64,000 bases of DNA. It comes from Spirochaetota bacterium (GTDB taxonomy: Bacteria; Spirochaetota; Brachyspiria; Brachyspirales; JACRPF01). The stretch lies in contig JBBTBY010000013.1 of the NCBI GenBank assembly GCA_038043445.1, positions 48,454 to 112,453 of the forward strand. Reading direction: 5' to 3'. Below the pieces are notes generated by a model. That model did not search any database. It was not told where the DNA came from and was given only the letters and a program-made list of their open reading frames with translations. Every line of letters begins with the position of its first letter. Within the stretch, counting starts at the first letter, position 1. Of this stretch, positions 1 to 64,000 are shown in pieces. A program made the position numbers and the translations under genes.

Positions 1-1397
1 CAAAAAGCTCTTGTTAGAGCGTCTATTAAGAATTCCGCTTTTCGGAATTTGTCCTCGGCACTCACCTCGTTCTCTATCTGCCGTTCAAGGGCCTCGTATG
101 CGGTGCTATTATCGCGGTTAAGCCGTTTCGCATCGCCGAGGAGGTTCTTCGCGGCGAAATGATCATATCTGAGGTACGCATTGGTCGCTTGGGTGAACAG
201 TGCATCGGCGCGGAGAACGTTTTCCTCGATGCGTTTTTCCAGCTCCTCGAATTTCCCCACAGCAGCGCTGTTCAGGTCCTTTCCCTCGGCGATGCGCTCC
301 CTCGCCTCCGTATAGCGGCTTTCACGGATGAGTTCCTCGGCGCGGCGGTATCGTTCCGCCGATCCTATCTCGCGGGTGATGCGGCTATCGAGCTCATCGT
401 ACTTTTTTGCATCGCGGCTGGAGTATCCGCGTGCCTGCCCGATGAGGTCGCGTGCGGCGCTATAGTTACGCTCGTCAACCCGCGCTATGGCACTGCGAAA
501 AATTTCGGCGGAGCGCAACTCGTTGTCGGAACGGCGTATCAGCTCGTTATAGCGGTTCGCTTCCGCCCTGTCCGCGGCAAGGAGGTCGGTAGCGATGCGT
601 TTCGATTCATCGAAACTGCCGTTCTCAAAGGCGTTCGTCGCCTGCAGATAGCGATCCTCGGCACCGCGGCGGAAGCGTATATCATCCTCCAGGGCTTCCC
701 GTTTTACCGCGCCATCGGTGGTAAGCTCGCGCGCATCGGAGAGGAGGGAGAGCGCTTTGTCGTATTCCCGGCGCTGGAACGATTCTTTCGCCTCGCGGTA
801 TTTTTCCTCTGCTTCAATGACGGCGAGCTCCTTGCGGAGATTGGCCACTTTCGGGTCCATTTGATCGCATTGCATGAGGAGGCGGTTGGCCTCCTTGTAG
901 TTCCGTCCCATCGCCGCGCGCTGCGCCTCGGACAATTTGTTCTCGGAGCGCTTGTATTTTTTCTCGATGAGCGCGCCGTTGAACATATCGCATGCATACA
1001 TGGCGGCATCATAGGCCGCGCTTTTAGCGTTCTCGGCGGCGATATTCGTCATGCCGACGATACGCTGGCCTTCGGCGAGATATGCGCTTATGTTCGGCGC
1101 ACCGTTGCTCACGGCGAACTGCGCATAGACGAGGAACTGGCAGCCGTTCTTTGTACCGGCGGCGATAGCCCGCGCGGCATCGGGATACGGACCGTGTATC
1201 GGCGCGTAGGAGAATTCAAAATCGAACAATATCTTGAACACCTTGTCCATTTCTTCGGACAGGGTGTCGTTGAACGAAGTTATCGCCGTTTCATCCGTGA
1301 AGGTATCGGCGCGGAACGTAATGACGCCGACCTTCTGAACGTCCGCAGTGAGAGAGAGGGCTGCGAACAGGCAGACGGCGATCCCGAAAGAACGCAT
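1..1397 (-). CDS. Secreted TolB/CsgG-like and TPR-like repeat protein (3' end outside window)
   Basis: The frame is open from an ATG at 1397 to the window edge, giving 465 codons with no stop. The product starts with a signal peptide (MRSFGIAVCLFAALSLTA), followed by a segment of about 100 residues (starting DVQKVGVITF) that resembles the N-terminal domain of TolB/CsgG-type proteins. The rest is a run of helical repeats with patterns such as NAFENGSFDESKRIATDLL and AEELIRESRYTEARERI, typical of TPR-like envelope proteins. It starts 14 nt after the stop of the upstream lipoprotein gene and is the last visible gene of the ABC-transporter operon. A scaffolding or binding role in the periplasm is inference. 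The long open frame on the opposite strand is a shadow of this gene. Confidence 0.75.
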   Translation of the reverse strand, partial: MRSFGIAVCLFAALSLTADVQKVGVITFRADTFTDETAITSFNDTLSEEMDKVFKILFDFEFSYAPIHGPYPDAARAIAAGTKNGCQFLVYAQFAVSNGAPNISAYLAEGQRIVGMTNIAAENAKSAAYDAAMYACDMFNGALIEKKYKRSENKLSEAQRAAMGRNYKEANRLLMQCDQMDPKVANLRKELAVIEAEEKYREAKESFQRREYDKALSLLSDARELTTDGAVKREALEDDIRFRRGAEDRYLQATNAFENGSFDESKRIATDLLAADRAEANRYNELIRRSDNELRSAEIFRSAIARVDERNYSAARDLIGQARGYSSRDAKKYDELDSRITREIGSAERYRRAEELIRESRYTEARERIAEGKDLNSAAVGKFEELEKRIEENVLRADALFTQATNAYLRYDHFAAKNLLGDAKRLNRDNSTAYEALERQIENEVSAEDKFRKAEFLIDALTRAF

Positions 1398-1411
1398 TGG
1401 CGGCCCCGCGG

Positions 1412-2434
1412 CTAGAACTCCGACAGATCGGAGATCTTCGAGCGGTTGAAAAGGTGGAAGCGGAGCATCGCCCCTTTTGTGTCAGCCGCCATATCCTCGG
1501 CGTCCCTGGCGAGCATTCCCGCGATGAGCGCATACTTCTGGTTCACCATGCGCTCATGATCGGGTGTTCTCGCTATTGCGCGCTTGAACTCGAGAGCAGC
1601 GGACGCATAGAGCGAACGCTCCTTCGCGTACGCCGCGAGCCGCCAGAACGCGAGCGCGTTGATGTAATACGCATTGTTCTTCCGGAAGGGATTGCTTTTA
1701 TCGGATTGATAGACATCGTTCACATCGCGCTTCACGTTCGCGGTAAGATAGGTCGATACTGCATCGATCGTATCGTACTTTTTCGCGGCGTAGAGCGACT
1801 TTGCGAAATCGAACACGGTTGTACAGAAGCCCTCGCCGGCGATCTTCGTATCGAACATCTTCCGTATGAGCTCGGTACGGCCGACGCTCGTATTGGTCGA
1901 CTTTATCCAGGTAAGATCGCTCACACGGTACATGATGAAGAAGCGATGCTCATTGTTGACATCGGCGTTGGTGCCGGAGGGCGGTACGGCAAGCTTTTTG
2001 ACGACAACGGATACCGGGGAGAGTATGTCCTCCGCTGCGGTCTTCACGTTCGTTATCGACCGTATCGCTTCGACGCTGTGCCTTCCCTTCTCGATGTACA
2101 CGTCCGCGAACACGAACGTTCTGCCGAGCATGATATGCCGCGCGTCCGCATCGGCGGCGGCTATTTTCGCGTAGACGTTCTCATCGACCTGCATATAATA
2201 CCAGCGGCTGTCCCCCTCGTAGCGGAAATTATTGCGGTCGTTCTCCGCCTCGAGCGCGAGCGTCACGGTCTCTGAAAGGTCATCGCGCGACTCCCGTACG
2301 GCACAGTCGGAGATATAGTTGTTGCCCTCGGCGAGATTACGGCGCACGCCGTTCACCTCCCGCCATACCGGCGGTGTGGCGCAGGAAATGATGACGAGCA
2401 ATGCCCCCGCACAGATGATCCTCAGGTGATTCAT
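1412..2434 (-). CDS. Putative lipoprotein of the ABC-transporter operon
   Basis: 340 residues. The start is the ATG at 2434, preceded by a GGAGG ribosome binding site at about 2441-2445; the frame extends further upstream but without a signal sequence. The N terminus (MNHLRIICAGALLVIISC) is a lipoprotein signal with a lipobox ending in Cys18. No family is recognised in the mature part. It contains a helical C-terminal half (AAYAKERSLYASAALEFKRA) that could form TPR-like helices. The gene lies 13 nt after the double-ATPase gene and 14 nt before the secreted repeat protein, so all three are probably co-transcribed. A role in the envelope near the transporter is inferred from position only. Confidence 0.75.
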   Translation of the reverse strand: MNHLRIICAGALLVIISCATPPVWREVNGVRRNLAEGNNYISDCAVRESRDDLSETVTLALEAENDRNNFRYEGDSRWYYMQVDENVYAKIAAADADARHIMLGRTFVFADVYIEKGRHSVEAIRSITNVKTAAEDILSPVSVVVKKLAVPPSGTNADVNNEHRFFIMYRVSDLTWIKSTNTSVGRTELIRKMFDTKIAGEGFCTTVFDFAKSLYAAKKYDTIDAVSTYLTANVKRDVNDVYQSDKSNPFRKNNAYYINALAFWRLAAYAKERSLYASAALEFKRAIARTPDHERMVNQKYALIAGMLARDAEDMAADTKGAMLRFHLFNRSKISDLSEF

Positions 2435-2447
2435 GATGTCCTCCCGT

Positions 2448-4451
2448 TCATATTTTTTTATCGAGATTTTTAGCCGTGCTGTTGACGACGTACTGGCTGA
2501 AAAGTCCGCCGCGCCGGTCCATCTCATCGCGGATGATGCCGACGGTCTCCTTGTCGTGCGATATCATGAGTATGCTCACCTTGAGCCCGAAATACACGAC
2601 GTCGAGTATGAGATTGAGGAGCTTGTATTTCACGTTCACATCGAGCGAGGTGAGCGCTTCGTCGAAGATGAACACGCTCGGCGGCATCGCCGCGGGCCAG
2701 TAGAGGAGACGCGCTATCGCGAGGCGCTGTTTCTCGCCGCCGGAGAGTTCCGAGAGCATTTTCGTCAGGAAGGAGCGGTCGAGGTTCACGAAGGTGAGTT
2801 TCTCTCCGATGAGCGCATCGGTTATCGGCGGGCAATCCATCCCGCGGTACACGCTCCTATAGTAGCGGAACGAGCGCGTGAGGTAGTCCGCGACGGTCAT
2901 GCGAGCATTGCCGAACGATTCATTGACGAGCTGCGGTATGTAGCGAAAATAGGGGCTGATGCGCCTGTTATGGATATAGCGCCCGTCCTCGAAATAGACG
3001 GTGCCGTCGGAATACGTGACCGTGCCGCCCTCGGGCGCTATCTGACCGGTGACTATTTTCACCACCGTCGATTTTCCGGCACCGGAATTCCCCGAGAGGA
3101 AGATGAATTCGTTCTCATGTACAGTGAGCGAACAGTTCTCATAGATTCGCTCATTGTTCCCGTAGCGGAAATCGATGTGTTCCAGCGTGAGTATCGGCTT
3201 TCCCGCGGCGTGCGTACCGCGTGTGCCGCCATGATCGGGTATGACGAGGGCAAGCGAGGGGTCGTTCACAGGGGCCGTACGCACCATGCCCTCATCGAAC
3301 GGGCAGACGAAATTTTCGACAGCACTGCACTGCTTCGCGCCCTCGGTGCTGCATTTCGCGAAATAGGGGCAGTACTGCTTGTCGAGATAATACGGGCACT
3401 CGTTGATATCGAGCTTCACCGTGCATGTTTCGTATTTCGTGCAGGACGTATTGACGCAGGTGAACACCGCTTCGCCGCGGTCGAGACGTTTGTTGAAGAA
3501 CGAATCGCTTAAGAGCTGCGCGTAGTAATGCTTTATGTTGCGGCTCGCGAGAAAATCGGAAAGGTGAGCGCGCTCCACGATGCGCCCGCCGTACATGATG
3601 ACCACGCTCGCGGTGCATTTCGTGCCGGCAAGCCGGTCGGGGAGGCTGCGTATGCTCGGATAATCGAGATCGTGATTGATGATGATAGAGGAGTTGAAAT
3701 AGCCGTCGGCTAATTTTCCGAAGAGCGTGTCGAGTATGATGTCGGCGGTATCAGGGTCGATGTTCCGGATGAATTCATCGACGATGAGTATGCGGCCCTT
3801 TTTCTTGAATATCTTCGAGAGGAAGAGTCGCTGCACCTGTCCGACGGAGAAATCGTCCTGGAATTTTCCCGTGAAAAGCCGCTCATTGTTGCGTATGGTA
3901 AGCGTATCCCCGGTGAGCGAGTCGAGCTCAAGCGCCGCTTCCTTGAACAGGCGCATCACTTCGGCTTTATGCGCGCTCGCCCGTGACGGCAGTATGAATC
4001 GCGCCGTCTCAGCGAGTGACGAGAGCACGCCGCGCGCGGGTGCCGGTTCATTGTATATCTGTTTTATCACGGGGACGAGCTTGTGGAACACATGGAAGTT
4101 CTGCGGAATGTAGGCAAAGTATTTTTTGCGCACGTTCTCAAGGTGTTTCAGGTGGCGCGCGAAGCGGCTTCCGATGACGCGAGCGTTCTTCGTGTAGAGC
4201 CCGGACGCGCTTTCGTTCAGGAGATCCACATGATCACCGGCATCCGAGGTGATGGCGATGTTCCCTGAGTGCACTACATGGCGGTCGTTGTTCTTCAATA
4301 TCGCCTTGATGAGCGTCGATTTTCCCGCGCCGCTCTGTCCGACGACGAAGAGTATCTCATGCGGGTCAAGCCCGAGGGAGATATCGGACAGTATCACCTT
4401 GCCGCGGTTGGCAAGCGGCGATGCGGTGAGCCCCTTAATGCTTAATTTCAT
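2448..4451 (-). CDS. Double ABC ATPase of a peptide/nickel-type importer, with Cys-rich linker
   Basis: 667 residues with two ABC nucleotide-binding domains in one chain, equivalent to a fused DppD-DppF pair. Domain 1 has Walker A GQSGAGKST (residues 38-46), a degenerate signature (FSVGQVQR), Walker B ILIVDEF and an H-loop (IINHD). Domain 2 has Walker A GNSGAGKST, a perfect signature (LSGGEKQR), Walker B VFIFDEA and H-loop ISHD. Between them, after a KHYYAQLL motif matching the HPY segment of Opp/Dpp ATPases, lies a linker with eight cysteines (about residues 332-385). In the family this region can carry an iron-sulfur cluster. The start overlaps the end of the permease gene by 17 nt, indicating translational coupling. 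It should power uptake across the inner membrane. Confidence 0.9.
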   Translation of the reverse strand: MKLSIKGLTASPLANRGKVILSDISLGLDPHEILFVVGQSGAGKSTLIKAILKNNDRHVVHSGNIAITSDAGDHVDLLNESASGLYTKNARVIGSRFARHLKHLENVRKKYFAYIPQNFHVFHKLVPVIKQIYNEPAPARGVLSSLAETARFILPSRASAHKAEVMRLFKEAALELDSLTGDTLTIRNNERLFTGKFQDDFSVGQVQRLFLSKIFKKKGRILIVDEFIRNIDPDTADIILDTLFGKLADGYFNSSIIINHDLDYPSIRSLPDRLAGTKCTASVVIMYGGRIVERAHLSDFLASRNIKHYYAQLLSDSFFNKRLDRGEAVFTCVNTSCTKYETCTVKLDINECPYYLDKQYCPYFAKCSTEGAKQCSAVENFVCPFDEGMVRTAPVNDPSLALVIPDHGGTRGTHAAGKPILTLEHIDFRYGNNERIYENCSLTVHENEFIFLSGNSGAGKSTVVKIVTGQIAPEGGTVTYSDGTVYFEDGRYIHNRRISPYFRYIPQLVNESFGNARMTVADYLTRSFRYYRSVYRGMDCPPITDALIGEKLTFVNLDRSFLTKMLSELSGGEKQRLAIARLLYWPAAMPPSVFIFDEALTSLDVNVKYKLLNLILDVVYFGLKVSILMISHDKETVGIIRDEMDRRGGLFSQYVVNSTAKNLDKKI

Positions 4452-5562
4452 GGGCCTCTCCGCTTCGCGCTAATGACGACACCGCCTTGCCGAGCGTGTA
4501 TATCATCATGAACAGACAGAAATAGTACGCGGTAATGAAGATGACCTCGCGATGGAAGAGGAACGTTCCGCCGCCGATATCCGCCGCGAACGAACGCACT
4601 ATCTGCACGAGGAATTTGCCGATCGAGAAGGGGTAGAGGTCCATGCTTTTGAGGTTCCCGCTCTCGCGCAGATACCATAATCCCGATTCGAGTATGAATC
4701 CCGCGATGACCGCGTAGGCCACGCGCGTGACGATGCCCTCGAAGCAGTAATGGCGTATCAGATAGAGAACGATGCGCGGTTTCGAATAGCCGATGACCTC
4801 GAGATACGACACATCCTCGCGCACACGATTATTCTCGATGCGCTCCTTGAACCAGAAGAAGAATTCCGAGGTGACGATGAAGCCGATGCCCCCGACGATG
4901 AAGTATATCGACGACGCGGAGGATACCGATGTTCCCTTCAAACCGACCGCGATGAGCAGTATCGTGAGAATGGCCGGCACTGACAGAAGTATCTGATAGA
5001 ATATGCGTGACCCGTAACCGATGAAGGCGAGCGTTCCTGTGAACGGAGTGGCTGAACTTCTCCGGTAGCGGCGCGGTATCACCTTGTTTATCCCGTATAT
5101 CGATGAGAGGATGAGCGTGAGGAGCGACACACCGATTATCGATGAGAGAAAGGCTATCGTCGTCGGCGTCGACAGCACGAATGCCGAGAACACCGTGCGA
5201 TAGCCGTCGTACGAATCGATGGCCCCGAGATTGAGTTCCCGTATCGTTATGTTCGTCGTCTTTTCGGTGACCCCGAACAGGAAATTATTGATGGGCTTGC
5301 CGCATGTTCTGCATTGCGAGCGGCTGCCGTTATTGAGCGCCGCACATGAGTCGCATATCGTGAGCATGATATCGTATTCGGCGGTGATGACGGCGGGGCG
5401 TATGACGAGTATCTCCTTGTTCTCAAGGAATCGGCGCGGTTTCTGGAACCCCGAGGCCTCGACGCGCAGGTCGTTGTAATACAGCGCATAGACGATGAGC
5501 GGAGCGATGACAAGCACACAGATGAGTGCCCCTGACAGTATGAACGGCAATGCGCGGCGCAT
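4435..5562 (-). CDS. ABC importer permease (DppC/OppC-like) with inserted zinc-ribbon motif
   Basis: 375 residues. It has an N-terminal membrane helix (about residues 6-28), a soluble region of about 100 residues, then five or so further membrane segments. An EAA-like coupling loop is visible around YLEVIGYSKPRIVLYLIRH. This layout is that of the DppC/OppC permease of peptide/nickel transporters. The soluble region contains two CxxC pairs (CDSC and CRTC, 11 residues apart), a zinc-ribbon or rubredoxin-like knuckle that is not standard for the family. From the predicted topology this loop would be outside the inner membrane. The ATG at 5562 overlaps the TGA of the preceding permease gene (TGATG). 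Confidence 0.85.
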   Translation of the reverse strand: MRRALPFILSGALICVLVIAPLIVYALYYNDLRVEASGFQKPRRFLENKEILVIRPAVITAEYDIMLTICDSCAALNNGSRSQCRTCGKPINNFLFGVTEKTTNITIRELNLGAIDSYDGYRTVFSAFVLSTPTTIAFLSSIIGVSLLTLILSSIYGINKVIPRRYRRSSATPFTGTLAFIGYGSRIFYQILLSVPAILTILLIAVGLKGTSVSSASSIYFIVGGIGFIVTSEFFFWFKERIENNRVREDVSYLEVIGYSKPRIVLYLIRHYCFEGIVTRVAYAVIAGFILESGLWYLRESGNLKSMDLYPFSIGKFLVQIVRSFAADIGGGTFLFHREVIFITAYYFCLFMMIYTLGKAVSSLARSGEAHEIKH

Positions 5563-6464
5563 CAATGCCTCGCCCAGGGGAAGAATCGTTTTACATTGCT
5601 GTCGGTGATGCCGCGGAATTTATTATCGAAGGCGTAGCAGAACAGGAATGACCCGGTCTGGAGAATGAACGAGATCACCATGATGCCCACACAGATGACG
5701 AAGAGATTGCCGAGGGCGAAAAAGAATTCGTTGGGCTTATTGAACAGCACTTCGAGATTGCGCAGTATCGCCGGTCCGAAGCCGGAATTCCCTTTCAGTA
5801 TCATCTCGATGAAGATTATCGTTGAGATGAGGAGCGTAAGGTTCTTCGCGAGGATGTTGATGAGGAACGATACATTGTTACGCATGATGAGATACGCGAT
5901 GGCGAGCGTGGAGTAGCCCTCATACTCGAGATATTCCACATAGCCTTCGTTGTCGATGTCGTAGCCGAACTTTATCTCCATCTGGCGTATTATCGAATGG
6001 GTAATGCCCACGCCGAAGACGACCACGATGACCTTGAGCGCATAGAAGTCCGTGAGGAATTCCACGAGCGTCGCTGTCACGACGAACGGCAGGAACGATG
6101 CGATGAATACCGTGACGCCGACGATGCGCGTGAGCCACACCATGACCGGATGATTGACGAAATGCGCGCGAATGACGACGACGAGCATGGGCACGAGCAT
6201 GGTGATGATGAATATCATCGCATAGGAATAGAGGCAGAACACCGTTGTATTGATGAACGACGAGGCGAGTGAATTGTCGCTGTCAAAAAGCGTCGCAAGC
6301 CCCGCGCCCCATGCGTCGCGGTAATTGGCGAAATAGTTCTGCCCCTCTTCGATGTGGAACATGTCGGCGAAATAGAGGAGCATGAACGTCACCGCCGCGG
6401 TGGCGACACAATACACCGCCGCATAGAAAACGAGCATGCTCATGACATTTTTACTATTACGCAT
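5562..6464 (-). CDS. ABC importer permease (DppB/OppB-like)
   Basis: 300 residues with about six hydrophobic segments, starting with VFYAAVYCVATAAVTFMLL after a short basic N terminus. The segment YVEYLEYEGYSTLAIAYLI corresponds to the cytoplasmic EAA loop that docks to the ATPase. Position and partners identify it as the DppB-type half of the translocation channel, though its sequence is divergent and slightly short for the family. It sits between the substrate-binding protein gene (39 nt upstream) and the second permease gene (overlapping). The start ATG at 6464 has only a weak ribosome binding site. Confidence 0.8.
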   Translation of the reverse strand: MRNSKNVMSMLVFYAAVYCVATAAVTFMLLYFADMFHIEEGQNYFANYRDAWGAGLATLFDSDNSLASSFINTTVFCLYSYAMIFIITMLVPMLVVVIRAHFVNHPVMVWLTRIVGVTVFIASFLPFVVTATLVEFLTDFYALKVIVVVFGVGITHSIIRQMEIKFGYDIDNEGYVEYLEYEGYSTLAIAYLIMRNNVSFLINILAKNLTLLISTIIFIEMILKGNSGFGPAILRNLEVLFNKPNEFFFALGNLFVICVGIMVISFILQTGSFLFCYAFDNKFRGITDSNVKRFFPWARH

Positions 6465-6502
6465 CGATCATCCGTTTATCGATAGTTATCAGCCACCGTG
6501 TT

Positions 6503-8374
6503 CTATTTCTTCTTCACATCATCCGCAGCACCGGTTATCTCCTGCACGAGCCAGAGCCCCGGGTTCTGGTTGAATTCGCTGCCGATATTGAATTTCTTCA
6601 TGATGTCCTTGCGGTAATAGGAGTTGACACCGAAACAGAAGAGCCACCCCATCGTCTCATTGTCGTAGAACTGCGTGGTAAGCCGCCAGAGCGCGGTCTC
6701 CGCGTCGAGCGCATTTATCGATTTCACCACGTCGATGATCTCTTTGTTGAGGTGGGTGAGCTTGTCGAGCGGGAGCGTCTGCTTTTTCTTCGATATGTAG
6801 AAGTCGCGGTACACATTGAGCGTATAGCGCCACGAGTAAATGGCCATATCGAACTGCTTATTGACTATCTTCTTCCTGAACTCGCTCTTGTTCGGTATGT
6901 TCTTTATCGAAATGCTCCCGAGTCCGATGGCGTTCAGATGTTCCTTAAGGATGTTCGCAAGGAGATAGTCCATGTTCTGCTCTTTGGAGTCCATCCCCTC
7001 GACTGATATCTGCACGCTGTCTATTTTCCCGTAAATGAGCTTACGGTAGTCGCCCGTCAGGCGCATCTGGAAATCCTTGGGCTTTATTTCACCGTGGAAT
7101 TTCTTTTTATCCCAATCGCCGAGATGGTCGTAGAGGCGTTTTTCGCCCGACGAGGTGTTGTACTTCTCGATGAGGTACGGGGAGAATATCGGATTGAAAA
7201 GCACGTCGATGCGTGAGCCCTTGGCATCCTCGAGTACCTGATACGAGAAGTCCTCGAAGTTAAGGGCATTCCTGAAGAACTGGCGAGTGTCCTTTGATGC
7301 GAACTTCGCGCCGCCCTTGCTACCCGCATTGGCATCGTCGAGATTGAACACGAGCGCGTACATCTTTTCCGGGAACGGCATTTTCATGTAGTCGATCTTA
7401 CCGAAGAACGTGCTGTCCTTGAGCTTCTGTACGAGCGAAAGGCGCGGTATGATGTTGAAGATGATATCGATCTGCCCTTTGCCGAGGAGGTTTATCTTCG
7501 CGAGGTCGTCCTGCTGACCGATCTCATACACCTGCAGCGCGTCGATATTCCCCTTGTAGTCCTTGATACCGGGCGTTACCGCTCCGTAGGCGGTGTTCTT
7601 TTCGAGATAGTGGACGAAGGTGTAACCGTCGCCCTTGTCGGTGCGCTTCACGTATTTGAACGCGCCGGTACCGACGGGGGCTTTGTTGAACGCATCAAGA
7701 CGCTTTGCCGCATCGCCTTCGAGTTCGTAGAAATTATAGTTCGGCGCCATCGTCTCGTTGGAACCGATGAATTTATGCCGGGGGAGCACGTACATGAACG
7801 AGAGCATTTTCGCGAGATCGCTCGCCGGCAGTTCTTCCTTCGTGGTTATCGTGAGCGTAAGCTCGTCACTCGCGGTGATGTCCTCGATATTGAGCGTTTT
7901 GAACTTGAGGTAGGTGTTGATGTCGCTTACGACCGAGGTGTTGTGGAGCGTACCCCGCACGACACGAAAGGTGAACACCACATCGTCCGCGGTAAGGGGC
8001 GTGCCGTCATGCCAGGTGACGCCGGGTTTCAATTTCACCGTGAATTTTTCCGCCTTAAGCTTTCCCGCCTGCGGGCTTTTGATGTACACGCGTTCGCTCC
8101 CGCCGCCGGTGATGACATCGATGTAATTGTCCTTGGCAAGCCCCAGGTCCGCGTCGACCGTGTACTCGACGTTGTAGGTCGGGTCCTGCATCTGCGCGAA
8201 GAGCGAATTGAACACAAGGATATGGAAGATGTAGGATGAGCGGTCGATATCATCGCCGACAAGACCGGTGACCGGGTTCAGCCGCGGCGTGTAATCGATA
8301 TTGAACCGGAACGCGGCCGGGTACATGAGTGCCGCCGACGCTAACAGGACTATCGCTCGTGTGATGGTGCGCAT
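6503..8374 (-). CDS. Extracytoplasmic solute-binding protein, family 5 (SBP_bac_5)
   Basis: 623 residues, a normal length for the peptide/nickel/oligosaccharide-binding family 5. A signal peptide (MRTITRAIVLLASAALMYPAAF) is followed by the family hallmark segment GVTWHDGTPLTADDVVFTF near residue 115, and by a C-terminal lobe with the FDMAIYSWRY-type segment. It captures the substrate outside the inner membrane for the two permeases and the double ATPase encoded just downstream. The substrate cannot be read from the sequence: peptides are most common in the family, oligosaccharides are possible. The ATG at 8374 has a strong AAGGAG ribosome binding site and begins 1 nt after the stop of the upstream gene. 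Confidence 0.93.
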   Translation of the reverse strand: MRTITRAIVLLASAALMYPAAFRFNIDYTPRLNPVTGLVGDDIDRSSYIFHILVFNSLFAQMQDPTYNVEYTVDADLGLAKDNYIDVITGGGSERVYIKSPQAGKLKAEKFTVKLKPGVTWHDGTPLTADDVVFTFRVVRGTLHNTSVVSDINTYLKFKTLNIEDITASDELTLTITTKEELPASDLAKMLSFMYVLPRHKFIGSNETMAPNYNFYELEGDAAKRLDAFNKAPVGTGAFKYVKRTDKGDGYTFVHYLEKNTAYGAVTPGIKDYKGNIDALQVYEIGQQDDLAKINLLGKGQIDIIFNIIPRLSLVQKLKDSTFFGKIDYMKMPFPEKMYALVFNLDDANAGSKGGAKFASKDTRQFFRNALNFEDFSYQVLEDAKGSRIDVLFNPIFSPYLIEKYNTSSGEKRLYDHLGDWDKKKFHGEIKPKDFQMRLTGDYRKLIYGKIDSVQISVEGMDSKEQNMDYLLANILKEHLNAIGLGSISIKNIPNKSEFRKKIVNKQFDMAIYSWRYTLNVYRDFYISKKKQTLPLDKLTHLNKEIIDVVKSINALDAETALWRLTTQFYDNETMGWLFCFGVNSYYRKDIMKKFNIGSEFNQNPGLWLVQEITGAADDVKKK

Positions 8375-8375
8375 A

Positions 8376-10121
8376 TCATTCTCCTTTTGCTGACGTGTAT
8401 TTATAGAGATAGCGCTCGCCGCGGCATGGGACCGCGATGACGGGCGTTACACTTTCCCTGTTCTTCTGCTCGGCGAACGTACCGTTATACATGAAATGCA
8501 CCGTACGGCTGCGTGCGCGTATCGCAAGGTATACGCTCCTGGCATCCATGGGCGTTACGCTGATGTCGAATACTTCTTCCGCGGGAACGGTAGAGCCGAG
8601 CGATGTACGCTCCTGCTTGAACTCTGCTGAGGATACATCGACAGAGATGAACCTGTTCTGTTCGGCATCGCGGCCCGATTCGTGACGGAACACCAGAAGC
8701 TTATTGCTCGCCACCTCGACGAGATCGTCGTAGTAATCGCCGCGTATGATCCGTCCGGCTGCAAGGAGGTCGTCGTGCTTCCTGACGGCAATGCCATGTT
8801 CTTTCGCCATGTCGATGCAGTCGAGGTACGCCTCGGGTATGCGCGATGTCGTTGACATGAGCAGCCAGAGCTTCGTACCGATGACAAGCGCTTTTTTAAT
8901 CTCGAAGGCCGTGCGCTCGCGGTCCTCGATAGTGAAGGAAAGACGGCCGATGCGTACACGCTTGCCGTCATCGTCCGACTCTGCTATCATCATCGAGGTA
9001 AGGTCGGGAACGCTCGGCATGCGCGTGAAAGGGAGGACGGCGTCGGCGACAGCGCTCCGCGAATAGAGCGAAAGATAGTTCGTCGGATCACCCGCAATGG
9101 AACGGATCTCGGAAGCGGCCGTGCCGTACACATCAAGGTACGATTGCCGCTTCGTGTCTATGCGATTGCTCGGCGGTATCCTGAACCGTTCGCCCATGCT
9201 TTTTGACAACGGCGAAGATGCGATGATGTCAAGGCGATTGGAATACCGCGCGTGTATGAAAAGGCGCTCATCATCATTGCCGACATAGTTGAGCGCGCTG
9301 TTGAACGTGTCGGCAAGCTCGGCGGCATTTCCGGTGAAAGCGGCGTTCGCCCCGTTCGTGAGGAGGGCGATGGCGGCATTCGGCGAGGGATCGAACAGCG
9401 ACAGCATGCGATCGGCTGACGCGCGAGCGAGCGACCAGACCATGCGGTCCACGTTCACGGCCATAAGACGCGCGGCGACTTCATCGTCGATGTTCTCGAA
9501 CACCGGGAGCGATCGACCGGTCGCATTGATGATGTTGTTCGGCTTTATGTTCGTATAAGCGAGAAGCGTATGCGGAGGATCGATGAGCACGATGCGGTAC
9601 GAGGAATCCGTTTTCACACGGTAGATGAGCCGCCCGGCGCGATCGAACGAATAGCGGAACGCCTGCACGATCCCGTTCGTCACGCATGCCCCGCGCGGGC
9701 CGGTCATGTGTATGAGCGAGTTCATCGTCTTCCCCGCATTGAGGCCGTTGATGCGGTCAATGTCGATGGTCACATCATCGCCTTTCGCGATCGGCATGAC
9801 ATAACAGTTGTTCTTCGATGTCTTATAGAAGAACGTGCCCGCTGTCCCGCTCACGAAGAGATCGGCGTATTCATCCTGCACGTCCTCGAGGAAATGGGCT
9901 TTTACTACGGTGAACGAGGCGAATATCGCGCCGTTCTCGAAGACGTGTATGCGCTCGGCGTCAGCCGACCGAACGCGGAAGGCGCTGTAGCAGCGCGACT
10001 GCATGACCTTGGTACGCATCTCACGGATGGAGGTAAGCGGCATTTTTTCAAAATACGCCACTTCCTTTTCGGCACCGAGCATGACCGCGCAGAGGAGGGC
10101 GGCGGGGATCAAGAGGCGCAT
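8376..10121 (-). CDS. Secreted protein of unknown function, transporter operon
   Basis: 581 residues. ATG at 10121 is chosen; a GTG two codons upstream is possible. The signal peptide is MRLLIPAALLCAVMLGA. No family is recognised. The body is rich in beta-strand-like segments (GAIFASFTVV, KLLVFRHESG, RSVYLAIRA) and could be a beta-propeller or beta-sandwich protein that stays in the periplasm or at the surface. It lies between the membrane-anchored first gene of the operon (21 nt upstream) and the solute-binding protein gene (1 nt downstream). This suggests a role in presenting or sensing the substrate, but that is inference. Confidence 0.8.
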   Translation of the reverse strand: MRLLIPAALLCAVMLGAEKEVAYFEKMPLTSIREMRTKVMQSRCYSAFRVRSADAERIHVFENGAIFASFTVVKAHFLEDVQDEYADLFVSGTAGTFFYKTSKNNCYVMPIAKGDDVTIDIDRINGLNAGKTMNSLIHMTGPRGACVTNGIVQAFRYSFDRAGRLIYRVKTDSSYRIVLIDPPHTLLAYTNIKPNNIINATGRSLPVFENIDDEVAARLMAVNVDRMVWSLARASADRMLSLFDPSPNAAIALLTNGANAAFTGNAAELADTFNSALNYVGNDDERLFIHARYSNRLDIIASSPLSKSMGERFRIPPSNRIDTKRQSYLDVYGTAASEIRSIAGDPTNYLSLYSRSAVADAVLPFTRMPSVPDLTSMMIAESDDDGKRVRIGRLSFTIEDRERTAFEIKKALVIGTKLWLLMSTTSRIPEAYLDCIDMAKEHGIAVRKHDDLLAAGRIIRGDYYDDLVEVASNKLLVFRHESGRDAEQNRFISVDVSSAEFKQERTSLGSTVPAEEVFDISVTPMDARSVYLAIRARSRTVHFMYNGTFAEQKNRESVTPVIAVPCRGERYLYKYTSAKGE

Positions 10122-10142
10122 CAGCACATCCGTTCGTTCACG

Positions 10143-11573
10143 CTAGAGTCCCTCGACGGCGGAGGCTGTCGGCTGTTCGTAGCGTATGATCATCTCCGGC
10201 GCACTTGCGCGGTCGATGGGGAAATATACCTTCCCGAAGCGCGTCGAATTGCCCTCGATGATGACCTTTCCGGCGGAACTCGCCTCGACGGTATACGCCC
10301 AGTCGTAACTTTCCCCCTTATAGAGCGTCTGTGAAGCGCCGGTGAAGAAATCCTTGAGCGTATAGAGCACGCGCTGCGCATCGCCCTTTTTTACATCGGC
10401 CCCGGCGATGGTGCGCGAGAACACGGTCACCCCGTCCAGCATGGCCGCACTTGCAGCGGAGAATTTGATGATGCGGTCAGAATGCGGTATGACATATGCC
10501 GTTATCTTCATATCGATCTCGCCCGCGGGAATATTGTCAAGGAAACGAAAATTGATGACAAGATCGGGTACAATCGGCGCTGAGGTAAGATCGATGACCT
10601 TATCGGGGTCGGCGCTGGTGAGTTTCAGCACCGTCTTCTTATCCTCATCGTCGACCGGCCATATCTCAAGGGGCATGCCGTCGATGAGCTTTACCGAAAA
10701 ACTGCCCGTACCGTCCGTCGTGTAGGCCTTCTCGTTCTCGTCCATGAACGATATACCGGGCGCAGCACGGCCGTTGTTCTTTACCGTTATCTTTGCAATG
10801 AACGGCTTCGCCGCTTTGATGGCGAGTGTCTTCTGCGACTTATTGCCGCGACCGAACGCATCAACGGCCGTTATCGTCGCTGTTACGCTTTCCGGGTCCC
10901 CGGCGAATGTTACCGGTGTCGACGACCATAGGCTCCCGGCGGGTGACATCGCGGCGGTCGTGCCGGTGGAATAGGACACATACGCTTTCGCTATCCCCGA
11001 AGAATCGACGATACGCGCCTTTATCGAATACGGCTTTCCTTTGACATAGAAACCGTTCACCGTATTGGGTGCGTTCGCATCGATGACAGGTCCCTGAGAA
11101 TCGCTTTCGCGGCATATCTTGACCACCGATTTTCCGCCTTTCTTGAGCTTGAATGTATAGGTCGTGCCGGCCTTGAACCCTGAAACGGGTTTTTCTGAGA
11201 CCAGGAACGCTTCCTCACGGACAAGCGGCACCTCGGCGAATGCTGCGCCTCCTGCGGTGATGACAAGAGCGGAGGTGCGCTCATTGCCCGCCCCGACCTT
11301 GAACAGATAGGACGAACTGTCGTTGATGTCCTTCACCACGCCGTCGGTCTTGCTGATGACGATGAACTCCCCGGCGACCGCTGGTTTCACATCGGTGCGT
11401 ACGGGCGGTTTCTTTCCCGTTGGCGGTACCGGCTCTGTTCCCACGATATTCGTCTGCACTGTCGGTGTGACCGCTTGCTGCGGCAATTGCGGCTTGAGGA
11501 GAATGACGATGATGACGCCGAATGCGGCGACGACCGCGAGAAGGACGATGAGGACGATGCGTTCGAATTTCAT
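10143..11573 (-). CDS. Membrane-anchored Ig-like-domain protein, first gene of transporter operon
   Basis: 476 residues. An uncleaved-looking N-terminal helix (ERIVLIVLLAVVAAFGVIIVILL) is followed by a Pro/Thr-rich stalk (about residues 30-65) and several beta-sandwich-like segments. One of them, ITAVDAFGRGNKSQKTLAI, is typical of Ig-like or fibronectin-type modules, as is the preceding KARIVDSSGIAKAYVSYSTG. No catalytic signature is seen. It is probably anchored in the inner membrane with the bulk in the periplasm. A consensus promoter lies about 50 nt upstream (-35 TTGACA, -10 TATCAT), so this is probably the first gene of the operon running to the window's left edge. Confidence 0.8.
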   Translation of the reverse strand: MKFERIVLIVLLAVVAAFGVIIVILLKPQLPQQAVTPTVQTNIVGTEPVPPTGKKPPVRTDVKPAVAGEFIVISKTDGVVKDINDSSSYLFKVGAGNERTSALVITAGGAAFAEVPLVREEAFLVSEKPVSGFKAGTTYTFKLKKGGKSVVKICRESDSQGPVIDANAPNTVNGFYVKGKPYSIKARIVDSSGIAKAYVSYSTGTTAAMSPAGSLWSSTPVTFAGDPESVTATITAVDAFGRGNKSQKTLAIKAAKPFIAKITVKNNGRAAPGISFMDENEKAYTTDGTGSFSVKLIDGMPLEIWPVDDEDKKTVLKLTSADPDKVIDLTSAPIVPDLVINFRFLDNIPAGEIDMKITAYVIPHSDRIIKFSAASAAMLDGVTVFSRTIAGADVKKGDAQRVLYTLKDFFTGASQTLYKGESYDWAYTVEASSAGKVIIEGNSTRFGKVYFPIDRASAPEMIIRYEQPTASAVEGL

Positions 11574-11621
11574 ATCTGCCCCTTGTGAATGTTATTTGTA
11601 CTGTAGTACCGTGTCCACACT

Positions 11622-11650
11622 ATGATATGTACCTTTTGCACGATTGTCAA
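11622..11650 (-). promoter_or_regulatory. Sigma70-type promoter of the ABC-transporter operon
   Basis: On the minus strand, -35 TTGACA (11645-11650) and -10 TATCAT (11622-11627) are separated by 17 nt. The start codon is at 11573, giving a 5' UTR of about 40 nt. A small inverted repeat (GTACT-N2-AGTAC, 11598-11609) lies in this leader. Confidence 0.7.
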
Positions 11651-11778
11651 TCGTCTGCGCAACGGCAGCCGACGCAGCACGCGGAACAGATGTTCTCGCA
11701 GCGGCGTTGAGGTCAACATATCATACGGGGAGGGAAAGGGTGCAATGAAAAGGAATGTAACTTTTCGGATATAGGGTT

Positions 11779-12756
11779 CTATTCGTTGGGGCGCACGGTG
11801 CGCGCGATGAGCACGAAGGAATGCTTGCGCCCCTGTTTGTCCTCGAACGTGTTCCTGTTCTTCGGATCGAGCGTCCAAACGCCGTCGACGAGGAAATTAT
11901 AATAGTAGCCGCCGTCGGGCATGTCCTCTTCGCTGAACGATATGCTCCACACGCCGTCGGCAAGCGTCATCGTGAAGCGGCGCGGATCGAAATCGTGGCG
12001 GTCGGTGGTGAAATACACCGTGCGTGCGGCGGCATTGCTCATGAAGAACGTGACCGATCTGTCATTGCGGTCGTCGTCATGATAGAGCGGGTTCGTCCGC
12101 AAGAACCGGGTATCCTTCGCAACACTGAAATAGCTCACCCGCTGGCCGGCATTGTCATAGTCGACGTTCGTCTGCGACGGATCGTTCACCCATACGCCGT
12201 TGACACGATAGCGGTAGAAATATCGGCCTTGTTTCAGCACATACCGTTCTTTCTTGAACGGCTGCTCATGCAGATAGAAATAGATACCGTTCGTCCCTTT
12301 TATCATCGGCACCGCGCCTTCCCAGTTCATGAAGTCGCCGGATACCTCCACGACCTTTTCATCGGGCTTGCGATGCTTCGCCGTGGGCATGTGTCCATGA
12401 GCATCATGACCGCTCTTTTTCGATGCGGATGTGTCATGCGATGCGGTACGCGCTGCATGCGTATCACGTTCGCTATAGGTAAAGAGGATGCCCTTGTTCG
12501 GGATGACGCGCGGGGGGCCCACTTCTTTTAAGTAATAGAATTCGAATTGCGGTCGTAATCGGTCGAATTCGGCTTGTTCTGCGGGCGTTCTCGCTTTCGG
12601 GATATACGGACCGGATGATGAGCTTGATGATGACCCTTTCGATTCGCCGGACGATCCCGACGATGGTGTGCTTTTCGGCGCTGACGACCCGCCGCCGCTC
12701 GCCATGAGCGATGCTGCAGCAAGAATGATGAGGGCGAAATGGGTGAGATGCTGCAT
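11779..12756 (-). CDS. Secreted protein with two CBM48/AMPK-type glycogen-binding-like domains
   Basis: 325 residues from the ATG at 12756, 4 nt after the fliS stop. A signal peptide (MQHLTHFALIILAAASLMASG) is followed by a Ser/Gly/Lys-rich linker. A His-rich stretch (about residues 100-130) and two E-set domains follow. Domain 1 runs around VVEVSGDFMNWEGAVPM to YFYRYRVNGVWVNDP; domain 2 around VYFTTDRHDFDPRRF to YYYNFLVDGVWTLDP. Both carry the YxYxxxVDGxWxxDP pattern of CBM48/AMPK glycogen-binding modules. No catalytic domain is present. It may bind alpha-glucan or act as a structural envelope protein. Tight coupling to fliS is odd and may only reflect shared transcription. Confidence 0.8.
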   Translation of the reverse strand: MQHLTHFALIILAAASLMASGGGSSAPKSTPSSGSSGESKGSSSSSSSGPYIPKARTPAEQAEFDRLRPQFEFYYLKEVGPPRVIPNKGILFTYSERDTHAARTASHDTSASKKSGHDAHGHMPTAKHRKPDEKVVEVSGDFMNWEGAVPMIKGTNGIYFYLHEQPFKKERYVLKQGRYFYRYRVNGVWVNDPSQTNVDYDNAGQRVSYFSVAKDTRFLRTNPLYHDDDRNDRSVTFFMSNAAARTVYFTTDRHDFDPRRFTMTLADGVWSISFSEEDMPDGGYYYNFLVDGVWTLDPKNRNTFEDKQGRKHSFVLIARTVRPNE

Positions 12757-12760
12757 CGGT

Positions 12761-13189
12761 TCAGCCGCTGATATTGATCTTGCCGGTCTTAACCGCAGCG
12801 GCCGTGGGCTTATCCTCGTTCGTCGGCTGATCGGCGGCCTTTGCCCATGCCTCACGGAGCTCTTTCAGGTATCCGACGACCTCGGCGATGGGCGCGCGCT
12901 CTTTTTTCACGTTCGCTTCGAGGAGGCGTTTGTTCATATACGTATAGATGGATGCGAGGCGCTGCGCAATGTCACCCGCTTCGTAATTGAGCGAAGCGAG
13001 AAGCTCGACGATGATGTCCTGCGCCTTGATGATGTTCGTATGTACTTCTTCCGTCTTGTGCTTCTGACCGAGGACGGCAAGCGCGCTCTCAAGGAATTTT
13101 ATCGCCCCGTCGTACAGGAGCACGACGAGCTTTCCCTGCGACGATGTGTTGACATCGGTCTTTTTGTAGCTTTCCAGTCCTTTGTTCAT
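12761..13189 (-). CDS. fliS: Flagellar export chaperone FliS
   Basis: 142 residues; the family is usually 120-150. Hallmarks are the N-terminal YKKTDVNTSSQGKLVVLLYDGAIKFLESA, in which the LxxLLYDGA motif is diagnostic. The helical NIIKAQDIIVELLASLNYEAGDIAQRLASIYTYMNKRL follows. FliS binds the C terminus of flagellin in the cytoplasm and keeps it unpolymerised before export. The start ATG at 13189 has GGAG about 10 nt upstream; an upstream in-frame ATG lacks a binding site. The C terminus has a short extension (TNEDKPTAAAVKTGKINISG). No other flagellar gene is seen in the window. It sits in an operon with two small unknown proteins and a CsgG-like gene. Confidence 0.93.
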   Translation of the reverse strand: MNKGLESYKKTDVNTSSQGKLVVLLYDGAIKFLESALAVLGQKHKTEEVHTNIIKAQDIIVELLASLNYEAGDIAQRLASIYTYMNKRLLEANVKKERAPIAEVVGYLKELREAWAKAADQPTNEDKPTAAAVKTGKINISG

Positions 13190-13205
13190 CGTATCGCTCC
13201 GTATG

Positions 13206-13400
13206 CTACTCGATGCTTTCAACTTCCATGAATGTGACATCGTTCATCCGCGCTGTCGAGCGGCTGCCGAGTATCCTGTCGCCCTGTACCGAATAGTCGC
13301 CGAGATGGATGACGTTCCCGCTCTTCAGCGTAAGCGCCACATCAAGCCCTTGTACACCGGCAAAGCGCTTTACCATGTTCTTGAATGAAGCGTGTGCCAT
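13206..13400 (-). CDS. Small conserved-looking protein of unknown function upstream of fliS
   Basis: 64 residues from an ATG at 13400 with a good GGGAGG ribosome binding site. The sequence (KRFAGVQGLDVALTLKSGNVIHLGDYSV, given in parts: LDVALTLKSG, NVIHLGDYSV) alternates hydrophobic residues in a way that suggests a small beta-barrel fold. An Sm-like or PilZ-like small domain is possible but unproven. It ends 16 nt before the fliS start and is almost certainly co-transcribed with it. A role in flagellin expression or export is inferred only from position. Confidence 0.65.
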   Translation of the reverse strand: MAHASFKNMVKRFAGVQGLDVALTLKSGNVIHLGDYSVQGDRILGSRSTARMNDVTFMEVESIE

Positions 13401-13418
13401 ACGATGCCTCCCGGTACC

Positions 13419-13514
13419 TTAATGCAGGTACACGTATCCATTATCGAGGCGATCCATCGCTTGCTTGACGACTTTTTGCGGCATTTCCGCGTCCGTTCTG
13501 ATGCGTATTCCCAT
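13419..13514 (-). CDS. Possible 31-residue small protein
   Basis: Short frame starting at ATG 13514, 2 nt after the stop codon of the CsgG-like gene and ending 18 nt before the next small gene. The product (MGIRIRTDAEMPQKVVKQAM followed by DRLDNGYVYLH) looks protein-like with an amphipathic helix. It has no Shine-Dalgarno sequence, so translation would depend on termination-reinitiation. No family is recognised. It could be a real small protein or a coincidental frame. Confidence 0.4.
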   Translation of the reverse strand: MGIRIRTDAEMPQKVVKQAMDRLDNGYVYLH

Positions 13515-13516
13515 GG

Positions 13517-14659
13517 TCAGAACGCGAACCCGATATTGCCTATCGGCATGAACGGCAGACCGCCCTCGCCGGTCACATTGACCACGCCTATCTGCACGCC
13601 CCCCAGCCGGCCTGCGACATTGACCACGCCTATCTGAACGCCGATAAGGCTTCCGGAGGCTACATTGACCACGCCTATCTGGGCACCGCGGGCGTTCTTT
13701 GATACATTGACGGCCCCTGCCTGGAACAGAGCGCCGCCGTTCCTGCACACATTCACCGTGGCGAATTGCGCGAGTAACCCGGCATCGGTCGCCGCATTGA
13801 ATATGCCGGCAGCCATCATACCCCAGCCGTATTCCTTGACAACATTGCCGATGCCCGAAGCAGACAGCCCTGCGAGGTCTTCTTCCATAATGCTTACGAT
13901 ACCGCACGCGTTGAGGCCGTACAGGCGATAGGTAAACGTGGTTATCACACCGACGGAGAAGAAGACTATGGTGCCGCGGCGCTCAAAACCGGTAATGCTG
14001 ATCGGGTGTACGATCGAGAAATTGACCGGCCATACCGCGTATCCCGGATGGGCGACGAGCGGCCTTACGGACGCCGATATTGCTGTCGAGGCGGCCTTCT
14101 CCGATGCAAGCGGCCGTGTTGACGATGCTATCGCGTTGGAGACTATGGCGCCCACATCGGGTAAGGCGATATCGATGCGTATGCCGCTCTCGGTCGTCTT
14201 GGATCTCCCCTCGCCGAGGGCGGCGACTATTTCGCGTACCGCATCATCGGCGTCGTCGAGCTTCGACACCTTCGCTTTCGATGTGCTTATGACGGCGGCG
14301 CTCTCCACATCGACGATGTTCACCGCGATGAAAAAGCTTTCGCCGAGCTTCGAAATGCTCCCGAAAACCATGGCGCGTACGGAGAGCATTTTCCCTATCT
14401 TGACCGCGCAGGAACTTTCGGTACAGCCGGTCTGGGAGAATTCCTGTTCCTTCAGGATGGACTCGACATTGCCCCGTTCGATCACGCGATAGCGTTTATT
14501 GGCCGCGAATTCGCTCTGCAGAAGGCCCGTGACCGCTTTTGCGTCAGCGGGCGATACGCCGTTCGCGGCGAGCTCGAGCACCGCTATCGGCAGCACTTGT
14601 CCGAACGAGAGCGCGGTAAGTACGGTGAAAATGATGAAAGCAGCGCACGATCGCTTCAT
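13517..14659 (-). CDS. Secreted CsgG/TolB-like protein with C-terminal GVVNVA repeats
   Basis: 380 residues from ATG 14659 (GAGGA ribosome binding site). The signal peptide (MKRSCAAFIIFTVLTALSFG) is followed by a CsgG-like domain (residues about 20-130) with YRVIERGNVESILKEQEFSQ, TGCTESSCAVKIGKML and FIAVNIVDVESA. This is the pattern of CsgG-family periplasmic or outer-membrane proteins. The C-terminal part carries several copies of a repeat reading GVQIGVVNVAG and variants (about residues 310-370). Similar repeats occur in Leptospira LA_2272-type surface proteins. A surface or outer-membrane location is inferred. A paralogous N-terminal domain is encoded at 62352-63320. Its own promoter lies at 14694-14721. 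Confidence 0.8.
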   Translation of the reverse strand: MKRSCAAFIIFTVLTALSFGQVLPIAVLELAANGVSPADAKAVTGLLQSEFAANKRYRVIERGNVESILKEQEFSQTGCTESSCAVKIGKMLSVRAMVFGSISKLGESFFIAVNIVDVESAAVISTSKAKVSKLDDADDAVREIVAALGEGRSKTTESGIRIDIALPDVGAIVSNAIASSTRPLASEKAASTAISASVRPLVAHPGYAVWPVNFSIVHPISITGFERRGTIVFFSVGVITTFTYRLYGLNACGIVSIMEEDLAGLSASGIGNVVKEYGWGMMAAGIFNAATDAGLLAQFATVNVCRNGGALFQAGAVNVSKNARGAQIGVVNVASGSLIGVQIGVVNVAGRLGGVQIGVVNVTGEGGLPFMPIGNIGFAF

Positions 14660-14693
14660 ACTATTCCTCGGAACGACTTTTGCGGACGACGGC

Positions 14694-14721
14694 ATTGTAC
14701 AGCAAAACAAAGTGAAGTCAA
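14694..14721 (-). promoter_or_regulatory. Sigma70-type promoter of the CsgG-like/fliS operon
   Basis: Minus strand: -35 TTGACT (14716-14721), 16-nt spacer, -10 TACAAT (14694-14699). The leader to the ATG at 14659 is about 28 nt and contains a GAGGA ribosome binding site. The remaining intergenic stretch (14722-14972) shows no gene or clear signal. Confidence 0.65.
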
Positions 14722-14972
14722 CAGAATATCGATCGCCATGTTGAAACAAGGAACAGCATGATCCCACAGTGTGTTCTACGCCTTTCCCGAAGAGATACAT
14801 CGGCGTACCGGGCGGCTGCCGCCGGCAGTTATTGTCGAGCGTGAGCGTATCGTATCCTCTCCATGGATCGTACGCATGGAATATCGCATTCCGTGCACGA
14901 AAGAATATAGTGTTCCTGATGTACACGGTATCGATCGGTGCACGCAAAAATATCATCAACGCAAATACGGTA

Positions 14973-16025
14973 TCAGGGATGATTATTGGTCACTGCCTGG
15001 AGCAGGGTGAGTATCTGGCACACATCATCGAAAAAGGAATAGTAATTCAGCTTTGCGGGGTCTATGGTCTGTGCGCCGGTCACCTGATTCACGATAAGTC
15101 CGATATCAGCGTTCGCCTGGTAGTCCATGGCGAATGCGAACGCGTTCGTGGTCGCGTTATCATCACTGACATAAAACCCATACTCCTGCGCGCACGTCGC
15201 GATCACTTTTCCCTGCATCGTCTTCCATGTGTATGCGTTCAAATTCACCGAGTTCGGAATGATGAGAAAGCTTCCCATCATATAGTTCGGGTTACTGCCG
15301 AGATATCCCGTGATCGTGTTCGTCGCATTATCATCGGCTTTGGAAGCCGGCCAGGTGAAGTAACGACCCGAATACAGACAGCGCGCATCGACAAGCACCG
15401 CGAGGGCATGACCTATCCTGCTGTTGATCTCGCCCTTGCGTATCATCCCGCCGAGTCCGGAAAAGCCTGCGCCGCGGTAACCGTTACTGCCATAGTCGGA
15501 TATTCCGTTGACATTGAATTGAGCGAGAAAATGATGCGTGAGCATCGTGCCGCTTCCGGAACTTCGCCACAGTGCGATACCCTGATATAATGTTCCGGTC
15601 GATGGTTCAAAAATGCCGAAATGACCGTTCCCAGTATAGGTGGTCTCGGCTACGCCCGCATCCGCAGCGAGACGGAATTGTGCCAATACACTACCCGTGG
15701 GCGTTGATCGAGCAGGATATGCCCATCCCGATCCGAGTTTCAGGTCCACAAGCGGTGCGCGGGAATCCGCGGTCAATATGGTGATGGTCTCAAGATACAG
15801 TTTCGTGATCGTGTGCCCTGGATTATTCACGAGCATATCCTGAATGTTCGCGCATACCGCATCGGAGGGCACTGGTCGATTCCAGAACGAATCGCTTGAA
15901 AATAAACGCTGCGGCGGTGTCCCCGTTGACGTGATGGGGGCTGTTGGCGTATTCACCGAGCACGAAATCACTGCGGCCGCGAAGGATGTCAAAAGCAGAA
16001 TGCAATACGGGTCCCATGGTTTCAT
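14973..16025 (-). CDS. Putative lipoprotein of unknown function
   Basis: 350 residues. The start ATG at 16025 has AAGGAG 8 nt upstream. The N terminus (MKPWDPYCILLLTSFAAAVISC) is a lipoprotein signal with lipobox Cys22, followed by a Thr/Pro-rich linker. The mature protein contains segments such as SDSFWNRPVPSDA, GHFGIFEPSTGTLYQG and GHALAVLVDARC, but no family is recognised with certainty. The compact Gly/Asn/Tyr-rich composition suits an extracellular beta-rich or polysaccharide-active protein. It is divergent from the AraC-type gene at 16144, which is a candidate regulator of it. Confidence 0.75.
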   Translation of the reverse strand: MKPWDPYCILLLTSFAAAVISCSVNTPTAPITSTGTPPQRLFSSDSFWNRPVPSDAVCANIQDMLVNNPGHTITKLYLETITILTADSRAPLVDLKLGSGWAYPARSTPTGSVLAQFRLAADAGVAETTYTGNGHFGIFEPSTGTLYQGIALWRSSGSGTMLTHHFLAQFNVNGISDYGSNGYRGAGFSGLGGMIRKGEINSRIGHALAVLVDARCLYSGRYFTWPASKADDNATNTITGYLGSNPNYMMGSFLIIPNSVNLNAYTWKTMQGKVIATCAQEYGFYVSDDNATTNAFAFAMDYQANADIGLIVNQVTGAQTIDPAKLNYYSFFDDVCQILTLLQAVTNNHP

Positions 16026-16109
16026 TGTCTTTACTCCTTATGCACATCAATGTATCCATGACGGGGGTGATCGTCCAGCGCATTTTTATCGATTCGTATG
16101 ATATTTTTG

Positions 16110-16137
16110 TTGACAGTATTGATCGTTTTGATAGAAT
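16110..16137 (+). promoter_or_regulatory. Promoter placed for a leaderless AraC-type mRNA
   Basis: -35 TTGACA (16110-16115), 16-nt spacer, -10 TAGAAT (16132-16137). Only 6 nt separate the -10 from the ATG at 16144, so transcription should start at or next to the start codon. No Shine-Dalgarno sequence is present. Confidence 0.7.
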
Positions 16138-16143
16138 CATTCC

Positions 16144-16962
16144 ATGCACAGCACAGCGGTGATCGATGCGCTCCTCGAGCATGCGCATTTTCGGGCCAAC
16201 AGTATCGGCGCATTGCGGCTACCGCCGGGTGAACGGCGCGAGCGTCGTACGGACGCGAATCTGATGGTGCTCATCGACAGCGGCTCGGCGTCGATGGACA
16301 TCCGGACCAGAACGATGCGTGCATCGTCGGACGATCTTGTCACAGTCCCGATGGGATCAAATTATTTTACCGCGAGCAGAAGCGGCTGCAAATTCAGGTA
16401 TATAGAATTCGATATCTTCATCTCGGACAGCAGATCGCTCGGGTATCAGATAATCTCGCCTCGGGTAATGCCCGGTTTCCTTCGTACGCATGAGGGAAAA
16501 ACGCTTTCCACAGCGGTCGATCGAGTGCTCGCGTCAGAACCGTTCGCGCGCGCGACGCTCAACGGTGCGCTCGCTGTCGCGGCATCCACGTGCGCAGACG
16601 TTCGCCGTGCCTCAAGAAGCGGAGGAGAGGATACCCGCGCCATGCGGCAGTTCGCCCCCGTGCTTGACATCGTACGACGACGCTACCATGAACGCCTGAC
16701 CGTTCGCGATCTTGCTGCGGCAGCCGGGCTCACGGAAAGCCACTTCTGCAATTCTTTCAAACGGACGTTCGGCGTCTCGCCGCTGCAGTATCTCATGCGC
16801 ATCAAGCTGTATTCGGCGCAGCAGATGCTGCGCGAGGGTTCTTATTCTGTCGTAGAGATCGCACGCCGGCTCGGGTTTTCTGATCAGGCCACGTTTTCCC
16901 GCGCATTCAAGCGATACTTTCGAGTGCCGCCCTCAAAAATACTTCCGAAAATGTGGAAATAG
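16144..16962 (+). CDS. AraC-family transcriptional regulator
   Basis: 272 residues. The N-terminal half (residues 1-135) is a cupin-like sensing region (LMVLIDSGSASMDIRTRTM). The C-terminal 100 residues are a double helix-turn-helix of AraC type: LTVRDLAAAAGLTESHFCNSFKRTFG, then YSVVEIARRLGFSDQATFSRAFKRYF, ending RVPPSKILP (each quoted as a motif position, about residues 180-265). Members usually activate sugar-utilisation genes on binding a ligand. It is transcribed away from the lipoprotein gene at 14973-16025, its most likely target. The promoter layout predicts a leaderless transcript. Confidence 0.9.
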   Translation: MHSTAVIDALLEHAHFRANSIGALRLPPGERRERRTDANLMVLIDSGSASMDIRTRTMRASSDDLVTVPMGSNYFTASRSGCKFRYIEFDIFISDSRSLGYQIISPRVMPGFLRTHEGKTLSTAVDRVLASEPFARATLNGALAVAASTCADVRRASRSGGEDTRAMRQFAPVLDIVRRRYHERLTVRDLAAAAGLTESHFCNSFKRTFGVSPLQYLMRIKLYSAQQMLREGSYSVVEIARRLGFSDQATFSRAFKRYFRVPPSKILPKMWK

Positions 16963-17115
16963 CTGTTGCCCATGTTCCCGCTCGACACGTGGCCGCACGA
17001 TAGTATCCGCCGGATGCGAGATGCCGTCGGACACGACGGGCGCATCGATGCGCATGCCGGGGGTGGGCGGAGAGACGTGGTTGGAATCCGTTCGCACAGG
17101 GGACGATGCGGGGGA

Positions 17116-17144
17116 TTGACGCTATCCGGGGGAGGGAATATACT
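17116..17144 (+). promoter_or_regulatory. Promoter TTGACG-N17-TATACTGTC upstream of a mini-ORF
   Basis: -35 TTGACG (17116-17121), 17-nt spacer, -10 TATACT (17139-17144) followed by GTC. The first ATG is 7 nt downstream (17152) and opens a 20-codon frame that precedes the alpha/beta hydrolase gene. Almost the same arrangement occurs at 19132 and 35946. Confidence 0.65.
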
Positions 17145-17151
17145 GTCAGGC

Positions 17152-17214
17152 ATGCGTGCGTCTGTGGCGCAGCCTGGCGGCGAAGCCGCTACGGACAGCA
17201 GCGGTAAGAAATGA
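17152..17214 (+). CDS. Leaderless mini-ORF (possible leader peptide) before the alpha/beta hydrolase
   Basis: A 20-codon frame with stop (begins MRASVAQPGG) starting 7 nt after a consensus -10 element and ending 52 nt before the hydrolase gene. The surrounding stretch 16963-17266 has no other gene. Coding status is uncertain; the same arrangement is found twice more in the window. Confidence 0.35.
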   Translation: MRASVAQPGGEAATDSSGKK

Positions 17215-17266
17215 AAAGTCATATCCGTTTTTGCAGCAACCCAATGGAGCGTAAAGGAGAATTCCA

Positions 17267-18133
17267 ATGAGAAGGTATGTTTTACTCTTATCGACGGCTG
17301 CGATGGTGCTATCGTTGTCAGCATACAATGACAATACTGCGACTATGGCAAAAGCGGACAAGGCATCCAAGAACATTGTTTTTATTCACGGAATGTTTAT
17401 GAATCCGAAAAGCTGGGATGGTTGGATAAAATATTACGAGTCAAAGGGATATAAGTGCCATGCTCCGGCATACCCGTTTCACGATGGCAATCCATCAGAC
17501 CTGCGAAAAATCATTAATCCCGGCCTTGGCACTCTGCGATTTGAGCAAGTAGTCAGTTCATTGGCATTGTACATGGATACACTACCCGAAAAGCCGATAC
17601 TCATCGGCCATTCTATGGGAGGGCTTGTCGTCCAGAAATTGATCGAAATGGATAAAGGGACTGCGGGAATCTGCATTGACTCTGCACCGCCACAAGGCAT
17701 TACCAGCTTTTCGTGGAGTTTCCTGAAAGCGAATCTACCGACGATCAATCCATTCGAAGGTGATAAACCATGTCTGCCGGATGTCGCGTGGTTCCAGTAT
17801 GCTTTCTGCAATACTATGACCATGGCTCAGACGAGTGTCGAGTATGAGAAGTATGTCGTGCCTGAAAGCCGCAACATCCCTCGAAGCAGCACGACGATCG
17901 AAGGGAAAATTGATTTCAAGAAACCGCATGCGCCATTGCTGTTTATTTCAGGCGAAAAAGACAACATCATACCAGCAGCATTGAATGTGAAGAACTACAA
18001 GGCGTATACCGATAAGGCGAGCAAAATTGACTTCAAGAAGTTCGCAGGCAGAACTCATTACATATGCGGGCAAGAGAATTGGGAAGAGGTTGCGGCATAT
18101 ATCAGCGAATGGATTGATGGCTTGAAGCGATAG
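17267..18133 (+). CDS. Exported alpha/beta-hydrolase (lipase/esterase-like)
   Basis: 288 residues. The start ATG at 17267 has AAGGAG 8 nt upstream. A hydrophobic N terminus (MRRYVLLLSTAAMVLSLSAY) suggests export. The fold is alpha/beta-hydrolase: the oxyanion strand is NIVFIHGMFMNPKSWDGW, the nucleophile elbow is GHSMGG (Ser about residue 117), the acid is probably Asp in SGEKDNIIP, and the base is His in GRTHYICG near the C terminus. The substrate is unknown; esterase or lipase activity is the family norm. Base composition is visibly more AT-rich than the neighbours, with more AAA/AAT codons, which hints at horizontal acquisition. Downstream, 18134-18384 contains no recognisable feature. Confidence 0.85.
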   Translation: MRRYVLLLSTAAMVLSLSAYNDNTATMAKADKASKNIVFIHGMFMNPKSWDGWIKYYESKGYKCHAPAYPFHDGNPSDLRKIINPGLGTLRFEQVVSSLALYMDTLPEKPILIGHSMGGLVVQKLIEMDKGTAGICIDSAPPQGITSFSWSFLKANLPTINPFEGDKPCLPDVAWFQYAFCNTMTMAQTSVEYEKYVVPESRNIPRSSTTIEGKIDFKKPHAPLLFISGEKDNIIPAALNVKNYKAYTDKASKIDFKKFAGRTHYICGQENWEEVAAYISEWIDGLKR

Positions 18134-18384
18134 TAGATGAAGGATCTCAAGACGATTGCCGTTGACCTGCTGTGAAATATTATTGTGCTGTTTTATAGAT
18201 CGCTGCACCGATCGTCCCTGTTTTCATTATGTCGAGATTCTGATCGCTCACTGGATTGATCCATATTCCCGCTTGCATTCGTTCAATGCTACGGTTGGAA
18301 TTGACAGGGATTCGGCGGGTGGGATACTGAGAGGTAAGCGAGGCGGCGATAGTGGCGAATGAAAACTCCTTTCCTTTTTTTAGA

Positions 18385-19053
18385 TCAGATCTTCGGCAGA
18401 ATACATGTACCCGTCGGCAATGCGTGCGCGAACGAAACACTATCCCTGACACGCTCCGGGAATGACATACCGCCCCGCGCGCAGTCCTCGTATTGATGGA
18501 AATCGGAACCCGATATCCGTACGAGTGAATGCTCGGCCGCGTATCGAGCCGCTTCTTCATTGAAAGAATTCTGGCGCGGATTCCCGTTGAACGCTTCCAT
18601 GCCGTCAAGCAGCGACGGATCGGCCCTCGTGATGCCTGCGCGGAACGGATGCGCCTGAAATATCCGCATCGTCGTACCCCGGGAAAAGGTGTAGAACGAT
18701 GAGAGCGTCATCTCATTGAGACGCGGATACGCGTAGAGATGCTCCTCGGTCACTCCGTAGACGAGATAATCGTTCGGGTCGCTGTCAAAGCGGAGCTCAA
18801 GCCCGAGCATGATATCCATATCGTGCTTTGCGCCTTCCTCGCGGGCACGGCGATACCCCTTAAGATAATTATCGATCTTTGTGCGCTGCGACAGGCCGTT
18901 GAGCGGGTTCATGAAAAATCCGTTGAAGTAATGATCGGTGATGACGATGCCGTGATATCCCGCATGATGATACTGTGACACCATATCGTGTGCGCGGACC
19001 TTTCCGCAGGGGCTTGTCTCCGCCGTGTGAGCGTGGGTTTCGTAGATGAACAT
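18385..19053 (-). CDS. PHP-domain metal-dependent phosphoesterase
   Basis: 222 residues from the ATG at 19053; the frame extends further but the homologous part starts here. The PHP motifs are present: YETHAHTAETSPCG (HxH), VITDHYFNG (DH), GLELRF (E), FQAHPFRAG (H) and SGSDFHQYE (DxH at the end). These residues bind a di- or trinuclear metal centre and hydrolyse phosphoesters; histidinol-phosphatase and nucleotide-phosphatase activities are both known in the family. It is divergent from the LacI/AraC hybrid regulator at 19225. The promoter (-35 TTGATA, -10 TATACT) ends 10 nt before the ATG, so the leader would be very short or absent. Confidence 0.85.
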   Translation of the reverse strand: MFIYETHAHTAETSPCGKVRAHDMVSQYHHAGYHGIVITDHYFNGFFMNPLNGLSQRTKIDNYLKGYRRAREEGAKHDMDIMLGLELRFDSDPNDYLVYGVTEEHLYAYPRLNEMTLSSFYTFSRGTTMRIFQAHPFRAGITRADPSLLDGMEAFNGNPRQNSFNEEAARYAAEHSLVRISGSDFHQYEDCARGGMSFPERVRDSVSFAHALPTGTCILPKI

Positions 19054-19063
19054 GGGCGCGTAC

Positions 19064-19091
19064 AGTATATGAAAACGGCGGTAATTATCAA
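19064..19091 (-). promoter_or_regulatory. Promoter of the PHP phosphoesterase gene
   Basis: Minus strand: -35 TTGATA (19086-19091), 16-nt spacer, -10 TATACT (19064-19069), 10 nt before the ATG at 19053. No Shine-Dalgarno sequence lies in between. Confidence 0.55.
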
Positions 19092-19131
19092 ACAGCGGAA
19101 CGGTGCGGGTCCGCATGCGTATACAAGCGCC

Positions 19132-19160
19132 TTGACGATGCATGATGGCGGGACTATACT
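19132..19160 (+). promoter_or_regulatory. Promoter TTGACG-N17-TATACTGTC of the LacI/AraC hybrid regulator
   Basis: -35 TTGACG (19132-19137), 17-nt spacer, -10 TATACT (19155-19160) followed by GTC. A mini-ORF starts 7 nt downstream at 19168, ahead of the regulator gene. Confidence 0.65.
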
Positions 19161-19167
19161 GTCGTGT

Positions 19168-19212
19168 ATGACAGCATCTCGATACAGCCAATGCCCGGAA
19201 ACTGAGCGGTAA
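19168..19212 (+). CDS. Leaderless mini-ORF (possible leader peptide) before the hybrid regulator
   Basis: 14 codons plus stop (MTASRYSQCPETER). The ATG is 7 nt after the -10 element, and the stop is directly followed by the AAGGGA ribosome binding site of the regulator gene at 19225. Its coding status is unproven. Confidence 0.35.
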   Translation: MTASRYSQCPETER

Positions 19213-19224
19213 GGGAACACACGA

Positions 19225-20505
19225 ATGGCGACATATACCGTTGCAGCGCTGTTCCCGCACTTCGATCTCAGACGCGGGTTGGCGCATGAAATGGCGTTCG
19301 ATATGGTGCACGGCATACGCGAGGAGATGCGCCGTCTCGATCTCGATGTCCACTTCTACGACAAACATGATGACAGCGCGCACTTCTGGCGGAAGGGGTA
19401 TCGATCATACGCCGGTGTCATCGGTTTTCTTGCATGGGGCGACCCGGCGGTGACCGATCGATGGAAGGCGCTTGCGCGGAAGATCCCGGCCGTGTCGCTG
19501 TTCCACCGTGTTCCCCCCGCCGGCAATGCGGTTGTCAATGATGATGCGAAGGGCGTGGCCATGGCTGTTGAGCATCTTGTCAGAGAAGGCGCGCGATCGA
19601 TAGGATTTTTTTCATTGCGTGATGATGTGCACACCCGCAGGCGTTTTGCCGCATTCCGCGCCGCACTTTCATCCCGCGGCCTTACGCTTCGCGCCGATCG
19701 TCTCTGCGGGGTCACCGTCGGCGGCCGTGCCGATGCCATTGCGTCCGCGGCGGCGAACATCCCGCGATACAGTACGGCCGAACGCGCGTTCATCCGTACG
19801 ACCGCCCATGAGTACCTCGCATCGCGGCCGCTGGAGGCAGTGCTATGCGAGAACGATTATCTCGCGTACCATCTGATCGCGGAGGCGAACGCGTGCGGGC
19901 TTTCCGTTCCCGAGGATATAGCCGTTATCGGCTTTGATAATTTCCGGATGATAGAATGCATACCGGCGCTGTCGAAAAAGTATCGTCCGCTCCTTACCTC
20001 CGTCGATCTGGATTGTTTTGCGGTGGCACGGGAAGGGGTACGCCTGCTCTACGGCATGCTTACCGCGCAGCTGCCGCTGCGGGGGAACACTGTCGTCATC
20101 GATCCCACGCTTGTCGTCCGTGCGTCGTCATGCCGACGCTCCCCTGCGGGGAACGGTCCCGAACAGGATACGTTCAAGGCACGCGTACGGGTGTTCGTCA
20201 AGAACCACTATAACGATCCGTCGCGGCTGAAGAGCATCGCTGAGGATTTCGATATGACCTATCGATCGTTCCTGCAGCGGTTCAAGCGCGAATTCAGCGT
20301 AACGTTCACCGATCTCGTTTCGTCGCATCGTCTTGAGCGTGCGGCGCATCTGCTCGAAGTCACCGGCAGGCCGATCACCCGCATCCTCATCGAGACCGGG
20401 TACGGATCGTATCAGAACTTCCTGAAATTCTTCAGAAAGCGCTACCGCCTGTCCCCCATGGAATATCGGCGTGCGCATCTCGGCCGGAGACAAGGCAGGG
20501 GATGA
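19225..20505 (+). CDS. XylR-like regulator: LacI-type sensor domain fused to AraC DNA-binding domain
   Basis: 426 residues. Residues 1-290 form a periplasmic-binding-protein fold as in LacI/GalR regulators (YRSYAGVIGFLAWGD, VVNDDAKGVAMAVEHLV, PEDIAVIGFDNF). Residues about 320-420 form an AraC-type double helix-turn-helix (PSRLKSIAEDFDMTYRSFLQRF and ITRILIETGYGSYQNFLKFF). This is the architecture of E. coli XylR, a sugar-activated regulator. There is no N-terminal LacI helix-turn-helix. It precedes a secreted protein gene and the large GH2-like gene on the same strand and probably controls them. AAGGGA lies 9 nt before the ATG. Confidence 0.9.
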   Translation: MATYTVAALFPHFDLRRGLAHEMAFDMVHGIREEMRRLDLDVHFYDKHDDSAHFWRKGYRSYAGVIGFLAWGDPAVTDRWKALARKIPAVSLFHRVPPAGNAVVNDDAKGVAMAVEHLVREGARSIGFFSLRDDVHTRRRFAAFRAALSSRGLTLRADRLCGVTVGGRADAIASAAANIPRYSTAERAFIRTTAHEYLASRPLEAVLCENDYLAYHLIAEANACGLSVPEDIAVIGFDNFRMIECIPALSKKYRPLLTSVDLDCFAVAREGVRLLYGMLTAQLPLRGNTVVIDPTLVVRASSCRRSPAGNGPEQDTFKARVRVFVKNHYNDPSRLKSIAEDFDMTYRSFLQRFKREFSVTFTDLVSSHRLERAAHLLEVTGRPITRILIETGYGSYQNFLKFFRKRYRLSPMEYRRAHLGRRQGRG

Positions 20506-20604
20506 TAATTGTTGCTGTGTAAAAAGTTGTGCCGGCAGCGGGAGAATCTGTTATTATAGAGGAAAGCGATATATACTCTGCGGCAGGGATGCAAGGAGCC
20601 CGTT

Positions 20605-21309
20605 ATGGCGAGACTATGCGTGATCTGTGCGCTGCTTTCCGGCGTTCTGTCGGCTGCGTCCCCGGGAACATATCTTCTCCGCGATGATTTTGAAAAGAGC
20701 GCGGCGGGCGGCAAACCCGCCGGATGGGTGGCCATGTCGGATGAGGGCAATGAGATCGCCGTGGTCGCACAGCCCGCGATCGGGACACGGGCGGTCAGGC
20801 TTTCCCATACATCGGGCACGGTGTGGAAGCCGTATCTCTCCGGTGTTTTCGGCGGCGGAAGCGATACCATGACCGCGGTCGATTTCGATGTATACTTCAC
20901 GGGCAGGTTCACTGCGGACGCGAAGTCGTTCTTCTTCATCATGCGCGGACCCGTTGATACACCGTACATACGCATCGCGCTCGGCGGTCCTTCGGGCGCT
21001 GCGCCGGAGGGGCGGGACGGTTTTTTCCCGCTCAATGTACCGATACGGACGAATACCTGGTATCATATCAGCGTGCGCATCGATGCGCTTTCCAAAGGGG
21101 AATCCGGCACGTATACGCTCATCATATCGGACGCAACGCGTGTCATGCCGTTCGAGAATATCCCGCTGTGCATACCGAAAAGCTATGCGCCGTCAAAAAA
21201 AATATTCCCGGCAAAAGCGGAAGGCTCGCCGGGATTCACGCTCCCTGAAGCGCCGGGGAAAGACGTGTATATCGACAATGTTTCCATACAAGTGATCGAT
21301 AAGAAATAA
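20605..21309 (+). CDS. Secreted protein, likely jelly-roll fold, paired with the GH2-like enzyme
   Basis: 234 residues; the start ATG at 20605 has AAGGAG 8 nt upstream. A signal peptide (MARLCVICALLSGVLSA) precedes a beta-rich domain beginning with the pattern YLLRDDFEKSAAGGKPAGW. This opening (disordered DDFE plus GxxPxGW) is typical of secreted concanavalin-like or carbohydrate-binding jelly-roll proteins. The segment TWYHISVRIDA further supports a LamG-like sheet. No catalytic residues are recognised. It ends 15 nt before the GH2-like gene, so it may bind the same polysaccharide. The GH71-like protein at 48053-50170 has a similar N-terminal module. Confidence 0.75.
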   Translation: MARLCVICALLSGVLSAASPGTYLLRDDFEKSAAGGKPAGWVAMSDEGNEIAVVAQPAIGTRAVRLSHTSGTVWKPYLSGVFGGGSDTMTAVDFDVYFTGRFTADAKSFFFIMRGPVDTPYIRIALGGPSGAAPEGRDGFFPLNVPIRTNTWYHISVRIDALSKGESGTYTLIISDATRVMPFENIPLCIPKSYAPSKKIFPAKAEGSPGFTLPEAPGKDVYIDNVSIQVIDKK

Positions 21310-21324
21310 TCCACGGGGTCGACC

Positions 21325-24300
21325 ATGCGGATATTCACTGCATCCATTCTGTTCGTCATCACATCGGCATTGTTCTCCGCGGAATACCGGGAGCGCATCA
21401 TTGTCGCCGATGCGCTGTTCCAGCCGGGTGTCCGCATCGACGCACCGGTTCGGGAATGGATATCCGTAAAGCTGCCGTTCCGCTGGACATCGGGGCAATT
21501 CCCCAAAGAGCGTGCTGCGACATCGTGGGCAAAGGACGACATGGGCGACTGCAACAGCGGCTGGTATCTCATCAATGCCGATATACCGTCATCGTGGAAC
21601 GGCAGGCGCGTAAGTCTCATCATGAGCAATCTCATGTGGGATGCGCGGGTGTGGGTGAACGATCGCGAGATAGGCGAGGTCAAGGGGCCGGATGTCCGTC
21701 TCGATATCAGCGGCGCTGTATCCGCAGGGGCGAGCAACGGCATACGGATATGGGTGACACGATGGTGGGAAGGGATATCGAACAGCAGGATAAACGATCC
21801 GTTCCGTAATGCTGCGATACAGCGCATGCTCGCGCAGAAGGACGAGACGCAGATACGCCGGAGAACAGCGGGCGGTGTCGCCGGTGCCGTGGTGCTCGAA
21901 GCGACTTCGGCGGCAGGCGCGCTTATGAACGTACGCATCGAGACGAGTTATCGGAAAAAAGAGATCGCCGTCATCGCGGATTATTATGCCGCAGGCGGGA
22001 TATCGGTTGCCGCATCAGTAGTCGATATGAACGGAAAGACCGACGGGCTTCCGCAGGGACAAAGGCAGCTCGACGCATCGGCAAACCGGATACGCATGAG
22101 CATCCCGTGGAAAGACCCCGCACTCTGGGAAGTTGAGTCACCGCACCTGTATCAGCTCCGCACATCACTTGTGGACGCGGGCGGGAATACGATCGATGCG
22201 TATGCGCCGGTGCGCTTCGGGTTCCGCGAGATATGGACCGAGGGCCGCAACATCATGATGAACGGTCATCCGCTCAAGCTGCGCCGCGGCTATTTCGTCT
22301 CGACGGTAACGCAGATGATATTCTTTCAGGGCATGGGGTTCAATGCCGTCACCACGCAGCCGCACGGCGCCCCCTGGTTCTGCAGCGAATGGGGCGGCGG
22401 ATTTTTCGTCGACAATGTCCTGCAGACGGGTTCGAAGGAACTTCTCGATGCGGCGGATGAACGCGGCATCGCCGTGCTCATGTCAGCACCCACGATGAAC
22501 GATGTCCGCGACGGGATGACATCGCCTTCGGTGCAGCGGGATTACGAACGGTATATGGAGCTGTGGATGCATCGGCACGACATGCAGAACCGTCCGTCCA
22601 TCATCATATGGGAAGCATCGATGAACACCATGGGCGCAATGGACAGCTACGATCCCGAAAAGATAGGGCGGCGGATGAAGAACGCCCCCGCGTGGAAAGC
22701 GGCCGGCACGGAAACGATAAAGCGCGTCGATCCGACACGGCTTGTCATGCATCATGACGGCGGCGCTGTCGGCGATATCGAGATGCCGAATTTTTATCTC
22801 AACTTCGCGCCGCTTCAGGAGCGCGAGGAATATCTCTCGTCATGGGCGGCGGAGGGCGATATGCCGTGGGGAACTGCCGAGCATGGCCCCCCGTATTCGG
22901 CGAATTTCTTCAAATGGTATACGGTGCCGCTGTTCACCGAGTATGGAGCGATGTATTTCGGCGACAAGGCGTATGCGCTGGAAGACGAGCGGTATGTGGG
23001 AACATCGCTCAAGGCGCTGGCGTTGCCGGTAGAAAAACCGGATACCTTCAGCGGCGAACGCAGTTTCAACGCGGCAGGCGGCTGGTCGAATGTCGGCACA
23101 TGGACATCGTATTATCAGTTCATGGACCTTTTTATTCGCAACACCGGCAAGGCCTACCGCGCGTGGGGAAGCGGCGGCGGGTTGTTCCCGTGGATATTCG
23201 GCAATATCGGTTTCGGACACCCGCCGGGATATGAAGGCAAAATGAAGGGCTGGTACCTCTATGAGAACATCCCGGGAACGGAACGGGAGCTCATGTCCCG
23301 CCCGGCATGGGCAAGCCCGATATACGATGCGTATCGTGCGACGATGCAGCCGCTCCTTGTGTTCATCGGCGGCCAGTCGAACCGCTTTACCGCGAAAGAC
23401 CATAACTATGCATCGATGGACCGTATCGAAAAGACCATCTGTGTCGTATGGGACGGCCCGGGACAGACGAATATCGTCGTGGAATGGAAATTCCTCAACG
23501 GCGAACGCATATTCAAGAAAGGAGAGGAAAGGTTTGCGCTCAAGCCAGGCACGGTCGAGAAGCGCTCTATCGATGCACTTACACCGCCGCTCACGGAGCG
23601 TGCGGCAGGATCTCTCGCTATCACCGCACTTGATGCGGCAACGAGAGCGGTCATTACGACCGATGCATTGTCGCTTTCATATTTTCCGCGGCCGGAAAAT
23701 ATTGAGAAGATCGCATCGAAATGGGGCATCTATGATCCTTTCGGGCGTACGGCCGATGTGCTTGCGCGCCGCGCGTTCCGCCCGATCACGGTCGGTACGG
23801 CGGCCGACCGCAGCGGCATCGATACGCTCATCATCGGGTACAAAGCGCTTGCGGCGAAAAAGCCGCTGCCGTTCACGCCCGCGGATGTGCGAGAGGGATT
23901 GAACGTCCTCATGCTCGAACAGGATATGGAAAGTCTCGAATCGCTCGGCTTCCGTGTGCAGAACGTCGTGCCGCGTATCGTATACCCGAGAAAGAAAGAT
24001 CACCCTGTGCTTGACGGCATCCGTGCCGATGACCTTTCGCAGTGGCGCGGCGAGAGCTCGCTCCTTCCGCGGACATCGAAGGACATGCGCGAATGGCCAT
24101 GGCCGCATATTTTCCACTGGGGGAATTACGGCGCTGTTGCATCGGTCATCATCGAAACGCCGCATCACGGGGCGTTCTCTCCCCTCATCGAATGCGAATT
24201 CGATCTTGCGTACAGCCCGCTCATCGAATACCGCGATGGTAAGGGCATCATCCTCTTCTCGCAGCTGGACATCACCGACAGGATATATCTCGACCCCGTT

Positions 24301-25596
24301 GCCGAGCGGCTGCTTCAGAATATGATACGCTATCTCGATGCCCCCGCGCATGGCGTGCAGGCGAAAAGCGTTGCGATACGCGCCGACGCGGCAAGTGTCG
24401 CCTATTTCGAAGACATGGCGCTCAATGCACGACGCATCTCCGCCGATGAGCGCTCATCGCTTTCCGCGGCGAACGATATCCTTCTCGTCGGTGCCGGCGC
24501 GAAAGTCCCCGAGCTTTCGGCGGCGCGTGCGTTCGCAGCGCAGGGCGGCACGGCGATCATCCTGGCGCAGAAACCGCAGACGATGCAGGAAGCCGGATTT
24601 ACCGTCGGCATGGAAAAGAAGCGCATGACCGCTGTCCGCACTATCGGCGGCGACAGTTTCCTTGCGGACATCGGACCCGAACTTCTGCACTTCCGTACGT
24701 ATATCGACGCGGAAGTGTTCGTTAAAGCACCGACCGGCGGTATGATACTCGCCGACGGGCTCATGATGTCATTGCCCGAAGGAAAAGGCAGACTGTTCTT
24801 CTCACAGCTCTCCGCCGATCAGTTCTCCGACGGGAGCAGGAATCTCAGACGCACTCGATGGAACATCAAGCGGCTTTACCGCCAGATACTCACCGCGGCC
24901 GGAGCGGCGATGCGTGAAAGCGATACGGCAGGATTAAGCCCGCGGCGTTTCGCATCGTTCGCTGATATTGCGCTCTGGCAGGTGCTTCGTGAGAACGTGT
25001 TCATCTCCCCCATCGGTCGTGAACGGAAAGGGAATGTCATGCCTATACTCAACGATGTCATCGATGCGGAAGCGGCCGTCGCGTCCGGCGATGCGAAAGT
25101 GCGTGAGCGTAACTGGATACTCCGCGGCATGACCGCCGGATTTATGGACCTCAAGGACATATTCCCGCCGAAAGAAGGCGTCATCACCTATGCCGTTACC
25201 CATGTCTACAGCACGCGTGCGCGGACGGCGACAGCCTATCTTTCCTGTGATTACTGGTGCACGTTCAAGGTGAACGGCAGCGCCCTGGTCGATCATGGGA
25301 GTGCCCCGCGGCCTTCGCAGGCGCCGCGTATGAACGAGCTTGAAGTGAAGATACCGCTTACGGCAGGGTGGAACCGCTTGGAAATGAAAGTGGCTTCCGG
25401 TTCGGGAGGGGTTGGCTTCTGGTGCAGGATGACCGATCCGGGCGACCTTGTGATAATGCCGTCGGTAACGGCGCCGCAGTTCACACCGGACACGCCGGGG
25501 GATGATCTCCTTGAAGAACCCGCCGCGGTCGTCAGTTCGCTCTATGCTGAACCGCTCATGCGTGAGGACGACCCCTACGGCTTTACACGATGGTAA
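21325..25596 (+). CDS. Large secreted glycoside hydrolase family 2-like protein
   Basis: 1423 residues, long for the family (usually 600-1100). A signal peptide (MRIFTASILFVITSALFSA) is followed by a GH2 sugar-binding jelly roll (about 20-160, with GWYLINADIPSSWNGRRV and ARVWVNDREIGEVKG). An immunoglobulin-like domain ends at ALWEVESPHLYQLRTSLVD. A TIM barrel starts near FRLGFREIW-type residues 295-310. The usual acid/base motif (GNE) is replaced by WEASMNT around residue 429, while a nucleophile-like Glu is present in FTEYG (residue 539). The C-terminal 600 residues hold further beta domains, including a ThuA- or glutamine-amidotransferase-like stretch and a final jelly roll. It probably attacks or binds beta-linked glycans; activity is uncertain. 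Confidence 0.85.
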   Translation: MRIFTASILFVITSALFSAEYRERIIVADALFQPGVRIDAPVREWISVKLPFRWTSGQFPKERAATSWAKDDMGDCNSGWYLINADIPSSWNGRRVSLIMSNLMWDARVWVNDREIGEVKGPDVRLDISGAVSAGASNGIRIWVTRWWEGISNSRINDPFRNAAIQRMLAQKDETQIRRRTAGGVAGAVVLEATSAAGALMNVRIETSYRKKEIAVIADYYAAGGISVAASVVDMNGKTDGLPQGQRQLDASANRIRMSIPWKDPALWEVESPHLYQLRTSLVDAGGNTIDAYAPVRFGFREIWTEGRNIMMNGHPLKLRRGYFVSTVTQMIFFQGMGFNAVTTQPHGAPWFCSEWGGGFFVDNVLQTGSKELLDAADERGIAVLMSAPTMNDVRDGMTSPSVQRDYERYMELWMHRHDMQNRPSIIIWEASMNTMGAMDSYDPEKIGRRMKNAPAWKAAGTETIKRVDPTRLVMHHDGGAVGDIEMPNFYLNFAPLQEREEYLSSWAAEGDMPWGTAEHGPPYSANFFKWYTVPLFTEYGAMYFGDKAYALEDERYVGTSLKALALPVEKPDTFSGERSFNAAGGWSNVGTWTSYYQFMDLFIRNTGKAYRAWGSGGGLFPWIFGNIGFGHPPGYEGKMKGWYLYENIPGTERELMSRPAWASPIYDAYRATMQPLLVFIGGQSNRFTAKDHNYASMDRIEKTICVVWDGPGQTNIVVEWKFLNGERIFKKGEERFALKPGTVEKRSIDALTPPLTERAAGSLAITALDAATRAVITTDALSLSYFPRPENIEKIASKWGIYDPFGRTADVLARRAFRPITVGTAADRSGIDTLIIGYKALAAKKPLPFTPADVREGLNVLMLEQDMESLESLGFRVQNVVPRIVYPRKKDHPVLDGIRADDLSQWRGESSLLPRTSKDMREWPWPHIFHWGNYGAVASVIIETPHHGAFSPLIECEFDLAYSPLIEYRDGKGIILFSQLDITDRIYLDPVAERLLQNMIRYLDAPAHGVQAKSVAIRADAASVAYFEDMALNARRISADERSSLSAANDILLVGAGAKVPELSAARAFAAQGGTAIILAQKPQTMQEAGFTVGMEKKRMTAVRTIGGDSFLADIGPELLHFRTYIDAEVFVKAPTGGMILADGLMMSLPEGKGRLFFSQLSADQFSDGSRNLRRTRWNIKRLYRQILTAAGAAMRESDTAGLSPRRFASFADIALWQVLRENVFISPIGRERKGNVMPILNDVIDAEAAVASGDAKVRERNWILRGMTAGFMDLKDIFPPKEGVITYAVTHVYSTRARTATAYLSCDYWCTFKVNGSALVDHGSAPRPSQAPRMNELEVKIPLTAGWNRLEMKVASGSGGVGFWCRMTDPGDLVIMPSVTAPQFTPDTPGDDLLEEPAAVVSSLYAEPLMREDDPYGFTRW

Positions 25597-25742
25597 TGCG
25601 GACCCTCCGCGGGTAGTGCACGGTTCGCCGCGGCCTATTTTTGATATTTTCCGTGTTCAATAACAGCAGCACGCATTGCATTAGCACTACCATTTTTTGC
25701 GTGTCAAGGATATACTGCATGGTCGAAACGAAGGAGCACGTC

Positions 25743-26837
25743 ATGGCAAGCAAGAAGAAAGACGACAGCGCAAAGGCAAAAGGCAAGGAAGAGGCGATAG
25801 AAGCCATCGTCGAGATAATAAATAAGAAACACGGCCCCGGATCGCTCATGAAGCTCGGTGCCGAGCAGCAGGTGAAGATCGATTCCATACCCACCGGCGC
25901 GCTCACGCTCGACGCGGCGCTCGGCATCGGCGGCATACCGAAAGGGCGCATCAGCGAGATATACGGCCCGGAGGCATCGGGCAAAACGACGCTCACGCTC
26001 CATATCATCTCCGAGGCGCAGAAAATGGGAGGGAACGCCGCCTTCATCGATGCGGAGCATGCGCTCGACCCCATCTACGCAAAAGCCCTCGGTGTCGATG
26101 TCGACAATCTCTACATATCGCAGCCGGACAGCGCCGAAGAGGCGCTCGATATCCTCGAAAAGATCGTCGCATCAAGCGCGTTCGATATCGACGTGCTCGA
26201 CTCGGTGGCCGCGCTCGTTTCGCGCGCGGAACTTTCCGGCGACATGGGCGATGCGCACGTGGCGCTCAACGCCCGGCTCATGAGCCAGGCGCTCCGGAAG
26301 CTTACCGCGCAGATAAGCACGACGAACACCGTTGTTATTTTCATCAATCAGCTCCGTGCGAACATCTCTGCCACCGGCTACGGCGCCGGCCCCATGGAAA
26401 CGACTACCGGCGGGCGGGCGCTCAAATTCTATGCATCCGTGCGTCTCGATGTGCGCCGCACCGAATGGGTGAAAAAGGGCGAGGAGACCATCGGCCATAA
26501 AATAAAAGTGAAGGTGGTCAAGAACAAGCTTTCCGCGCCGTTCAAGATCGTTGAGCTTGAGATAATCTTCGGCAAGGGAATATCAAAAGAAGGGCTTCTC
26601 ATTGACATGGGCCTTGAGACGAAGATACTTTCGCGCTCGGGCGCGTGGTTCTATCTCAACGGTGAGCAGATCGCACAGGGAAAAGAAAAGCTCCGCGATA
26701 TGCTCGAAGCGGACGAAAAATTCCGCAGTGATCTGGAGGCAAAGATACGTGCGGCTATCGGTATGGGCGGGGTGGTCCTGGCCGCAGAAGGATCCGAGGA
26801 GATAACACCCGATACGGTGGTCGAACCGACGACATGA
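25743..26837 (+). CDS. recA: Recombinase RecA
   Basis: 364 residues, the usual length. The ATG at 25743 is chosen because AAGGAG lies 8 nt upstream and the product then begins at the normal position; an in-frame ATG at 25719 would add eight residues. Walker A is GPEASGKTT (about 75-83), Walker B is IDVLDSVAAL, and loop L2 is QLRANISATGYGAGPMETT with the following GGRALKFYAS. The acidic C terminus is partly kept. RecA pairs homologous DNA in repair and triggers the SOS response. A -10 element TATACT (25711-25716) lies upstream but its -35 is weak. The M23 peptidase gene overlaps the recA stop by 4 nt. Confidence 0.98.
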   Translation: MASKKKDDSAKAKGKEEAIEAIVEIINKKHGPGSLMKLGAEQQVKIDSIPTGALTLDAALGIGGIPKGRISEIYGPEASGKTTLTLHIISEAQKMGGNAAFIDAEHALDPIYAKALGVDVDNLYISQPDSAEEALDILEKIVASSAFDIDVLDSVAALVSRAELSGDMGDAHVALNARLMSQALRKLTAQISTTNTVVIFINQLRANISATGYGAGPMETTTGGRALKFYASVRLDVRRTEWVKKGEETIGHKIKVKVVKNKLSAPFKIVELEIIFGKGISKEGLLIDMGLETKILSRSGAWFYLNGEQIAQGKEKLRDMLEADEKFRSDLEAKIRAAIGMGGVVLAAEGSEEITPDTVVEPTT

Positions 26838-27706
26838 GCAAAGCCCTCTTCATACTTGCGTTCGCAGCGAGCGCGATCCTCATCGCTGTGCCGGAGCCGG
26901 TGCCGCAATTTCCCATAGCGTCGCAGCGGCTCACGAGCTCCTTCGGCGAGTACAGGAACGACCATTTCCATAACGGTATCGATGTCGGCGGGGACCAGCT
27001 TCCCGTTCATGCGATGTATCCGGGCGAGATCGTGTTCTATTACGACGATGTCGAGGATCCCACGAAAATGATAACGGGTACGGGTAATACGGTCGTGCTC
27101 GAGCATACCAATAAGGTGCGCACCTACTACTATCATATATCGTCGGGGTCGATACAGAAGAAGATAGCGCGACTTACCACCAATGATGTCCTTGCGCTCA
27201 CCGGCAATACGGGGCGCAGCGGCGGGGCGCATCTGCACCTTACCGTCGAGGACATGGACCAGAACAAGGCCGTCGATCCGCTCACGCTGCTCCCGCCGAT
27301 ACGTGATACCGTGCGTCCGCGTATCGATGGCCTCTATGTGAAGACCGATCTCAAGCTGCAGCCGCTTCGGAACAATTTCCTCATCAAGAACCGCGGCGAG
27401 ATGAAATTCTTCCTCAAGGCGTACGATAAGACCGAGAACGGCTACCAGACGGGACTTCGCCGCGTGCGCATGTACATCGACGGGCAGATCGTACGCGATT
27501 ATGATTTTTCATTCCTCGTGAAGAAGAAACAGGAATACTGCGTCGCCCCGGGGTATCCGTTCGACGAGGTCTTCGGCGTCGATCCGTATTTCTATCGCGG
27601 GGGGACGTTCACGCCCACGAAGTATAAGCACACGTTCTCCGCCGAGGTCGAGGATTTTTTCAGCAACACGACATCCTATTCGGCGACGGTCGTTTTCAGG
27701 AAATAG
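26834..27706 (+). CDS. Exported M23-family metallopeptidase
   Basis: 290 residues. The ATG overlaps the recA stop (ATGA). An N-terminal hydrophobic segment (MSKALFILAFAASAILIAVP) is followed at once by an M23 domain: SFGEYRNDHFHNGIDVGG has the first metal ligands His and Asp, and SGGAHLHLTVED has the HxH pair. The lysostaphin-like core lies within residues 25-155. The C-terminal 130 residues are a beta-rich extension without a recognised family. Such enzymes cut peptide cross-links of peptidoglycan or act as LytM-type activators. All metal ligands seem present, so catalysis is plausible. Confidence 0.92.
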   Translation: MSKALFILAFAASAILIAVPEPVPQFPIASQRLTSSFGEYRNDHFHNGIDVGGDQLPVHAMYPGEIVFYYDDVEDPTKMITGTGNTVVLEHTNKVRTYYYHISSGSIQKKIARLTTNDVLALTGNTGRSGGAHLHLTVEDMDQNKAVDPLTLLPPIRDTVRPRIDGLYVKTDLKLQPLRNNFLIKNRGEMKFFLKAYDKTENGYQTGLRRVRMYIDGQIVRDYDFSFLVKKKQEYCVAPGYPFDEVFGVDPYFYRGGTFTPTKYKHTFSAEVEDFFSNTTSYSATVVFRK

Positions 27707-27766
27707 CCCTTCTCATTACGCGCCGGCATCACATCAGCAGCGGACCGCACTGCACAAAAGGAAGCC

Positions 27767-29614
27767 ATGAGCATAGAAAAGAATTCCGCCATTCGGAATA
27801 TCGCCATTATCGCGCACGTCGACCACGGGAAGACAACGCTCGTCGATCATCTCTTTCGGCAGAGCGGGACGTTCCGCGTTTCGCAGGAGGTCAAAGAGCG
27901 TGTGATGGACAACCTCGCGCTCGAACAGGAGCGCGGCATTACCATTGCGGCGAAGAACTGCTCGGTGCGCTGGAACGGCGTGCGCATCAATATCCTCGAT
28001 ACGCCGGGGCATGCGGATTTCGGCGGCGAGGTGGAGCGTGCGCTCGCCATGGTCGAGGGGGCGATACTCCTCGTGGATGCCGCGGAGGGACCGCTCCCGC
28101 AGACGCGTTTCGTCCTGCAGAAAGCGCTTGAGAAGAATATCAGCATCATCGTCGTCATCAATAAAATAGACCGGGCCGATGCGCGGCCGGCAGAAGTGCT
28201 GAGCGAGATCTACGACATGTTCATCGACCTTGAAGCGAAGGACCATCACATCGACTTCCCGGTGCTCTACGCTGTCGGACGCGAAGGCATCGTGAAGAAG
28301 AACATCGATGATACGAACACCGATCTCCACATATTGTTCGATGCGATACTCGAGCATATCCCCGCGCCGTCGTACGATACCGATGAGCCGTTCCAGATGC
28401 TCGTCTGTGATCTGGACTATTCCGATTATCTCGGGCGGCTTGCCATCGGACGCGTCATGCATGGGAACGCGCATGTGAACGAGGACCTTGTCTGCGTGAA
28501 GGAGGATGCGCGTACCGTGCCGCTCACGATAACGCGGCTTCAGATATACGAAGGCGTCGTGTTCGCAGAGTCGTCGGCGGCCGACGCAGGCGATATCGCG
28601 ATACTTGCGGGCATAGACAATGTCGAGATAGGCGATACCATCGCGACGAAAGAGCATCCCAAAGCGCTGCCGCGGCTAACCGTTGACCCGCCCACCGTCT
28701 CGATGGAATTCGGCGTCAATACATCGCCGCTCGCCGGGCGTGTCGGCACGATAGTCCAGGCATCGCGCATATGGGAACGCCTGCAGAAAGAGGCGCTTCG
28801 CAACGTCGGGATAAAGCTCGAACGAAAGGGGACCGATAACACGTTCATGGTGAAGGGCCGCGGCGAACTGCAGATGGCCATCATCGTCGAGACCATGCGG
28901 CGTGAGGGATTCGAACTTTCCATCGGACGCCCGACGGTCATCTATCGTAACGAGAACGGGACGCTCACCGAACCGGTGGAGCATCTTTTCATCGATTGCG
29001 ATGAAGCGTTCGTCGGCATTGTCTCGGAAAAATTATCGCGCAGAAAAGGCAAGCTCGCGAAGCTCATCAATCATGGAGCGCGCGTACGCATCGAATTCTT
29101 CATTCCCTCGCGTTCGCTCATCGGGTATCGCAATCAATTCCTCACCGACACGAAGGGAACCGGCATCATGAGCTCATACCTCAAGGGATACGAACCCTAT
29201 GCGGGCGATTTCGATACGCGATTCACCGGCTCCCTTGTCGCCGACCGTACCGGCAATGCTATTCCCTACGCTATCTTCAATCTCGAACCGCGCGGACGGA
29301 TGATAGTACAGCCCGGCGATGATGTGTATGAAGGAATGGTCGTGGGCGAACACAGCAAGGACAGCGACCTCGATGTGAACATCTGCCGCGGCAAGAAGCT
29401 CACCAACATCCGTACCGTTCTCAAGGACGAGAACGTAACGCTCACACGGGTGCAGCCCCTCTCGCTCGAAAAGGCGATAGAGTTCATACGCGATGACGAG
29501 ATCATTGAAGTGACACCCACATCGATACGCATACGGAAAACGATACTCCCGGCGCAGCAGCGGAATTCAAAAACGGCGCGACAAGCCGCGAAGGCATTGC
29601 CGACGGCGGAGTAG
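27767..29614 (+). CDS. typA: Ribosome-associated GTPase TypA/BipA
   Basis: 615 residues, the normal size. GTPase motifs are complete: G1 [10 protein letters not shown]2 region RGITI, G3 [11 protein letters not shown] and G4 NKIDR. Domain II, an EF-G-like domain III ([19 protein letters not shown], in parts) and the BipA-specific C-terminal domain ([21 protein letters not shown], in parts) follow. TypA binds the ribosome and assists assembly and translation at low temperature or under stress. The ATG has an AAGGAA site 5 nt upstream. It ends in a perfect 32-bp palindrome about 70 nt downstream. Confidence 0.97.
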
Positions 29615-29681
29615 ATATCGATACGAACGGACAAGTGAATGCACGAGCGCGTGCACAAGCGCCTGGGGTTGTCGCGAAAAT

Positions 29682-29713
29682 ATAGAACAAGGGCTCATGA
29701 GCCCTTGTTCTAT
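29682..29713. terminator. Perfect 32-bp palindrome after typA, probable transcription terminator
   Basis: Half-site ATAGAACAAGGGCTCA is followed by its exact complement, giving a 16-bp stem without a spacer. There is no long T-run, only TTGTTCTAT. The inner 22 bp are identical to the hairpin after tsf at 59245-59272, which has a proper T-run. Confidence 0.7.
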
Positions 29714-29791
29714 GCAATACTGGCAACCTTGCGTTCAATTCTCATGTGTATCTCTATGCATGGCGTTTTCGCAGCAGTCTCTACTTGCTTC

Positions 29792-29820
29792 TTGCACGCA
29801 TCGATGTTTTATTGTATAGT
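29792..29820 (+). promoter_or_regulatory. Promoter for a leaderless alaS mRNA
   Basis: -35 TTGCAC (29792-29797), 17-nt spacer, -10 TATAGT (29815-29820). The alaS ATG (29827) begins 6 nt after the -10, and no Shine-Dalgarno sequence is present. Confidence 0.7.
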
Positions 29821-29826
29821 ACCGCC

Positions 29827-31629
29827 ATGACAGCAGCACAACTCAAACAGAACTATCTCGATTTTTTCCGGTCGAAAGGCCATGCACGGATACAAAGCGC
29901 ATCGCTTCTGCCGGAGAACGATCCGACGGTGCTCTTTACGACCGCCGGCATGCATCCGTTGGTGCCGTATCTTCTCGGCGGAAAACATCCGATGGGCAGG
30001 CGCCTTGCCGATGTCCAGAAATGCATACGTACGCAGGACATCGACAGCGTGGGCGACGACACGCACACCACGTTCTTCGAAATGCTCGGCAACTGGTCAC
30101 TCGGCGATTATTTCAAGGACGAAGCGATACGCATGAGCCATGAATTCCTGACATCGAAGGAATGGCTGAACATCGATCCGAAGAAACTTGCCGTCACCGT
30201 GTTCGCCGGCGATGCGGACGCACCCTTTGACGATGAGGCAAAGCGCGTGTGGCTTTCACTGGGCATGCCGGAACACAAGATAACGTCGCTCCCGAAATCC
30301 GACAATTGGTGGGGGCCCGCCGGTCTTACCGGACCGTGCGGTCCGGATACCGAGATGTTCTACTGGCTCGGTGAGGGTTATCCGCCGGAATCGAGCAATC
30401 CTGAGAATGACAAGAAGAACTGGATGGAGATATGGAACGATGTCTTCATGCAGTACAATAAGACAGCCGAGGGGAGATACGAACCGCTCGCACAGAAGAA
30501 CGTCGATACGGGGCTCGGCGTTGAACGAGTGACCTGTCTCCTGCAGGGCAAGAAAACCGTGTATGAGACCGAACTCTTCACCCCGATAATCGCAAAGATA
30601 GAGGCGCTCTCCGGCGCATCGTATGCCGACGCATCGAAAAAAGTCTCCTTCCGCGTCATCGCCGATCATCTGCGCGCGGCGAGTTTCATACTCGGTGACG
30701 AGCGCGGTGTGACGCCGTCCAATATCGGTGCGGGCTATATCCTCCGCCGCTATATACGCCGCTCGATACGCCATGGGCGGCAGCTCGGCATCAATGAATC
30801 GTTCTGTCACACGATAGCGGACGTTATCGTGTCCATCATGCAGGAGCAATGGCCGGAGCTGGCGAAGAATAAAGCGGTCATTATCGATGAGCTTCAGAAG
30901 GAAGAGGAGCGCTTTTCCAAGACGCTTTCACAGGGCCTTAAGGAATTCGAGAAGCTTGTGAGCGGACTTGAGATCGCGTTCCAGAGAACAGGAAAGCGAA
31001 TCACGGTGATATCCGGGAAGAACGCGTTCAAATTGTACGATACCTACGGCTTCCCGCTTGAGATGACCGAAGAGCTTGCGAAAGAGCGCGGACTCACCGT
31101 CGATACAGCGGAATTCAACGGCGCGTATGAGAAGCATCAGGAGCTCTCGCGGCAGGGCGCCGACCAGCAATTCAAGGGCGGACTCATCGATCATTCCGAG
31201 CAGACGACGCGGCTGCATACGGCGACGCATCTCCTTCATAAGGCGCTCCATATCGTGCTCGGCGAACACGCGAAGCAGAAGGGGAGCAATATCACCGCCG
31301 AACGGCTGCGCTTCGATTTTACGCATGGCGCAAAGATGACCGATGATGAGGTGAAACGCGTCGAGGCGATCGTGAACGAGCAGATACAGCGTGCGCTCGA
31401 TGTGAAGATGGAAGAGCTTTCCTACGACGAGGCGAAGGCATCCAATGCCACGGGTCTGTTCGAATCGAAGTACGGCGAACGGGTAAAGGTGTTCACCATC
31501 GGCGATTTCAGCAAGGAGATATGCGGCGGTCCGCATGTACAGAACACGCGCGAGATCGGATCGTTCAGGATACAGAAGGAAGAAAGCTCTTCCGCCGGCG
31601 TGCGGCGTATACGAGCGGTGCTTTCTTAG
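29827..31629 (+). CDS. alaS: Alanine-tRNA ligase, short form lacking the C-terminal domain
   Basis: 600 residues against about 870 for most bacterial AlaS. The catalytic core (FFRSKGHARIQSASLLPEND, FTTAGMHPLVPY, CIRTQDIDSVGDDTHTTFFEML in parts) and the tRNA-binding helical domain are present. The editing domain has zinc-binding HTATHLLHKAL and CGGPHV. The protein stops right after the editing domain, so the DHHA1/C-Ala domain is missing. Such short AlaS forms are known from spirochaetes such as Borrelia. It charges tRNA-Ala with alanine in the cytoplasm. The start lies 6 nt after a consensus -10, so it is probably translated without a leader. Confidence 0.96.
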   Translation: MTAAQLKQNYLDFFRSKGHARIQSASLLPENDPTVLFTTAGMHPLVPYLLGGKHPMGRRLADVQKCIRTQDIDSVGDDTHTTFFEMLGNWSLGDYFKDEAIRMSHEFLTSKEWLNIDPKKLAVTVFAGDADAPFDDEAKRVWLSLGMPEHKITSLPKSDNWWGPAGLTGPCGPDTEMFYWLGEGYPPESSNPENDKKNWMEIWNDVFMQYNKTAEGRYEPLAQKNVDTGLGVERVTCLLQGKKTVYETELFTPIIAKIEALSGASYADASKKVSFRVIADHLRAASFILGDERGVTPSNIGAGYILRRYIRRSIRHGRQLGINESFCHTIADVIVSIMQEQWPELAKNKAVIIDELQKEEERFSKTLSQGLKEFEKLVSGLEIAFQRTGKRITVISGKNAFKLYDTYGFPLEMTEELAKERGLTVDTAEFNGAYEKHQELSRQGADQQFKGGLIDHSEQTTRLHTATHLLHKALHIVLGEHAKQKGSNITAERLRFDFTHGAKMTDDEVKRVEAIVNEQIQRALDVKMEELSYDEAKASNATGLFESKYGERVKVFTIGDFSKEICGGPHVQNTREIGSFRIQKEESSSAGVRRIRAVLS

Positions 31630-31632
31630 CCG

Positions 31633-32976
31633 TTATGCATTTGTCTGCCCGAGCTCAAGTTCCGGCTGCGACTTGAGCCACTGGAAATAATTGCTCGCAT
31701 GCGCTTTTTCGTTCCGCGTTGATTTGCGGTACGCAAGGTTCATCCCGAGATACATGAGCGGGTGCACGCCGAACTGATGGATCCCGCGACGCGCGATCGA
31801 TGCGTAGGAATAGAAACGGTCGCGGAAATTGAGAAAACGCTCGCTCAGTTCCTCAGGAGACATGTTCTTCGGACGGAACGATACCGTTGTGTGATCGTAA
31901 TACGCCCAGTTGAAGTGGAGTATGCGGTTCTCTTTTTTGAGGCGTTCGTGGAGCACGGTGCCCGGATACGGGGTGAGTATGTTCGGGTTGATCGACGGGA
32001 CGGCATTGTCCAGAAGGAAATCAAGCGTGTTGTCGAACACCTCCGGCCCCTGTTCATCGAGCCCGAAGATGAGCGATGCATGGAAGATGACGCCGGCATC
32101 GTGGCATTTTTTTATCGCCTTCTCGTAGAGGGTGATATCCGAAAGCGACTTGCGTATCTTCTTCATCGCATGCGGCTCGACGGATTCCACGCCGATGAAA
32201 AGGCCTTCGCACCCGGCCTTGAGTGCCGCGCTGAAAAGCTCATCGTCAAGGATGAATCGCACCGACGTCTGCGTGAGCCAGCGCACCTTGAGCGGCCGCA
32301 TCGCTTCGAACAGTTTCATGGCGTATGCCCGGTTCGCGCCGAGATTATCATCCAAGAACATGACGAGTTTCGATCCACTTTCCCTGATGTCGCGTACTAT
32401 CGATTCGACGGGGACGAAGCGCTGTTTTCTTCCATACACGCCGTGCACGCTGCAGAAATCGCAGTCATGCGGACAGCCGCGTGAGGACATGATGGGCATG
32501 ATATACGGCGGTATGCCGAGGAACGACAGCCGTTTCTTTCGTATCGGCATCGGATACTCGATTATCTCCGGGCGCAGATTATGGTATATTTTTTTCTGCT
32601 GCTTCCTTTCTATGTCCCCGACGACGGTCGGCCATATCCCTTCCGCCTCGCCGACGACGACGACGTCCGCGTGCTGCGCCGCTTCTTCGGGGAGTATCGA
32701 TGCGTGTATACCGCCGATGACGACGATAGCGCCCTTTTTCCGGAAGATGGCCGCCAACTCATACGCACGCGATATTGTTGCGGTCATGGCGCTCATACCG
32801 ACGATATCCCAGTGCTCATCCATCGGTATCTCGGCGGCATTCTCCTCAACGCATACCGTTTCGTGCTGTTTCGGGGTGAGCGCGGCGAGTATGGAGAGCG
32901 ATAATTGGGGTATGCGGAGCCATGCAGGCGTATCGTCGGGGAAATTGCTTTTCGGTGCAACAATAAGAATTCGCAT
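31633..32976 (-). CDS. B12-binding-domain radical SAM protein
   Basis: 447 residues. The N-terminal 140 residues form a cobalamin-binding-like Rossmann domain (ILAALTPKQHETVCVEENAAE in parts, DIVGMSAMTATISRAYELA, IVVIGGIHASILPEEAAQ). The radical SAM core has the cluster motif SSRGCPHDCDFCSVHGVYG (CxxxCxxC) at about residue 175, then LDDNLGANRAYAMKLFEAM and a late GLDEQGPEVF. Members of this group modify lipids, hopanoids or other small molecules by radical chemistry; the substrate here is unknown. It is convergent with alaS, with only 3 nt between stops. The ATG at 32976 has a good GAGGAG site. Confidence 0.9.
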   Translation of the reverse strand: MRILIVAPKSNFPDDTPAWLRIPQLSLSILAALTPKQHETVCVEENAAEIPMDEHWDIVGMSAMTATISRAYELAAIFRKKGAIVVIGGIHASILPEEAAQHADVVVVGEAEGIWPTVVGDIERKQQKKIYHNLRPEIIEYPMPIRKKRLSFLGIPPYIMPIMSSRGCPHDCDFCSVHGVYGRKQRFVPVESIVRDIRESGSKLVMFLDDNLGANRAYAMKLFEAMRPLKVRWLTQTSVRFILDDELFSAALKAGCEGLFIGVESVEPHAMKKIRKSLSDITLYEKAIKKCHDAGVIFHASLIFGLDEQGPEVFDNTLDFLLDNAVPSINPNILTPYPGTVLHERLKKENRILHFNWAYYDHTTVSFRPKNMSPEELSERFLNFRDRFYSYASIARRGIHQFGVHPLMYLGMNLAYRKSTRNEKAHASNYFQWLKSQPELELGQTNA

Positions 32977-33163
32977 AGAGGTACTCCTCTCTCGCTATAC
33001 ATGCATAGGATATACCATCAATAAAGGTGTAGTCGCAGGGAGGATGCTACCCAAGCTTGTTACAATTATAGCAATCTCAGGGCCGTTGTCAAGATACCCC
33101 TCCCTATTTCCCCTCGATATTCGAGGCATTTGCCGCATTGTCAACACAAGGGATGGATATGCG

Positions 33164-33191
33164 TTGACGTTGATGCAAAGTACGATATAAT
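33164..33191 (+). promoter_or_regulatory. Promoter of dxs with almost no leader
   Basis: -35 TTGACG (33164-33169), 16-nt spacer, -10 TATAAT (33186-33191). The dxs ATG is at 33202, 10 nt after the -10. The intervening bases (CGCCTCTTCT) contain no Shine-Dalgarno sequence. Confidence 0.7.
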
Positions 33192-33201
33192 CGCCTCTTC
33201 T

Positions 33202-35091
33202 ATGTACTTGGAAACGATCGATTCCCCTGCTGACCTCAAAAAGCTCGCAGCCGACCAATTGCCCGCACTTGCCGGTGAGATACGTGCGTTCATCCTGCAG
33301 AACATATCGAGGACGGGCGGGCATCTCGCAAGCAATCTCGGCGCGGTGGAACTTACGCTCGCGCTCCACTATGCGTTCGAATCCCCGAAGGACAAATTCA
33401 TCTTCGATGTCGGGCATCAGTCGTATACGCATAAGATAGTGACCGGCAGAAAGGGGCGCTTCCATACCGTGCGCACGTATCACGGGCTTTCGGGCTTTCC
33501 CCGCCGTACGGAATCCGCGCATGACATCGCCGATACCGGGCATGCATCGACGTCGATATCGCTCGGGCTCGGGCTTGATACCGCTGTCCGCCTGAAAAAG
33601 GCGGAGGGGCGCGTCATCGCCATCATCGGGGACGGGTCGATCACCGGCGGGCTTGCGCTCGAGGCTATCAATAATGCCGGGCATCTGCCGACGAACCTCA
33701 TCATCATCGTCAACAATAATGAGATGTCCATCGGGACGAACATCGGCGCTTTCGCCAAGTACCTCAACAAGAAGATACAGGCGCCGGGCGTACAATCGCT
33801 TGCGATGAGCATCGATGCGCTTGCGGACAAGCTCCCCTTCGGCGAACGCGCGAAGGACATCATCCATCGTATCGAATCATCGGTGAAAGCGTTCATTGCG
33901 CCGGGCATCGTGTTCCGGGAGCTCGGGTTCCGCTATCTCGGTCCCGTCGACGGTCATTCCATTGACGATCTTATCGCCACGTTCGATCTTGCGAAAACGA
34001 TAAGCGGACCGCTCCTCATCCAGGTGAACACGATCAAGGGAAAGGGATACGAACATTCGGAGATGAATCCTTCATCGTATCACGGTGTGGGGGAATTCGA
34101 TGTCGCCACGGGGACGGCGAAGAAGAAAAAACAGAAGACGTTCTCCGCGCTGTTCGGCGAAACCCTCACGCAGCTTGCGGCCGACGACAGCCGCATCGTG
34201 GCGATAACCGCCGCCATGTGCGAGGGCACGGGGCTTGAGCCGTTCTCACGCGCCTACCCCGGACGTTTTTTCGATGTGGGTATCGCCGAAGGGCATGCGC
34301 TTACGTTCGCCGCGGGGCTTGCCATCGGCAATTGCCGTCCTGTCGTCGCGCTCTACTCCACGTTCCTGCAGCGCGGTTTCGATAATGTCATCCACGATAT
34401 CGCGAACATGAATCTGCCGGTCATCATCGGCATTGACCGCGCGGGGCTCGTTCCCGAGGACGGCGAGACGCATCAGGGTATTTTCGATCTCGCGTACCTC
34501 AGGATGATACCGAACATGACGATATTCGCGCCGGCGGGCGCACACGACCTTGCCGAAGCGATCGCCTGCGCGCTTTCGCGCGGCACACCGACAGCGATAC
34601 GATATCCGAAAGATGCCGTTCCCGATCTCCCGCCGAACCTTGTTCCGAAAGAGATGGTGTACGGCAAGGCGCATACCGTGTTCGACGGTAAGGACGGCGC
34701 GGTGCTGTCCTTCGGGAGCACGCTTGTGACCGCGTACCATGCGATCAATGACCTGTCGCAGAAACCCTCGCTTGCGCTTATCAACCTGTCCACCGTGTGG
34801 CCGCTCGATGAAGACGCCATCGTCAGCGCGGCGATGAAATATAAACGGCTCATGATCATCGAAGAGGGTGTCGTCAACGGCGGCATCGGGAGCGCGGTGC
34901 TCGAGGTCCTGGCACGCCACGAGACAGCAGTGCCGGTGAAGCTTCTCGGGATTCCGAACAGTTTCGTGCCGTCGGCCTCGCGGGAGGTGCTCCTCAAGAA
35001 GTACCGTCTTGACCGCGTGGGACTTCGCCGCGAAATGCAGGTCTTCTTCTCTCGACGGGGGTTCGCATCGTGGCGGCTCAGAAATCGGTAA
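33202..35091 (+). CDS. dxs: 1-deoxy-D-xylulose-5-phosphate synthase
   Basis: 629 residues, normal length. The thiamine diphosphate site is GDGSITGGLALEAINNAG (about residue 145), and the family motifs DVGHQSYTHKIVTGR and GHASTSISLGLGL precede it. The pyrimidine-binding half contains RFFDVGIAEGHALTFAAGLA. It condenses pyruvate and glyceraldehyde-3-phosphate, the first step of the non-mevalonate isoprenoid pathway. The ATG at 33202 fits the family N terminus; the longer frame does not. The 3' end overlaps the GTG start of an AraC-type gene by 22 nt. Confidence 0.97.
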   Translation: MYLETIDSPADLKKLAADQLPALAGEIRAFILQNISRTGGHLASNLGAVELTLALHYAFESPKDKFIFDVGHQSYTHKIVTGRKGRFHTVRTYHGLSGFPRRTESAHDIADTGHASTSISLGLGLDTAVRLKKAEGRVIAIIGDGSITGGLALEAINNAGHLPTNLIIIVNNNEMSIGTNIGAFAKYLNKKIQAPGVQSLAMSIDALADKLPFGERAKDIIHRIESSVKAFIAPGIVFRELGFRYLGPVDGHSIDDLIATFDLAKTISGPLLIQVNTIKGKGYEHSEMNPSSYHGVGEFDVATGTAKKKKQKTFSALFGETLTQLAADDSRIVAITAAMCEGTGLEPFSRAYPGRFFDVGIAEGHALTFAAGLAIGNCRPVVALYSTFLQRGFDNVIHDIANMNLPVIIGIDRAGLVPEDGETHQGIFDLAYLRMIPNMTIFAPAGAHDLAEAIACALSRGTPTAIRYPKDAVPDLPPNLVPKEMVYGKAHTVFDGKDGAVLSFGSTLVTAYHAINDLSQKPSLALINLSTVWPLDEDAIVSAAMKYKRLMIIEEGVVNGGIGSAVLEVLARHETAVPVKLLGIPNSFVPSASREVLLKKYRLDRVGLRREMQVFFSRRGFASWRLRNR

Positions 35092-35924
35092 CGCCGATAC
35101 AGACGACATACCGCACGGCGCATATACCGCGCCTCGAACCGGTCTTCATACAGATGAGCATCGTTGCCGTGTCCGATACGCATACGTTCACGAGGCATCA
35201 GCACGAGCATTATGAGATCGTCTATGTCGTCCGCGGCATGTACCGTGCAACGCTCAACGGCACGCCGCTCACGCTCCCCCCGGGGCGCATACTCATCGTG
35301 AAACCGGGCGATTGGCATGAGGATTTCTGCGACCGCGGTCTGAAATACGTTACGCTCGCCTTTCAGCTCCTTCCGTCGTCGACAGAGCGCCGCTCGCTCT
35401 CGATCTTCGCCGATGCGATAACACCCGACGGACAGGGCTTTGCGGACCCCGACGGCACGTTCGCTGCATTGGTCGATCGTATCACGAAAGAAGCCTCCGC
35501 CGTCGATGCGGTGGCCGCGCATGTCGGCCGCGCGCTTGCGCTCGAGTTCTTCTGGCGTGCGGTGCGCGCCTTTCCCGCAACATCGCTCTCGCCGTCATTC
35601 GTATCGCTCGCCTTTGCGACGGGGTTCAGCGCCAAGGTGAACGACCTCTTTCAGCGGAGCATAACACGTCAGCTCTCGATACCGGATATGGCCGAGGCGC
35701 TTTCCATGAGCGAAAGCGCTTTTACGCACAAGTGTACCGACATCATCGGTGAATCGCCGAAGAAGGCGTTCATGCGCTTCAAGATGGAACGTGCGCAGCT
35801 CCTGCTCATGCACAGCGAAATGTCCGTCGGCGAAGTGAGTGATTATCTCGGCTTTGCGAACCAGTATCATTTCTCCCGGGCATTCAAGCGCTTCCACGGC
35901 AAAGCGCCGCGGGACGTGCGCTAG
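35070..35924 (+). CDS. AraC-family transcriptional regulator with cupin sensor
   Basis: 284 residues from a GTG at 35070 inside the end of dxs. The N-terminal cupin is clear (TRHQHEHYEIVYVVRGMYRA and ILIVKPGDWHED). The C-terminal double helix-turn-helix has LSIPDMAEALSMSESAFTHK and MSVGEVSDYLGFANQYHFSRAFKRFHG (in parts). Such proteins generally sense a sugar through the cupin and activate nearby catabolic genes. The following oxidoreductase and glycosyltransferase genes on the same strand are the nearest candidates. The stop codon lies within a 12-bp direct duplication. Confidence 0.9.
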   Translation: MAAQKSVTPIQTTYRTAHIPRLEPVFIQMSIVAVSDTHTFTRHQHEHYEIVYVVRGMYRATLNGTPLTLPPGRILIVKPGDWHEDFCDRGLKYVTLAFQLLPSSTERRSLSIFADAITPDGQGFADPDGTFAALVDRITKEASAVDAVAAHVGRALALEFFWRAVRAFPATSLSPSFVSLAFATGFSAKVNDLFQRSITRQLSIPDMAEALSMSESAFTHKCTDIIGESPKKAFMRFKMERAQLLLMHSEMSVGEVSDYLGFANQYHFSRAFKRFHGKAPRDVR

Positions 35925-35943
35925 GATTGCCGCTAGGATTGCC
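35920..35943 (+). repeat. Tandem duplication of 12 bp (GCTAGGATTGCC x2)
   Basis: Two exact copies of GCTAGGATTGCC follow each other; the first contains the TAG stop of the AraC gene. It looks like a slippage duplication and has no visible function. Confidence 0.8.
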
Positions 35944-35945
35944 GA

Positions 35946-35973
35946 TTGACGGTCTCTGTCGGCAGGATATACT
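35946..35973 (+). promoter_or_regulatory. Promoter TTGACG-N16-TATACTGTC before the oxidoreductase gene
   Basis: -35 TTGACG (35946-35951), 16-nt spacer, -10 TATACT (35968-35973) followed by GTC. The next ATG is 8 nt downstream at 35982 and starts a mini-ORF. Confidence 0.65.
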
Positions 35974-35981
35974 GTCTGGCC

Positions 35982-36032
35982 ATGGCAGCGGTATCGACAC
36001 TGAAGAGACCGGCCATTATTATTCCTGGATGA
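35982..36032 (+). CDS. Leaderless mini-ORF (possible leader peptide) before the Gfo/Idh gene
   Basis: 16 codons plus stop (MAAVSTLKRPAIIIPG). The ATG is 8 nt after the -10, and the stop is 10 nt before the ATG of the oxidoreductase at 36043. Third example of this arrangement in the window; coding status unproven. Confidence 0.35.
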   Translation: MAAVSTLKRPAIIIPG

Positions 36033-36042
36033 GGCGGAACAG

Positions 36043-37086
36043 ATGAGAAAAGTGAAGTTCGGGATCATCGGCACCGGCGCTATTGCGCAGATACACGCAA
36101 AGGCGCTTTCGCTCTGCGAGAACGCTGAGCTCGTCCTTGTCTACGACAAAGTGACCGAGCGCGCAGCAGCATTCGCCGCACAGCACGGCTGCCGCGCGGT
36201 TGCAGAATATGAGGAATTCCTCGCATCCGAGATAGAAGCGGTGACCATCGCGACACCGAGCGGGCTGCACGGCGAAGTGGCGATACCCGCGGCACGCGCC
36301 GGCAAGCACATACTTTGCGAGAAACCGCTCGAAGTGACCGTGAGCAAGACCAACGAGCTCGTGCGCGTCTGCGAGAGCAGCAATATACGGCTCTCCGCGG
36401 TGTTCCAGTCGCGCTTCAGCCGCTCGGTGCAGATGATACGCAAAGCGGTGGACGAAGGGCGTTTCGGGCAGCCGGTGCTCGCTGCCGCAAGCGTGCGCTG
36501 GTTCCGTACGCCGGAATACTACGGGAATGCCACCTGGCGCGGGACATGGGCGCTCGACGGCGGCGGTGCGCTCATGAACCAGGGCATTCACACCGTGGAC
36601 CTTCTGCTCTATTTCAACGGCGACGTATCGGAAGTGACCGGACGCATCGCGCGGCTTTTGCACCGGAATATCGAGGTCGAGGATACAGTGGTCGCCATGC
36701 TCAAATTCAAGAACAATTCGCTCGGCACCATCGAGGCGAGCACGGCCTGTGCGCCCGGATTCCCGCGCCGTGTCGAGCTCTCGGGCACCGACGGCAGCGT
36801 TCTGCTTGAGGACGACAAGATCATTCGCTGGCAGTTCAAAAAAGAATTGCCCGGGGATGACGAGATCCGCAGGATAGGTCTTGCGGGCGAGGGTATGTAC
36901 GGCGGCTCGGGCGACCCCGCGGCGATATCGTACGAAGGTCACCGGCGCCAGATAGCCGAACTCGCCGATGCGATACTGAACGCGCAGCATCTTACTACGC
37001 CGGGGGCGGAAGGCAAACGGGCGGTGGAGCTCATCTGCGCGGTGTATGAATCAGCACGCACCGGCACGACGATCAAATTCCTTTGA
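36043..37086 (+). CDS. Gfo/Idh/MocA-family sugar oxidoreductase
   Basis: 347 residues. The N-terminal Rossmann motif is KFGIIGTGAIAQIHAKALS (GxGxxA), and the family motif EKPLEVTV (EKP) follows near residue 95. The dimerisation domain includes WRGTWALDGGGALMNQGIHTVD (in parts), with the Gly-rich segment and the conserved His of the active site. It should oxidise or epimerise a sugar or inositol with NAD(P). The downstream glycosyltransferase start overlaps its stop (TGATG), so the two are coupled. Confidence 0.93.
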   Translation: MRKVKFGIIGTGAIAQIHAKALSLCENAELVLVYDKVTERAAAFAAQHGCRAVAEYEEFLASEIEAVTIATPSGLHGEVAIPAARAGKHILCEKPLEVTVSKTNELVRVCESSNIRLSAVFQSRFSRSVQMIRKAVDEGRFGQPVLAAASVRWFRTPEYYGNATWRGTWALDGGGALMNQGIHTVDLLLYFNGDVSEVTGRIARLLHRNIEVEDTVVAMLKFKNNSLGTIEASTACAPGFPRRVELSGTDGSVLLEDDKIIRWQFKKELPGDDEIRRIGLAGEGMYGGSGDPAAISYEGHRRQIAELADAILNAQHLTTPGAEGKRAVELICAVYESARTGTTIKFL

Positions 37087-38102
37087 TGAAAAACGTAATG
37101 AATACGTCTCGTTCTGGACGACCACCCCGCGTCACCTTCATCATCCCGCATCGCGAGACGGAATCCATCGATAATGTGCTTCGCTGTGTACGCGCGCTCG
37201 ATCATCCGCAGAAGAGCATCGAAGTGCTCGCGGTGAGCGGGGATCAGCCGTCGGTGCAGAGGAACGCCTGCATACGGAAAGCGAAAGGCGAAATCGTCTA
37301 TTTCCTCGATAACGATTCCGAGGTGCACGCCGGCAACATCACGCATGCCGTTTCGCTTTTTCAGAAGGACGAGCGCATAGCCGTCGTCGGCGGGCCTGCC
37401 GAACCGAAAGAGAGCGATACAGCGATACAGAAGGTCTTTTCGTTCTGTCTCTGTTCGCCGTTCGGTGCGGGACCGGTGAGGAGCCGCTATCACGCGGAGG
37501 GCGATGTCCGCGAGACCACCGACCGCGAGCTCATACTCTGTAATCTTCTCGTGCGGAAAAAGGTCCTCGATACGGTCGGCGTGTTCAACGAAGCGTTCTA
37601 TCCCAACGAGGAGAACGAGCTCATGGACCGCATACGCGATGCCGGTTACGCGCTCTATTATCATCCGCGTGTCGCGGTCAGACGAAGCCCGCGCACCGAT
37701 ATGCGCTCGTTCGTGAAGATGCTCCTCAATTACGGCCGCGGGCGATTCCAGCAGTTCATCCACGCGCCGCGCATCTTGAACGTGATGTTCTTCATCCCGC
37801 TCGGTTTCGTCCTGTATCTTGCATCGCTTGCCGCGCTGCCGTTCGCGACGGTGCTTTCCCCCTATGCGCTCATCTATCTCGCGCCGCTCGGTCTCTATGC
37901 GCTCTTCCTCACGGCGGCGGCGTTCTCGGCACTTCCCTCGATACGGAAACTTTCTTTCAGCATCCTTGCCGTTCCGTTCGTGTTCTTCGCCATACATGCC
38001 GGATACGGCGTGGGGATAATCTGGGGTTTCATCCGCCTGTTCCGGAAAAGAAAAATGAGCGCACATTTCAAGATCCGCACGGTGAAGGCCTTCAGCCGGT
38101 AA
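37086..38102 (+). CDS. Membrane-associated family 2 glycosyltransferase
   Basis: 338 residues. The GT2 fold begins with RVTFIIPHRETESIDNVLRC, and a DxD-like motif is FLDNDSEVH (about residue 80). The acceptor-side motif is FYPNEENELMDRIRDAGYAL. The C-terminal third has three or so membrane helices (VMFFIPLGFVLYLASLAALPF and AILAVPFVFF-type stretches). It would transfer a sugar from an activated donor at the cytoplasmic membrane face, for a surface glycan or glycolipid. Translation is probably coupled to the oxidoreductase. Confidence 0.9.
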   Translation: MKNVMNTSRSGRPPRVTFIIPHRETESIDNVLRCVRALDHPQKSIEVLAVSGDQPSVQRNACIRKAKGEIVYFLDNDSEVHAGNITHAVSLFQKDERIAVVGGPAEPKESDTAIQKVFSFCLCSPFGAGPVRSRYHAEGDVRETTDRELILCNLLVRKKVLDTVGVFNEAFYPNEENELMDRIRDAGYALYYHPRVAVRRSPRTDMRSFVKMLLNYGRGRFQQFIHAPRILNVMFFIPLGFVLYLASLAALPFATVLSPYALIYLAPLGLYALFLTAAAFSALPSIRKLSFSILAVPFVFFAIHAGYGVGIIWGFIRLFRKRKMSAHFKIRTVKAFSR

Positions 38103-38119
38103 GAAGCATGGGGCATGCG

Positions 38120-38884
38120 CTATACGCCCATATCGCCGCCGCGGCGACGGTAATGGAGCGGTGATACGCCTATCATCTGCTTGAATGTCCTGCTGAAATG
38201 ATACTGGTCGGCGAAACAGAAGCGTTCCGCGATATCGGCTATCGGCATATCCGTACGGGAGAGGAGCCCGCAGGCGGCCTCGACCTTCAAACGCGTGAAA
38301 TACTTCATCGGCGAAAGACCGGTCGTCTTGCGGAACACGCGTATGAAATAGGAACTGTCAAGACCCGCACGACGTGCGAGCGCGGCAAGGCTCGTACGCT
38401 GCGTGAGCGAACGGTGGAGTACTGCGAGCGCTTCCTCGATGCGCGGCTCGGCGGCGAACATCCGTGATGCATCATCGCCGAGGCTGTAGAGGAACGATAT
38501 GAACAGATGGATGCCGGAGAGCGCGGTCATCCGTGTCGATGATGACGCCTTCATGCGCACCGTTTCAAAGAAGAAGCGCTTCCCTTCACCGAGATCGAAC
38601 GATCGCTTTGCGAGGAGCGTATCGATATGTCCCTTAAGCTCGCGTTCCTCCGCATCGAGCGAGAAGAGTATGAGGTACTGCACGAGCGTGCGGCGTTCGT
38701 CATAGATGACCGTATGCGATTCATAGGGTGCGGTGAAGAACGAACTGCCGGGTGTCAGCGATCGGACAGTGCCGCGCATGGACACGGAACAGTCACCGGA
38801 AACGATGTAACGTAATTCATAGGCGTCATGGAAATGGGCGTTGCGTGAGGCGCCTTCGTACATAACGATGCGCTGTATCTTCAT
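38120..38884 (-). CDS. AraC-family transcriptional regulator
   Basis: 254 residues. A cupin N terminus (HFHDAYELRYIVSGDCSVSM and SSFFTAPYESHTVIYDE) precedes the AraC double helix-turn-helix (TSLAALARRAGLDSSYFIRVFRK in parts, and MPIADIAERFCFADQYHFSRTFKQMIG in parts). It starts 9 nt after the stop of a small unknown gene and is probably co-transcribed from the promoter at 39207-39235. It is convergent with the glycosyltransferase gene. Its targets are not evident. Confidence 0.9.
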   Translation of the reverse strand: MKIQRIVMYEGASRNAHFHDAYELRYIVSGDCSVSMRGTVRSLTPGSSFFTAPYESHTVIYDERRTLVQYLILFSLDAEERELKGHIDTLLAKRSFDLGEGKRFFFETVRMKASSSTRMTALSGIHLFISFLYSLGDDASRMFAAEPRIEEALAVLHRSLTQRTSLAALARRAGLDSSYFIRVFRKTTGLSPMKYFTRLKVEAACGLLSRTDMPIADIAERFCFADQYHFSRTFKQMIGVSPLHYRRRGGDMGV

Positions 38885-38893
38885 GGGCGGCGG

Positions 38894-39160
38894 TCAGCGG
38901 GAAAGGTCGCGCTTGCGTCCAAAATCGTCCGTTTCACGCCTGTTCTGCTTCGCTTTTTCAATATCATCGCCACTGGCAATGCGTACATACATCACTTCAT
39001 CCCATTCGAGCAATACCTTGAGAACGCGGAAATTCCCGTCCTTGTCCTGATATATGTCGTTCCATTCGTATTTGCTCTCGGAAAGGCAGCCGATGAACGA
39101 GTGCATAAGGTACGCGCGCAGTTCGGTATCATTGGCGCGGATGACATGCGGTAATTCCAT
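38894..39160 (-). CDS. Small protein of unknown function upstream of an AraC gene
   Basis: 88 residues, mixed charge, with the segments ELPHVIRANDTELRAYLMHS and FRVLKVLLEWDEVMYVRIAS followed by a very basic/acidic tail. No family is recognised and no signal peptide is present, so it is probably cytoplasmic. The start ATG at 39160 has a GGGGGA ribosome binding site, and a promoter lies upstream. It shares a transcript with the AraC regulator at 38120-38884. Confidence 0.65.
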   Translation of the reverse strand: MELPHVIRANDTELRAYLMHSFIGCLSESKYEWNDIYQDKDGNFRVLKVLLEWDEVMYVRIASGDDIEKAKQNRRETDDFGRKRDLSR

Positions 39161-39206
39161 TGCATCCCCCGAGGGAGAATCTTCCTTCTGGTCTCGTAAC
39201 AGATGC

Positions 39207-39235
39207 AGTATACCCTATATGCCCGGTTAGGGCAA
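39207..39235 (-). promoter_or_regulatory. Promoter of the small protein and AraC pair
   Basis: Minus strand: -35 TTGCCC (39230-39235), 17-nt spacer, -10 TATACT (39207-39212). The leader to the ATG at 39160 is about 40 nt with a ribosome binding site. Confidence 0.55.
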
Positions 39236-39300
39236 TCGCCTTCGCCCATGATCGCATCCCTCGGTTCCACCTGGATGTTCACCCTTGGCACCCAATCCTT

Positions 39301-39450
39301 CTTACGTAAGAACCAAATATAACCACCAAGACGCAAAGACACCAAGAGAATTAACGAGATGATCGTTCACCCTGATGGGTTATGTTGCCAGACTGTTGCC
39401 TATGCAAAAATATTCATCTTCTTCGTGTCTTAGCGGTCATTCTTACGAGA
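39301..39450. repeat. Imperfect inverted-repeat element of about 150 bp
   Basis: The left end reads CGTAAGAACC followed by ACCACCAAGACGCAAAGAC. The right end, read on the complement, is CGTAAGAATGACCGCTAAGAC then ACGAAGAAG. The arms pair imperfectly, with a spacer of about 60 nt and no open frame in between. It resembles small non-autonomous repeats (MITE-like) or decayed multicopy intergenic repeats. It occupies most of the 380-nt gap between 39160 and 39541. Confidence 0.45.
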
Positions 39451-39472
39451 TCTTTTCGCGGCACAGCGGAAT

Positions 39473-39501
39473 TTGACTTCTGAGGGTAATATGACTATAT
39501 T
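39473..39501 (+). promoter_or_regulatory. Promoter of the seven-gene sugar operon
   Basis: -35 TTGACT (39473-39478), 17-nt spacer, -10 TATATT (39496-39501). The ATG of the first gene is at 39541, with AAGGAG upstream. The -10 and the predicted start site are covered by a 20-bp palindrome. Confidence 0.7.
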
Positions 39502-39516
39502 GTATCGATACAATAT
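39497..39516. promoter_or_regulatory. 20-bp palindromic operator over the -10 of the sugar operon
   Basis: Perfect palindrome ATATTGTATCGATACAATAT. The core TTGTATCGATACAA resembles sites of GntR-family repressors. It overlaps the -10 element, so bound protein would block transcription. No GntR-type gene is in the window; the regulator must be encoded elsewhere. Confidence 0.65.
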
Positions 39517-39540
39517 GTAATATTGCACAAGGAGATGCCC

Positions 39541-40575
39541 ATGGCCATCCGGGAAACGGCGATCAGTTACTACGGGATGTCATATGTAGAGCATGCCGAG
39601 CGGGATTTCGCTGAAATGGTGGGTCACGGCTGCACCACGGTGATACTCGCCATAACCGAATTCGACCTCGATTTCTGGTCCCCCTCGATACCGAAGATAG
39701 TCGATGCGGCGAAGAAAAAAGGGCTGCGCGTGCTCCTTGACCCCTGGGGTATCGGCAAGTATTTCGGGGGTGAACAGGTAAGTCTTTTCCTGCAGAACAA
39801 CATCCATCACCGGCAGGTATCGGCCTTCACCGGCGAAACGCTCCCGCATGCCTGTTTCAACACGAATTCCTTCCGCGATTACTTCCGCAATTTCTGTCTC
39901 AAGCTCGCCCGTGAGACCGATGCCGACGGCTTTTTCTGGGATGAGCCGCATTACGCCCTCCCGAAATCCTACGCATCCATCACCGGCGGCGCGGGTGACG
40001 ACTGGGCCTGCCGCTGCCCCGAATGCATGAAGAAATTCGAAGCGTATTACGGATATGAGATGCCGCGCATCATGAACGACGATGTAAAGCAGTTCCGCTG
40101 GCGAGAGGCGCTTTTCATCCTTGAAGATACATCGCGTCTTATAAAACAGATCAACCCGAAGTCGGAGATAACCTGCTGCGTTCACGCGACGATGAACACC
40201 TATTATGTCACCGAGCAGCGCGGGTATGATAATTGGGATATGGTCGCTTCATCGCCGTATTTCGATGTGTTCTCAACGACCATCATTGCGTGGGAACTGC
40301 CGATGCGTTTTTTCCGCGAGATAACCGCGCGGACGGTCGCTGCGGCGAAGAAATACAATAAGAAGTCCGAGCGCTGGATAATGAACTATTTCAAACAGCC
40401 GGAGGATTTTAAGCAGATGGACGAGGTCGTCGATCTTTACGCCACGCTCGGTACCGACCGCCTGGCTGCCTGGACATATCGCGGCGGTTACGGCACATCG
40501 CTTGCCGCGCCGGATGCGCTGAAACTCTGGGATCGCCTCGGTGAGAACTATAAACGCGTACTGAAAAGAAAATAG
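39541..40575 (+). CDS. TIM-barrel glycoside-hydrolase-like protein
   Basis: 344 residues. The ATG at 39541 is chosen because AAGGAG ends 6 nt upstream; earlier in-frame starts overlap that site. There is no signal peptide, so the protein is cytoplasmic. Segments such as GCTTVILAITEFDLDFWSPS, ADGFFWDEPHYALPKSYAS and RWIMNYFKQPEDFKQMDEV are arranged as in (beta/alpha)8 glycosidase-like proteins. The FWDEPH motif may hold a catalytic acid. A CRCPECMKKFEAYYG knuckle follows, as in many uncharacterised sugar-active barrel proteins. It is the first gene of the operon and probably acts on an imported oligosaccharide; activity is unproven. Confidence 0.75.
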   Translation: MAIRETAISYYGMSYVEHAERDFAEMVGHGCTTVILAITEFDLDFWSPSIPKIVDAAKKKGLRVLLDPWGIGKYFGGEQVSLFLQNNIHHRQVSAFTGETLPHACFNTNSFRDYFRNFCLKLARETDADGFFWDEPHYALPKSYASITGGAGDDWACRCPECMKKFEAYYGYEMPRIMNDDVKQFRWREALFILEDTSRLIKQINPKSEITCCVHATMNTYYVTEQRGYDNWDMVASSPYFDVFSTTIIAWELPMRFFREITARTVAAAKKYNKKSERWIMNYFKQPEDFKQMDEVVDLYATLGTDRLAAWTYRGGYGTSLAAPDALKLWDRLGENYKRVLKRK

Positions 40576-40590
40576 GATAGGGAGGACAGC

Positions 40591-41364
40591 ATGTTCGATT
40601 TTTCAAAGCTCGTAAAGACCGATGCACGATACATCGATGCCATCATGAAGAACATCTACGAGGTCGAGGAAAAGCAGATCGACAATATCATCAAGGCCGC
40701 ACAGATGATGGCGGACGCGATCAAGGAGGACCGGCTCCTCCATGTCTACGGCGGCGGCGGACACACTACGCTCGTCATGGCGGAAGTGTTCTTCCGTGCG
40801 GGCGGCTTCGCCTGCATCAATCCGATCATGGACATCGGCATATCGACCTGGAACAATGCGCTTAAATATCTTGAGATGGAGCGTACCGAGAATTACGGAG
40901 CGAGCCTCGTGCGCTACTATCGGCTCAAGAAGGACGATGTGTTCATCATCTTCCATAACATCGGCGTGAACCCGACGACCATCGATGCGGTGCTTGAGGC
41001 GAAGAAGGCGGGCGCGAAGGTCATCGCCATATCATCGAGCCATTGGCAGAACGGTCTTCCGAAGGATCATTTCCTACGGCACTCGAGCAAGAAGAATCTT
41101 TTCGAGCTTGCGGATATATGCATCGACGATTATAATCCATTGGGTGACGCTGTCGTGAAATTCGATCAGATGGACATTCCCATCGCGCCGGTATCGAACA
41201 TTGTTGATTTCTATATCGCGCATCGGCTGGAGATAGAAACGGTGAAGATACTTCTTGCCGCGGGCATAGAGCCGCCGATGTGGAAGAGCGCGAACGTGCC
41301 GGGCGGCGACGCGTACAATGCGAAGCTTATCGAGAAGTATAATTCACGGATCAAGAGTCTTTAG
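40591..41364 (+). CDS. SIS-domain sugar-phosphate isomerase-like protein
   Basis: 257 residues. A helical N terminus is followed by a SIS domain: HVYGGGGHTTLVMAEVFFRAGG is the phosphosugar-binding region, then VFIIFHNIGVNPTTIDAVLEA and AKVIAISSSHWQ. The layout matches SIS proteins of about 250 residues that bind the phosphate of a (N-acetyl)amino sugar and isomerise it or act as etherases. It begins 15 nt after the glycosidase-like gene. Cytoplasmic. Confidence 0.88.
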   Translation: MFDFSKLVKTDARYIDAIMKNIYEVEEKQIDNIIKAAQMMADAIKEDRLLHVYGGGGHTTLVMAEVFFRAGGFACINPIMDIGISTWNNALKYLEMERTENYGASLVRYYRLKKDDVFIIFHNIGVNPTTIDAVLEAKKAGAKVIAISSSHWQNGLPKDHFLRHSSKKNLFELADICIDDYNPLGDAVVKFDQMDIPIAPVSNIVDFYIAHRLEIETVKILLAAGIEPPMWKSANVPGGDAYNAKLIEKYNSRIKSL

Positions 41365-41421
41365 GCATGGATGGTGTTTCAGAAAGGAATGAAGTCGCAC
41401 GCGACATGCGGGAGTACGATA

Positions 41422-44247
41422 GTGAAAAAAGCATATACGCTCATCGCGGTATTGGCCGTTTTGACCATGACCGGTAATGCCGCGGATATCATCGCACGCT
41501 GGACATTCGATACGCGCGAGAATCTCACGGTGCACGATACGACCGGAAAACACAACGGGAGCATCGTCGGTTTTATCGATGCACTGGTGATAGAAAAGGG
41601 TATTGACGGGAATGCGTATCAATTTGACGAGGGTAAGGTCTACGTCGAAGTGCCCTCCGCTCCCGGGATATCGGTCGTGAACGATTTCACCTTTTCGTGC
41701 GTAATAAAACCCTTCGACGTCGCAGGATATCGGACCATTTTCTGGAAAGGCGACCGCAGGAAAAAGCCGGAGGCGGTGCAGTACTATCTCAATCTGCGCG
41801 ACGGCAAGGTCGAGTTCAAAGCAAAAAAAACCGACGGCAGCTGGGTGTCATGGGTCACTGTCGATGTGTGCACCTACCCTGAACGTTGGGCGGCAATAAC
41901 CATGACATTCAAGGACGGCATATGCGTTATCTACGTCAATGGCGTAAAGCGAAAGACAAATATCCCTCCCGATACTGCCGGGGGACTCTCGGAACTGGTC
42001 GCATGCGATCACCCGCTCTATTTCGGCACCGCGCAGGGGGCAGGAGGCTCGCCGGCGTATAATTTCCGCGGACTGATCGATGAGATCATGATACGGAACG
42101 GCACCGATATCGACGCGGAGATGGCGCGTATACCGGTGCTTGCCGCGACCATTCTTGCCGATACGCTCCGTGAAAGCAGCCAGGACATGCGCATGGCCGC
42201 AGATGAAAGCAGACGCGTTCTAAAGGAAATGGAGCGTTATAAGGCTTTGAGGGATAGTGTTGCCGCCCCGGTCATTTCCGGAGCATCATCAGTGAGGGGG
42301 AATTGTGTTGCATCACTTTCAGCGATCAATGAATTCAGCGCGAATGATCTTTCCGCGATAGCAAAGTCGGCCGGTGTGCAGGTACCTCCCGCTGTATCGC
42401 TGCCAACGCAAGCAGATGTGCGCACAGTGAAGGCATCGCTCGAGGACTTGGCGGTGTATGCAGAAGCGTTCTCAGCCCGAACGAAAGACCTTTCTTCTGC
42501 TGCGGCGTCCATCGCACGATCGTTCTCATCTCATGCGGATAACGCATCGGACGCAGCCGCGAAGATATTTGAATCTGATGAAACGATCCGCACATCCGTA
42601 TCAGCATTTCATTCGTCATACCGTGACTGGCTTCTGCAGACAAAGCGCACGGTCCGTGAGTCGCGGTATTTCGATGCGGAGGCGCTGTTCGCAATGCTGC
42701 CGGTCCACTCGGGCGTGACCATTCTTCGAACGCCGGATATACTTGGTTCCCTTACCGACGTTCCTGAGAAAGCGGTCATCACACTTGCCCGGAATGAATA
42801 CGAGGGATTTCAGCTGCTCCTGGCCCCCAACCCCGGCGGCGGTTCTGTCGATGGAGTGACGATGACGGTTGGTGCATTCACGCACAGCACGGGTTCAGGG
42901 ACGCTTACGGATATCGCTATTGCTCCCATGAAAACGATAGACAACAGTACAAGCAAAGCAGCAGTTCGATACCGCGGGCCGGTGTATGATATCATCAAGG
43001 ACGGGGTCGAAACCTATGCCATTCCTGCGAAGTCACCGCTTTGCGCGTATGTCCGTATCCACGCCGATGGGCGCACAAAAGCCGGGCTCTATCGCGGGAC
43101 TATCACAGCGGTAAAAGGCGGTTTTTCACGCACGGTGGCGGTAGAGGTGACCGTGTACGACTTCACGCTTCCGCAGAAGAGCGCGCTCAAGGTCGCGTTC
43201 AGTTTTTTCGAGCACTTCTACAGGAATTGGTACGGGTATACTGCGCTTTCCGAGGAACAGCAGCTTTCCGTCTATCAGTTCCTGATGAAGTACCGCATCA
43301 CGCCGAACAATATTTACAGCAAGGATGTATCCCCGTCCGTTGATATGCTGTCGAAACTGCCGGCCGCGAATTTCTGTACGCTCGGTTATTTCGCGTCAAA
43401 AAAACCGCTGTCAGATGAAGAACTGACGAAACTATCGCAGGAATACGGCGAAAAGCTTGCTGCATTGAAAGCCGCGGGAGTCGCAGAAAAGGACGCATAC
43501 CTTTATTGCTACGACGAGTTCGGTGTACAAACGATGTACGATCGCGATTCGGCACGCATGTTCTGCGAACGGCTTCGCAGGGACCACCCCGGCATAAAGC
43601 TGATGCAGACATCCGTGCCGGCGCCGCCCTTTGACAAATATTTCAATGTGTGGGTGCCGCCATTCGAGGTATTCGAACTCATGAAGCCGGAGTATCGCAC
43701 CGCCGACAATGAACTCTGGTGGTATTGGGTAAGCGCGCCCGATCCGTTCCCCAGTTTCGATCTCGGTTTCCCGATGCACAATTCGCGCATGCTCATGCTT
43801 CTCGGTTTCAAATACAATATTGAAGGCTGTCTCTACTGGAGCATAAATCGCGAGTGGTCGGACAATGTGAAGAATGCAGCAACATGGGTCGATGGTGAAT
43901 GGGACGGTCGGTACGTCAATGTGATCACCGGCGGGGCGAACGCGCAGTGCGGGCAGGGCAATATGGTCTATCCCGGCCCCGAGGGACGCATATGGCCGTC
44001 GCTCCGGTTCGAGAATATGCGCGACGGCATCGAGGATTACGATTATTGCGCAATGCTCAAGTTGCTTTTGGCGGAGATAAAAAGCGGTAAGCGCCCGGCA
44101 TTCGCTTCGCGCGTGAAGGAGATAGAAGCGCTCGTGGCGATGCCGGACGAGGTGATCAAATCTACAAGTGATTGGACGAAAGAACCGGCCGTGCTCGGCG
44201 CGTACCGCGAAAAGGTCGCACGCATGATCGAAACGATCACGAAATAA
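41422..44247 (+). CDS. Secreted LamG plus DUF4091 glycoside-hydrolase-like protein
   Basis: 941 residues from a GTG at 41422, chosen because GGGAG lies 7 nt upstream and the product then starts with a signal peptide (KKAYTLIAVLAVLTMTGNAA). Residues about 20-225 form a LamG/concanavalin-like domain (IARWTFDTRENLTVHDTTGK, YFGTAQGAGGSPAYNFRGLIDE). A helical spacer follows (about 250-430). The C-terminal 480 residues form a DUF4091/GH123-like region with CYDEFGVQTMYDR, GFKYNIEGCLYWSINRE and the conserved ending RFENMRDGIEDYDYCAMLK. GH123 enzymes act on N-acetylgalactosaminides. The enzyme is probably exported and cuts the substrate that the rest of the operon processes. Confidence 0.85.
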   Translation: MKKAYTLIAVLAVLTMTGNAADIIARWTFDTRENLTVHDTTGKHNGSIVGFIDALVIEKGIDGNAYQFDEGKVYVEVPSAPGISVVNDFTFSCVIKPFDVAGYRTIFWKGDRRKKPEAVQYYLNLRDGKVEFKAKKTDGSWVSWVTVDVCTYPERWAAITMTFKDGICVIYVNGVKRKTNIPPDTAGGLSELVACDHPLYFGTAQGAGGSPAYNFRGLIDEIMIRNGTDIDAEMARIPVLAATILADTLRESSQDMRMAADESRRVLKEMERYKALRDSVAAPVISGASSVRGNCVASLSAINEFSANDLSAIAKSAGVQVPPAVSLPTQADVRTVKASLEDLAVYAEAFSARTKDLSSAAASIARSFSSHADNASDAAAKIFESDETIRTSVSAFHSSYRDWLLQTKRTVRESRYFDAEALFAMLPVHSGVTILRTPDILGSLTDVPEKAVITLARNEYEGFQLLLAPNPGGGSVDGVTMTVGAFTHSTGSGTLTDIAIAPMKTIDNSTSKAAVRYRGPVYDIIKDGVETYAIPAKSPLCAYVRIHADGRTKAGLYRGTITAVKGGFSRTVAVEVTVYDFTLPQKSALKVAFSFFEHFYRNWYGYTALSEEQQLSVYQFLMKYRITPNNIYSKDVSPSVDMLSKLPAANFCTLGYFASKKPLSDEELTKLSQEYGEKLAALKAAGVAEKDAYLYCYDEFGVQTMYDRDSARMFCERLRRDHPGIKLMQTSVPAPPFDKYFNVWVPPFEVFELMKPEYRTADNELWWYWVSAPDPFPSFDLGFPMHNSRMLMLLGFKYNIEGCLYWSINREWSDNVKNAATWVDGEWDGRYVNVITGGANAQCGQGNMVYPGPEGRIWPSLRFENMRDGIEDYDYCAMLKLLLAEIKSGKRPAFASRVKEIEALVAMPDEVIKSTSDWTKEPAVLGAYREKVARMIETITK

Positions 44248-44264
44248 TCGAAAGGAGCATTCGT

Positions 44265-45011
44265 ATGGAACGCATCGTATTCTTCATTCTCGCGTCTGCG
44301 GCGCTTTGTGCGCAGAACCCCGCATTGTGGGTCGACTTTACCGGTGTTACGGGTGATTGCACTGATAAGGCCGGCAATGCTGTCATCGTCAAAGGGGCAT
44401 CGATAGCGGACGGCGCGTTCCGGAGCAAAAAAGGGAATGACTGCACGGTAAAGACGTCAGCGGCATTGAACGCGATGACAACCGAGATTGCCATCACCGC
44501 ATGGATCGCGCTCAAGACCGTCGATGAGAATTTCCAGACCGTGCTTTTCAAGGGCGATAGAAGCAGGAACCCGGAAGCCATCCAGTACGCACTATCCATC
44601 AATTATGGATATCCGGAGCTGAAATGGAAGGATGAAAAGGGCGTATGGCAGGGGTTCATGAAATCGAGCACGGACACGAAAACCGGCGCGGTGAAGAACG
44701 CGGTCCGGCTTGGCGTCGGAAAATGGCAGCATCTTGCTGTCACCTTCGCCAACGGCGCGATATGCGTGTATGTGAACGGGGCGCTCACCGAAAAAGCCCC
44801 GGCGAAAGAAGGCGCAAAAGCGTTCGTCGCGAGCGAGACCGATATCTACCCCGGCGCCATGTTCTGGACGACGAGCGGCAGGAATTATCACCAGGACGGG
44901 CTTATCGCGGATATACGCGTGTATTCATCGGTGCTCGATGCCGCGGCGATAAAGGATATCGTTTCGGGGGATGCGAAGCGAAGCGTAAACGCCGATATCG
45001 TGATAGAATAG
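44265..45011 (+). CDS. Secreted LamG-domain protein
   Basis: 248 residues; ATG at 44265 with AAAGGAG 9 nt upstream. A signal peptide (MERIVFFILASAALCAQ) precedes a single LamG/concanavalin-like domain (TEIAITAWIALKTVDENFQT, WQHLAVTFANGAICVYVNG, GLIADIRVYSSVLDAAAI). It shares several motifs with the LamG domain of the upstream 941-residue protein (FKGDRSRNPEAIQYALS here and WKGDRRKKPEAVQYYLN there), so the two domains are probably related by duplication. It has no catalytic domain; binding of polysaccharide is likely. Confidence 0.85.
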   Translation: MERIVFFILASAALCAQNPALWVDFTGVTGDCTDKAGNAVIVKGASIADGAFRSKKGNDCTVKTSAALNAMTTEIAITAWIALKTVDENFQTVLFKGDRSRNPEAIQYALSINYGYPELKWKDEKGVWQGFMKSSTDTKTGAVKNAVRLGVGKWQHLAVTFANGAICVYVNGALTEKAPAKEGAKAFVASETDIYPGAMFWTTSGRNYHQDGLIADIRVYSSVLDAAAIKDIVSGDAKRSVNADIVIE

Positions 45012-45037
45012 AAGAATTTTGACGGAAGGATACTTCC

Positions 45038-45907
45038 ATGGAAGCGATCGTGGCTAGAAAGCGTGCTGTCGTACTGACCCGGGATAAAGAACGTGCTATG
45101 AAATCGAAGGTGTTCGCGTTCTTCGACACTGACACTGCCGTTACCGATACACCTGAGGATGCGGATATCGCCGATGTCAGCGCGTCGGATGATGTGCAGC
45201 TCGCCCGCGCATTTGCACAACAGGTCAAGACGGTCATCGTATCGCCCGCCGTCGGCGCACAGCTTGCCGCTTCCGGCGAGAACACATCGCACTATGTCGA
45301 GGCGCATCCGCTCCGCGCCTGGGGCATCGTGGAAAAAGTGAAGCAGTATATGACCGCGAACATCCCCGGCGATATGACATCGATGCGTATATTCTGGGAA
45401 ATGCCGAAGACATATGCGAAAGGGAGAACGTCCTTCGCTGAGCGGCTGCCCGAGTTCATTGACATTGCCGCATATATTGCCGGCGTTCCTGCCGTGTCCG
45501 TACAGCTGCAGCAAGCGGGAACGAACGGCGTGTTCGGGCTTATCACGCTAGAGGGCAATATCGTCGCCGAGCTGACCGTGAACGACATGCTCCCGAATTC
45601 TCTTGCGCCGGTGCGGTTCTTGCATACCTATTTCACTTCCGGTGTAGTATCGAACATGCCGCTCTACGGGTTCGAGAACGATGAAGGAGTACTCATCGCC
45701 GACGACAAGCATGCTCGCCATGAGGTCAATGAGCATATGGATTGGGGCGGTACCGATGAGATCGACGATCTTTATTTCAGGATGATAGGACTTATACTCG
45801 GCGGCACGTATGGGATGCCGTGCGGCGGGAATGCTCTGCGATACCGAACGGCGGCGGAAGAAGCGCTGCGCACCGGTGAAGCGGCCGCGATAGGCGGTGC
45901 ACAATGA
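45038..45907 (+). CDS. Protein resembling the C-terminal half of Gfo/Idh/MocA oxidoreductases
   Basis: 289 residues. It has no signal peptide and no GxGxxG nucleotide-binding motif. The first 60 residues are charged and Asp-rich. The central region (HPLRAWGIVEKVKQYMTANI, TSMRIFWEMPKTYAKGRTSF, GVFGLITLEGNIVAELTVND) recalls the substrate or dimerisation domain of Gfo/Idh/MocA proteins. A complete member of that family is encoded 0.9 kb downstream, so this may be a partner subunit or a degenerate paralog. The stop overlaps the next start (ATGA). This assignment is tentative. Confidence 0.6.
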   Translation: MEAIVARKRAVVLTRDKERAMKSKVFAFFDTDTAVTDTPEDADIADVSASDDVQLARAFAQQVKTVIVSPAVGAQLAASGENTSHYVEAHPLRAWGIVEKVKQYMTANIPGDMTSMRIFWEMPKTYAKGRTSFAERLPEFIDIAAYIAGVPAVSVQLQQAGTNGVFGLITLEGNIVAELTVNDMLPNSLAPVRFLHTYFTSGVVSNMPLYGFENDEGVLIADDKHARHEVNEHMDWGGTDEIDDLYFRMIGLILGGTYGMPCGGNALRYRTAAEEALRTGEAAAIGGAQ

Positions 45908-46815
45908 GCGAACAATACATCGAAGCGCATGTGCACATGGACGCCTGGGATGCGGCGACGAAGCGGCGTATCCGCGAAAGCGGTGTTGCGCAGTACTGGG
46001 TGATGGATATCTCTCACCCGCAATTGAACACAAAGAATGCCGACAGGAAAACGATACTCCGTGCGGCACACGATATGCCCGGCAGGATAATCCCTTTTGC
46101 GATGATACAGTGGGGTGCCGATGAACGCCAGGTGGAGGCGTACTTTCGTGCCGGCTTTACGGGGCTTAAGGCCATAGTGCCCCCCAAGCCGTATAACGAT
46201 AATGCATACCTTCCCATCTATGAGGCGGCGGCGCATTTCGCAATGCCCATACTGTTCCACACGGGTATCATCGCGCACTCCAACGACACTGTAAAGGAAC
46301 CCCTGCGGCGCGGCTATGGCCCTGCGAACATGGAGCCCGCGTTCCTCGCAACAATAGCGGATATGTTCCCTTCACTTGAGCTCATCGGCGGGCATATGGG
46401 TTTCCCGTATACGGAGCAGACCGAGAACAATCTGTATTATTACCCGAACATACACCATGATATATCGGGCTATGTATCGCTCGAATGGCTCATGTCGGTG
46501 CTCGAAAGACGTGCATGCGCATACCTCGGCGGCGCACGATTTTTCCACGAAAAGCTTCTCCTTGCAACCGACCTTTTCATCGGCAATAAGAATTCGGAAC
46601 TGTGGGGAAAAGAAAAACGTGAGGCGTGGAGGCTCTTCTTCAAGTATCTCGCATACAATCATTCATGGTCGCTTGAAGCGGATAATATTTTTTATCGCAA
46701 TGCAAAACGGCTTATGGACAAAGTACAGCGCCGGCAGGCATCGATACGCGCACGGCTCAAGAGAAAACGCTCCGGCCCCGGCACAGCGATCGTAAAAAAA
46801 AGGGGTACACGATGA
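45904..46815 (+). CDS. Amidohydrolase-family (amidohydro_2) TIM-barrel protein
   Basis: 303 residues. Metal-site candidates are EAHVHMDAWD (HxH near the N terminus), ILFHTGIIAHSN, ELIGGHMGFPY and LLATDLFIGN (Asp), arranged as in the COG2159/amidohydro_2 family. Members hydrolyse or decarboxylate cyclic substrates, including lactones and aromatic acids; in a sugar operon a lactonase is plausible, since the oxidoreductase could produce a lactone. Start and stop each overlap the neighbours by 4 nt. The C terminus is very basic (RLKRKRSGPGTAIVKKRGTR). Confidence 0.82.
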   Translation: MSEQYIEAHVHMDAWDAATKRRIRESGVAQYWVMDISHPQLNTKNADRKTILRAAHDMPGRIIPFAMIQWGADERQVEAYFRAGFTGLKAIVPPKPYNDNAYLPIYEAAAHFAMPILFHTGIIAHSNDTVKEPLRRGYGPANMEPAFLATIADMFPSLELIGGHMGFPYTEQTENNLYYYPNIHHDISGYVSLEWLMSVLERRACAYLGGARFFHEKLLLATDLFIGNKNSELWGKEKREAWRLFFKYLAYNHSWSLEADNIFYRNAKRLMDKVQRRQASIRARLKRKRSGPGTAIVKKRGTR

Positions 46816-47945
46816 AACCGTTATCGATAGTGGTCACCTCATCGGCGAACCCGCATGTGAAATTCTACTATGAGGACCTCTCGCATACTGAACTTTTCAA
46901 ACTTGAAGCGATAACCGAGACCGACCCGGCGCGAATGGAATATGCCGAGGATTTCTTCCGCAAGAAAAACCTGCCCGTGAAATTCTATACCGATTGGAAG
47001 CTCATGCTCGAGAAACACCGCGATGTGGAGGCGGTAGTCGTCGGAAGCGATAACTTCCATCACCATGAACAGACGCTTGCCGCCGCCGCAATGGGGAAGC
47101 ACGTGTACAGCATGAAAGTACTCTCCATGGATGAAAAGCAGTGCGAGGAGATGATAGCCGCCTGCCGCAAAGCAAAAGTGGTGCTGCAGGTGGAGCTTGA
47201 GCTGCACTTCAATGCGCAGTACCGCGCCATGCGCGAGGCGATACGGAGCGGTAAGCTTGGAAAACTTTCATTGCTTTATGTGAGCAATATCTCGCAGTCG
47301 CCGATAACGTATTATCCCAACTGGGGCGATCCGGTGCTTTCGTATGGGAAAAAAGTATCGATACGTCCGGGCGAATCGGTATGCCGCGGCGGGGCGATCA
47401 CTGACCATCCGCATCCTTTCGATATCATACGCTGGCTGACGGGAAAGGAATTCAAGAAAGTGTTCGCGGTTTCCGGGAAGAACATGCGCTCGCAGCTGCT
47501 TGTCGAAGATCACATCGCCATTACCGGCGAGCTCACCGACGGCACTGCAGTGTTCATCAATCCGTCGTATTCGCATCTGGAAGAGCAATGCGATACGCGG
47601 CGCCTCTACTGGCCGAAATCGCTCGAGGTGCTCATCAAGGCCTACGGAGAGAAGTCGTTCATGGCGGCTGATTACTGGCATAAACCGGCGTATGTGCTTG
47701 GCGCGGAGCATCCATCGCCCAACCGTCTCATATTCGAGGGTGCGGGGCGTATCTCACAGGGATTCATCCCGCCCGTGGTGAGCGCTTCGCGATTCGTGAC
47801 CGAAAGCCGCTTCGGCAGTTTTTATGCCGCGGTGAGGGGTTTCCGGAGCGTAGAGAGCACCGGCGAGGACGGACTTGCCGCGGTGCGGGTGATGAACGCA
47901 TGCTATGGATCGGTGTATACGGGAAAGACCGTATCCTGCGTATAG
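46812..47945 (+). CDS. Gfo/Idh/MocA-family oxidoreductase, last gene of the sugar operon
   Basis: 377 residues. The N-terminal nucleotide-binding fold is recognisable (LSIVVTSSANPHVKFYYEDL) but the Gly-rich loop is atypical: SANPH instead of GxGxxG. Further family segments are EAVVVGSDNFHHHEQTLAAA, the EKP equivalent region (HVYSMKVLSMDEKQCEEM) and GGAITDHPHPFDIIRWLTG, with a His-rich active site. It probably oxidises a sugar derivative with a nicotinamide cofactor; the altered loop makes cofactor use uncertain. Downstream (47946-48052) no signal is seen. Confidence 0.85.
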   Translation: MKPLSIVVTSSANPHVKFYYEDLSHTELFKLEAITETDPARMEYAEDFFRKKNLPVKFYTDWKLMLEKHRDVEAVVVGSDNFHHHEQTLAAAAMGKHVYSMKVLSMDEKQCEEMIAACRKAKVVLQVELELHFNAQYRAMREAIRSGKLGKLSLLYVSNISQSPITYYPNWGDPVLSYGKKVSIRPGESVCRGGAITDHPHPFDIIRWLTGKEFKKVFAVSGKNMRSQLLVEDHIAITGELTDGTAVFINPSYSHLEEQCDTRRLYWPKSLEVLIKAYGEKSFMAADYWHKPAYVLGAEHPSPNRLIFEGAGRISQGFIPPVVSASRFVTESRFGSFYAAVRGFRSVESTGEDGLAAVRVMNACYGSVYTGKTVSCV

Positions 47946-48052
47946 TTCCATTGTCTCTTTATCGTTCGCTGGTATCGCCTGAAAACCGTTCCGAACAGGG
48001 TATTTTCATTTGTCGGCGGAATCCCGTGATGCATCACATTTTCCCAAGCAAC

Positions 48053-50170
48053 TTATTTCGTATCTGCAAGTACGCCGTAGCAGTACACCAGGTTCGGATA
48101 TTCCACCGCATCGACGACAGCATAGCGTCCCTTGCCGTCGACAACGGGTACACCGCTGCGAAGCAAAGTGAATTGCGGGACGAAAGCAGTCTTTACCGGC
48201 ATCGGCACTTTGAATGATGTGACGCCTGCGTCTGAATTGGTTTCCTGCATCGTACCGTTTATCGTTATGCGCAACCTGCCCGGTGCGGTGAGAAAGCCGA
48301 CTACTTCGATGCTGTTCTCCGCTTCCCGTCCGCGGAATGTCCATTTCACTCCTTTTCCGGGATCGATGTCGGTGTGATGACGGCGGTACACGTAATGAAG
48401 CACATCACGGGTTATCTTCGGCTGCTCGCCGGTCTTGAACCACTGTATGTAGTATGCGTTCATATCATACGGTCCGAAGCCGATAGCGGTGGAAGGTTCC
48501 ATCGGCTGTTCACTGTAATCCGACCAGGTGTTGATGAAAGCCCAGTCGGCATTGTCGTTGATCGCGGAATTCCAGTAGGACCTGAGCGCCTCGCTGTTGC
48601 ACGCTTCGAAGAGCCAGCAGCCCCGTGTGCGCACATCCTGCGCTGCGATGGGAAAGACCGCCACGGTGGTAAGATCGCGGACGCGCGATACCCAGTCGAA
48701 TGCCCCCGGTGAGCGCGGACCCCAATGTGCCATGCCGTAGCAGAGCGGTGAAAAGTTCGTGATCTGAATGTAGCTGTTGAACTGCGCAACGAGCGCGATG
48801 GGCATGCCCAGATTGGAAAGCTCGGTCATCGCTCTGTGCCACCAGTTGGTGCTGTGCCGTTCGGTGAGCCACATGCTGAACACCGTGCGCCCGTCGGACA
48901 GCTTCATCGTCGCAGGATGTTCGATGATGCGCTTGACATACGGTGAACGTGCGTAGGCGATAGGATCGACGCCTTCATCGGATTCACCGTTAATGCCGCT
49001 TTTCTTTGCCGGCGAATAGACGGCAGGGACGATCTTGAATGAGGGATCAACGCGCGATGCCGCATCAAGCATGCAGAACGAGCGCATACTGAACGTGGTC
49101 CCGCCGCCTGCCGCAGTCGGCGCGGAATTGAAGTCGAGGAGGAATCCGTCATTGCCCTGCGCACGGGCGAGCCGCACTTCCTCCATCATCGCGACGATGA
49201 GCATTTCGGTCTTGTTCGTGCCGAAACCGCGCAGCGGTGTGCGGGGGAGCGGGCGCAGCAGAAGCTCGGTGCCTGCATCGATGCGGTCTTTTTTATTATT
49301 GGCAGAGGGATTCAGGACGGTACGCGAATACCAGTGCAATGCCGGGTCTTCATCGCTCATGCCGGCGGTGAAAATAGGATAATAGTACGTGAAGACTTTC
49401 CGTTTCGTGCGTGTGAGCGTTTCGATCGGCGCCTGTTTGAACGGCCACCACGCGGTACGCGGTGCGTCGACGCGTCCGGCTATCATCACATTGTCCACGG
49501 TCCATTCGCCGGTGCGTTCACGGCTCCCCGCGCTCAGAAAGTTGAGCTGAGAATAGGCGAGGAACGAAGCGGCGAACGATGTATTACTCTGCACACGTTT
49601 GGCGGGAAAGTCGGTGAGCGTGATTATGGTCCCGTCGTTCGTCGTTATCAGAACAGCGAAGTGATACCACGTGCCGGGAGTGAGCGCGAATAGCCGTGTC
49701 CGTTCACCGCCGGATGATAGGGAAAGCGAGTCGCCATCGCCGAAAAAGATCGATAATCCTTTCCCTGCGGCATCCTTGAATTCACAGCATTGATCAAGAC
49801 CCTTATCCGTTGCGTTCGTCCGGTACCTGAAGTCGAACCCGAGATAGAGGTCGCCCGCCGGGGGCGGCGTGAATGCGGTGCCGATCCCGGCGCCGGGACC
49901 AGCGGATGCCGATGCATCGCTGACGACCATCCCCTTGCCGGTGACCAGGTTGTTGATGAACGGCGATTCCCCGTTCGTGCGCAGTGAAACATCGACACCG
50001 CTTTCGATCTTACCGAGCCGCGTCCAGGGATGCGGCGGAAGTGCACCGACATACGCATCGAAATTATCGATCGGGAGGTCTTCGGTGCCGGTACGGACCT
50101 CGGCAGCGAGCATACTCGCGATCATTGCCGTAAGGATGATGAATACCGGAAAGGATGTCGATCGCTTCAT
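48053..50170 (-). CDS. Secreted GH71-like glycosidase with N-terminal carbohydrate-binding module
   Basis: 705 residues; signal peptide MKRSTSFPVFIILTAMIASMLA. Residues about 25-235 form a jelly-roll module (IDNFDAYVGALPPHPWTRLG, TPGTWYHFAVLITT, EWTVDNVMIAG) like that of the protein at 20605-21309. The catalytic-like region includes VFTYYYPIFTAGMSDEDPAL, GNDGFLLDFNSAP, HWGPRSPGAFDWVSRVRDLT and WAFINTWSDYSEQ. The last pattern is typical of GH71/GH99-type barrels. GH71 enzymes cut alpha-1,3-glucan. The assignment to GH71 rather than a related family is moderate. It is divergent from an AraC-type gene, with an inverted repeat in the shared region. Confidence 0.75.
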   Translation of the reverse strand: MKRSTSFPVFIILTAMIASMLAAEVRTGTEDLPIDNFDAYVGALPPHPWTRLGKIESGVDVSLRTNGESPFINNLVTGKGMVVSDASASAGPGAGIGTAFTPPPAGDLYLGFDFRYRTNATDKGLDQCCEFKDAAGKGLSIFFGDGDSLSLSSGGERTRLFALTPGTWYHFAVLITTNDGTIITLTDFPAKRVQSNTSFAASFLAYSQLNFLSAGSRERTGEWTVDNVMIAGRVDAPRTAWWPFKQAPIETLTRTKRKVFTYYYPIFTAGMSDEDPALHWYSRTVLNPSANNKKDRIDAGTELLLRPLPRTPLRGFGTNKTEMLIVAMMEEVRLARAQGNDGFLLDFNSAPTAAGGGTTFSMRSFCMLDAASRVDPSFKIVPAVYSPAKKSGINGESDEGVDPIAYARSPYVKRIIEHPATMKLSDGRTVFSMWLTERHSTNWWHRAMTELSNLGMPIALVAQFNSYIQITNFSPLCYGMAHWGPRSPGAFDWVSRVRDLTTVAVFPIAAQDVRTRGCWLFEACNSEALRSYWNSAINDNADWAFINTWSDYSEQPMEPSTAIGFGPYDMNAYYIQWFKTGEQPKITRDVLHYVYRRHHTDIDPGKGVKWTFRGREAENSIEVVGFLTAPGRLRITINGTMQETNSDAGVTSFKVPMPVKTAFVPQFTLLRSGVPVVDGKGRYAVVDAVEYPNLVYCYGVLADTK

Positions 50171-50183
50171 GCTATGCTCCTCA

Positions 50184-50208
50184 ATGATATATCATAAGTA
50201 TATATCAT
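50184..50208. promoter_or_regulatory. Inverted repeat between the GH71-like and AraC genes
   Basis: ATGATATAT and its complement ATATATCAT are separated by 7 nt. It overlaps the candidate -10 (TATACT or TATGAT on the minus strand) of the GH71-like gene, 14 nt from its start codon. A regulator binding site is plausible. Confidence 0.5.
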
Positions 50209-50219
50209 CTGCGGGATGT

Positions 50220-50248
50220 TTGCTTTCATTCCCTTGCCGCGATAAAAT
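50220..50248 (+). promoter_or_regulatory. Promoter for a leaderless AraC-type mRNA
   Basis: -35 TTGCTT (50220-50225), 17-nt spacer, -10 TAAAAT (50243-50248). The ATG at 50256 begins 7 nt after the -10, without a Shine-Dalgarno sequence. Confidence 0.55.
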
Positions 50249-50255
50249 ACTATAC

Positions 50256-51107
50256 ATGGTTCGACGACGATTGTCCGGCAAATTCCAGCTTGACCTCAGC
50301 GGCATGGCAGGTGCGGGTCTTCTCAATTTCTATGCGACGCGGGCACGGCAGATACGTCCGCCGACACCGCCGCATACGCATGCCGGCTTTGCTGAGCTCT
50401 ATTATGTAAGCCGCGGCGAGCAGTTCTTCGAGGTGAACGGCTATCCGGCACCGCTTCACGCAGGAGAGATGCTCATAACGTTCCCCGAGGACAGGCACAG
50501 CAGCGCCGGCCACCCGAATGAAACGGTCACATCATATATGCTCTGGATCGATATCACGCGACCCGATGGTTTTCTCGGGCTCAGCGGGGACGATTCGCGG
50601 CTGCTCCATCGCCGTTTCACCGGCATTACGAACCGGCATGTGATAGTGCCGGGGATCGAAACGTTGTTCCACGCCATTGTCGATGATGCGCACTCGCGCG
50701 ATGCGTTGGCGCGCCTTTCGATGCAGCAGCATCTCAGGGAGGTAGTGCTTCGCATCATCACTGCCGAGCGGGCGAATCGTCCGCGGCGATCCGCCGTCAT
50801 GCGTTCGGTATTGCGCTACATCGATGCGCACGCGCGGGAGGATATCGGCATCGGCACGCTTGCAGCACTCGCGCATCTGTCGGTGCCGCGCTTTCGTCAT
50901 GTGTTCCGTGAGACCGTGGGCCTTGCGCCGAACGAATACATCGTGCGGCAGAAGATAGCGCAGGCGAAGACGCTTCTTTATGACGGATCATCGGTCACCG
51001 ATGCTGCGTTCACGATGGGCTTTTCCTCAAGCCAGTATTTTTCCACCGTGTTCAAGCGGCTGACCGGGCAGATACCGCGCACGATAAAAGTTCGGACGAA
51101 AGCGTGA
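50256..51107 (+). CDS. AraC-family transcriptional regulator
   Basis: 283 residues from ATG 50256; the longer frame upstream lies in the divergent gene's region. The cupin N terminus is HTHAGFAELYYVSRGEQFFEV and EMLITFPEDRHSS. The double helix-turn-helix is IGIGTLAALAHLSVPRFRHVF and SSVTDAAFTMGFSSSQYFSTVF, ending KRLTGQIPRTIKV. It is divergent from the GH71-like gene and most probably activates it in response to a breakdown product. The start follows directly after a -10 element. Confidence 0.92.
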   Translation: MVRRRLSGKFQLDLSGMAGAGLLNFYATRARQIRPPTPPHTHAGFAELYYVSRGEQFFEVNGYPAPLHAGEMLITFPEDRHSSAGHPNETVTSYMLWIDITRPDGFLGLSGDDSRLLHRRFTGITNRHVIVPGIETLFHAIVDDAHSRDALARLSMQQHLREVVLRIITAERANRPRRSAVMRSVLRYIDAHAREDIGIGTLAALAHLSVPRFRHVFRETVGLAPNEYIVRQKIAQAKTLLYDGSSVTDAAFTMGFSSSQYFSTVFKRLTGQIPRTIKVRTKA

Positions 51108-51269
51108 TGGTATTCTATCATCCGATATCGGATGATGCACACTACGTAGAGGAATTCGCTGCGACATCCTTGGCGCATGTTCGCGCACTTGTTTTGCGCT
51201 CACTGATACCAGGCGGCAGAGCCGCTGTGTGTGTGGAACGATGGTGGCGGATAAAAACTCCTTTCATAG

Positions 51270-51298
51270 TTGCAGAAAACAGTAAGCGGCGATATCAT
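51270..51298 (+). promoter_or_regulatory. Promoter for a probably leaderless exported-protein mRNA
   Basis: -35 TTGCAG (51270-51275), 17-nt spacer, -10 TATCAT (51293-51298), 8 nt before the ATG at 51307. No Shine-Dalgarno sequence. The rest of 51108-51269 shows no feature. Confidence 0.55.
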
Positions 51299-51306
51299 AC
51301 CGCCCG

Positions 51307-51966
51307 ATGAGACTTCTCCTGCTGCTGCTTGTCACTGCGTCCGTATACGCACAAATTCCTACCGCGGCCGATCTCTATGCAGCCGTCAGTGCGTCATACA
51401 AGAAAAGCATGCCGGCAAGTTTCACCGCGGACATTGCCGGCGACATCATCGATAAGCAGGTCGGTACGATACCCAAAAGCCAGACGACGGGAAAGGGCAA
51501 GGCGAAACTCACCCTGTATGTGAAGCAGGGGTTCAAGCCAAAGCTCGTCCTCACGGGCGTGTCCTCGTTCTATGAGACGATGTTCTCGCGGTTCGTGCCG
51601 CATCTCATGTTCCTCGGACCGTTCGCTATCGTGGAACAGCGCGATTATAAAGGCTTCCTTGCACGATTCGCGATAGCGTCCGTTGATGACGCCGCCGATA
51701 TGTGGCGCGTGAAAGTGCGCGATCTTAAGGAAGATGCGGGATTTGCCTATCTGTTCATCGATAAGACGAATTCGCTCATCATGCGCGGGGAATACTGGTT
51801 CGAGAAGAAGCTCATCATGCGTTCGGCGCTGACCTACACCAACAATGGCCAATGGAATATCATCGACAGCATCGATTTTTCCGGCGAGGGTGAAAAGCCG
51901 TATTCGTCGTCGGTGCATATGAGCCGGCATACGGCCGCCGTTATAAAGGACGATTTTTTCAAGTAA
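51307..51966 (+). CDS. Exported protein, possibly LolA-like
   Basis: 219 residues. The signal peptide is MRLLLLLLVTASVYA. The mature part reads like an unclosed beta-barrel: ASFTADIAGDIID, GKAKLTLYVKQGFKPKLVLT, FAYLFIDKTNSLIMRGEYWF, SALTYTNNGQWNIIDSIDFS. The order of strands and the late D-x-TNSLIMRGEYW segment resemble LolA/LolB-type lipoprotein carriers or outer-membrane lipoprotein-sorting proteins. The match is only by pattern. It would work in the periplasm. It stands alone between an AraC gene and another exported protein. Confidence 0.65.
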   Translation: MRLLLLLLVTASVYAQIPTAADLYAAVSASYKKSMPASFTADIAGDIIDKQVGTIPKSQTTGKGKAKLTLYVKQGFKPKLVLTGVSSFYETMFSRFVPHLMFLGPFAIVEQRDYKGFLARFAIASVDDAADMWRVKVRDLKEDAGFAYLFIDKTNSLIMRGEYWFEKKLIMRSALTYTNNGQWNIIDSIDFSGEGEKPYSSSVHMSRHTAAVIKDDFFK

Positions 51967-52008
51967 TCCGTCCCGATAGGCGCAAAGTGCAAATTCCTAC
52001 TAAGACAA

Positions 52009-52037
52009 TTGACATTAATTGAATAGTTTATTATACT
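52009..52037 (+). promoter_or_regulatory. Consensus promoter TTGACA-N17-TATACTGTC
   Basis: -35 TTGACA (52009-52014), 17-nt spacer, -10 TATACT (52032-52037) followed by GTC, as at 17139, 19155 and 35968. Here the leader is about 50 nt with a GGAGGT ribosome binding site before the ATG at 52096, and no mini-ORF follows. Confidence 0.7.
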
Positions 52038-52095
52038 GTCCTCTCACACGGGTTTGCTGCCCCGCTCAAAACGGCATAAAATTCGGAGGTATCGT

Positions 52096-52644
52096 ATGCA
52101 CAAGACACTGCTCGCTTTCGCTGCACTTCTCGCGGTCACCGTTGCCGGGGTATCGTTCGCAGAAGAGGAGACGTATGATGATCTTTTCACGTTCCGCTGC
52201 ACGAAGGATTACAGCGGTATTGCTGAGAAATGGGCCGCGGCATACATGAAGAAGGTCAAGAAGATCGAGGCGAAAGCAGAAGTGATCGATGAAAGCGAAT
52301 TCAAGGACAAGATCGACAATGAAATGCTTGCTATCGGGCCCATGCTCCCGCAGCGCGATGTTGATAAACTTGAATCGAGCGTCAGCCCGGCTGTCCATAT
52401 CGAAATTTTCAAAGACGGCTCGAGGTCGATCTTTGCATGGGGCGATGAGATCATGATAAATAATTCGACCTCCGGCACGTCGTCAAACAAGCTTCTGAAA
52501 GAGGCGCTTGATCTTATACTTTCAAGCATCGGGCAGACGATCGCAAAAGATGCCGGCTGCACCCCGCTTACGCTGAAGAATCTCAATGAAACGCGGAAAA
52601 AGTGGAAGCTGAAAGAGCTCACGAAGACGGAATACAAGTTCTGA
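52096..52644 (+). CDS. Small exported protein of unknown function
   Basis: 182 residues; ATG at 52096 with GGAGGT 8 nt upstream. The signal peptide is MHKTLLAFAALLAVTVAGVSFA. The mature part is highly charged (KKVKKIEAKAEVIDESEFKD) with helical segments, and no family is recognised. A strong consensus promoter and binding site suggest high expression, as for an abundant periplasmic protein. The next gene starts 66 nt downstream. Confidence 0.75.
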   Translation: MHKTLLAFAALLAVTVAGVSFAEEETYDDLFTFRCTKDYSGIAEKWAAAYMKKVKKIEAKAEVIDESEFKDKIDNEMLAIGPMLPQRDVDKLESSVSPAVHIEIFKDGSRSIFAWGDEIMINNSTSGTSSNKLLKEALDLILSSIGQTIAKDAGCTPLTLKNLNETRKKWKLKELTKTEYKF

Positions 52645-52710
52645 TTTTATCATAACATTCCCGCGTGGAATACCGATAAATAGGAGAGAATCTATTGTCG
52701 AGGTGTATCC

Positions 52711-53436
52711 ATGCGATACGTGATAATACTTTCGCTCGCCGCGCTCGCCTTGTGCGGAGAGACGAACATCAATGTGCTCTTTTCCTATAAGAGCGGGGCG
52801 GTCGCCTATTACAACAGCCAGCGGGTGAACGCCTCCGAATATGCCCGCGCTGCGGCGCTGCGCGATTCGATCGCGAAGAGTGCTCGTGTGCGCGCGGTGT
52901 TCATCGCCGATGTGCTCCCCGAAGCGGGGAACGAGATCGTAGCGCTTAAGAACGACGGCCGCGAGGGATTCTCCATCCATGCGACGAACGGCAGCACGGT
53001 ATTCAGCTATACGCCGAGCGGCACGACCGCCGTATCCTCTGCGATGGAGCTTTCGGGGCATCGTGATGCGACGAACGAATTCCGCGTGCTGAAATATTAT
53101 GTGCTTACCGAAAAGCCCGACCGGCGTCATGCGGACTGTCATCTCTTCCGCATCGATACGGACGGCATATCGCTCATTACCGTAGTGCAGTTCTATGACG
53201 AGATACGTACGAAGCGCGGAGTGTACACGACGACCATGGAAAGCATATTCGTCGATATAACGAAGGACGGATACCTCGATCTTCTTATAGCGCAGGTGGA
53301 ACAGGGTGTCACCAAAAGCCGCGCTGAATACCAGCTCTATTCGTATTGCCCGAAGGAAAAAGTATATGCATTCACGCTCTCCGACCTGGGGCAGGAAGAT
53401 GCAGTGAGCTATGCCGCGTATTTCGCTCGGAAATGA
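52711..53436 (+). CDS. Exported protein of unknown function
   Basis: 241 residues; ATG at 52711 with a GAGGTG site. The signal peptide is MRYVIILSLAALALCG. The middle part contains NEIVALKNDGREGFSIHATNG and KDGYLDLLIAQVEQG, patterns seen in FG-GAP/VCBS-like beta-propeller blades (the latter with the D-x-DG-like YLDLLI strand). With one or two such blades a complete propeller is not formed, so the fold is unclear. No enzymatic motif is visible. Confidence 0.7.
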   Translation: MRYVIILSLAALALCGETNINVLFSYKSGAVAYYNSQRVNASEYARAAALRDSIAKSARVRAVFIADVLPEAGNEIVALKNDGREGFSIHATNGSTVFSYTPSGTTAVSSAMELSGHRDATNEFRVLKYYVLTEKPDRRHADCHLFRIDTDGISLITVVQFYDEIRTKRGVYTTTMESIFVDITKDGYLDLLIAQVEQGVTKSRAEYQLYSYCPKEKVYAFTLSDLGQEDAVSYAAYFARK

Positions 53437-53448
53437 TACGGGGCACGA

Positions 53449-53477
53449 TTGCCTCACAGCGCATACCGTGATAGAAT
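53449..53477 (+). promoter_or_regulatory. Promoter for a leaderless proB mRNA
   Basis: -35 TTGCCT (53449-53454), 17-nt spacer, -10 TAGAAT (53472-53477). The proB ATG (53484) follows after 6 nt, with no Shine-Dalgarno sequence. Confidence 0.6.
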
Positions 53478-53483
53478 GACCGC

Positions 53484-54617
53484 ATGGCCGATACAATAAC
53501 CGATATCCTCTCTCGTGCAGCGACCATCGTCATAAAGCTCGGCACAGCGCAGCTTACTGACGAACGCGGGCTTTCCGAGGACCGCATACGCGCATTCGCA
53601 GCATCCATGGTATCCGCTATGCGCAGGGGAAAACGCATCATCCTCGTAACCTCAGGAGCAGTGGCGGCCGGGAGTGCGGTGATATTCGACGGAAAGAAGC
53701 CCGACACCATACCCAAGAAGCAGGCTGCCGCGAGCGTCGGGCAGATAACGCTCATGCACAGATATTTCGAGGCGTTCGCAGCGCTCGGTGTGCGCATCGG
53801 CCAGATACTCCTTTCCGAATACGTGCTCCGCGACCGTGTGAGCTATCTCAACGCGCGTAATACGATACATGAGCTCCTTAACAACGGCATCATTCCCGTG
53901 ATAAACGAGAACGACACCATCGCCACCGAGGAGCTGAAATTCGGCGACAATGATTATCTCGGAGCCGTCGTCGCCTGCCTTGCCGAAGCGGACATCTATG
54001 TGATACTCACCGACACCGACGGGCTCTACCGCAATTATGACGATGCACAAAAACGCGAACTTATCGGCGTCGTTGAGCGTATCGATGCTGCGATAAAGAA
54101 AGAGGTTTCCGGGAAGACATCGAAGTTCTCCACGGGCGGCATGGCGAGCAAGATGCGCGCTATGGAATTGACCATGCATTCGGGTATTACCGGCGTCATC
54201 GCGAACGGCGCCGATACGAACGTGCTCGGCCGTATCGCCTCGGGTGAGCATGTCGGCACGGTATTTCTCCCCGGGGGGGCGGCCTCGCAGCGCAAGCGGT
54301 GGATACTCGGCAATGTGAATTTAAAAACAAAAGGGACCATCACTGTCGATGCGGGTGCTGCAAAAGCGCTCGTGGAGAATGATAAAAGTCTTCTTCCCGG
54401 GGGCATAGTATCCGTGAGCGGAAAGTTCTCGCTTGGTGACGCGGTGAATGTCGCGGATGCATCAAAACGAGTCATCGCGCGCGGCATTGTGAATTACAGC
54501 AGTGCCGAGATACAGAAGATTAAAGGTAAGCGCTCAGGCGATATTCGTGAGGTGCTCGGCGAGGCCCCGTATGAAGAAGTGATCCACCGCGATAATCTTG
54601 TGGTCGATCAGCTATAA
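53484..54617 (+). CDS. proB: Glutamate 5-kinase
   Basis: 377 residues, full length. The amino-acid-kinase domain has TIVIKLGTAQLTD, ILVTSGAVAAGSAV, IIPVINENDTIATEELKFGD and the ATP-site LTDTDGLYRN and KFSTGGMASKM. The C-terminal PUA domain (residues about 275-370, KGTITVDAGAAKALVENDK) is present. It phosphorylates L-glutamate, the first step of proline synthesis, in the cytoplasm. The usual partner proA is not adjacent. It ends 6 nt from the stop of a convergent AraC gene. Confidence 0.96.
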   Translation: MADTITDILSRAATIVIKLGTAQLTDERGLSEDRIRAFAASMVSAMRRGKRIILVTSGAVAAGSAVIFDGKKPDTIPKKQAAASVGQITLMHRYFEAFAALGVRIGQILLSEYVLRDRVSYLNARNTIHELLNNGIIPVINENDTIATEELKFGDNDYLGAVVACLAEADIYVILTDTDGLYRNYDDAQKRELIGVVERIDAAIKKEVSGKTSKFSTGGMASKMRAMELTMHSGITGVIANGADTNVLGRIASGEHVGTVFLPGGAASQRKRWILGNVNLKTKGTITVDAGAAKALVENDKSLLPGGIVSVSGKFSLGDAVNVADASKRVIARGIVNYSSAEIQKIKGKRSGDIREVLGEAPYEEVIHRDNLVVDQL

Positions 54618-54623
54618 ATCGCG

Positions 54624-55502
54624 TTACTCGTGTGTTCGGGCATGCGTCATCTTCTTTCTCCGATAGTCGCCGGGAGAACGTCCTGTATAACGTTTGAACA
54701 CCGTGCTGAAATACTGGCTTGATGAGAAGCCAAGTTGATACGAAATATCCGTTATTGATCTTCCCTTTTCAGCAAGAAGACGCTTCGATCGCTCCACCCT
54801 CCGGCGCATTATATAATCATGCACCGGCATGCCGACGACCGTGCGGAACACTTCGCGGAAGCGGGATATGGACAGACCCGCGCGACCGGCAAGATCTGTT
54901 ATCGGCAGGATGCGTTCGTGCGATGTTTCTATGTGGGAAAGGATTGGTGAAAGATCCGCAGGCGGATCCATGCGCTGCTTTTTGATCGCGGCAAGCATTT
55001 CAGAAAGAAACTGTATGCATGCGCCGACAGCGAGCGCTTCCCTTATGTCCTTGTCATCGATGTGCCGGGAAAAGAATTCCTTGAGCGGCGCCGCGGCTGC
55101 GGTGCCTATCGAATATTTTCCGCTGCGCAAGCCGCGCATTGCGCGGAAGATCGGTCTTCCGAGCGACGGGTGCAGGCCGAGCAGGCGGCCGCGTCCTGAT
55201 ATGTCGATACGGATAAAATAATCGCGGCGTTTTTCGAGCATGTGCTTTCCGGTGCCGTGCCGCTCACCCGGCATGGCGATGAATATATCCCCTGCCTTGA
55301 GATCGTACATTCTGCCGGGGATCTCATATCGCTGTGTTCCACGGACCGTGTAGTGTATCTCGATGTGATGCGCATGTGCATGCGTTTCGCGCGGGGCGAC
55401 CGCTTTGGGGAATGTCCAATCGGCGAGCACCAGTGCCGGTCGTCTGCGGCGGCCGAGATAGACACTGATGCCGCGCTGATAGTTCGTTGAGGATGCCGGC
55501 AT
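54624..55502 (-). CDS. AraC-family transcriptional regulator
   Basis: 292 residues from ATG 55502. The cupin N terminus is ETHAHAHHIEIHYTVRGTQRYE and DIFIAMPGERHGTGKH. The double helix-turn-helix is ITDLAGRAGLSISRFREVFR and RSITDISYQLGFSSSQYFSTVFK, ending RYTGRSPGDYRRKK. It is divergent from the large GH-A-like gene at 55607 and is its probable activator. A -10 element ends 7 nt before the ATG, so the mRNA should be leaderless; an earlier in-frame start at 55538 would lie within the -35. Confidence 0.9.
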   Translation of the reverse strand: MPASSTNYQRGISVYLGRRRRPALVLADWTFPKAVAPRETHAHAHHIEIHYTVRGTQRYEIPGRMYDLKAGDIFIAMPGERHGTGKHMLEKRRDYFIRIDISGRGRLLGLHPSLGRPIFRAMRGLRSGKYSIGTAAAAPLKEFFSRHIDDKDIREALAVGACIQFLSEMLAAIKKQRMDPPADLSPILSHIETSHERILPITDLAGRAGLSISRFREVFRTVVGMPVHDYIMRRRVERSKRLLAEKGRSITDISYQLGFSSSQYFSTVFKRYTGRSPGDYRRKKMTHARTHE

Positions 55503-55509
55503 GTGCGAT

Positions 55510-55538
55510 ATTTTACGGCGATTAATTATTAAACGCAA
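55510..55538 (-). promoter_or_regulatory. Promoter for a leaderless AraC-type mRNA, overlapping the divergent promoter region
   Basis: Minus strand: -35 TTGCGT (55533-55538), 17-nt spacer, -10 TAAAAT (55510-55515), 7 nt before the ATG at 55502. On the other strand a -10 (TATACT, 55556-55561) serves the GH gene at 55607 but has no good -35, as expected for an activator-dependent promoter. Confidence 0.55.
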
Positions 55539-55606
55539 TATTTTTCGTTTTCGGTTATACTATTGTTCATACCGTGCAGGGAAAGAACCCGCAAGGAGAT
55601 GTCGAC

Positions 55607-58600
55607 ATGGATATCCGGCGCAATGCTGTGGTGATCATTATCGCAAGTATGCTTTTCATGCTCACCGTTCCGTCGCGGGCAGCGGAGCCGTTGATGCTGC
55701 TTGATGAAGAAGAGTCCATACAGAATTGGAGCGCATTCACCGTAACTGCCGATGCCGCTTTTGTGAAGAGCGGGAAAGCGGCCGCCCATTGGAAAAGCGC
55801 GAACGCGAATTCGTTCCCGGCGCCGAAGCTGATGGTGCCGGACTGGTCGTCCTATAATGCTCTCGCATTCTGGATGTATTCGGGAGTGAATAACGGTGCA
55901 CAGATCGCCGTCGCGATCGGGGCATCGAACGAGAAAGGCAAGGGTGATGATTATGGCAATTGCTATTTCAAGGTCATAAAAGTCGAATGGCAGGGATGGT
56001 ACGAAGTGATCATTCCCTTCAGCGAATTCATCCGAAAGGGGAATCCCCGGGGATGGAATAATATCACGTGGTTCCATTTTTCAAGCGGCGGCTGGGGCAT
56101 TAAACCGAAAAGTGATACCGTTCTTTATTTTGACGATATACGCTTGACCACGGATACCGTGCTCAACAAACGCAATGAACAGCCGGTGCAGGTATTATTT
56201 TCCTGCAACAGACCGAGAACCGCGATCTTTGATAAAGGAAGCCCGGTGCTGCTGTCGTTCGTAACGGTAAGCAACACGAAGGCAGAGCCGGCAGCTTTGT
56301 CGGTCAGGGTAACCGATTATTTCGACCGCGTAATAAGCAATTGCCAGATACAGGCAGATGCGGCTGTATCCGACCGGAAGTTCACGCTTGCATTCCCTTC
56401 GCTGCCCGCTGGCTACTATGAGGTAGAGGCATGGCCGATGGATACGCAAGGCCGAAAGATGATGCCTGATTCCTGCATTGCAGCATCCGGCAGTCAGCCG
56501 CAGGGAAAAGCGACCTTTGCGGTCATGCCCCGCACGATTGCGGAGAACCATGAGCGGTCAGCGAAGCTCGGTGAAGCGGCATTTTTCGGCCTGCACGGCG
56601 GTTACGCGGACCTCGGCGACTCGCTCGGCGTAACGTGGCAGGTTTCAGGGAATCGGTGGCGTGGCAGAGAGCCGGTACGCCCCGACCGCGCTGGCGTATC
56701 ACCCTGGGTGACCAATGCGCTCAATCAACCGCCGGAGCCGCTTTGGAATTTCAACATGATAAACTTCAGCGTGAATCTTGAACAATTCAACCCCGCGTGG
56801 GCGGTAACAAACACCGCCTCCGATTATCCATGGCAGGACTTTGAAGCATATTTCCGCGATGAGATTACCGTCGAGAAGCATCGTCATCCGCATCAGAAAA
56901 CGCATCTGTATGATGTCGCCTGGGAGATAAATCTGAACAGCCCGGAAATGGCGGAGCATAAGCCGATGTATATGCCGTCCGATGTGATCGATATTTACCG
57001 GCGAATGCATCCATTCCTGCGGCAGGCCGAACCGGGAGCGAAACTGCTTGGGCCATGCGCATCCGGTCTCGGGGCATACAGCTGGACCGCGGAGCTGTTT
57101 CGTTTGGGTATAGGAAAGTATCTCGATGGTTTCAACTTCCACGGATACAACGCTCCGCCCCCGGAAAAAAGCAGGTTCCCGGAAGAGATCAGAAAATTGC
57201 GCGAGCTTATCCGTACGTACAATGATGGAAAAGACATGGATATGTATTGTTCCGAGCTCGGCTATCGTTCGCTCTATGGTCCGACCGATCGCAGTAAAGA
57301 TCATGCGCAGTGGCATGTCCGAACGGCGATCATGCTGAAAGGCGAGGGCCTCAGAGTATATTTTCCCTTCTACGGATTCGATTATATGAACGACAAGGAG
57401 AGCTGGGGGCTTACGTACACCTTGGACCCCGCGCGTTCCTTCAGACCGCAGGCGGTCATGCCCAAGGCAGCGGCACCGGCCTTGGCGGTATGCATCGATC
57501 AGCTGGAAGGTTCGGCGCCGATCGGTGATCTGCCCTGGTTCGGCTCCGACATCTACGGATACTTTTTTCAGACCGGGACGGACATTACCCTGGCAGTATG
57601 GTCAGTGGATGCACCTCAGCGCATAACGCTTCCGGTCGGCACGGCAGCATCCATTGCGCTTGTCGACATGATGGGCGGAAAGACCGCTGTCAAAGCTGTT
57701 AACGGAACGATCGCAGTTGGACTGACACAATCACCGATCTATCTGCATGTTCCGCCGAGCATATACGGTCGCGGTGTACCGGCCGCTCATGTCACCGTCT
57801 CGGGATTCCCGGGGACGAAGGAAAATACGGTTTCCGAACCCGGGCTCTACCTCTTGTCCGCAGGGGATGGGACACATCCTGTACGCTGGCTGGCGGTGCG
57901 AAGCCCGGTAGAGATCGCCGAGGTGGGTCCGGCCATTTCCAATCGTCAAAAAAACATCGAGATCAAGGTCGCGAACCGCGGGGGAGTCGATATCCCCGTT
58001 GCGCTTACTATTGACAGCGCGATAACCGGAACGATCAAACGGATCGCAACCGTTCCTGCCGGGTCGATGAATTCGGTGTTCGTACCGCTCTCCGATTTCG
58101 ATCCCAGTAAGGCGGTCACGTTCTCCATTACTGCAAGGTCGGGGAACTCCCCGTCAGTCAATGTAAGCAAAAAGATAAACTTCCTCGCGGCGCATCGTCG
58201 CGGTCAGGGATCGTCGTCTGTCAGCCTTCCGAATACCATAACGTGGCAGGGAACGGGGTCCTCCGGGCAGAAGCAGAATGCACATGCTGAGCTCGAATGG
58301 GACGAGCATTTTCTATATCTTTCTGTAGAGACCGACGATGACCTCCACAGCCAGCCCAACCGCGACCATTTTATCTGGAAGGCAGATGGGCTGCAGCTTG
58401 CATTCGATACCCATCCGGAGTCGGACGAGGTCTATAATGCACTGGGCGGTATTTTTACAAAAAAAATAACCGGTTTGGATTTTGCGTTGACGGATGCGGG
58501 AGATATCATCGCGTGGCGGCACGATACCCACAACCCGAATGAACTTCCTGCCGGTGCACTTGCCGGTACGATACAAGCCGATATTACCCGGGACGAGGTA

Positions 58601-58807
58601 AAGCATGTTACATCGTATCGAATATCCATCCCCTGGAAGGAAATAGGTTTGGACAGCGTCATGCCCGGAAAGACGATCGGCATCGATGTGTTGATAAATG
58701 ATAAAGACAGAGACGGGGTACGGCGAGGTATTGAATTGTTCGGTGAGATCATGCGAGGGGGGATTCTACGTAACTACTCGCGCTTCGGCAGTTTTATTCT
58801 GCAATGA
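55607..58807 (+). CDS. Large secreted clan-GH-A-like glycosidase with CBM9-like C-terminal module
   Basis: 1066 residues; ATG at 55607 with AAGGAG 9 nt upstream. The signal peptide is MDIRRNAVVIIIASMLFMLT with VPSRA following. Residues about 25-185 form a carbohydrate-binding jelly roll (WSSYNALAFWMYSGVNNGAQ, DTVLYFDDIRL). The middle part (about 320-620) is a TIM-barrel-like region with candidate catalytic Glu440 in AWEINLN and Glu550 in CSELGY, spaced as in clan GH-A retaining enzymes. The C-terminal 190 residues match CBM9 (AELEWDEHFLYLSVETDDDL, SYRISIPWKEIGL, IGIDVLINDKDRDGVRRG). It probably cuts a plant or algal polysaccharide outside the cell. Confidence 0.8.
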   Translation: MDIRRNAVVIIIASMLFMLTVPSRAAEPLMLLDEEESIQNWSAFTVTADAAFVKSGKAAAHWKSANANSFPAPKLMVPDWSSYNALAFWMYSGVNNGAQIAVAIGASNEKGKGDDYGNCYFKVIKVEWQGWYEVIIPFSEFIRKGNPRGWNNITWFHFSSGGWGIKPKSDTVLYFDDIRLTTDTVLNKRNEQPVQVLFSCNRPRTAIFDKGSPVLLSFVTVSNTKAEPAALSVRVTDYFDRVISNCQIQADAAVSDRKFTLAFPSLPAGYYEVEAWPMDTQGRKMMPDSCIAASGSQPQGKATFAVMPRTIAENHERSAKLGEAAFFGLHGGYADLGDSLGVTWQVSGNRWRGREPVRPDRAGVSPWVTNALNQPPEPLWNFNMINFSVNLEQFNPAWAVTNTASDYPWQDFEAYFRDEITVEKHRHPHQKTHLYDVAWEINLNSPEMAEHKPMYMPSDVIDIYRRMHPFLRQAEPGAKLLGPCASGLGAYSWTAELFRLGIGKYLDGFNFHGYNAPPPEKSRFPEEIRKLRELIRTYNDGKDMDMYCSELGYRSLYGPTDRSKDHAQWHVRTAIMLKGEGLRVYFPFYGFDYMNDKESWGLTYTLDPARSFRPQAVMPKAAAPALAVCIDQLEGSAPIGDLPWFGSDIYGYFFQTGTDITLAVWSVDAPQRITLPVGTAASIALVDMMGGKTAVKAVNGTIAVGLTQSPIYLHVPPSIYGRGVPAAHVTVSGFPGTKENTVSEPGLYLLSAGDGTHPVRWLAVRSPVEIAEVGPAISNRQKNIEIKVANRGGVDIPVALTIDSAITGTIKRIATVPAGSMNSVFVPLSDFDPSKAVTFSITARSGNSPSVNVSKKINFLAAHRRGQGSSSVSLPNTITWQGTGSSGQKQNAHAELEWDEHFLYLSVETDDDLHSQPNRDHFIWKADGLQLAFDTHPESDEVYNALGGIFTKKITGLDFALTDAGDIIAWRHDTHNPNELPAGALAGTIQADITRDEVKHVTSYRISIPWKEIGLDSVMPGKTIGIDVLINDKDRDGVRRGIELFGEIMRGGILRNYSRFGSFILQ

Positions 58808-58823
58808 TCACTTATGATATCTT

Positions 58824-59170
58824 TGGAGATGGCGGGAATCGAACCCGCGTCCTGTAAGCGACGACATAACCCTCTACATGCGTATCCTGCCTTGGTGTTT
58901 CGCCCGCACGCTGAAAGGCTGGCAAAAAACATACGGACTACTTCCTATTGTTCCGCGGCAGAGGCTTAGGATTGCAGCCCCTGTGCGTTCACGCGTGTGG
59001 TGGCGCCGACATTCCCGCCCCGCGTGAGAAGCGGGAAGCGACGGCTACTTAAAAATTAAGCAGCAAGTGCAAAATCGTCTGCACTTATAGGTTTGGCCTT
59101 TATTAACGTGGACGACCGCCACGGCACGCAGATCACGACAATCACATACAGTCGAGACCAGATCATCCCC
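58824..59170 (-). ncRNA. ssrA: Transfer-messenger RNA (tmRNA)
   Basis: The 5' end GGGGATG (59170-59164) pairs with CATCTCC near the 3' end to form a seven-pair acceptor stem with one G-U pair. The 5' region continues CTGGTCTCGACTG, as in other tmRNAs. The 3' end has a T-arm (GCGGGTTCGATTCCCGC). The tag frame at 59097-59059 encodes AKPISADDFALAA, followed by TAA, with the typical ALAA ending. CCA is not encoded: after discriminator A the sequence reads AAG. tmRNA rescues stalled ribosomes and marks the nascent chain for proteolysis. The length is about 347 nt, and it has its own consensus promoter. Confidence 0.95.
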
Positions 59171-59190
59171 ATGTCAAAGAACGTACGTAT

Positions 59191-59219
59191 ACTATAGCAT
59201 CGGCATGACCGATTGTCAA
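59191..59219 (-). promoter_or_regulatory. Consensus sigma70 promoter of ssrA
   Basis: Minus strand: -35 TTGACA (59214-59219), 17-nt spacer, -10 TATAGT (59191-59196). About 20 nt separate the -10 from the mature tmRNA 5' end, leaving a short precursor for RNase P. Confidence 0.75.
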
Positions 59220-59241
59220 ATATGCGACATGATGCGGCTAT

Positions 59242-59272
59242 AAAAAAACAAGGGCTCATGAGCCCTTGTTTT
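59242..59272 (-). terminator. Rho-independent terminator of rpsB-tsf
   Basis: Palindrome of 28 bp (59245-59272) with half-site AAAACAAGGGCTCA, followed on the minus strand by a T-run of seven. It lies between the tsf stop (59307) and the ssrA promoter. The inner 22 bp are the same as in the palindrome after typA. Confidence 0.85.
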
Positions 59273-59306
59273 CTGTTCTATAGAGCGATTCCCGTGAGGC
59301 TGACGT

Positions 59307-59900
59307 TTATCCGCCGACCTGTACACGATGGAATTTCCCGAGCGATATGTTCTCGCCGGTCTTCTGCACCGCCTCGTTGATCATTTCCTGGATGGTGGTC
59401 TTTCCGTCAACGAAGAACGGCTGTTCGAGGAGACACACTTCCGAATACCATTTTGTGAGACGGCCCTCGGCGATCTTCTCGATCATGTTCTCGGGTTTGC
59501 CCGATTCGCGGGTGAGCTTCACGAATATCTCTTTCTGTTCCTTGACCGCGTTCTGGTCAAGGTCTTCCTTGCGGATCGCGAGCGGCGCCTGCGCGGCGAC
59601 ATGCATGGCGATATCATTGGCGAGCTTGATGAAGATTTCGTTCTTCGCCACAAAGTCGGTCTCGCAGAAGAGCTCTACGAACACACCGAGCTTCTTGTCG
59701 TGGTGAAGATAATTGCCGAGTATGCCTTCTTTCACTTCGCGGCCCGCTTTTTTCGCCGCGGTGATAAGGCCTTTTTCCTTCAATATCTTGATGGCCTTTT
59801 CAAGGTCGCCATCCGCTTCCGTAAGCGCACGTTTGCAGTCCATGATACCGATATTCGTCCGTTCACGGAGTTCCTTTACCATCTCATTCGTTATTTCCAT
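59307..59900 (-). CDS. tsf: Elongation factor Ts, short form
   Basis: 197 residues, compared with about 280 in E. coli; short forms such as that of Thermus have a similar size. The N-terminal UBA-like domain (MVKELRERTNIGIMDCKRAL) and the diagnostic LFCETDFVAKNEIF motif are present. Only one core subdomain remains, the usual case for short EF-Ts. It exchanges GDP for GTP on EF-Tu in the cytoplasm. The ATG at 59900 has an AGGGAG site, 32 nt after rpsB, with which it forms the standard operon. Confidence 0.97.
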   Translation of the reverse strand: MEITNEMVKELRERTNIGIMDCKRALTEADGDLEKAIKILKEKGLITAAKKAGREVKEGILGNYLHHDKKLGVFVELFCETDFVAKNEIFIKLANDIAMHVAAQAPLAIRKEDLDQNAVKEQKEIFVKLTRESGKPENMIEKIAEGRLTKWYSEVCLLEQPFFVDGKTTIQEMINEAVQKTGENISLGKFHRVQVGG

Positions 59901-59932
59901 TTCATTCTCCCTCGCCAGAGCGCAGCGCTCTG

Positions 59933-60799
59933 TTACAGTACTTGCTTTTCTTCCTTCGGTTCTTCCTTCACGACGTAAGCCGCAATAGCCGATTTTTCTT
60001 CTTCACTTACTTCCTCCGCAGGGGCCGCAACGGGAGCCGCAGCGGTCTCCGCCGGTGTTGCACCCGCAGCCGGCGCCGCTTCGGCGCTTTCTGCCGGCGC
60101 AAGCGATTCCTTGCCCGCTTCGTTCTGTCCTTCGATGATCGCATCCGCGATGACATTGGTGAAGAGGTTTATCGCGCGTATCGCGTCGTCATTGCCCGGT
60201 ATCGGAAGATCGATGACGTCGGGGTTGCAGTTCGTATCGACGACGGCGACGATGGGTATATGCATGCGGCGGGCTTCCTCGACCGCGATGGACTCCTCGA
60301 CCGGGTCGATGATGAACACCATGTCCGGCAGACGTTCCATGTCCTTTATGCCGGAGAGATTCTTCTCAAGCTTCGCCTTTTCCTTGAGGAGATACACCGT
60401 TTCACGCTTGGGGAGGCTTTCGAACGTGCCGTCGACCTCCATGCGCTCGATGCGTTTCAGGCGTGCGATGCTGTTCTTTATCGTTGAATAGTTCGTGAGC
60501 ATGCCGCCCAGCCATCGCTGGCATACGAAGAACGAGTTGCAGCGCTTCGCCGCATCCTCAATGCTCTTGGACGCCTGTTTCTTCGTTCCGACGAAAAGGA
60601 ATTCGCCGCCGGCGCGGGCTATCTCCTTCACTTTCTCATAGGCCACCTTCACATAGTTGATGGTCTTCATGAGATCGATGATGTAGATGTTGTTGCGTTC
60701 CTGAAAGATGAACGGTTTCATCTTCGGGTTCCACTTGCGCGTCTGGTGTCCGAAATGGACGCCTGCCTCGAGAAGGTCTTTCATGCTGGGTAACGGCAT
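59933..60799 (-). CDS. rpsB: 30S ribosomal protein S2
   Basis: 288 residues. The N terminus ([20 protein letters not shown]) and [29 protein letters not shown] and [20 protein letters not shown] are diagnostic. After about residue 225 there is a low-complexity Ala/Pro/Glu-rich tail of about 60 residues (for example [20 protein letters not shown]) not found in E. coli S2. The ATG has AAGGAG upstream. A terminator-like hairpin lies in the leader (60815-60855). Confidence 0.98.
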
Positions 60800-60814
60800 A
60801 TCCGAAACTCCTTA

Positions 60815-60855
60815 CAAAAAATAGAAAAAGAGTACTACCAAGCGGCGTACTCTTT
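60815..60855 (-). promoter_or_regulatory. Terminator-like hairpin in front of rpsB (possible attenuator)
   Basis: On the minus strand AAAGAGTAC (60855-60847) and GTACTCTTT (60835-60827) can form a 9-bp stem with an 11-nt loop, followed by TTCTATTTTTT. It ends 16 nt before the rpsB start. A candidate -10 (TGTAAT/TAATAA, about 60870-60877) lies before it. It could stop read-through from the upstream permease gene or attenuate rpsB-tsf. Confidence 0.6.
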
Positions 60856-60964
60856 GTGCTTACACACAATTATTACACCGGCGCGGGACCGTCATCCGGA
60901 AACGCACAGGGAGATTACACCTTGGATAGTGCGGGGGCGATAATATGCCGGGGGACGAAAAATG

Positions 60965-62182
60965 TCAAGTGCCGCGCCGCTGGTGTTTTCCCGGTGTCCG
61001 TCTTCCGGGATGGCTTTTCGCAAGGGCCGCAGCTGTCCCGGCGGTGAACGCCGCGAGCGGGAAAAGAACGGTCATGAGCATGGAGGGGGACAGTACCGGG
61101 GTTATGACATCCGCCTGCGGGACATCGAAGATGCGCCCGATGAGCCCGCACGATATGCCGCTGCCGAAGACGGCGAACATGAGGATGAACGCGGCAGCAG
61201 CCCCGATGGCGCACCCCGCAAGCGGAAAGGTCGAAGATAGCGCGCCGTATTTCACCGCATTGATGATCCGGGGGTCGATGGATGACACGAACAGAGAGCC
61301 AAAATCACCGGGCTTTTTCTGTTTTACTGCCCCGGCCGATGAACGAAGGACGATGGCCGCATACTGGAAAAGGAAAGCGATAAGGACAAATGCCGAACAA
61401 ATGCTGATGCAGATGACAGAGATGAGCTTGAACGTTCGGAGCGTTCCGGTATCCTCGGGGCGGTGGCTGTGGAGATTGGCGAGCAATGGGTGGAAGCGGA
61501 TGACGGCCTGTATCGTTTCGCGGTCCCTTTTTTCGCAGTCGATGACGGCGAATTGCGGCGCATCCGTCCTGAGGAGCGAATAGCATCCGCTGATATCGGC
61601 GAAGAACGCGTGATCATATCCCGTCAGGGGCACGACCGCCACCCCCGAAACGTGCATACGGCGCCCGGCGTATTCCCCGTTCTTTGTCATAGTAATGATG
61701 TTCAGATGATCCCCTGCCTCGATAGCGAGCGCACGTGCAAGCGTACGTGTTATCACGATATCGTTCGGCTGTACGGGATAGCTGCCCTGTGCGAGGAAGC
61801 GTGCGAGCGGCGAGTAGCTTTTCTCAAGTGCGGAATCGATGCCGAAGCCCACCGCGCGTACCCCCTTTTCGCCGGCGGTCAGTGTCGCATCGAAGCGCAG
61901 ACGGGGGAGCACCGCGCGGCATTCCTTGACCGGCTGTAAAGCGTCGCGTATCGTCGTCAGGGGAACACAATCCGCGAGGTCGATGCCTTCATGTACGTGC
62001 ACGGATGCGCAGATCGCCAAGTGGCCCGATCCGAACGCAGCGCGTGAGAGGAGATACGTTTTTATGCCGTCGTGCCAGGAAAGCATGACGATGGTCAGGA
62101 ATATGAACGCGGCGTACACGAATGCCGATGACGTCAGCATTCGCATGTCGTTCTTCACGGCAGGGATGGATTTTTTGAACAT
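60965..62182 (-). CDS. FtsX/MacB-like ABC permease without an adjacent ATPase
   Basis: 405 residues. One membrane helix lies near the N terminus (SSAFVYAAFIFLTIVMLSW), followed by a periplasmic MacB-core-like domain of about 220 residues (SYPVQPNDIVITRTLARALA, GDHLNIITM). Three helices lie at the C terminus (LISVICISICSAFVLIAFLF; FPLAGCAIGAAAAFILMFAVF; LMTVLFPLAAFTAGTAAALA). This is the layout of LolC/LolE/MacB permeases that move lipoproteins or export peptides. The partner ATPase is not in the neighbourhood. It is upstream of rpsB, with a hairpin between them. Confidence 0.85.
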   Translation of the reverse strand: MFKKSIPAVKNDMRMLTSSAFVYAAFIFLTIVMLSWHDGIKTYLLSRAAFGSGHLAICASVHVHEGIDLADCVPLTTIRDALQPVKECRAVLPRLRFDATLTAGEKGVRAVGFGIDSALEKSYSPLARFLAQGSYPVQPNDIVITRTLARALAIEAGDHLNIITMTKNGEYAGRRMHVSGVAVVPLTGYDHAFFADISGCYSLLRTDAPQFAVIDCEKRDRETIQAVIRFHPLLANLHSHRPEDTGTLRTFKLISVICISICSAFVLIAFLFQYAAIVLRSSAGAVKQKKPGDFGSLFVSSIDPRIINAVKYGALSSTFPLAGCAIGAAAAFILMFAVFGSGISCGLIGRIFDVPQADVITPVLSPSMLMTVLFPLAAFTAGTAAALAKSHPGRRTPGKHQRRGT

Positions 62183-62351
62183 CGATCGTCCGAAAAATAT
62201 TATTTCGGCACCATGCTATACTGTAAATCGGCATATATCAATGACATGCCTGCTGCTGGAGCGAATTGCTATAAATCGCACATCGGTATATATTTTCCAT
62301 TCGGTATGCACATCGCGGTTCTGCTGAAAATACACAGGTGGAGATGCGAAC

Positions 62352-63320
62352 ATGAAAAGAATGGTTGCGTCGATTTTAGCAAGTATGTTCGCCATGGCGC
62401 TTATCGCACAGGAACGTCCGATAACGGTGGGGATAATCGAATTCCAAGGCGGGAGCGGCATATCCGCAATAGATGCGAGGACCGTATCGGAAGTATTCCG
62501 GAGCGAACTCGTTACCACCGGGGTGTACACGGTGCTTGAGCGCGGGAAGATGGATGAGATACTGAAGGAGCAGCAGTTCCAGCAGACAGGATGCACATCG
62601 ACCGAATGCGCGGTGAAGCTCGGCAAGCTCCTCAATATGCAGAAAATGCTTTACGGCACGATGAGCAAGCTCGGCTCGCGGTATTATTTTGTCGTGACGA
62701 TCGTCGACATCGAAACATCACGGGTCGAGAAATCGGTCAATGATTCCATGGAGGGACTTGACGACCTCTCGAAAGCGGTCAAGCGGCTCATCGAACAGAT
62801 CATCGGCGGTAAGCGGCTCATCAAGGCGGGGGAATCGCCTTTTTTGAAAGTGCACACCATGGTAAAGACAGATCTGCTGAAGAATGTTGACGCAATAAAA
62901 AAAGAGGCCCCGTATATCACGGACTCGGAGAAGCTGCAGTTAGTCAATCAATTCCGCAAGGGTTTTTTCGGGGAATTGCTTCTCAATGTCTACCCCTTGC
63001 CCGGGTTCGGCGTAGGCTCGTTCGTTCAGGGCGATGTGATCGGAGGACTCGTTCTCATCGGCATTTCAGGTACCGGGGTCGCCTGCCTTTCCGTCGGGCT
63101 CGGGGGCGGGAACCAACCGCTGACATCCGTCGGCGCTGCGGTATGGATCGCAGGCATCGTGGTGGGGGCGGTATGGCCGATCGTGTATTCCGCCGTCTAT
63201 AATGACGCTCTCAATAAAAGCCTCGGTGTGCAGCTCGCGTTCGAGATCAATGGCGGGTCACGATATGCCTGCGGTGTGAACGAGACGTTCGCTGCTGCGG
63301 CTGTTGCTCATCGCTTCTGA
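62352..63320 (+). CDS. Secreted CsgG-like protein with C-terminal membrane segments
   Basis: 322 residues. The signal peptide is MKRMVASILASMFAMALIAQ. The CsgG-like domain (about 20-150) has YTVLERGKMDEILKEQQFQQ, TGCTSTECAVKLGKLLNMQK and YFVVTIVDIETSRVEK, closely matching the protein at 13517-14659 including its two cysteines. The C terminus has hydrophobic Gly-rich segments (DVIGGLVLIGISGTGVACLS, VWIAGIVVGAVWPIVYSAVY) that could span a membrane, unlike the repeat tail of its paralog. It may be an outer-membrane or periplasmic secretion-related protein. Confidence 0.8.
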   Translation: MKRMVASILASMFAMALIAQERPITVGIIEFQGGSGISAIDARTVSEVFRSELVTTGVYTVLERGKMDEILKEQQFQQTGCTSTECAVKLGKLLNMQKMLYGTMSKLGSRYYFVVTIVDIETSRVEKSVNDSMEGLDDLSKAVKRLIEQIIGGKRLIKAGESPFLKVHTMVKTDLLKNVDAIKKEAPYITDSEKLQLVNQFRKGFFGELLLNVYPLPGFGVGSFVQGDVIGGLVLIGISGTGVACLSVGLGGGNQPLTSVGAAVWIAGIVVGAVWPIVYSAVYNDALNKSLGVQLAFEINGGSRYACGVNETFAAAAVAHRF

Positions 63321-63364
63321 CTGCGTCAATTCCCGATACGCCCGTTTTTCAGCAGGAATGCATC

Positions 63365-63393
63365 TTGACATTCTATTTTCCTTGTTCTATTAT
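63365..63393 (+). promoter_or_regulatory. Consensus promoter of the outer-membrane protein gene
   Basis: -35 TTGACA (63365-63370), 17-nt spacer, -10 TATTAT (63388-63393). The predicted leader is about 134 nt long and begins with an imperfect hairpin (GTGTGCGTAC with GTACACAC, 63395-63419). Confidence 0.7.
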
Positions 63394-63533
63394 GGTGTGC
63401 GTACGTTCGTTGTACACACGAAAGGGGGTAACAGCACGAAAAGCCAGAGACGTTATTTTATAAGGCAGGAATGACCGCCGAAGTGTTGTTCACTAGTTCA
63501 GTAATTGGTAATTTTCATTGTAAAGGAGAATGT

Positions 63534-64000
63534 ATGAAAGTATTCGATCGATTTCTTATCGCCGTTATGGTAATAGCCGCTGTATCCGGTGTATCCGCCC
63601 AGGCGTTCGACGGCGGCATCGGCGTGCGTGTCACCGGGGGTGCGGTAATTCAAACTGCCCCGGTCGGCGGCGCAGGCGCCGAACTTGGGGTGGGTGTTGT
63701 CGGCGATATTCCGTTCGCTGATTTTATCGGTCTTCGCCTCATGGTCGATTATGTTGCCGGTCTGCAGATGCTTACGATCAATAATTATTTTTTCGGCGGG
63801 TTCTTGAACTTCTATCTTTCCAAGGAGATATACCTTGGCATAGGAGCTGGATATCAGCTTCAAATGATATCCTTCATGGGAATGAGTGCAAGTGCAGGAG
63901 CGCCGTACGGTGCACTTGAATTCGGATATGTCGTGCCGCTCAGTACCAATCTCGGCCTGGACCTTGGATTGATAGCCACAATGCCCATGTTCTCTTCGGG
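63534..64000 (+). CDS. Outer-membrane beta-barrel-like protein (3' end outside window)
   Basis: 155 codons are visible from ATG 63534 (AAAGGAG 6 nt upstream) to the window edge. The signal peptide is MKVFDRFLIAVMVIAAVSGV with SAQA after it. The mature part alternates polar and hydrophobic residues with many Gly and aromatic residues (GGIGVRVTGGAVIQTA, FFGGFLNFYLSKEIYLGIGA, GALEFGYVVPLSTNLGLDLG), typical of a small outer-membrane beta-barrel. A strong promoter with a long leader suggests abundant, post-transcriptionally controlled expression. Confidence 0.75.
   Translation, partial: MKVFDRFLIAVMVIAAVSGVSAQAFDGGIGVRVTGGAVIQTAPVGGAGAELGVGVVGDIPFADFIGLRLMVDYVAGLQMLTINNYFFGGFLNFYLSKEIYLGIGAGYQLQMISFMGMSASAGAPYGALEFGYVVPLSTNLGLDLGLIATMPMFSS

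Follow-up and report, generated by a model that had tools for sequence, protein, structure and literature searches.

Promoters and genes in the window

Within the window, the whole 64,000-nucleotide stretch of DNA that was analysed, eight genes are preceded by sigma70-type promoters whose -10 box lies 6-10 nt from the ATG. AraC-family regulator 1 (272 aa; 16144..16962, plus strand; Pfam HTH_18 and HTH_AraC) follows a promoter at 16110..16137 (plus strand) that combines a -35 box TTGACA (16110-16115), a 16-nt spacer and a -10 box TAGAAT (16132-16137), leaving a gap of 6 nt to the ATG at 16144. On the minus strand, the gene for a PHP-domain protein (222 aa; 18385..19053; Pfam PF02811) has its promoter at 19064..19091, with TTGATA (19086-19091), a 16-nt spacer, TATACT (19064-19069) and a gap of 10 nt to the ATG at 19053. 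The gene for a short-form alanyl-tRNA synthetase, AlaS (600 aa; 29827..31629, plus strand; Pfam PF01411 and PF07973), is preceded at 29792..29820 (plus strand) by TTGCAC (29792-29797), a 17-nt spacer and TATAGT (29815-29820), 6 nt from the ATG at 29827. For dxs, encoding 1-deoxy-D-xylulose-5-phosphate synthase (629 aa; 33202..35091, plus strand; identified by Pfam, its N-terminus aligned in relatives), the promoter at 33164..33191 (plus strand) consists of TTGACG (33164-33169), a 16-nt spacer and TATAAT (33186-33191), with a gap of 10 nt to the ATG at 33202.

The same arrangement recurs further along the window. AraC-family regulator 2 (283 aa; 50256..51107, plus strand; Pfam AraC_binding and HTH_18) has a promoter at 50220..50248 (plus strand), with TTGCTT (50220-50225), a 17-nt spacer, TAAAAT (50243-50248) and a gap of 7 nt to the ATG at 50256. 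A predicted exported protein that falls in no Pfam family (219 aa; 51307..51966, plus strand), with a signal-like N-terminal sequence, follows a promoter at 51270..51298 (plus strand) made up of TTGCAG (51270-51275), a 17-nt spacer and TATCAT (51293-51298), 8 nt from the ATG at 51307. ProB, glutamate 5-kinase (377 aa; 53484..54617, plus strand; Pfam AA_kinase and PUA), is preceded at 53449..53477 (plus strand) by TTGCCT (53449-53454), a 17-nt spacer and TAGAAT (53472-53477), with a gap of 6 nt to the ATG at 53484. Finally, AraC-family regulator 3 (292 aa; 54624..55502, minus strand; Pfam AraC_binding and HTH_18) is preceded at 55510..55538 (minus strand) by TTGCGT (55533-55538), a 17-nt spacer and TAAAAT (55510-55515), 7 nt from the ATG at 55502.

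These promoters had been proposed in an earlier, sequence-only reading of the window, and we recovered all eight at the positions it gave, read on the correct strands, with TTG-type -35 boxes, TAnnnT -10 boxes, spacers of 16-17 nt and gaps of 6, 6, 6, 7, 7, 8, 10 and 10 nt. Pfam agreed with its gene names (AlaS, ProB, Dxs, three AraC-family regulators, a PHP-domain protein and an exported protein without a family), and its claim that Shine-Dalgarno (SD) sequences are lacking was borne out, with none in the 18 nt before the ATG at any of the eight genes. The short form of AlaS is scattered over several phyla, and alaS was dropped as a taxonomic marker for that reason.

We scanned the window with a strict motif (a -35 box beginning TTG and matching at least four of six positions, a spacer of 16-17 nt, a -10 box matching at least five of six, a gap of 6-10 nt and ATG), finding eight sites, compared with a mean of 0.25 and a maximum of 1 in 60 Markov-1 sequences and with 0 in the reversed window. 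Four of these sites (AraC 16144, the PHP gene, dxs and proB) belong to the eight genes described above; of the remaining four, three precede open reading frames of 14-20 codons and one precedes an open reading frame of about 100 codons. Only half of the eight genes pass the strict motif, the -35 boxes of the other four (alaS, AraC 50256, AraC 55502 and the exported protein) matching TTGACA at 3/6 positions and being weak singly. The case for leaderless promoters rests on the class and not on single genes.

Distances from the -10 box to the start codon

The sequence-only reading had suggested comparing -10-to-ATG distances across the genome with controls. In the source genome (G000, 5.13 Mb), we combined whole-genome pattern searches with 1.16 Mb sampled as stretches, the first sampling of which favoured contigs with perfect hits. 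The pattern TTGACA-N16-18-TATAAT-N4-10-ATG occurs 17 times in the whole genome and 0 times in the reversed control, with a gap of exactly 6 nt in 9 of the 17 sites and of 7 nt in 4, while gaps of 11-40 nt hold 43 perfect sites over 30 gaps, or 1.4 per gap. A gap histogram over the 1.16 Mb likewise showed a sharp peak at 6-7 nt. When promoter-like sites were restricted to those whose ATG is in frame with a called gene (0.81 Mb), gap 6 accounted for 14 sites and the neighbouring gaps 5 and 7 for 1 and 4, respectively; the gap-6 peak stood above a hump of leadered genes at gaps 17-35. The distances are thus non-random, with a sharp mode at 6 nt.

This distribution bears on the idea that the -10-like boxes are merely AT-rich hexamers that arose by chance, the real promoters lying upstream and the mRNAs being SD-less but leadered. 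Some individual -35 boxes are indeed weak, and in the part of the window scanned, promoter-like sites showed no overall excess (7, compared with 6.1 in shuffles). The excess is, however, confined to gaps of 6-7 nt and absent in reversed controls, which refutes the idea for the class as a whole and makes it extremely improbable as an account of the data.

Gene starts were taken from a codon-usage caller, with homology backing limited to alaS, dxs and proB, and the true translation starts could instead lie further downstream behind SD sequences, the upstream ATGs being chance in-frame codons. The variable N-termini of AraC proteins, together with the caller's frequent choice of a later AraC start, would fit this arrangement. 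Against it, the ATGs of alaS and dxs coincide with conserved N-termini, relatives aligning from residue 1; the exported protein opens directly with its signal-like sequence; and an excess of in-frame ATGs at precisely 6-7 nt is not expected by chance. We consider downstream starts highly improbable.

Transcription begins about 7 nt after a -10 box, so a gap of 6 nt would place +1 on the A of the ATG. For dxs and the PHP gene, with gaps of 10 nt, the predicted leader would be 0-4 nt, making them near-leaderless and not strictly leaderless. Such cases leave room for a variant in which the transcripts have leaders of 1-5 nt or heterogeneous starts, translation following the ordinary 30S route at a start that lacks both structure and an SD. 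The exported protein, dxs and the PHP gene, with their gaps of 8-10 nt, speak for it, as do a G located 7 nt after the PHP -10 box, which would give a 4-nt leader, and the retention of the dxs gap of 10 in a same-family genome; the genome-wide mode, by contrast, lies at exactly 6 nt and does not spread over 6-10, and on balance we think the variant unlikely. Two further lines were set aside. Out-of-frame ATGs at gaps 6-8 (27, compared with about 4-5 per gap elsewhere) might have marked leaderless short open reading frames as a separate class, but several proved to be uncalled genes; and a pyrimidine at -1 was not taken to prove where transcription starts, being only suggestive in the source genome, where C or T occupies that position in 61% of all genes.

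By GTDB kinship the host belongs to Spirochaetota, in the order of Brachyspira, and its 16S rRNA is ~84-85% identical to those of Brachyspira-type genomes of that order. In three Brachyspira-type genomes, the gap was 6 nt in 48 and 7 nt in 16 of the 89 perfect sites listed, and a pyrimidine occupied -1 in 60 of the 64 sites at these two gaps. Across 29 genomes of the Brachyspira-type family, 280 sites fell at gap 6, compared with 1 in the reversed control and with 1,891 over 30 other gaps (63 per gap), which exceeds the per-gap rate ~4.4-fold, the spacer ranges of the two counts differing slightly. Among 30 genomes of the phylum that fall in other families, the enrichment was ~2.5-fold (35 sites at gap 6, 412 over 30 gaps). 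Five Clostridia also have perfect sites near ATG, but their distribution is flatter, with 12, 13, 19, 10, 10, 7 and 7 sites at gaps 4 to 10 (gap 6 in 19/78). A 16-nt spacer is favoured in the source genome (11/17) and in the Brachyspira-type genomes (43/89), compared with 11/78 in Clostridia. In the same-family genome G001, a promoter-anchored histogram likewise peaks at gap 6 (n = 6).

Single genes behave less uniformly than the class. The dxs geometry is kept in G001 (TTGACA-16-TATAAT-10-ATG), whereas dxs of Brachyspira is leadered; the ATG of proB follows a -10 box at 7 nt in Brachyspira (TATAAT-N7-ATG) and in genome G053 (TATATT-N7-ATG), but in several other genomes proB lies directly behind another gene; and alaS in G001, which represents a sister genus, has an SD and a -10 box ~40 nt upstream. 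Judged by these differences among relatives, the leaderless mode is gained and lost and is not conserved gene by gene. What is conserved in the order is the class, which, like the promoter geometry, its statistics and the absence of SD sequences, is seen directly in the DNA.

Two initiation modes and the AraC regulators

The sequence-only reading had also claimed that two initiation modes coexist, and the rest of the genome agrees. The 3' end of the 16S rRNA retains an intact anti-SD sequence, GGATCACCTCCTT, and an SD of 4 nt or more precedes 370 of 729 other genes, about half, compared with 5 of 58 leaderless-type genes; an SD in half of the other genes together with an intact anti-SD tail argues for two modes side by side. 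The SD deficit of the leaderless-type genes is partly geometric, because a -10 box 6 nt from the start codon takes up the space of an SD; in a control class with gaps of 12-17 nt, an SD was found in 10 of 23 genes. Leaderless-type genes also favour ATG, with 52 ATG, 6 GTG and 0 TTG start codons (n = 58), compared with 14, 6 and 3 in the control gaps.

Apart from the AraC genes, the strict motif at gap 6-7 precedes 27 of 459 first genes (6%) and 6 of 283 downstream genes. The leaderless mode is a minority one: strict criteria assign it to a few percent of genes, and we estimate that the share would rise to perhaps 6-10% if weaker -10 boxes are allowed. Its other members are mixed, including fmt, cdsA, uvrB, GntR/LacI and NtrC-type regulators, a GGDEF protein and radical-SAM proteins, among others, as well as two HEPN proteins.

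AraC-type genes (HTH_18) number at least 150 in the source genome and at least 150 in G001. For 106 of those in the source genome, we found a strict promoter at gap 6-7 in 26, with 0-4 at each other gap up to 35 and thus no excess at leadered distances over that range, whereas the 459 other first genes combine their 27 sites at gap 6-7 with a clear leadered hump at 19-33. Since the first sampling was biased, we repeated the AraC test on loci picked by HTH score alone, and the concentration persisted (11/55, compared with 27/459 other first genes; Fisher p = 0.001). In G001, the strict motif lies at gap 6-7 for 8 of 36 AraC genes. The observation that several regulators use the leaderless mode proved correct, applying to about a quarter of AraC genes compared with ~6% of other first genes. 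Transcript-opening genes are where the mode is concentrated, and among them chiefly those of the AraC family, which is greatly expanded. The AraC concentration is the most interesting part of the analysis, and it ties one regulator family to one mode of translation initiation in a way that can be tested. A bolder extension, which we regard as quite doubtful, is that in the host's family leaderlessness is the rule for most of the AraC-family regulators, of which each genome has at least 150; this would put a whole regulatory layer on an initiation route separate from that of metabolic genes and shiftable as a block, for example by stress favouring 70S initiation.

On the annotation side, several AraC starts are misplaced, the codon-based caller having often picked a later one. 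Where a gene caller relies on finding an SD, leaderless starts come out misplaced.

Explanation and known leaderless systems

We propose that housekeeping sigma70-type promoters with the -10 box 6-7 nt (up to 10) upstream of the ATG would direct RNA polymerase to start on, or a few bases from, the A of the AUG, yielding a leaderless or near-leaderless mRNA with no room for an SD site. That transcript 5' ends lie at or near the AUG is inferred from the promoter geometry, and the 5'-terminal AUG would most likely be recognised directly by 70S ribosomes, a route of leaderless mRNA initiation established in other bacteria. The leaderless reading put forward earlier is supported by the gap mode at 6 nt, the absence of SD sequences, the preference for ATG, the similar pattern in relatives and the flatter one in Clostridia. 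Taken together, we judge a leaderless or near-leaderless sigma70 promoter class beside SD-led genes to be the best explanation, with a probability of roughly 0.9.

Leaderless initiation is already known in bacteria, and the present case is a well-supported instance in a new lineage. With it, a little-studied spirochaete order, Brachyspira included, joins the bacteria that have a clear class of leaderless genes; in the literature searched, we found no description of leaderless transcripts in Brachyspira. The presence of both modes in one genome, along with the switching of alaS between sister genera, should be useful for studies of leader gain and loss. Zheng et al. (2011; PMC3160421) defined bacterial leaderless genes by a TA-like signal ~12 bp upstream of the start, with an excess in COG K, and among Spirochaetes found 1.8-6.9% leaderless genes in 6 of 18 genomes. 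The class described here shares with that survey the TAnnnT at ~12 bp before the start, the minority status beside SD-led genes and the excess of transcription genes (COG K). The main text of the survey does not name Brachyspira, and the sharp gap-6 mode, the -35 box with its spacer and the AraC concentration of the host lineage are not described there.

Within the same phylum, differential RNA sequencing of Leptospira interrogans mapped the transcript start no more than 10 nt from the start codon for ~440 genes and exactly at it for 170-184 (PMC5243855), so that 5' ends were measured there and are deduced from geometry here. Leptospira differs in belonging to another order and in its COG biases (R, H, E, F and G), and sigma54 elements aside, no sigma70-type motif was reported (PMC5243855). 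In Deinococcus-Thermus, a -10 motif directly before open reading frames drives leaderless mRNA, as tested with reporters, at ~30% of open reading frames and often in the absence of a -35 box (PMC12340547), whereas the host uses a -35 box with a 16-17-nt spacer at a few percent of genes; the 6% of non-AraC first genes (27/459) falls short of ~30%, in a count whose motif required a -35 box and so leaves -35-less cases uncounted.

Regulators stand out in other systems as well. They are prominent among the leaderless mRNAs of Streptomyces coelicolor, where TetR members feature (PMC4895711), and a leaderless enrichment in regulators is also found in Cupriavidus (PMC7563307), while the mRNA of VirF, an AraC-family member of Shigella, is cited as leaderless in PMC10519361. 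As in Streptomyces and Shigella, transcriptional regulators feature among the leaderless class, but the regulators enriched in the spirochaete family are those of the AraC type, of which every genome has at least 150.

A short alanyl-tRNA synthetase

The alaS gene of the window (29827-31629) encodes a short AlaS of 600 aa, comprising the catalytic part and the second additional domain. This form also occurs sporadically in Treponema, Clostridia, Patescibacteria and elsewhere. The AlaS of Brachyspira, by contrast, is a distant enzyme of ~870 aa, and the short gene was likely acquired by horizontal replacement. Short-form alaS genes in two further spirochaete families (locus L281 in genome G036 and locus L283 in G048) are also preceded by a promoter, with the -10 box ~9 nt before the ATG.

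Short ORFs behind strong promoters

Three strong, closely similar promoters (TTGACG, spacer, TATACTGTC) were found in the window at 17152, 19168 and 35982 (+), with a fourth of the same type in locus L091 at 4623. In each of the three window cases, an ATG 7-8 nt downstream opens an ORF of 14-20 codons, which terminates before a larger gene. The larger genes code for an alpha/beta hydrolase, a regulator of the AraC type and an oxidoreductase. These ORFs could possibly encode leaderless leader peptides, or the sites could be operators.

HEPN and AraC-type genes

Two genes for 132-aa HEPN-domain proteins (L106:4644-5042 and L146:7075-7473) have leaderless-type promoters with a gap of 6 nt between -10 box and start codon, recalling the leaderless toxin-antitoxin genes of other bacteria. 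The AraC/HTH_18 family is hugely expanded, with at least 150 genes per 5 Mb genome both in the window organism (G000) and in a member of the same family (G001).

What the first reader, a model, noticed from the sequence alone, without database searches (positions are those of the whole stretch)
39541..47945. Uncharacterised catabolic operon: GH-like, SIS, DUF4091, LamG, half-Gfo/Idh, amidohydrolase, Gfo/Idh
Seven genes in tight order combine exported DUF4091/LamG proteins with cytoplasmic SIS, oxidoreductase and lactonase-like proteins. DUF4091 relates to GH123 (N-acetylgalactosaminidase) and SIS proteins often act on amino-sugar phosphates, so an amino-sugar glycan is a reasonable guess. The combination with an incomplete Gfo/Idh protein is not a pathway I recognise.
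Basis: inference. Interest (0 to 1): 0.55.

Follow-up and report, generated by a model that had tools for sequence, protein, structure and literature searches.

The report
Operon for eating amino-sugar glycans
A seven-gene operon in an uncultured spirochaete looks like a pathway for breaking down an amino-sugar glycan, and several of its enzymes have lost the sites that normally grip a phosphate or a nucleotide cofactor, hinting at a route that does not phosphorylate the sugar.

Summary
The seven genes are real, on one strand, with gaps of -4 to 26 bases, behind a promoter-like site with a perfect 20-bp palindrome whose 12-bp core stands at the same place in a second genus and nowhere else in that genome. 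Parts: TIM-barrel-like P1 (related to a GHL6 protein), SIS protein, LamG-GH123/DUF4091 protein with the DE motif, LamG protein, a Gfo/Idh relative lacking the nucleotide-binding half (P5), Amidohydro_2 (P6), and a Gfo/Idh protein without glycine loop or EKP (P7). P1-SIS is the conserved core (4 genomes). Amino-sugar catabolism is the best reading: SIS relatives adjoin NagA/NagB-like genes, and P6 paralogues adjoin NagB-like genes with GH20 close by. New is the SIS clade: it keeps five residues important in NagS but lost both phosphate-contacting serines; my screen found no sugar kinase or PTS in 24 of its loci (one ROK regulator; one annotated ROK fragment missed), against 12 of 14 loci of serine-bearing relatives; NagB-like neighbours lost TG[GS]TP (9 of 9 in the main cluster type). 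This suggests unphosphorylated, perhaps acidic, amino sugars. The contrast is one clade deep, NagS serine mutants stay active, and nothing is biochemically shown. New variant of a known kind.

The parts
39473..39501 (+). candidate sigma-70 promoter TTGACT-17-TATATT
   Evidence: consensus scan, 10 of 12 positions; 13 sites found in the region against a mean of 8.6 in shuffles, so weak alone
39497..39516 (.). perfect 20-bp palindrome ATATTGTATCGATACAATAT, candidate operator
   Evidence: core TGTATCGATACA also upstream of P1 in L002 (2285-2296); 1 site in the whole of G159 and 3 in G000, one of them inside a coding sequence
39541..40575 (+). P1, probably cytoplasmic TIM-barrel-like protein, no Pfam family, WDEP motif; related to a GHL6 protein
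   Evidence: AAGGAG before the ATG
40591..41364 (+). SIS protein (UPF0309/PRK02947, NagS relative) with HNIGVN in place of SxSGxN
41371..44247 (+). P3, probably exported LamG + GH123_cat (DUF4091) protein, DE motif; start may be 41389
44265..45011 (+). P4, LamG protein, 248 aa, probably exported; 37% over 251 columns to the N-terminus of the LamG-GH42 protein in the same slot of L002
45038..45907 (+). P5, Gfo/Idh relative lacking the nucleotide-binding half; catalytic-position His replaced by Glu/Asp
45904..46815 (+). P6, Amidohydro_2 metallohydrolase-like protein with HxH, H, H and D kept
   Evidence: absent from L002
46812..47945 (+). P7, Gfo/Idh protein without glycines in the nucleotide loop and with MKV for EKP
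38120..38884 (-). AraC-family regulator, divergent, candidate regulator

Best explanation
One transcription unit for using a glycan with beta-linked 2-acetamido sugars. SHOWN by sequence: gene order, domains, conserved operator core, P1-SIS as the conserved core, lost binding motifs. INFERRED: P3 (DE motif, substrate-assisted GH123-type catalysis) with the lectin-like P4 releases short N-acetylhexosamine saccharides outside; a transporter coded elsewhere imports them; P7, with the Rossmann-lacking P5 as non-catalytic partner through the C-terminal sheet, modifies the sugar; P1 cleaves a cytoplasmic glycoside; SIS opens the ring of the freed 2-acetamido aldose and isomerises or dehydrates it as NagS does, but on an unphosphorylated (perhaps C6-acidic) sugar; P6 takes the place of NagA or opens a lactone. 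Products would enter sugar-acid metabolism (HpcH/HpaI aldolase downstream in L002).
For: P3: GH123_cat above cut-off and DE aligned. SIS keeps NagS H53, R64, E94, D179, N228. SIS relatives of the same clade adjoin NagA-like and NagB-like genes in the 6 of 6 alphaproteobacterial plasmid loci read (families tested for L012) and NagA-like genes in the 7 spirochaete loci L051-L057. P6 paralogues adjoin a NagB-like gene in G000 and G159, with a GH20 gene next (G000) or about 1 kb off beyond an AraC gene (G159). P1 adjoins SIS in 4 of the 5 genomes with a P1 match: G000, G159, G044 and, across a contig break inside P1, G315; these four SIS form a clade (99/93). Haloarchaeal P1 relatives lie beside PIG-L deacetylase, aminotransferase, Rid and glucose-dehydrogenase genes in 4 of the 7 loci read. 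NagA and NagB equivalogs stay below cut-off in G000, G159 and G044.
Against: No activity is known for any of the seven. NagS homologues outside Streptomycetaceae (26-36% identity to NagS) had no or negligible GlcNAc-6P dehydratase activity (PMC12680351, section 10). GH123_cat matches only profile positions 220-323 of 324. The P1 model is poor (pLDDT 41) and Foldseek gave nothing at E <= 0.001. The GHL6 relative of P1 has DGP where P1 has DEP. P6 is missing from the L002 operon. No transporter or kinase lies in the operon. G011 has a weak partial P1 match but no SIS hit; none of the 7 haloarchaeal P1 loci read has an annotated SIS.
Confidence: 0.5

Rival explanations
1. Ordinary phosphorylated route: a kinase elsewhere makes HexNAc-6P, and SIS acts on the phosphosugar like NagS or AgaS; the serine changes are neutral.
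For: NagS S54A, S119A and S121A mutants stay active (PMC12680351, section 13). Five residues important for NagS activity are kept. R and K positions that contact the NagB phosphate (recalled) are kept in most NagB-like neighbours aligned.
Against: No PTS or sugar kinase found by my screen near the 24 N/H-type loci against 12 of 14 serine-type loci; the NagB-like neighbours lost TG[GS]TP as well.
Confidence: 0.3
2. A glycan operon for a non-amino sugar (galactan, uronate or similar); the DUF4091 and SIS hints mislead.
For: LamG-GH42 protein in the P4 slot of L002 and an HpcH/HpaI gene downstream there; Gfo/Idh genes; uxuA near two relatives.
Against: NagA/NagB-like neighbours of SIS relatives, NagB-like and GH20 genes near the P6 paralogues, DE motif of P3.
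Confidence: 0.15
3. Partly decayed operon: P4 is a truncated LamG-GH42 gene, and P5 and P7 are degenerate oxidoreductases without function.
For: P4 lacks the GH42 part present in L002, of which tblastn finds no trace in the window; P7 lacks GxGxxG and EKP.
Against: P5 is 77% and P7 88% identical to their orthologues, which show the same departures, P1 94%, SIS 95%; all seven frames are open.
Confidence: 0.07

Closest known systems
NagS, GlcNAc-6P dehydratase of Streptomyces (UPF0309, SCO4393; PMC12680351)
   Same: SIS_2/PRK02947 family; H53, R64, E94, D179, N228 kept
   Different: S119/S121 replaced by H and I, S91 by L; a spirochaete operon without a dmdR1-type neighbour noticed; outside the clade that holds NagS
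NagA-NagB GlcNAc catabolism
   Same: SIS relatives and the P6 paralogues sit beside NagA-like or NagB-like genes
   Different: no NagA, NagB, kinase or PTS in the operon; the NagB-like neighbours lost TG[GS]TP
GH123/DUF4091 beta-N-acetylgalactosaminidases (PMC11087588)
   Same: PF13320 above cut-off, DE motif
   Different: long LamG-bearing N-terminal part; only the last third of the Pfam profile matches
GHL6 hypothetical glycosyl hydrolases
   Same: profile match of P1 over 139 columns with a shared CxCxxC...YxxxMP stretch
   Different: P1 itself does not match PF14871; DEP against DGP
Gfo/Idh/MocA oxidoreductases, including the Bacteroides glycoside 3-dehydrogenases (NF058561, NF058563)
   Same: P7 matches the Pfam models and, weakly, these NCBIfam models
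   Different: far below the NCBIfam cut-offs (34 bits against 750 and 650); no glycine loop, no EKP

Membership tests
NagS (GlcNAc-6P dehydratase) | SIS_2 domain and PRK02947 model over cut-off | tested here: met
   119.6 bits (cut-off 27) and 231.4 bits (cut-off 135)
NagS (GlcNAc-6P dehydratase) | residues H53, R64, E94, D179 (inactive when mutated) and N228 (activity strongly reduced) | tested here: met
   alignment; mutant data in section 13 of PMC12680351
NagS (GlcNAc-6P dehydratase) | phosphate-contacting S119 and S121, and S91 | tested here: not met
   H, I and L in the window SIS
NagS (GlcNAc-6P dehydratase) | dehydration of GlcNAc-6P | not testable with these tools
   needs an assay; distant homologues failed it
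GH123/DUF4091 beta-N-acetylgalactosaminidase (P3) | PF13320 over cut-off | tested here: met
   42.8 bits, cut-off 23.1
GH123/DUF4091 beta-N-acetylgalactosaminidase (P3) | catalytic DE motif | tested here: met
   YDEF aligned with ADEI of 8k2f; kept in L002; motif described in PMC11087588
GH123/DUF4091 beta-N-acetylgalactosaminidase (P3) | complete catalytic domain over the profile | tested here: inconclusive
   only profile positions 220-323 of 324 match
Gfo/Idh/MocA (P7) | Pfam domains over cut-off | tested here: met
   three models over cut-off
Gfo/Idh/MocA (P7) | glycine-rich nucleotide loop and EKP motif | tested here: not met
   TSSANPHV and MKV; of 31 aligned sequences only P7 and its orthologue lack every loop glycine
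Gfo/Idh/MocA (P5) | Pfam domain over cut-off | tested here: not met
   no Pfam match
Gfo/Idh/MocA (P5) | homology of the C-terminal domain | tested here: met
   profile-profile score 40.0, controls at most 21.4; not seen with a 6-sequence profile
Amidohydro_2 (P6) | Pfam over cut-off and metal ligands HxH, H, H, D | tested here: met
   39.8 bits, cut-off 26.4; alignment; ligand roles recalled
Canonical GlcNAc-6P (NagA/NagB) pathway in this genome | NagA and NagB equivalogs over cut-off | tested here: not met
   best 154.2 bits (cut-off 225.65) and 89.6 bits (cut-off 236.9) in G000; the genome is 97% complete

The most novel reading that the evidence does not exclude
The window SIS belongs to a clade of the UPF0309/NagS family that has moved from hexosamine 6-phosphates to unphosphorylated amino sugars, perhaps 2-acetamido-hexuronates whose C6 carboxylate sits where the phosphate did. 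The NagB-like partner lost its phosphate loop too, so NagA-like, NagB-like and SIS would form a kinase-free amino-sugar pathway from Alphaproteobacteria to Spirochaetota, ending in UxuB/UxuA-type or EDD-type sugar-acid steps. The window operon would be the P1-linked branch of that pathway, aimed at a glycan.
Probability: 0.25. Interest if true: 0.75.

Novelty: new variant of a known kind. Interest (0 to 1): 0.52.

Why it matters
If the phosphate-free reading holds, a set of genes found from Alphaproteobacteria to Spirochaetota and annotated as 6-phosphogluconolactonase, glucosamine-6-phosphate deaminase, sugar isomerase and amidohydrolase is misnamed and belongs to a kinase-independent amino-sugar route. 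The window operon would also give two families without a function (P1, P5) an assayable context and a testable operator.

Tried and rejected
AlphaFold models of P1 (single sequence) and P5 (window plus L002) were poor (pLDDT 41 and 40); the P1 model gave no PDB match at E <= 0.001 and is not used as evidence. A PDB profile search for P1 gave one irrelevant hit; Pfam on the 11 P1 relatives gave Glyco_hydro_42 for one member (E 1.2e-4), too thin to use. Viral contigs gave no P1 relative, plasmids no P5 and only 4 partial P6 matches. P5 against six Gfo/Idh sequences gave probability 0.5% before the 29-sequence profile. The LamG-GH42 protein of L002 did not match the P1 profile above controls. Alignment A3 wrongly held a minus-strand ORF of L060; A7 replaces it. 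NagS itself was considered for the SIS and rejected as a membership claim. Literature: no paper naming this gene set turned up in the listings (SCO4393; UPF0309 or SIS domain; 10 of 134 papers listed, off topic; COG4821; sugar isomerase domain terms; 8 of 1,101 listed); open-access PMC only, so this is not proof of absence.
Full report
Setting. The window lies in a Spirochaetota genome (G000:C13:48454-112453, 5.13 Mb in 178 contigs, 97% complete). The phylum is inferred from the named relative L002/G159, 'Spirochaetes bacterium' JACRPF01, which is in the same family.

What is there. Seven genes read from 39541 to 47945 with gaps of 15, 24, 17, 26, -4 and -4 bases (the third recomputed for the P4 start 44265). 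A sigma-70-like site (TTGACT-17-TATATT) ends at 39501, and a perfect 20-bp palindrome (39497-39516) overlaps its -10 and precedes the P1 start. Among perfect palindromes in the window only two are longer and one other is as long. Its core TGTATCGATACA also stands downstream of a -10-like TATACT before P1 in L002. It occurs once in the whole of G159 (there) and three times in G000: here; in an intergenic stretch of contig C72 beside an IclR-like gene and a gene I read as L-fucose-isomerase-like (both by eye, not searched); and inside an ABC-transporter-like gene on C27. The 14-base form is absent from G044 (80% complete) and G315. The regulator is not known; L002 has a GntR-LacI type gene just upstream of P1 (by eye), the window a divergent AraC gene.

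Proteins. SIS: PRK02947/UPF0309, relatives 3cvj and NagS 9eol. P3: LamG and GH123_cat with DE aligned to 8k2f. In PMC11087588 (passages) Asp holds the acetamido group, Glu is acid/base, and 94% of 734 DUF4091 sequences keep the motif. P4: LamG, like the N-terminus of the LamG-GH42 protein in the same slot of L002 (37% over 251 columns). P5: Gfo/Idh relative from mid-Rossmann on; the catalytic-position His is Glu or Asp in the three members found. P7: of 31 Gfo/Idh sequences aligned (from the loci, plus one more window protein), only P7 and its L002/G159 orthologue lack every glycine in the loop, and they read MKV where the other 29 read EKP or, once, DKP. P6: Amidohydro_2 with its metal ligands kept. 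P1: no Pfam family; in an alignment of 11 members H18, E40, D134 and E135 are invariant, and its profile matches a GHL6-bearing protein of G044 (score 50.0; unrelated profiles and reversed sequences at most 23.9) that directly follows another SIS gene there.

Distribution. In 392 genomes sampled from the phylum P5 occurs in 3, P1 in 5, SIS in 24. P1 and SIS adjoin in four of the five genomes with P1 (G000, G159, G044; G315 across a contig break inside P1). G011, with a weak partial P1, has no SIS hit. Of 11 haloarchaeal plasmid records with a P1 relative I read seven loci: none has an annotated SIS; four carry PIG-L deacetylase, aminotransferase, Rid and glucose-dehydrogenase genes, two carry acid-sugar kinase and class II aldolase genes, one lies by a GH18 gene.

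The SIS clade. I aligned 38 SIS loci plus 3cvj and NagS. Taken were 20 of the 28 spirochaete places (left out: two from the same genus as L051 and L052, three weak matches, and three matches of about 40 residues) and 18 of the 42 plasmid records. Loci with SxS, or GxS and SxT once each, number 14; loci with N or H at the first serine number 24. A tree without the motif columns puts the 24 on one side of a branch (97/97), and the four P1-linked SIS, all with H, form a sub-clade (99/93). Within 7 kb of SIS, 12 of the 14 serine-type loci hold a PTS or kinase-family gene (not L136, L141); three of the 12 (L064, L137, L142) rest on a ROK-family match alone, and ROK proteins can be regulators. Among the 24 N/H-type loci the same search found only a ROK-family protein that matches the regulators NagC and Mlc best (L047), and the annotation of L131 shows a ROK protein of about 181 residues in a divergent neighbouring cluster that the search missed. 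Limits: several reference proteins were taken from the serine-type loci themselves; three N/H contigs are under 6 kb and others are cut; Pfam scans of 20 further neighbour ORFs found no sugar kinase but did not cover every ORF. Fisher's test gives 3e-8, but the tree allows one independent contrast only, so this is one event and not a statistical proof.

Second enzyme. The NagB-like protein beside N-type SIS reads [AS]APSQ where three NagB proteins (L135, L138, G315) read TG[GS]TP: 9 of 9 (L012, L013, L014, L017, L130, L131, L052, L053, L054). The two NagB-like proteins of L057 read ATGASQ and MAAPSG; those beside the P6 paralogues of G000 and G159 read PVGPTQ, and L128 reads PTGPID. That this loop binds the phosphate is recalled.

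Context of the clade. All six alphaproteobacterial loci read have NagB-like, SIS, NagA-like, a ceramidase-N-like protein and a sugar ABC transporter. Two of them, both Nitratireductor, continue into uxuA, one through a mannitol-dehydrogenase-family gene. Spirochaete loci carry SSF (L051, L055) or TRAP DctP genes (L055, L056), a GlcNAc-2-epimerase-family protein (L052), a GntR-FCD regulator (L056) and IlvD/EDD dehydratases (L056, L057). L002 has an HpcH/HpaI aldolase downstream. I read these as signs of unphosphorylated, possibly acidic, sugars.

P6. Paralogues in G000 (37%) and G159 (38%) adjoin a NagB-like gene; a GH20 gene follows directly in G000 and lies about 1 kb off, beyond an AraC gene, in G159. 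The NagB-like match there is clear to TIGR00502 (3.6e-25, 2.6e-23) but weak or absent in Pfam. G044 has P6 relatives of 58% and 53% and another Amidohydro_2 beside an N-type SIS. So P6 plausibly stands where NagA stands elsewhere; its absence from the L002 operon counts against an essential role.

Against the phosphate reading. NagS S54A, S119A and S121A stay active (PMC12680351, section 13), so loss of serines need not mean loss of phosphate. Homologues at 26-36% identity failed the GlcNAc-6P assay or were negligible (section 10), so the true substrates of the family outside Streptomycetaceae are open.

Verdict. What lies beyond the known is the combination, together with a SIS clade that appears to have left phosphosugars. 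I read the outline with abstract and sections 7, 10 and 13 of PMC12680351, passages of PMC11087588, and of other papers only search listings.

Noticed in passing
window 29682-29713 and 59245-59272: Two near-identical long perfect palindromes sharing AACAAGGGCTCATGAGCCCTTGTT, terminator- or repeat-like.
   Followed up: no
window 48053-50170 (-): A protein with a C-terminal match to Glyco_hydro_71 convergent with the operon, followed by an AraC-family regulator (49869-51107 +).
   Followed up: no
window 36043-37086: A second, ordinary Gfo/Idh protein with normal GxGxxG and EKP about 2.5 kb upstream, followed by a glycosyltransferase gene.
   Followed up: partly
L147 around 7721 (G000:C72:22719): The only other intergenic copy of the operator found in G000, between a large exported-looking protein and an IclR-like gene followed by a gene read as L-fucose-isomerase-like.
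   Followed up: partly
L002 12227-15806: Three BNR_2-matching (sialidase-like) proteins in a row downstream of the syntenic operon, the third below the Pfam cut-off.
   Followed up: no
L140 6980-7747 (Agrobacterium vitis plasmid): A SIS relative with His at the NagS E94 position, near a nucleoside phosphorylase and a carbohydrate-kinase gene, suggesting a nucleoside-sugar role.
   Followed up: no
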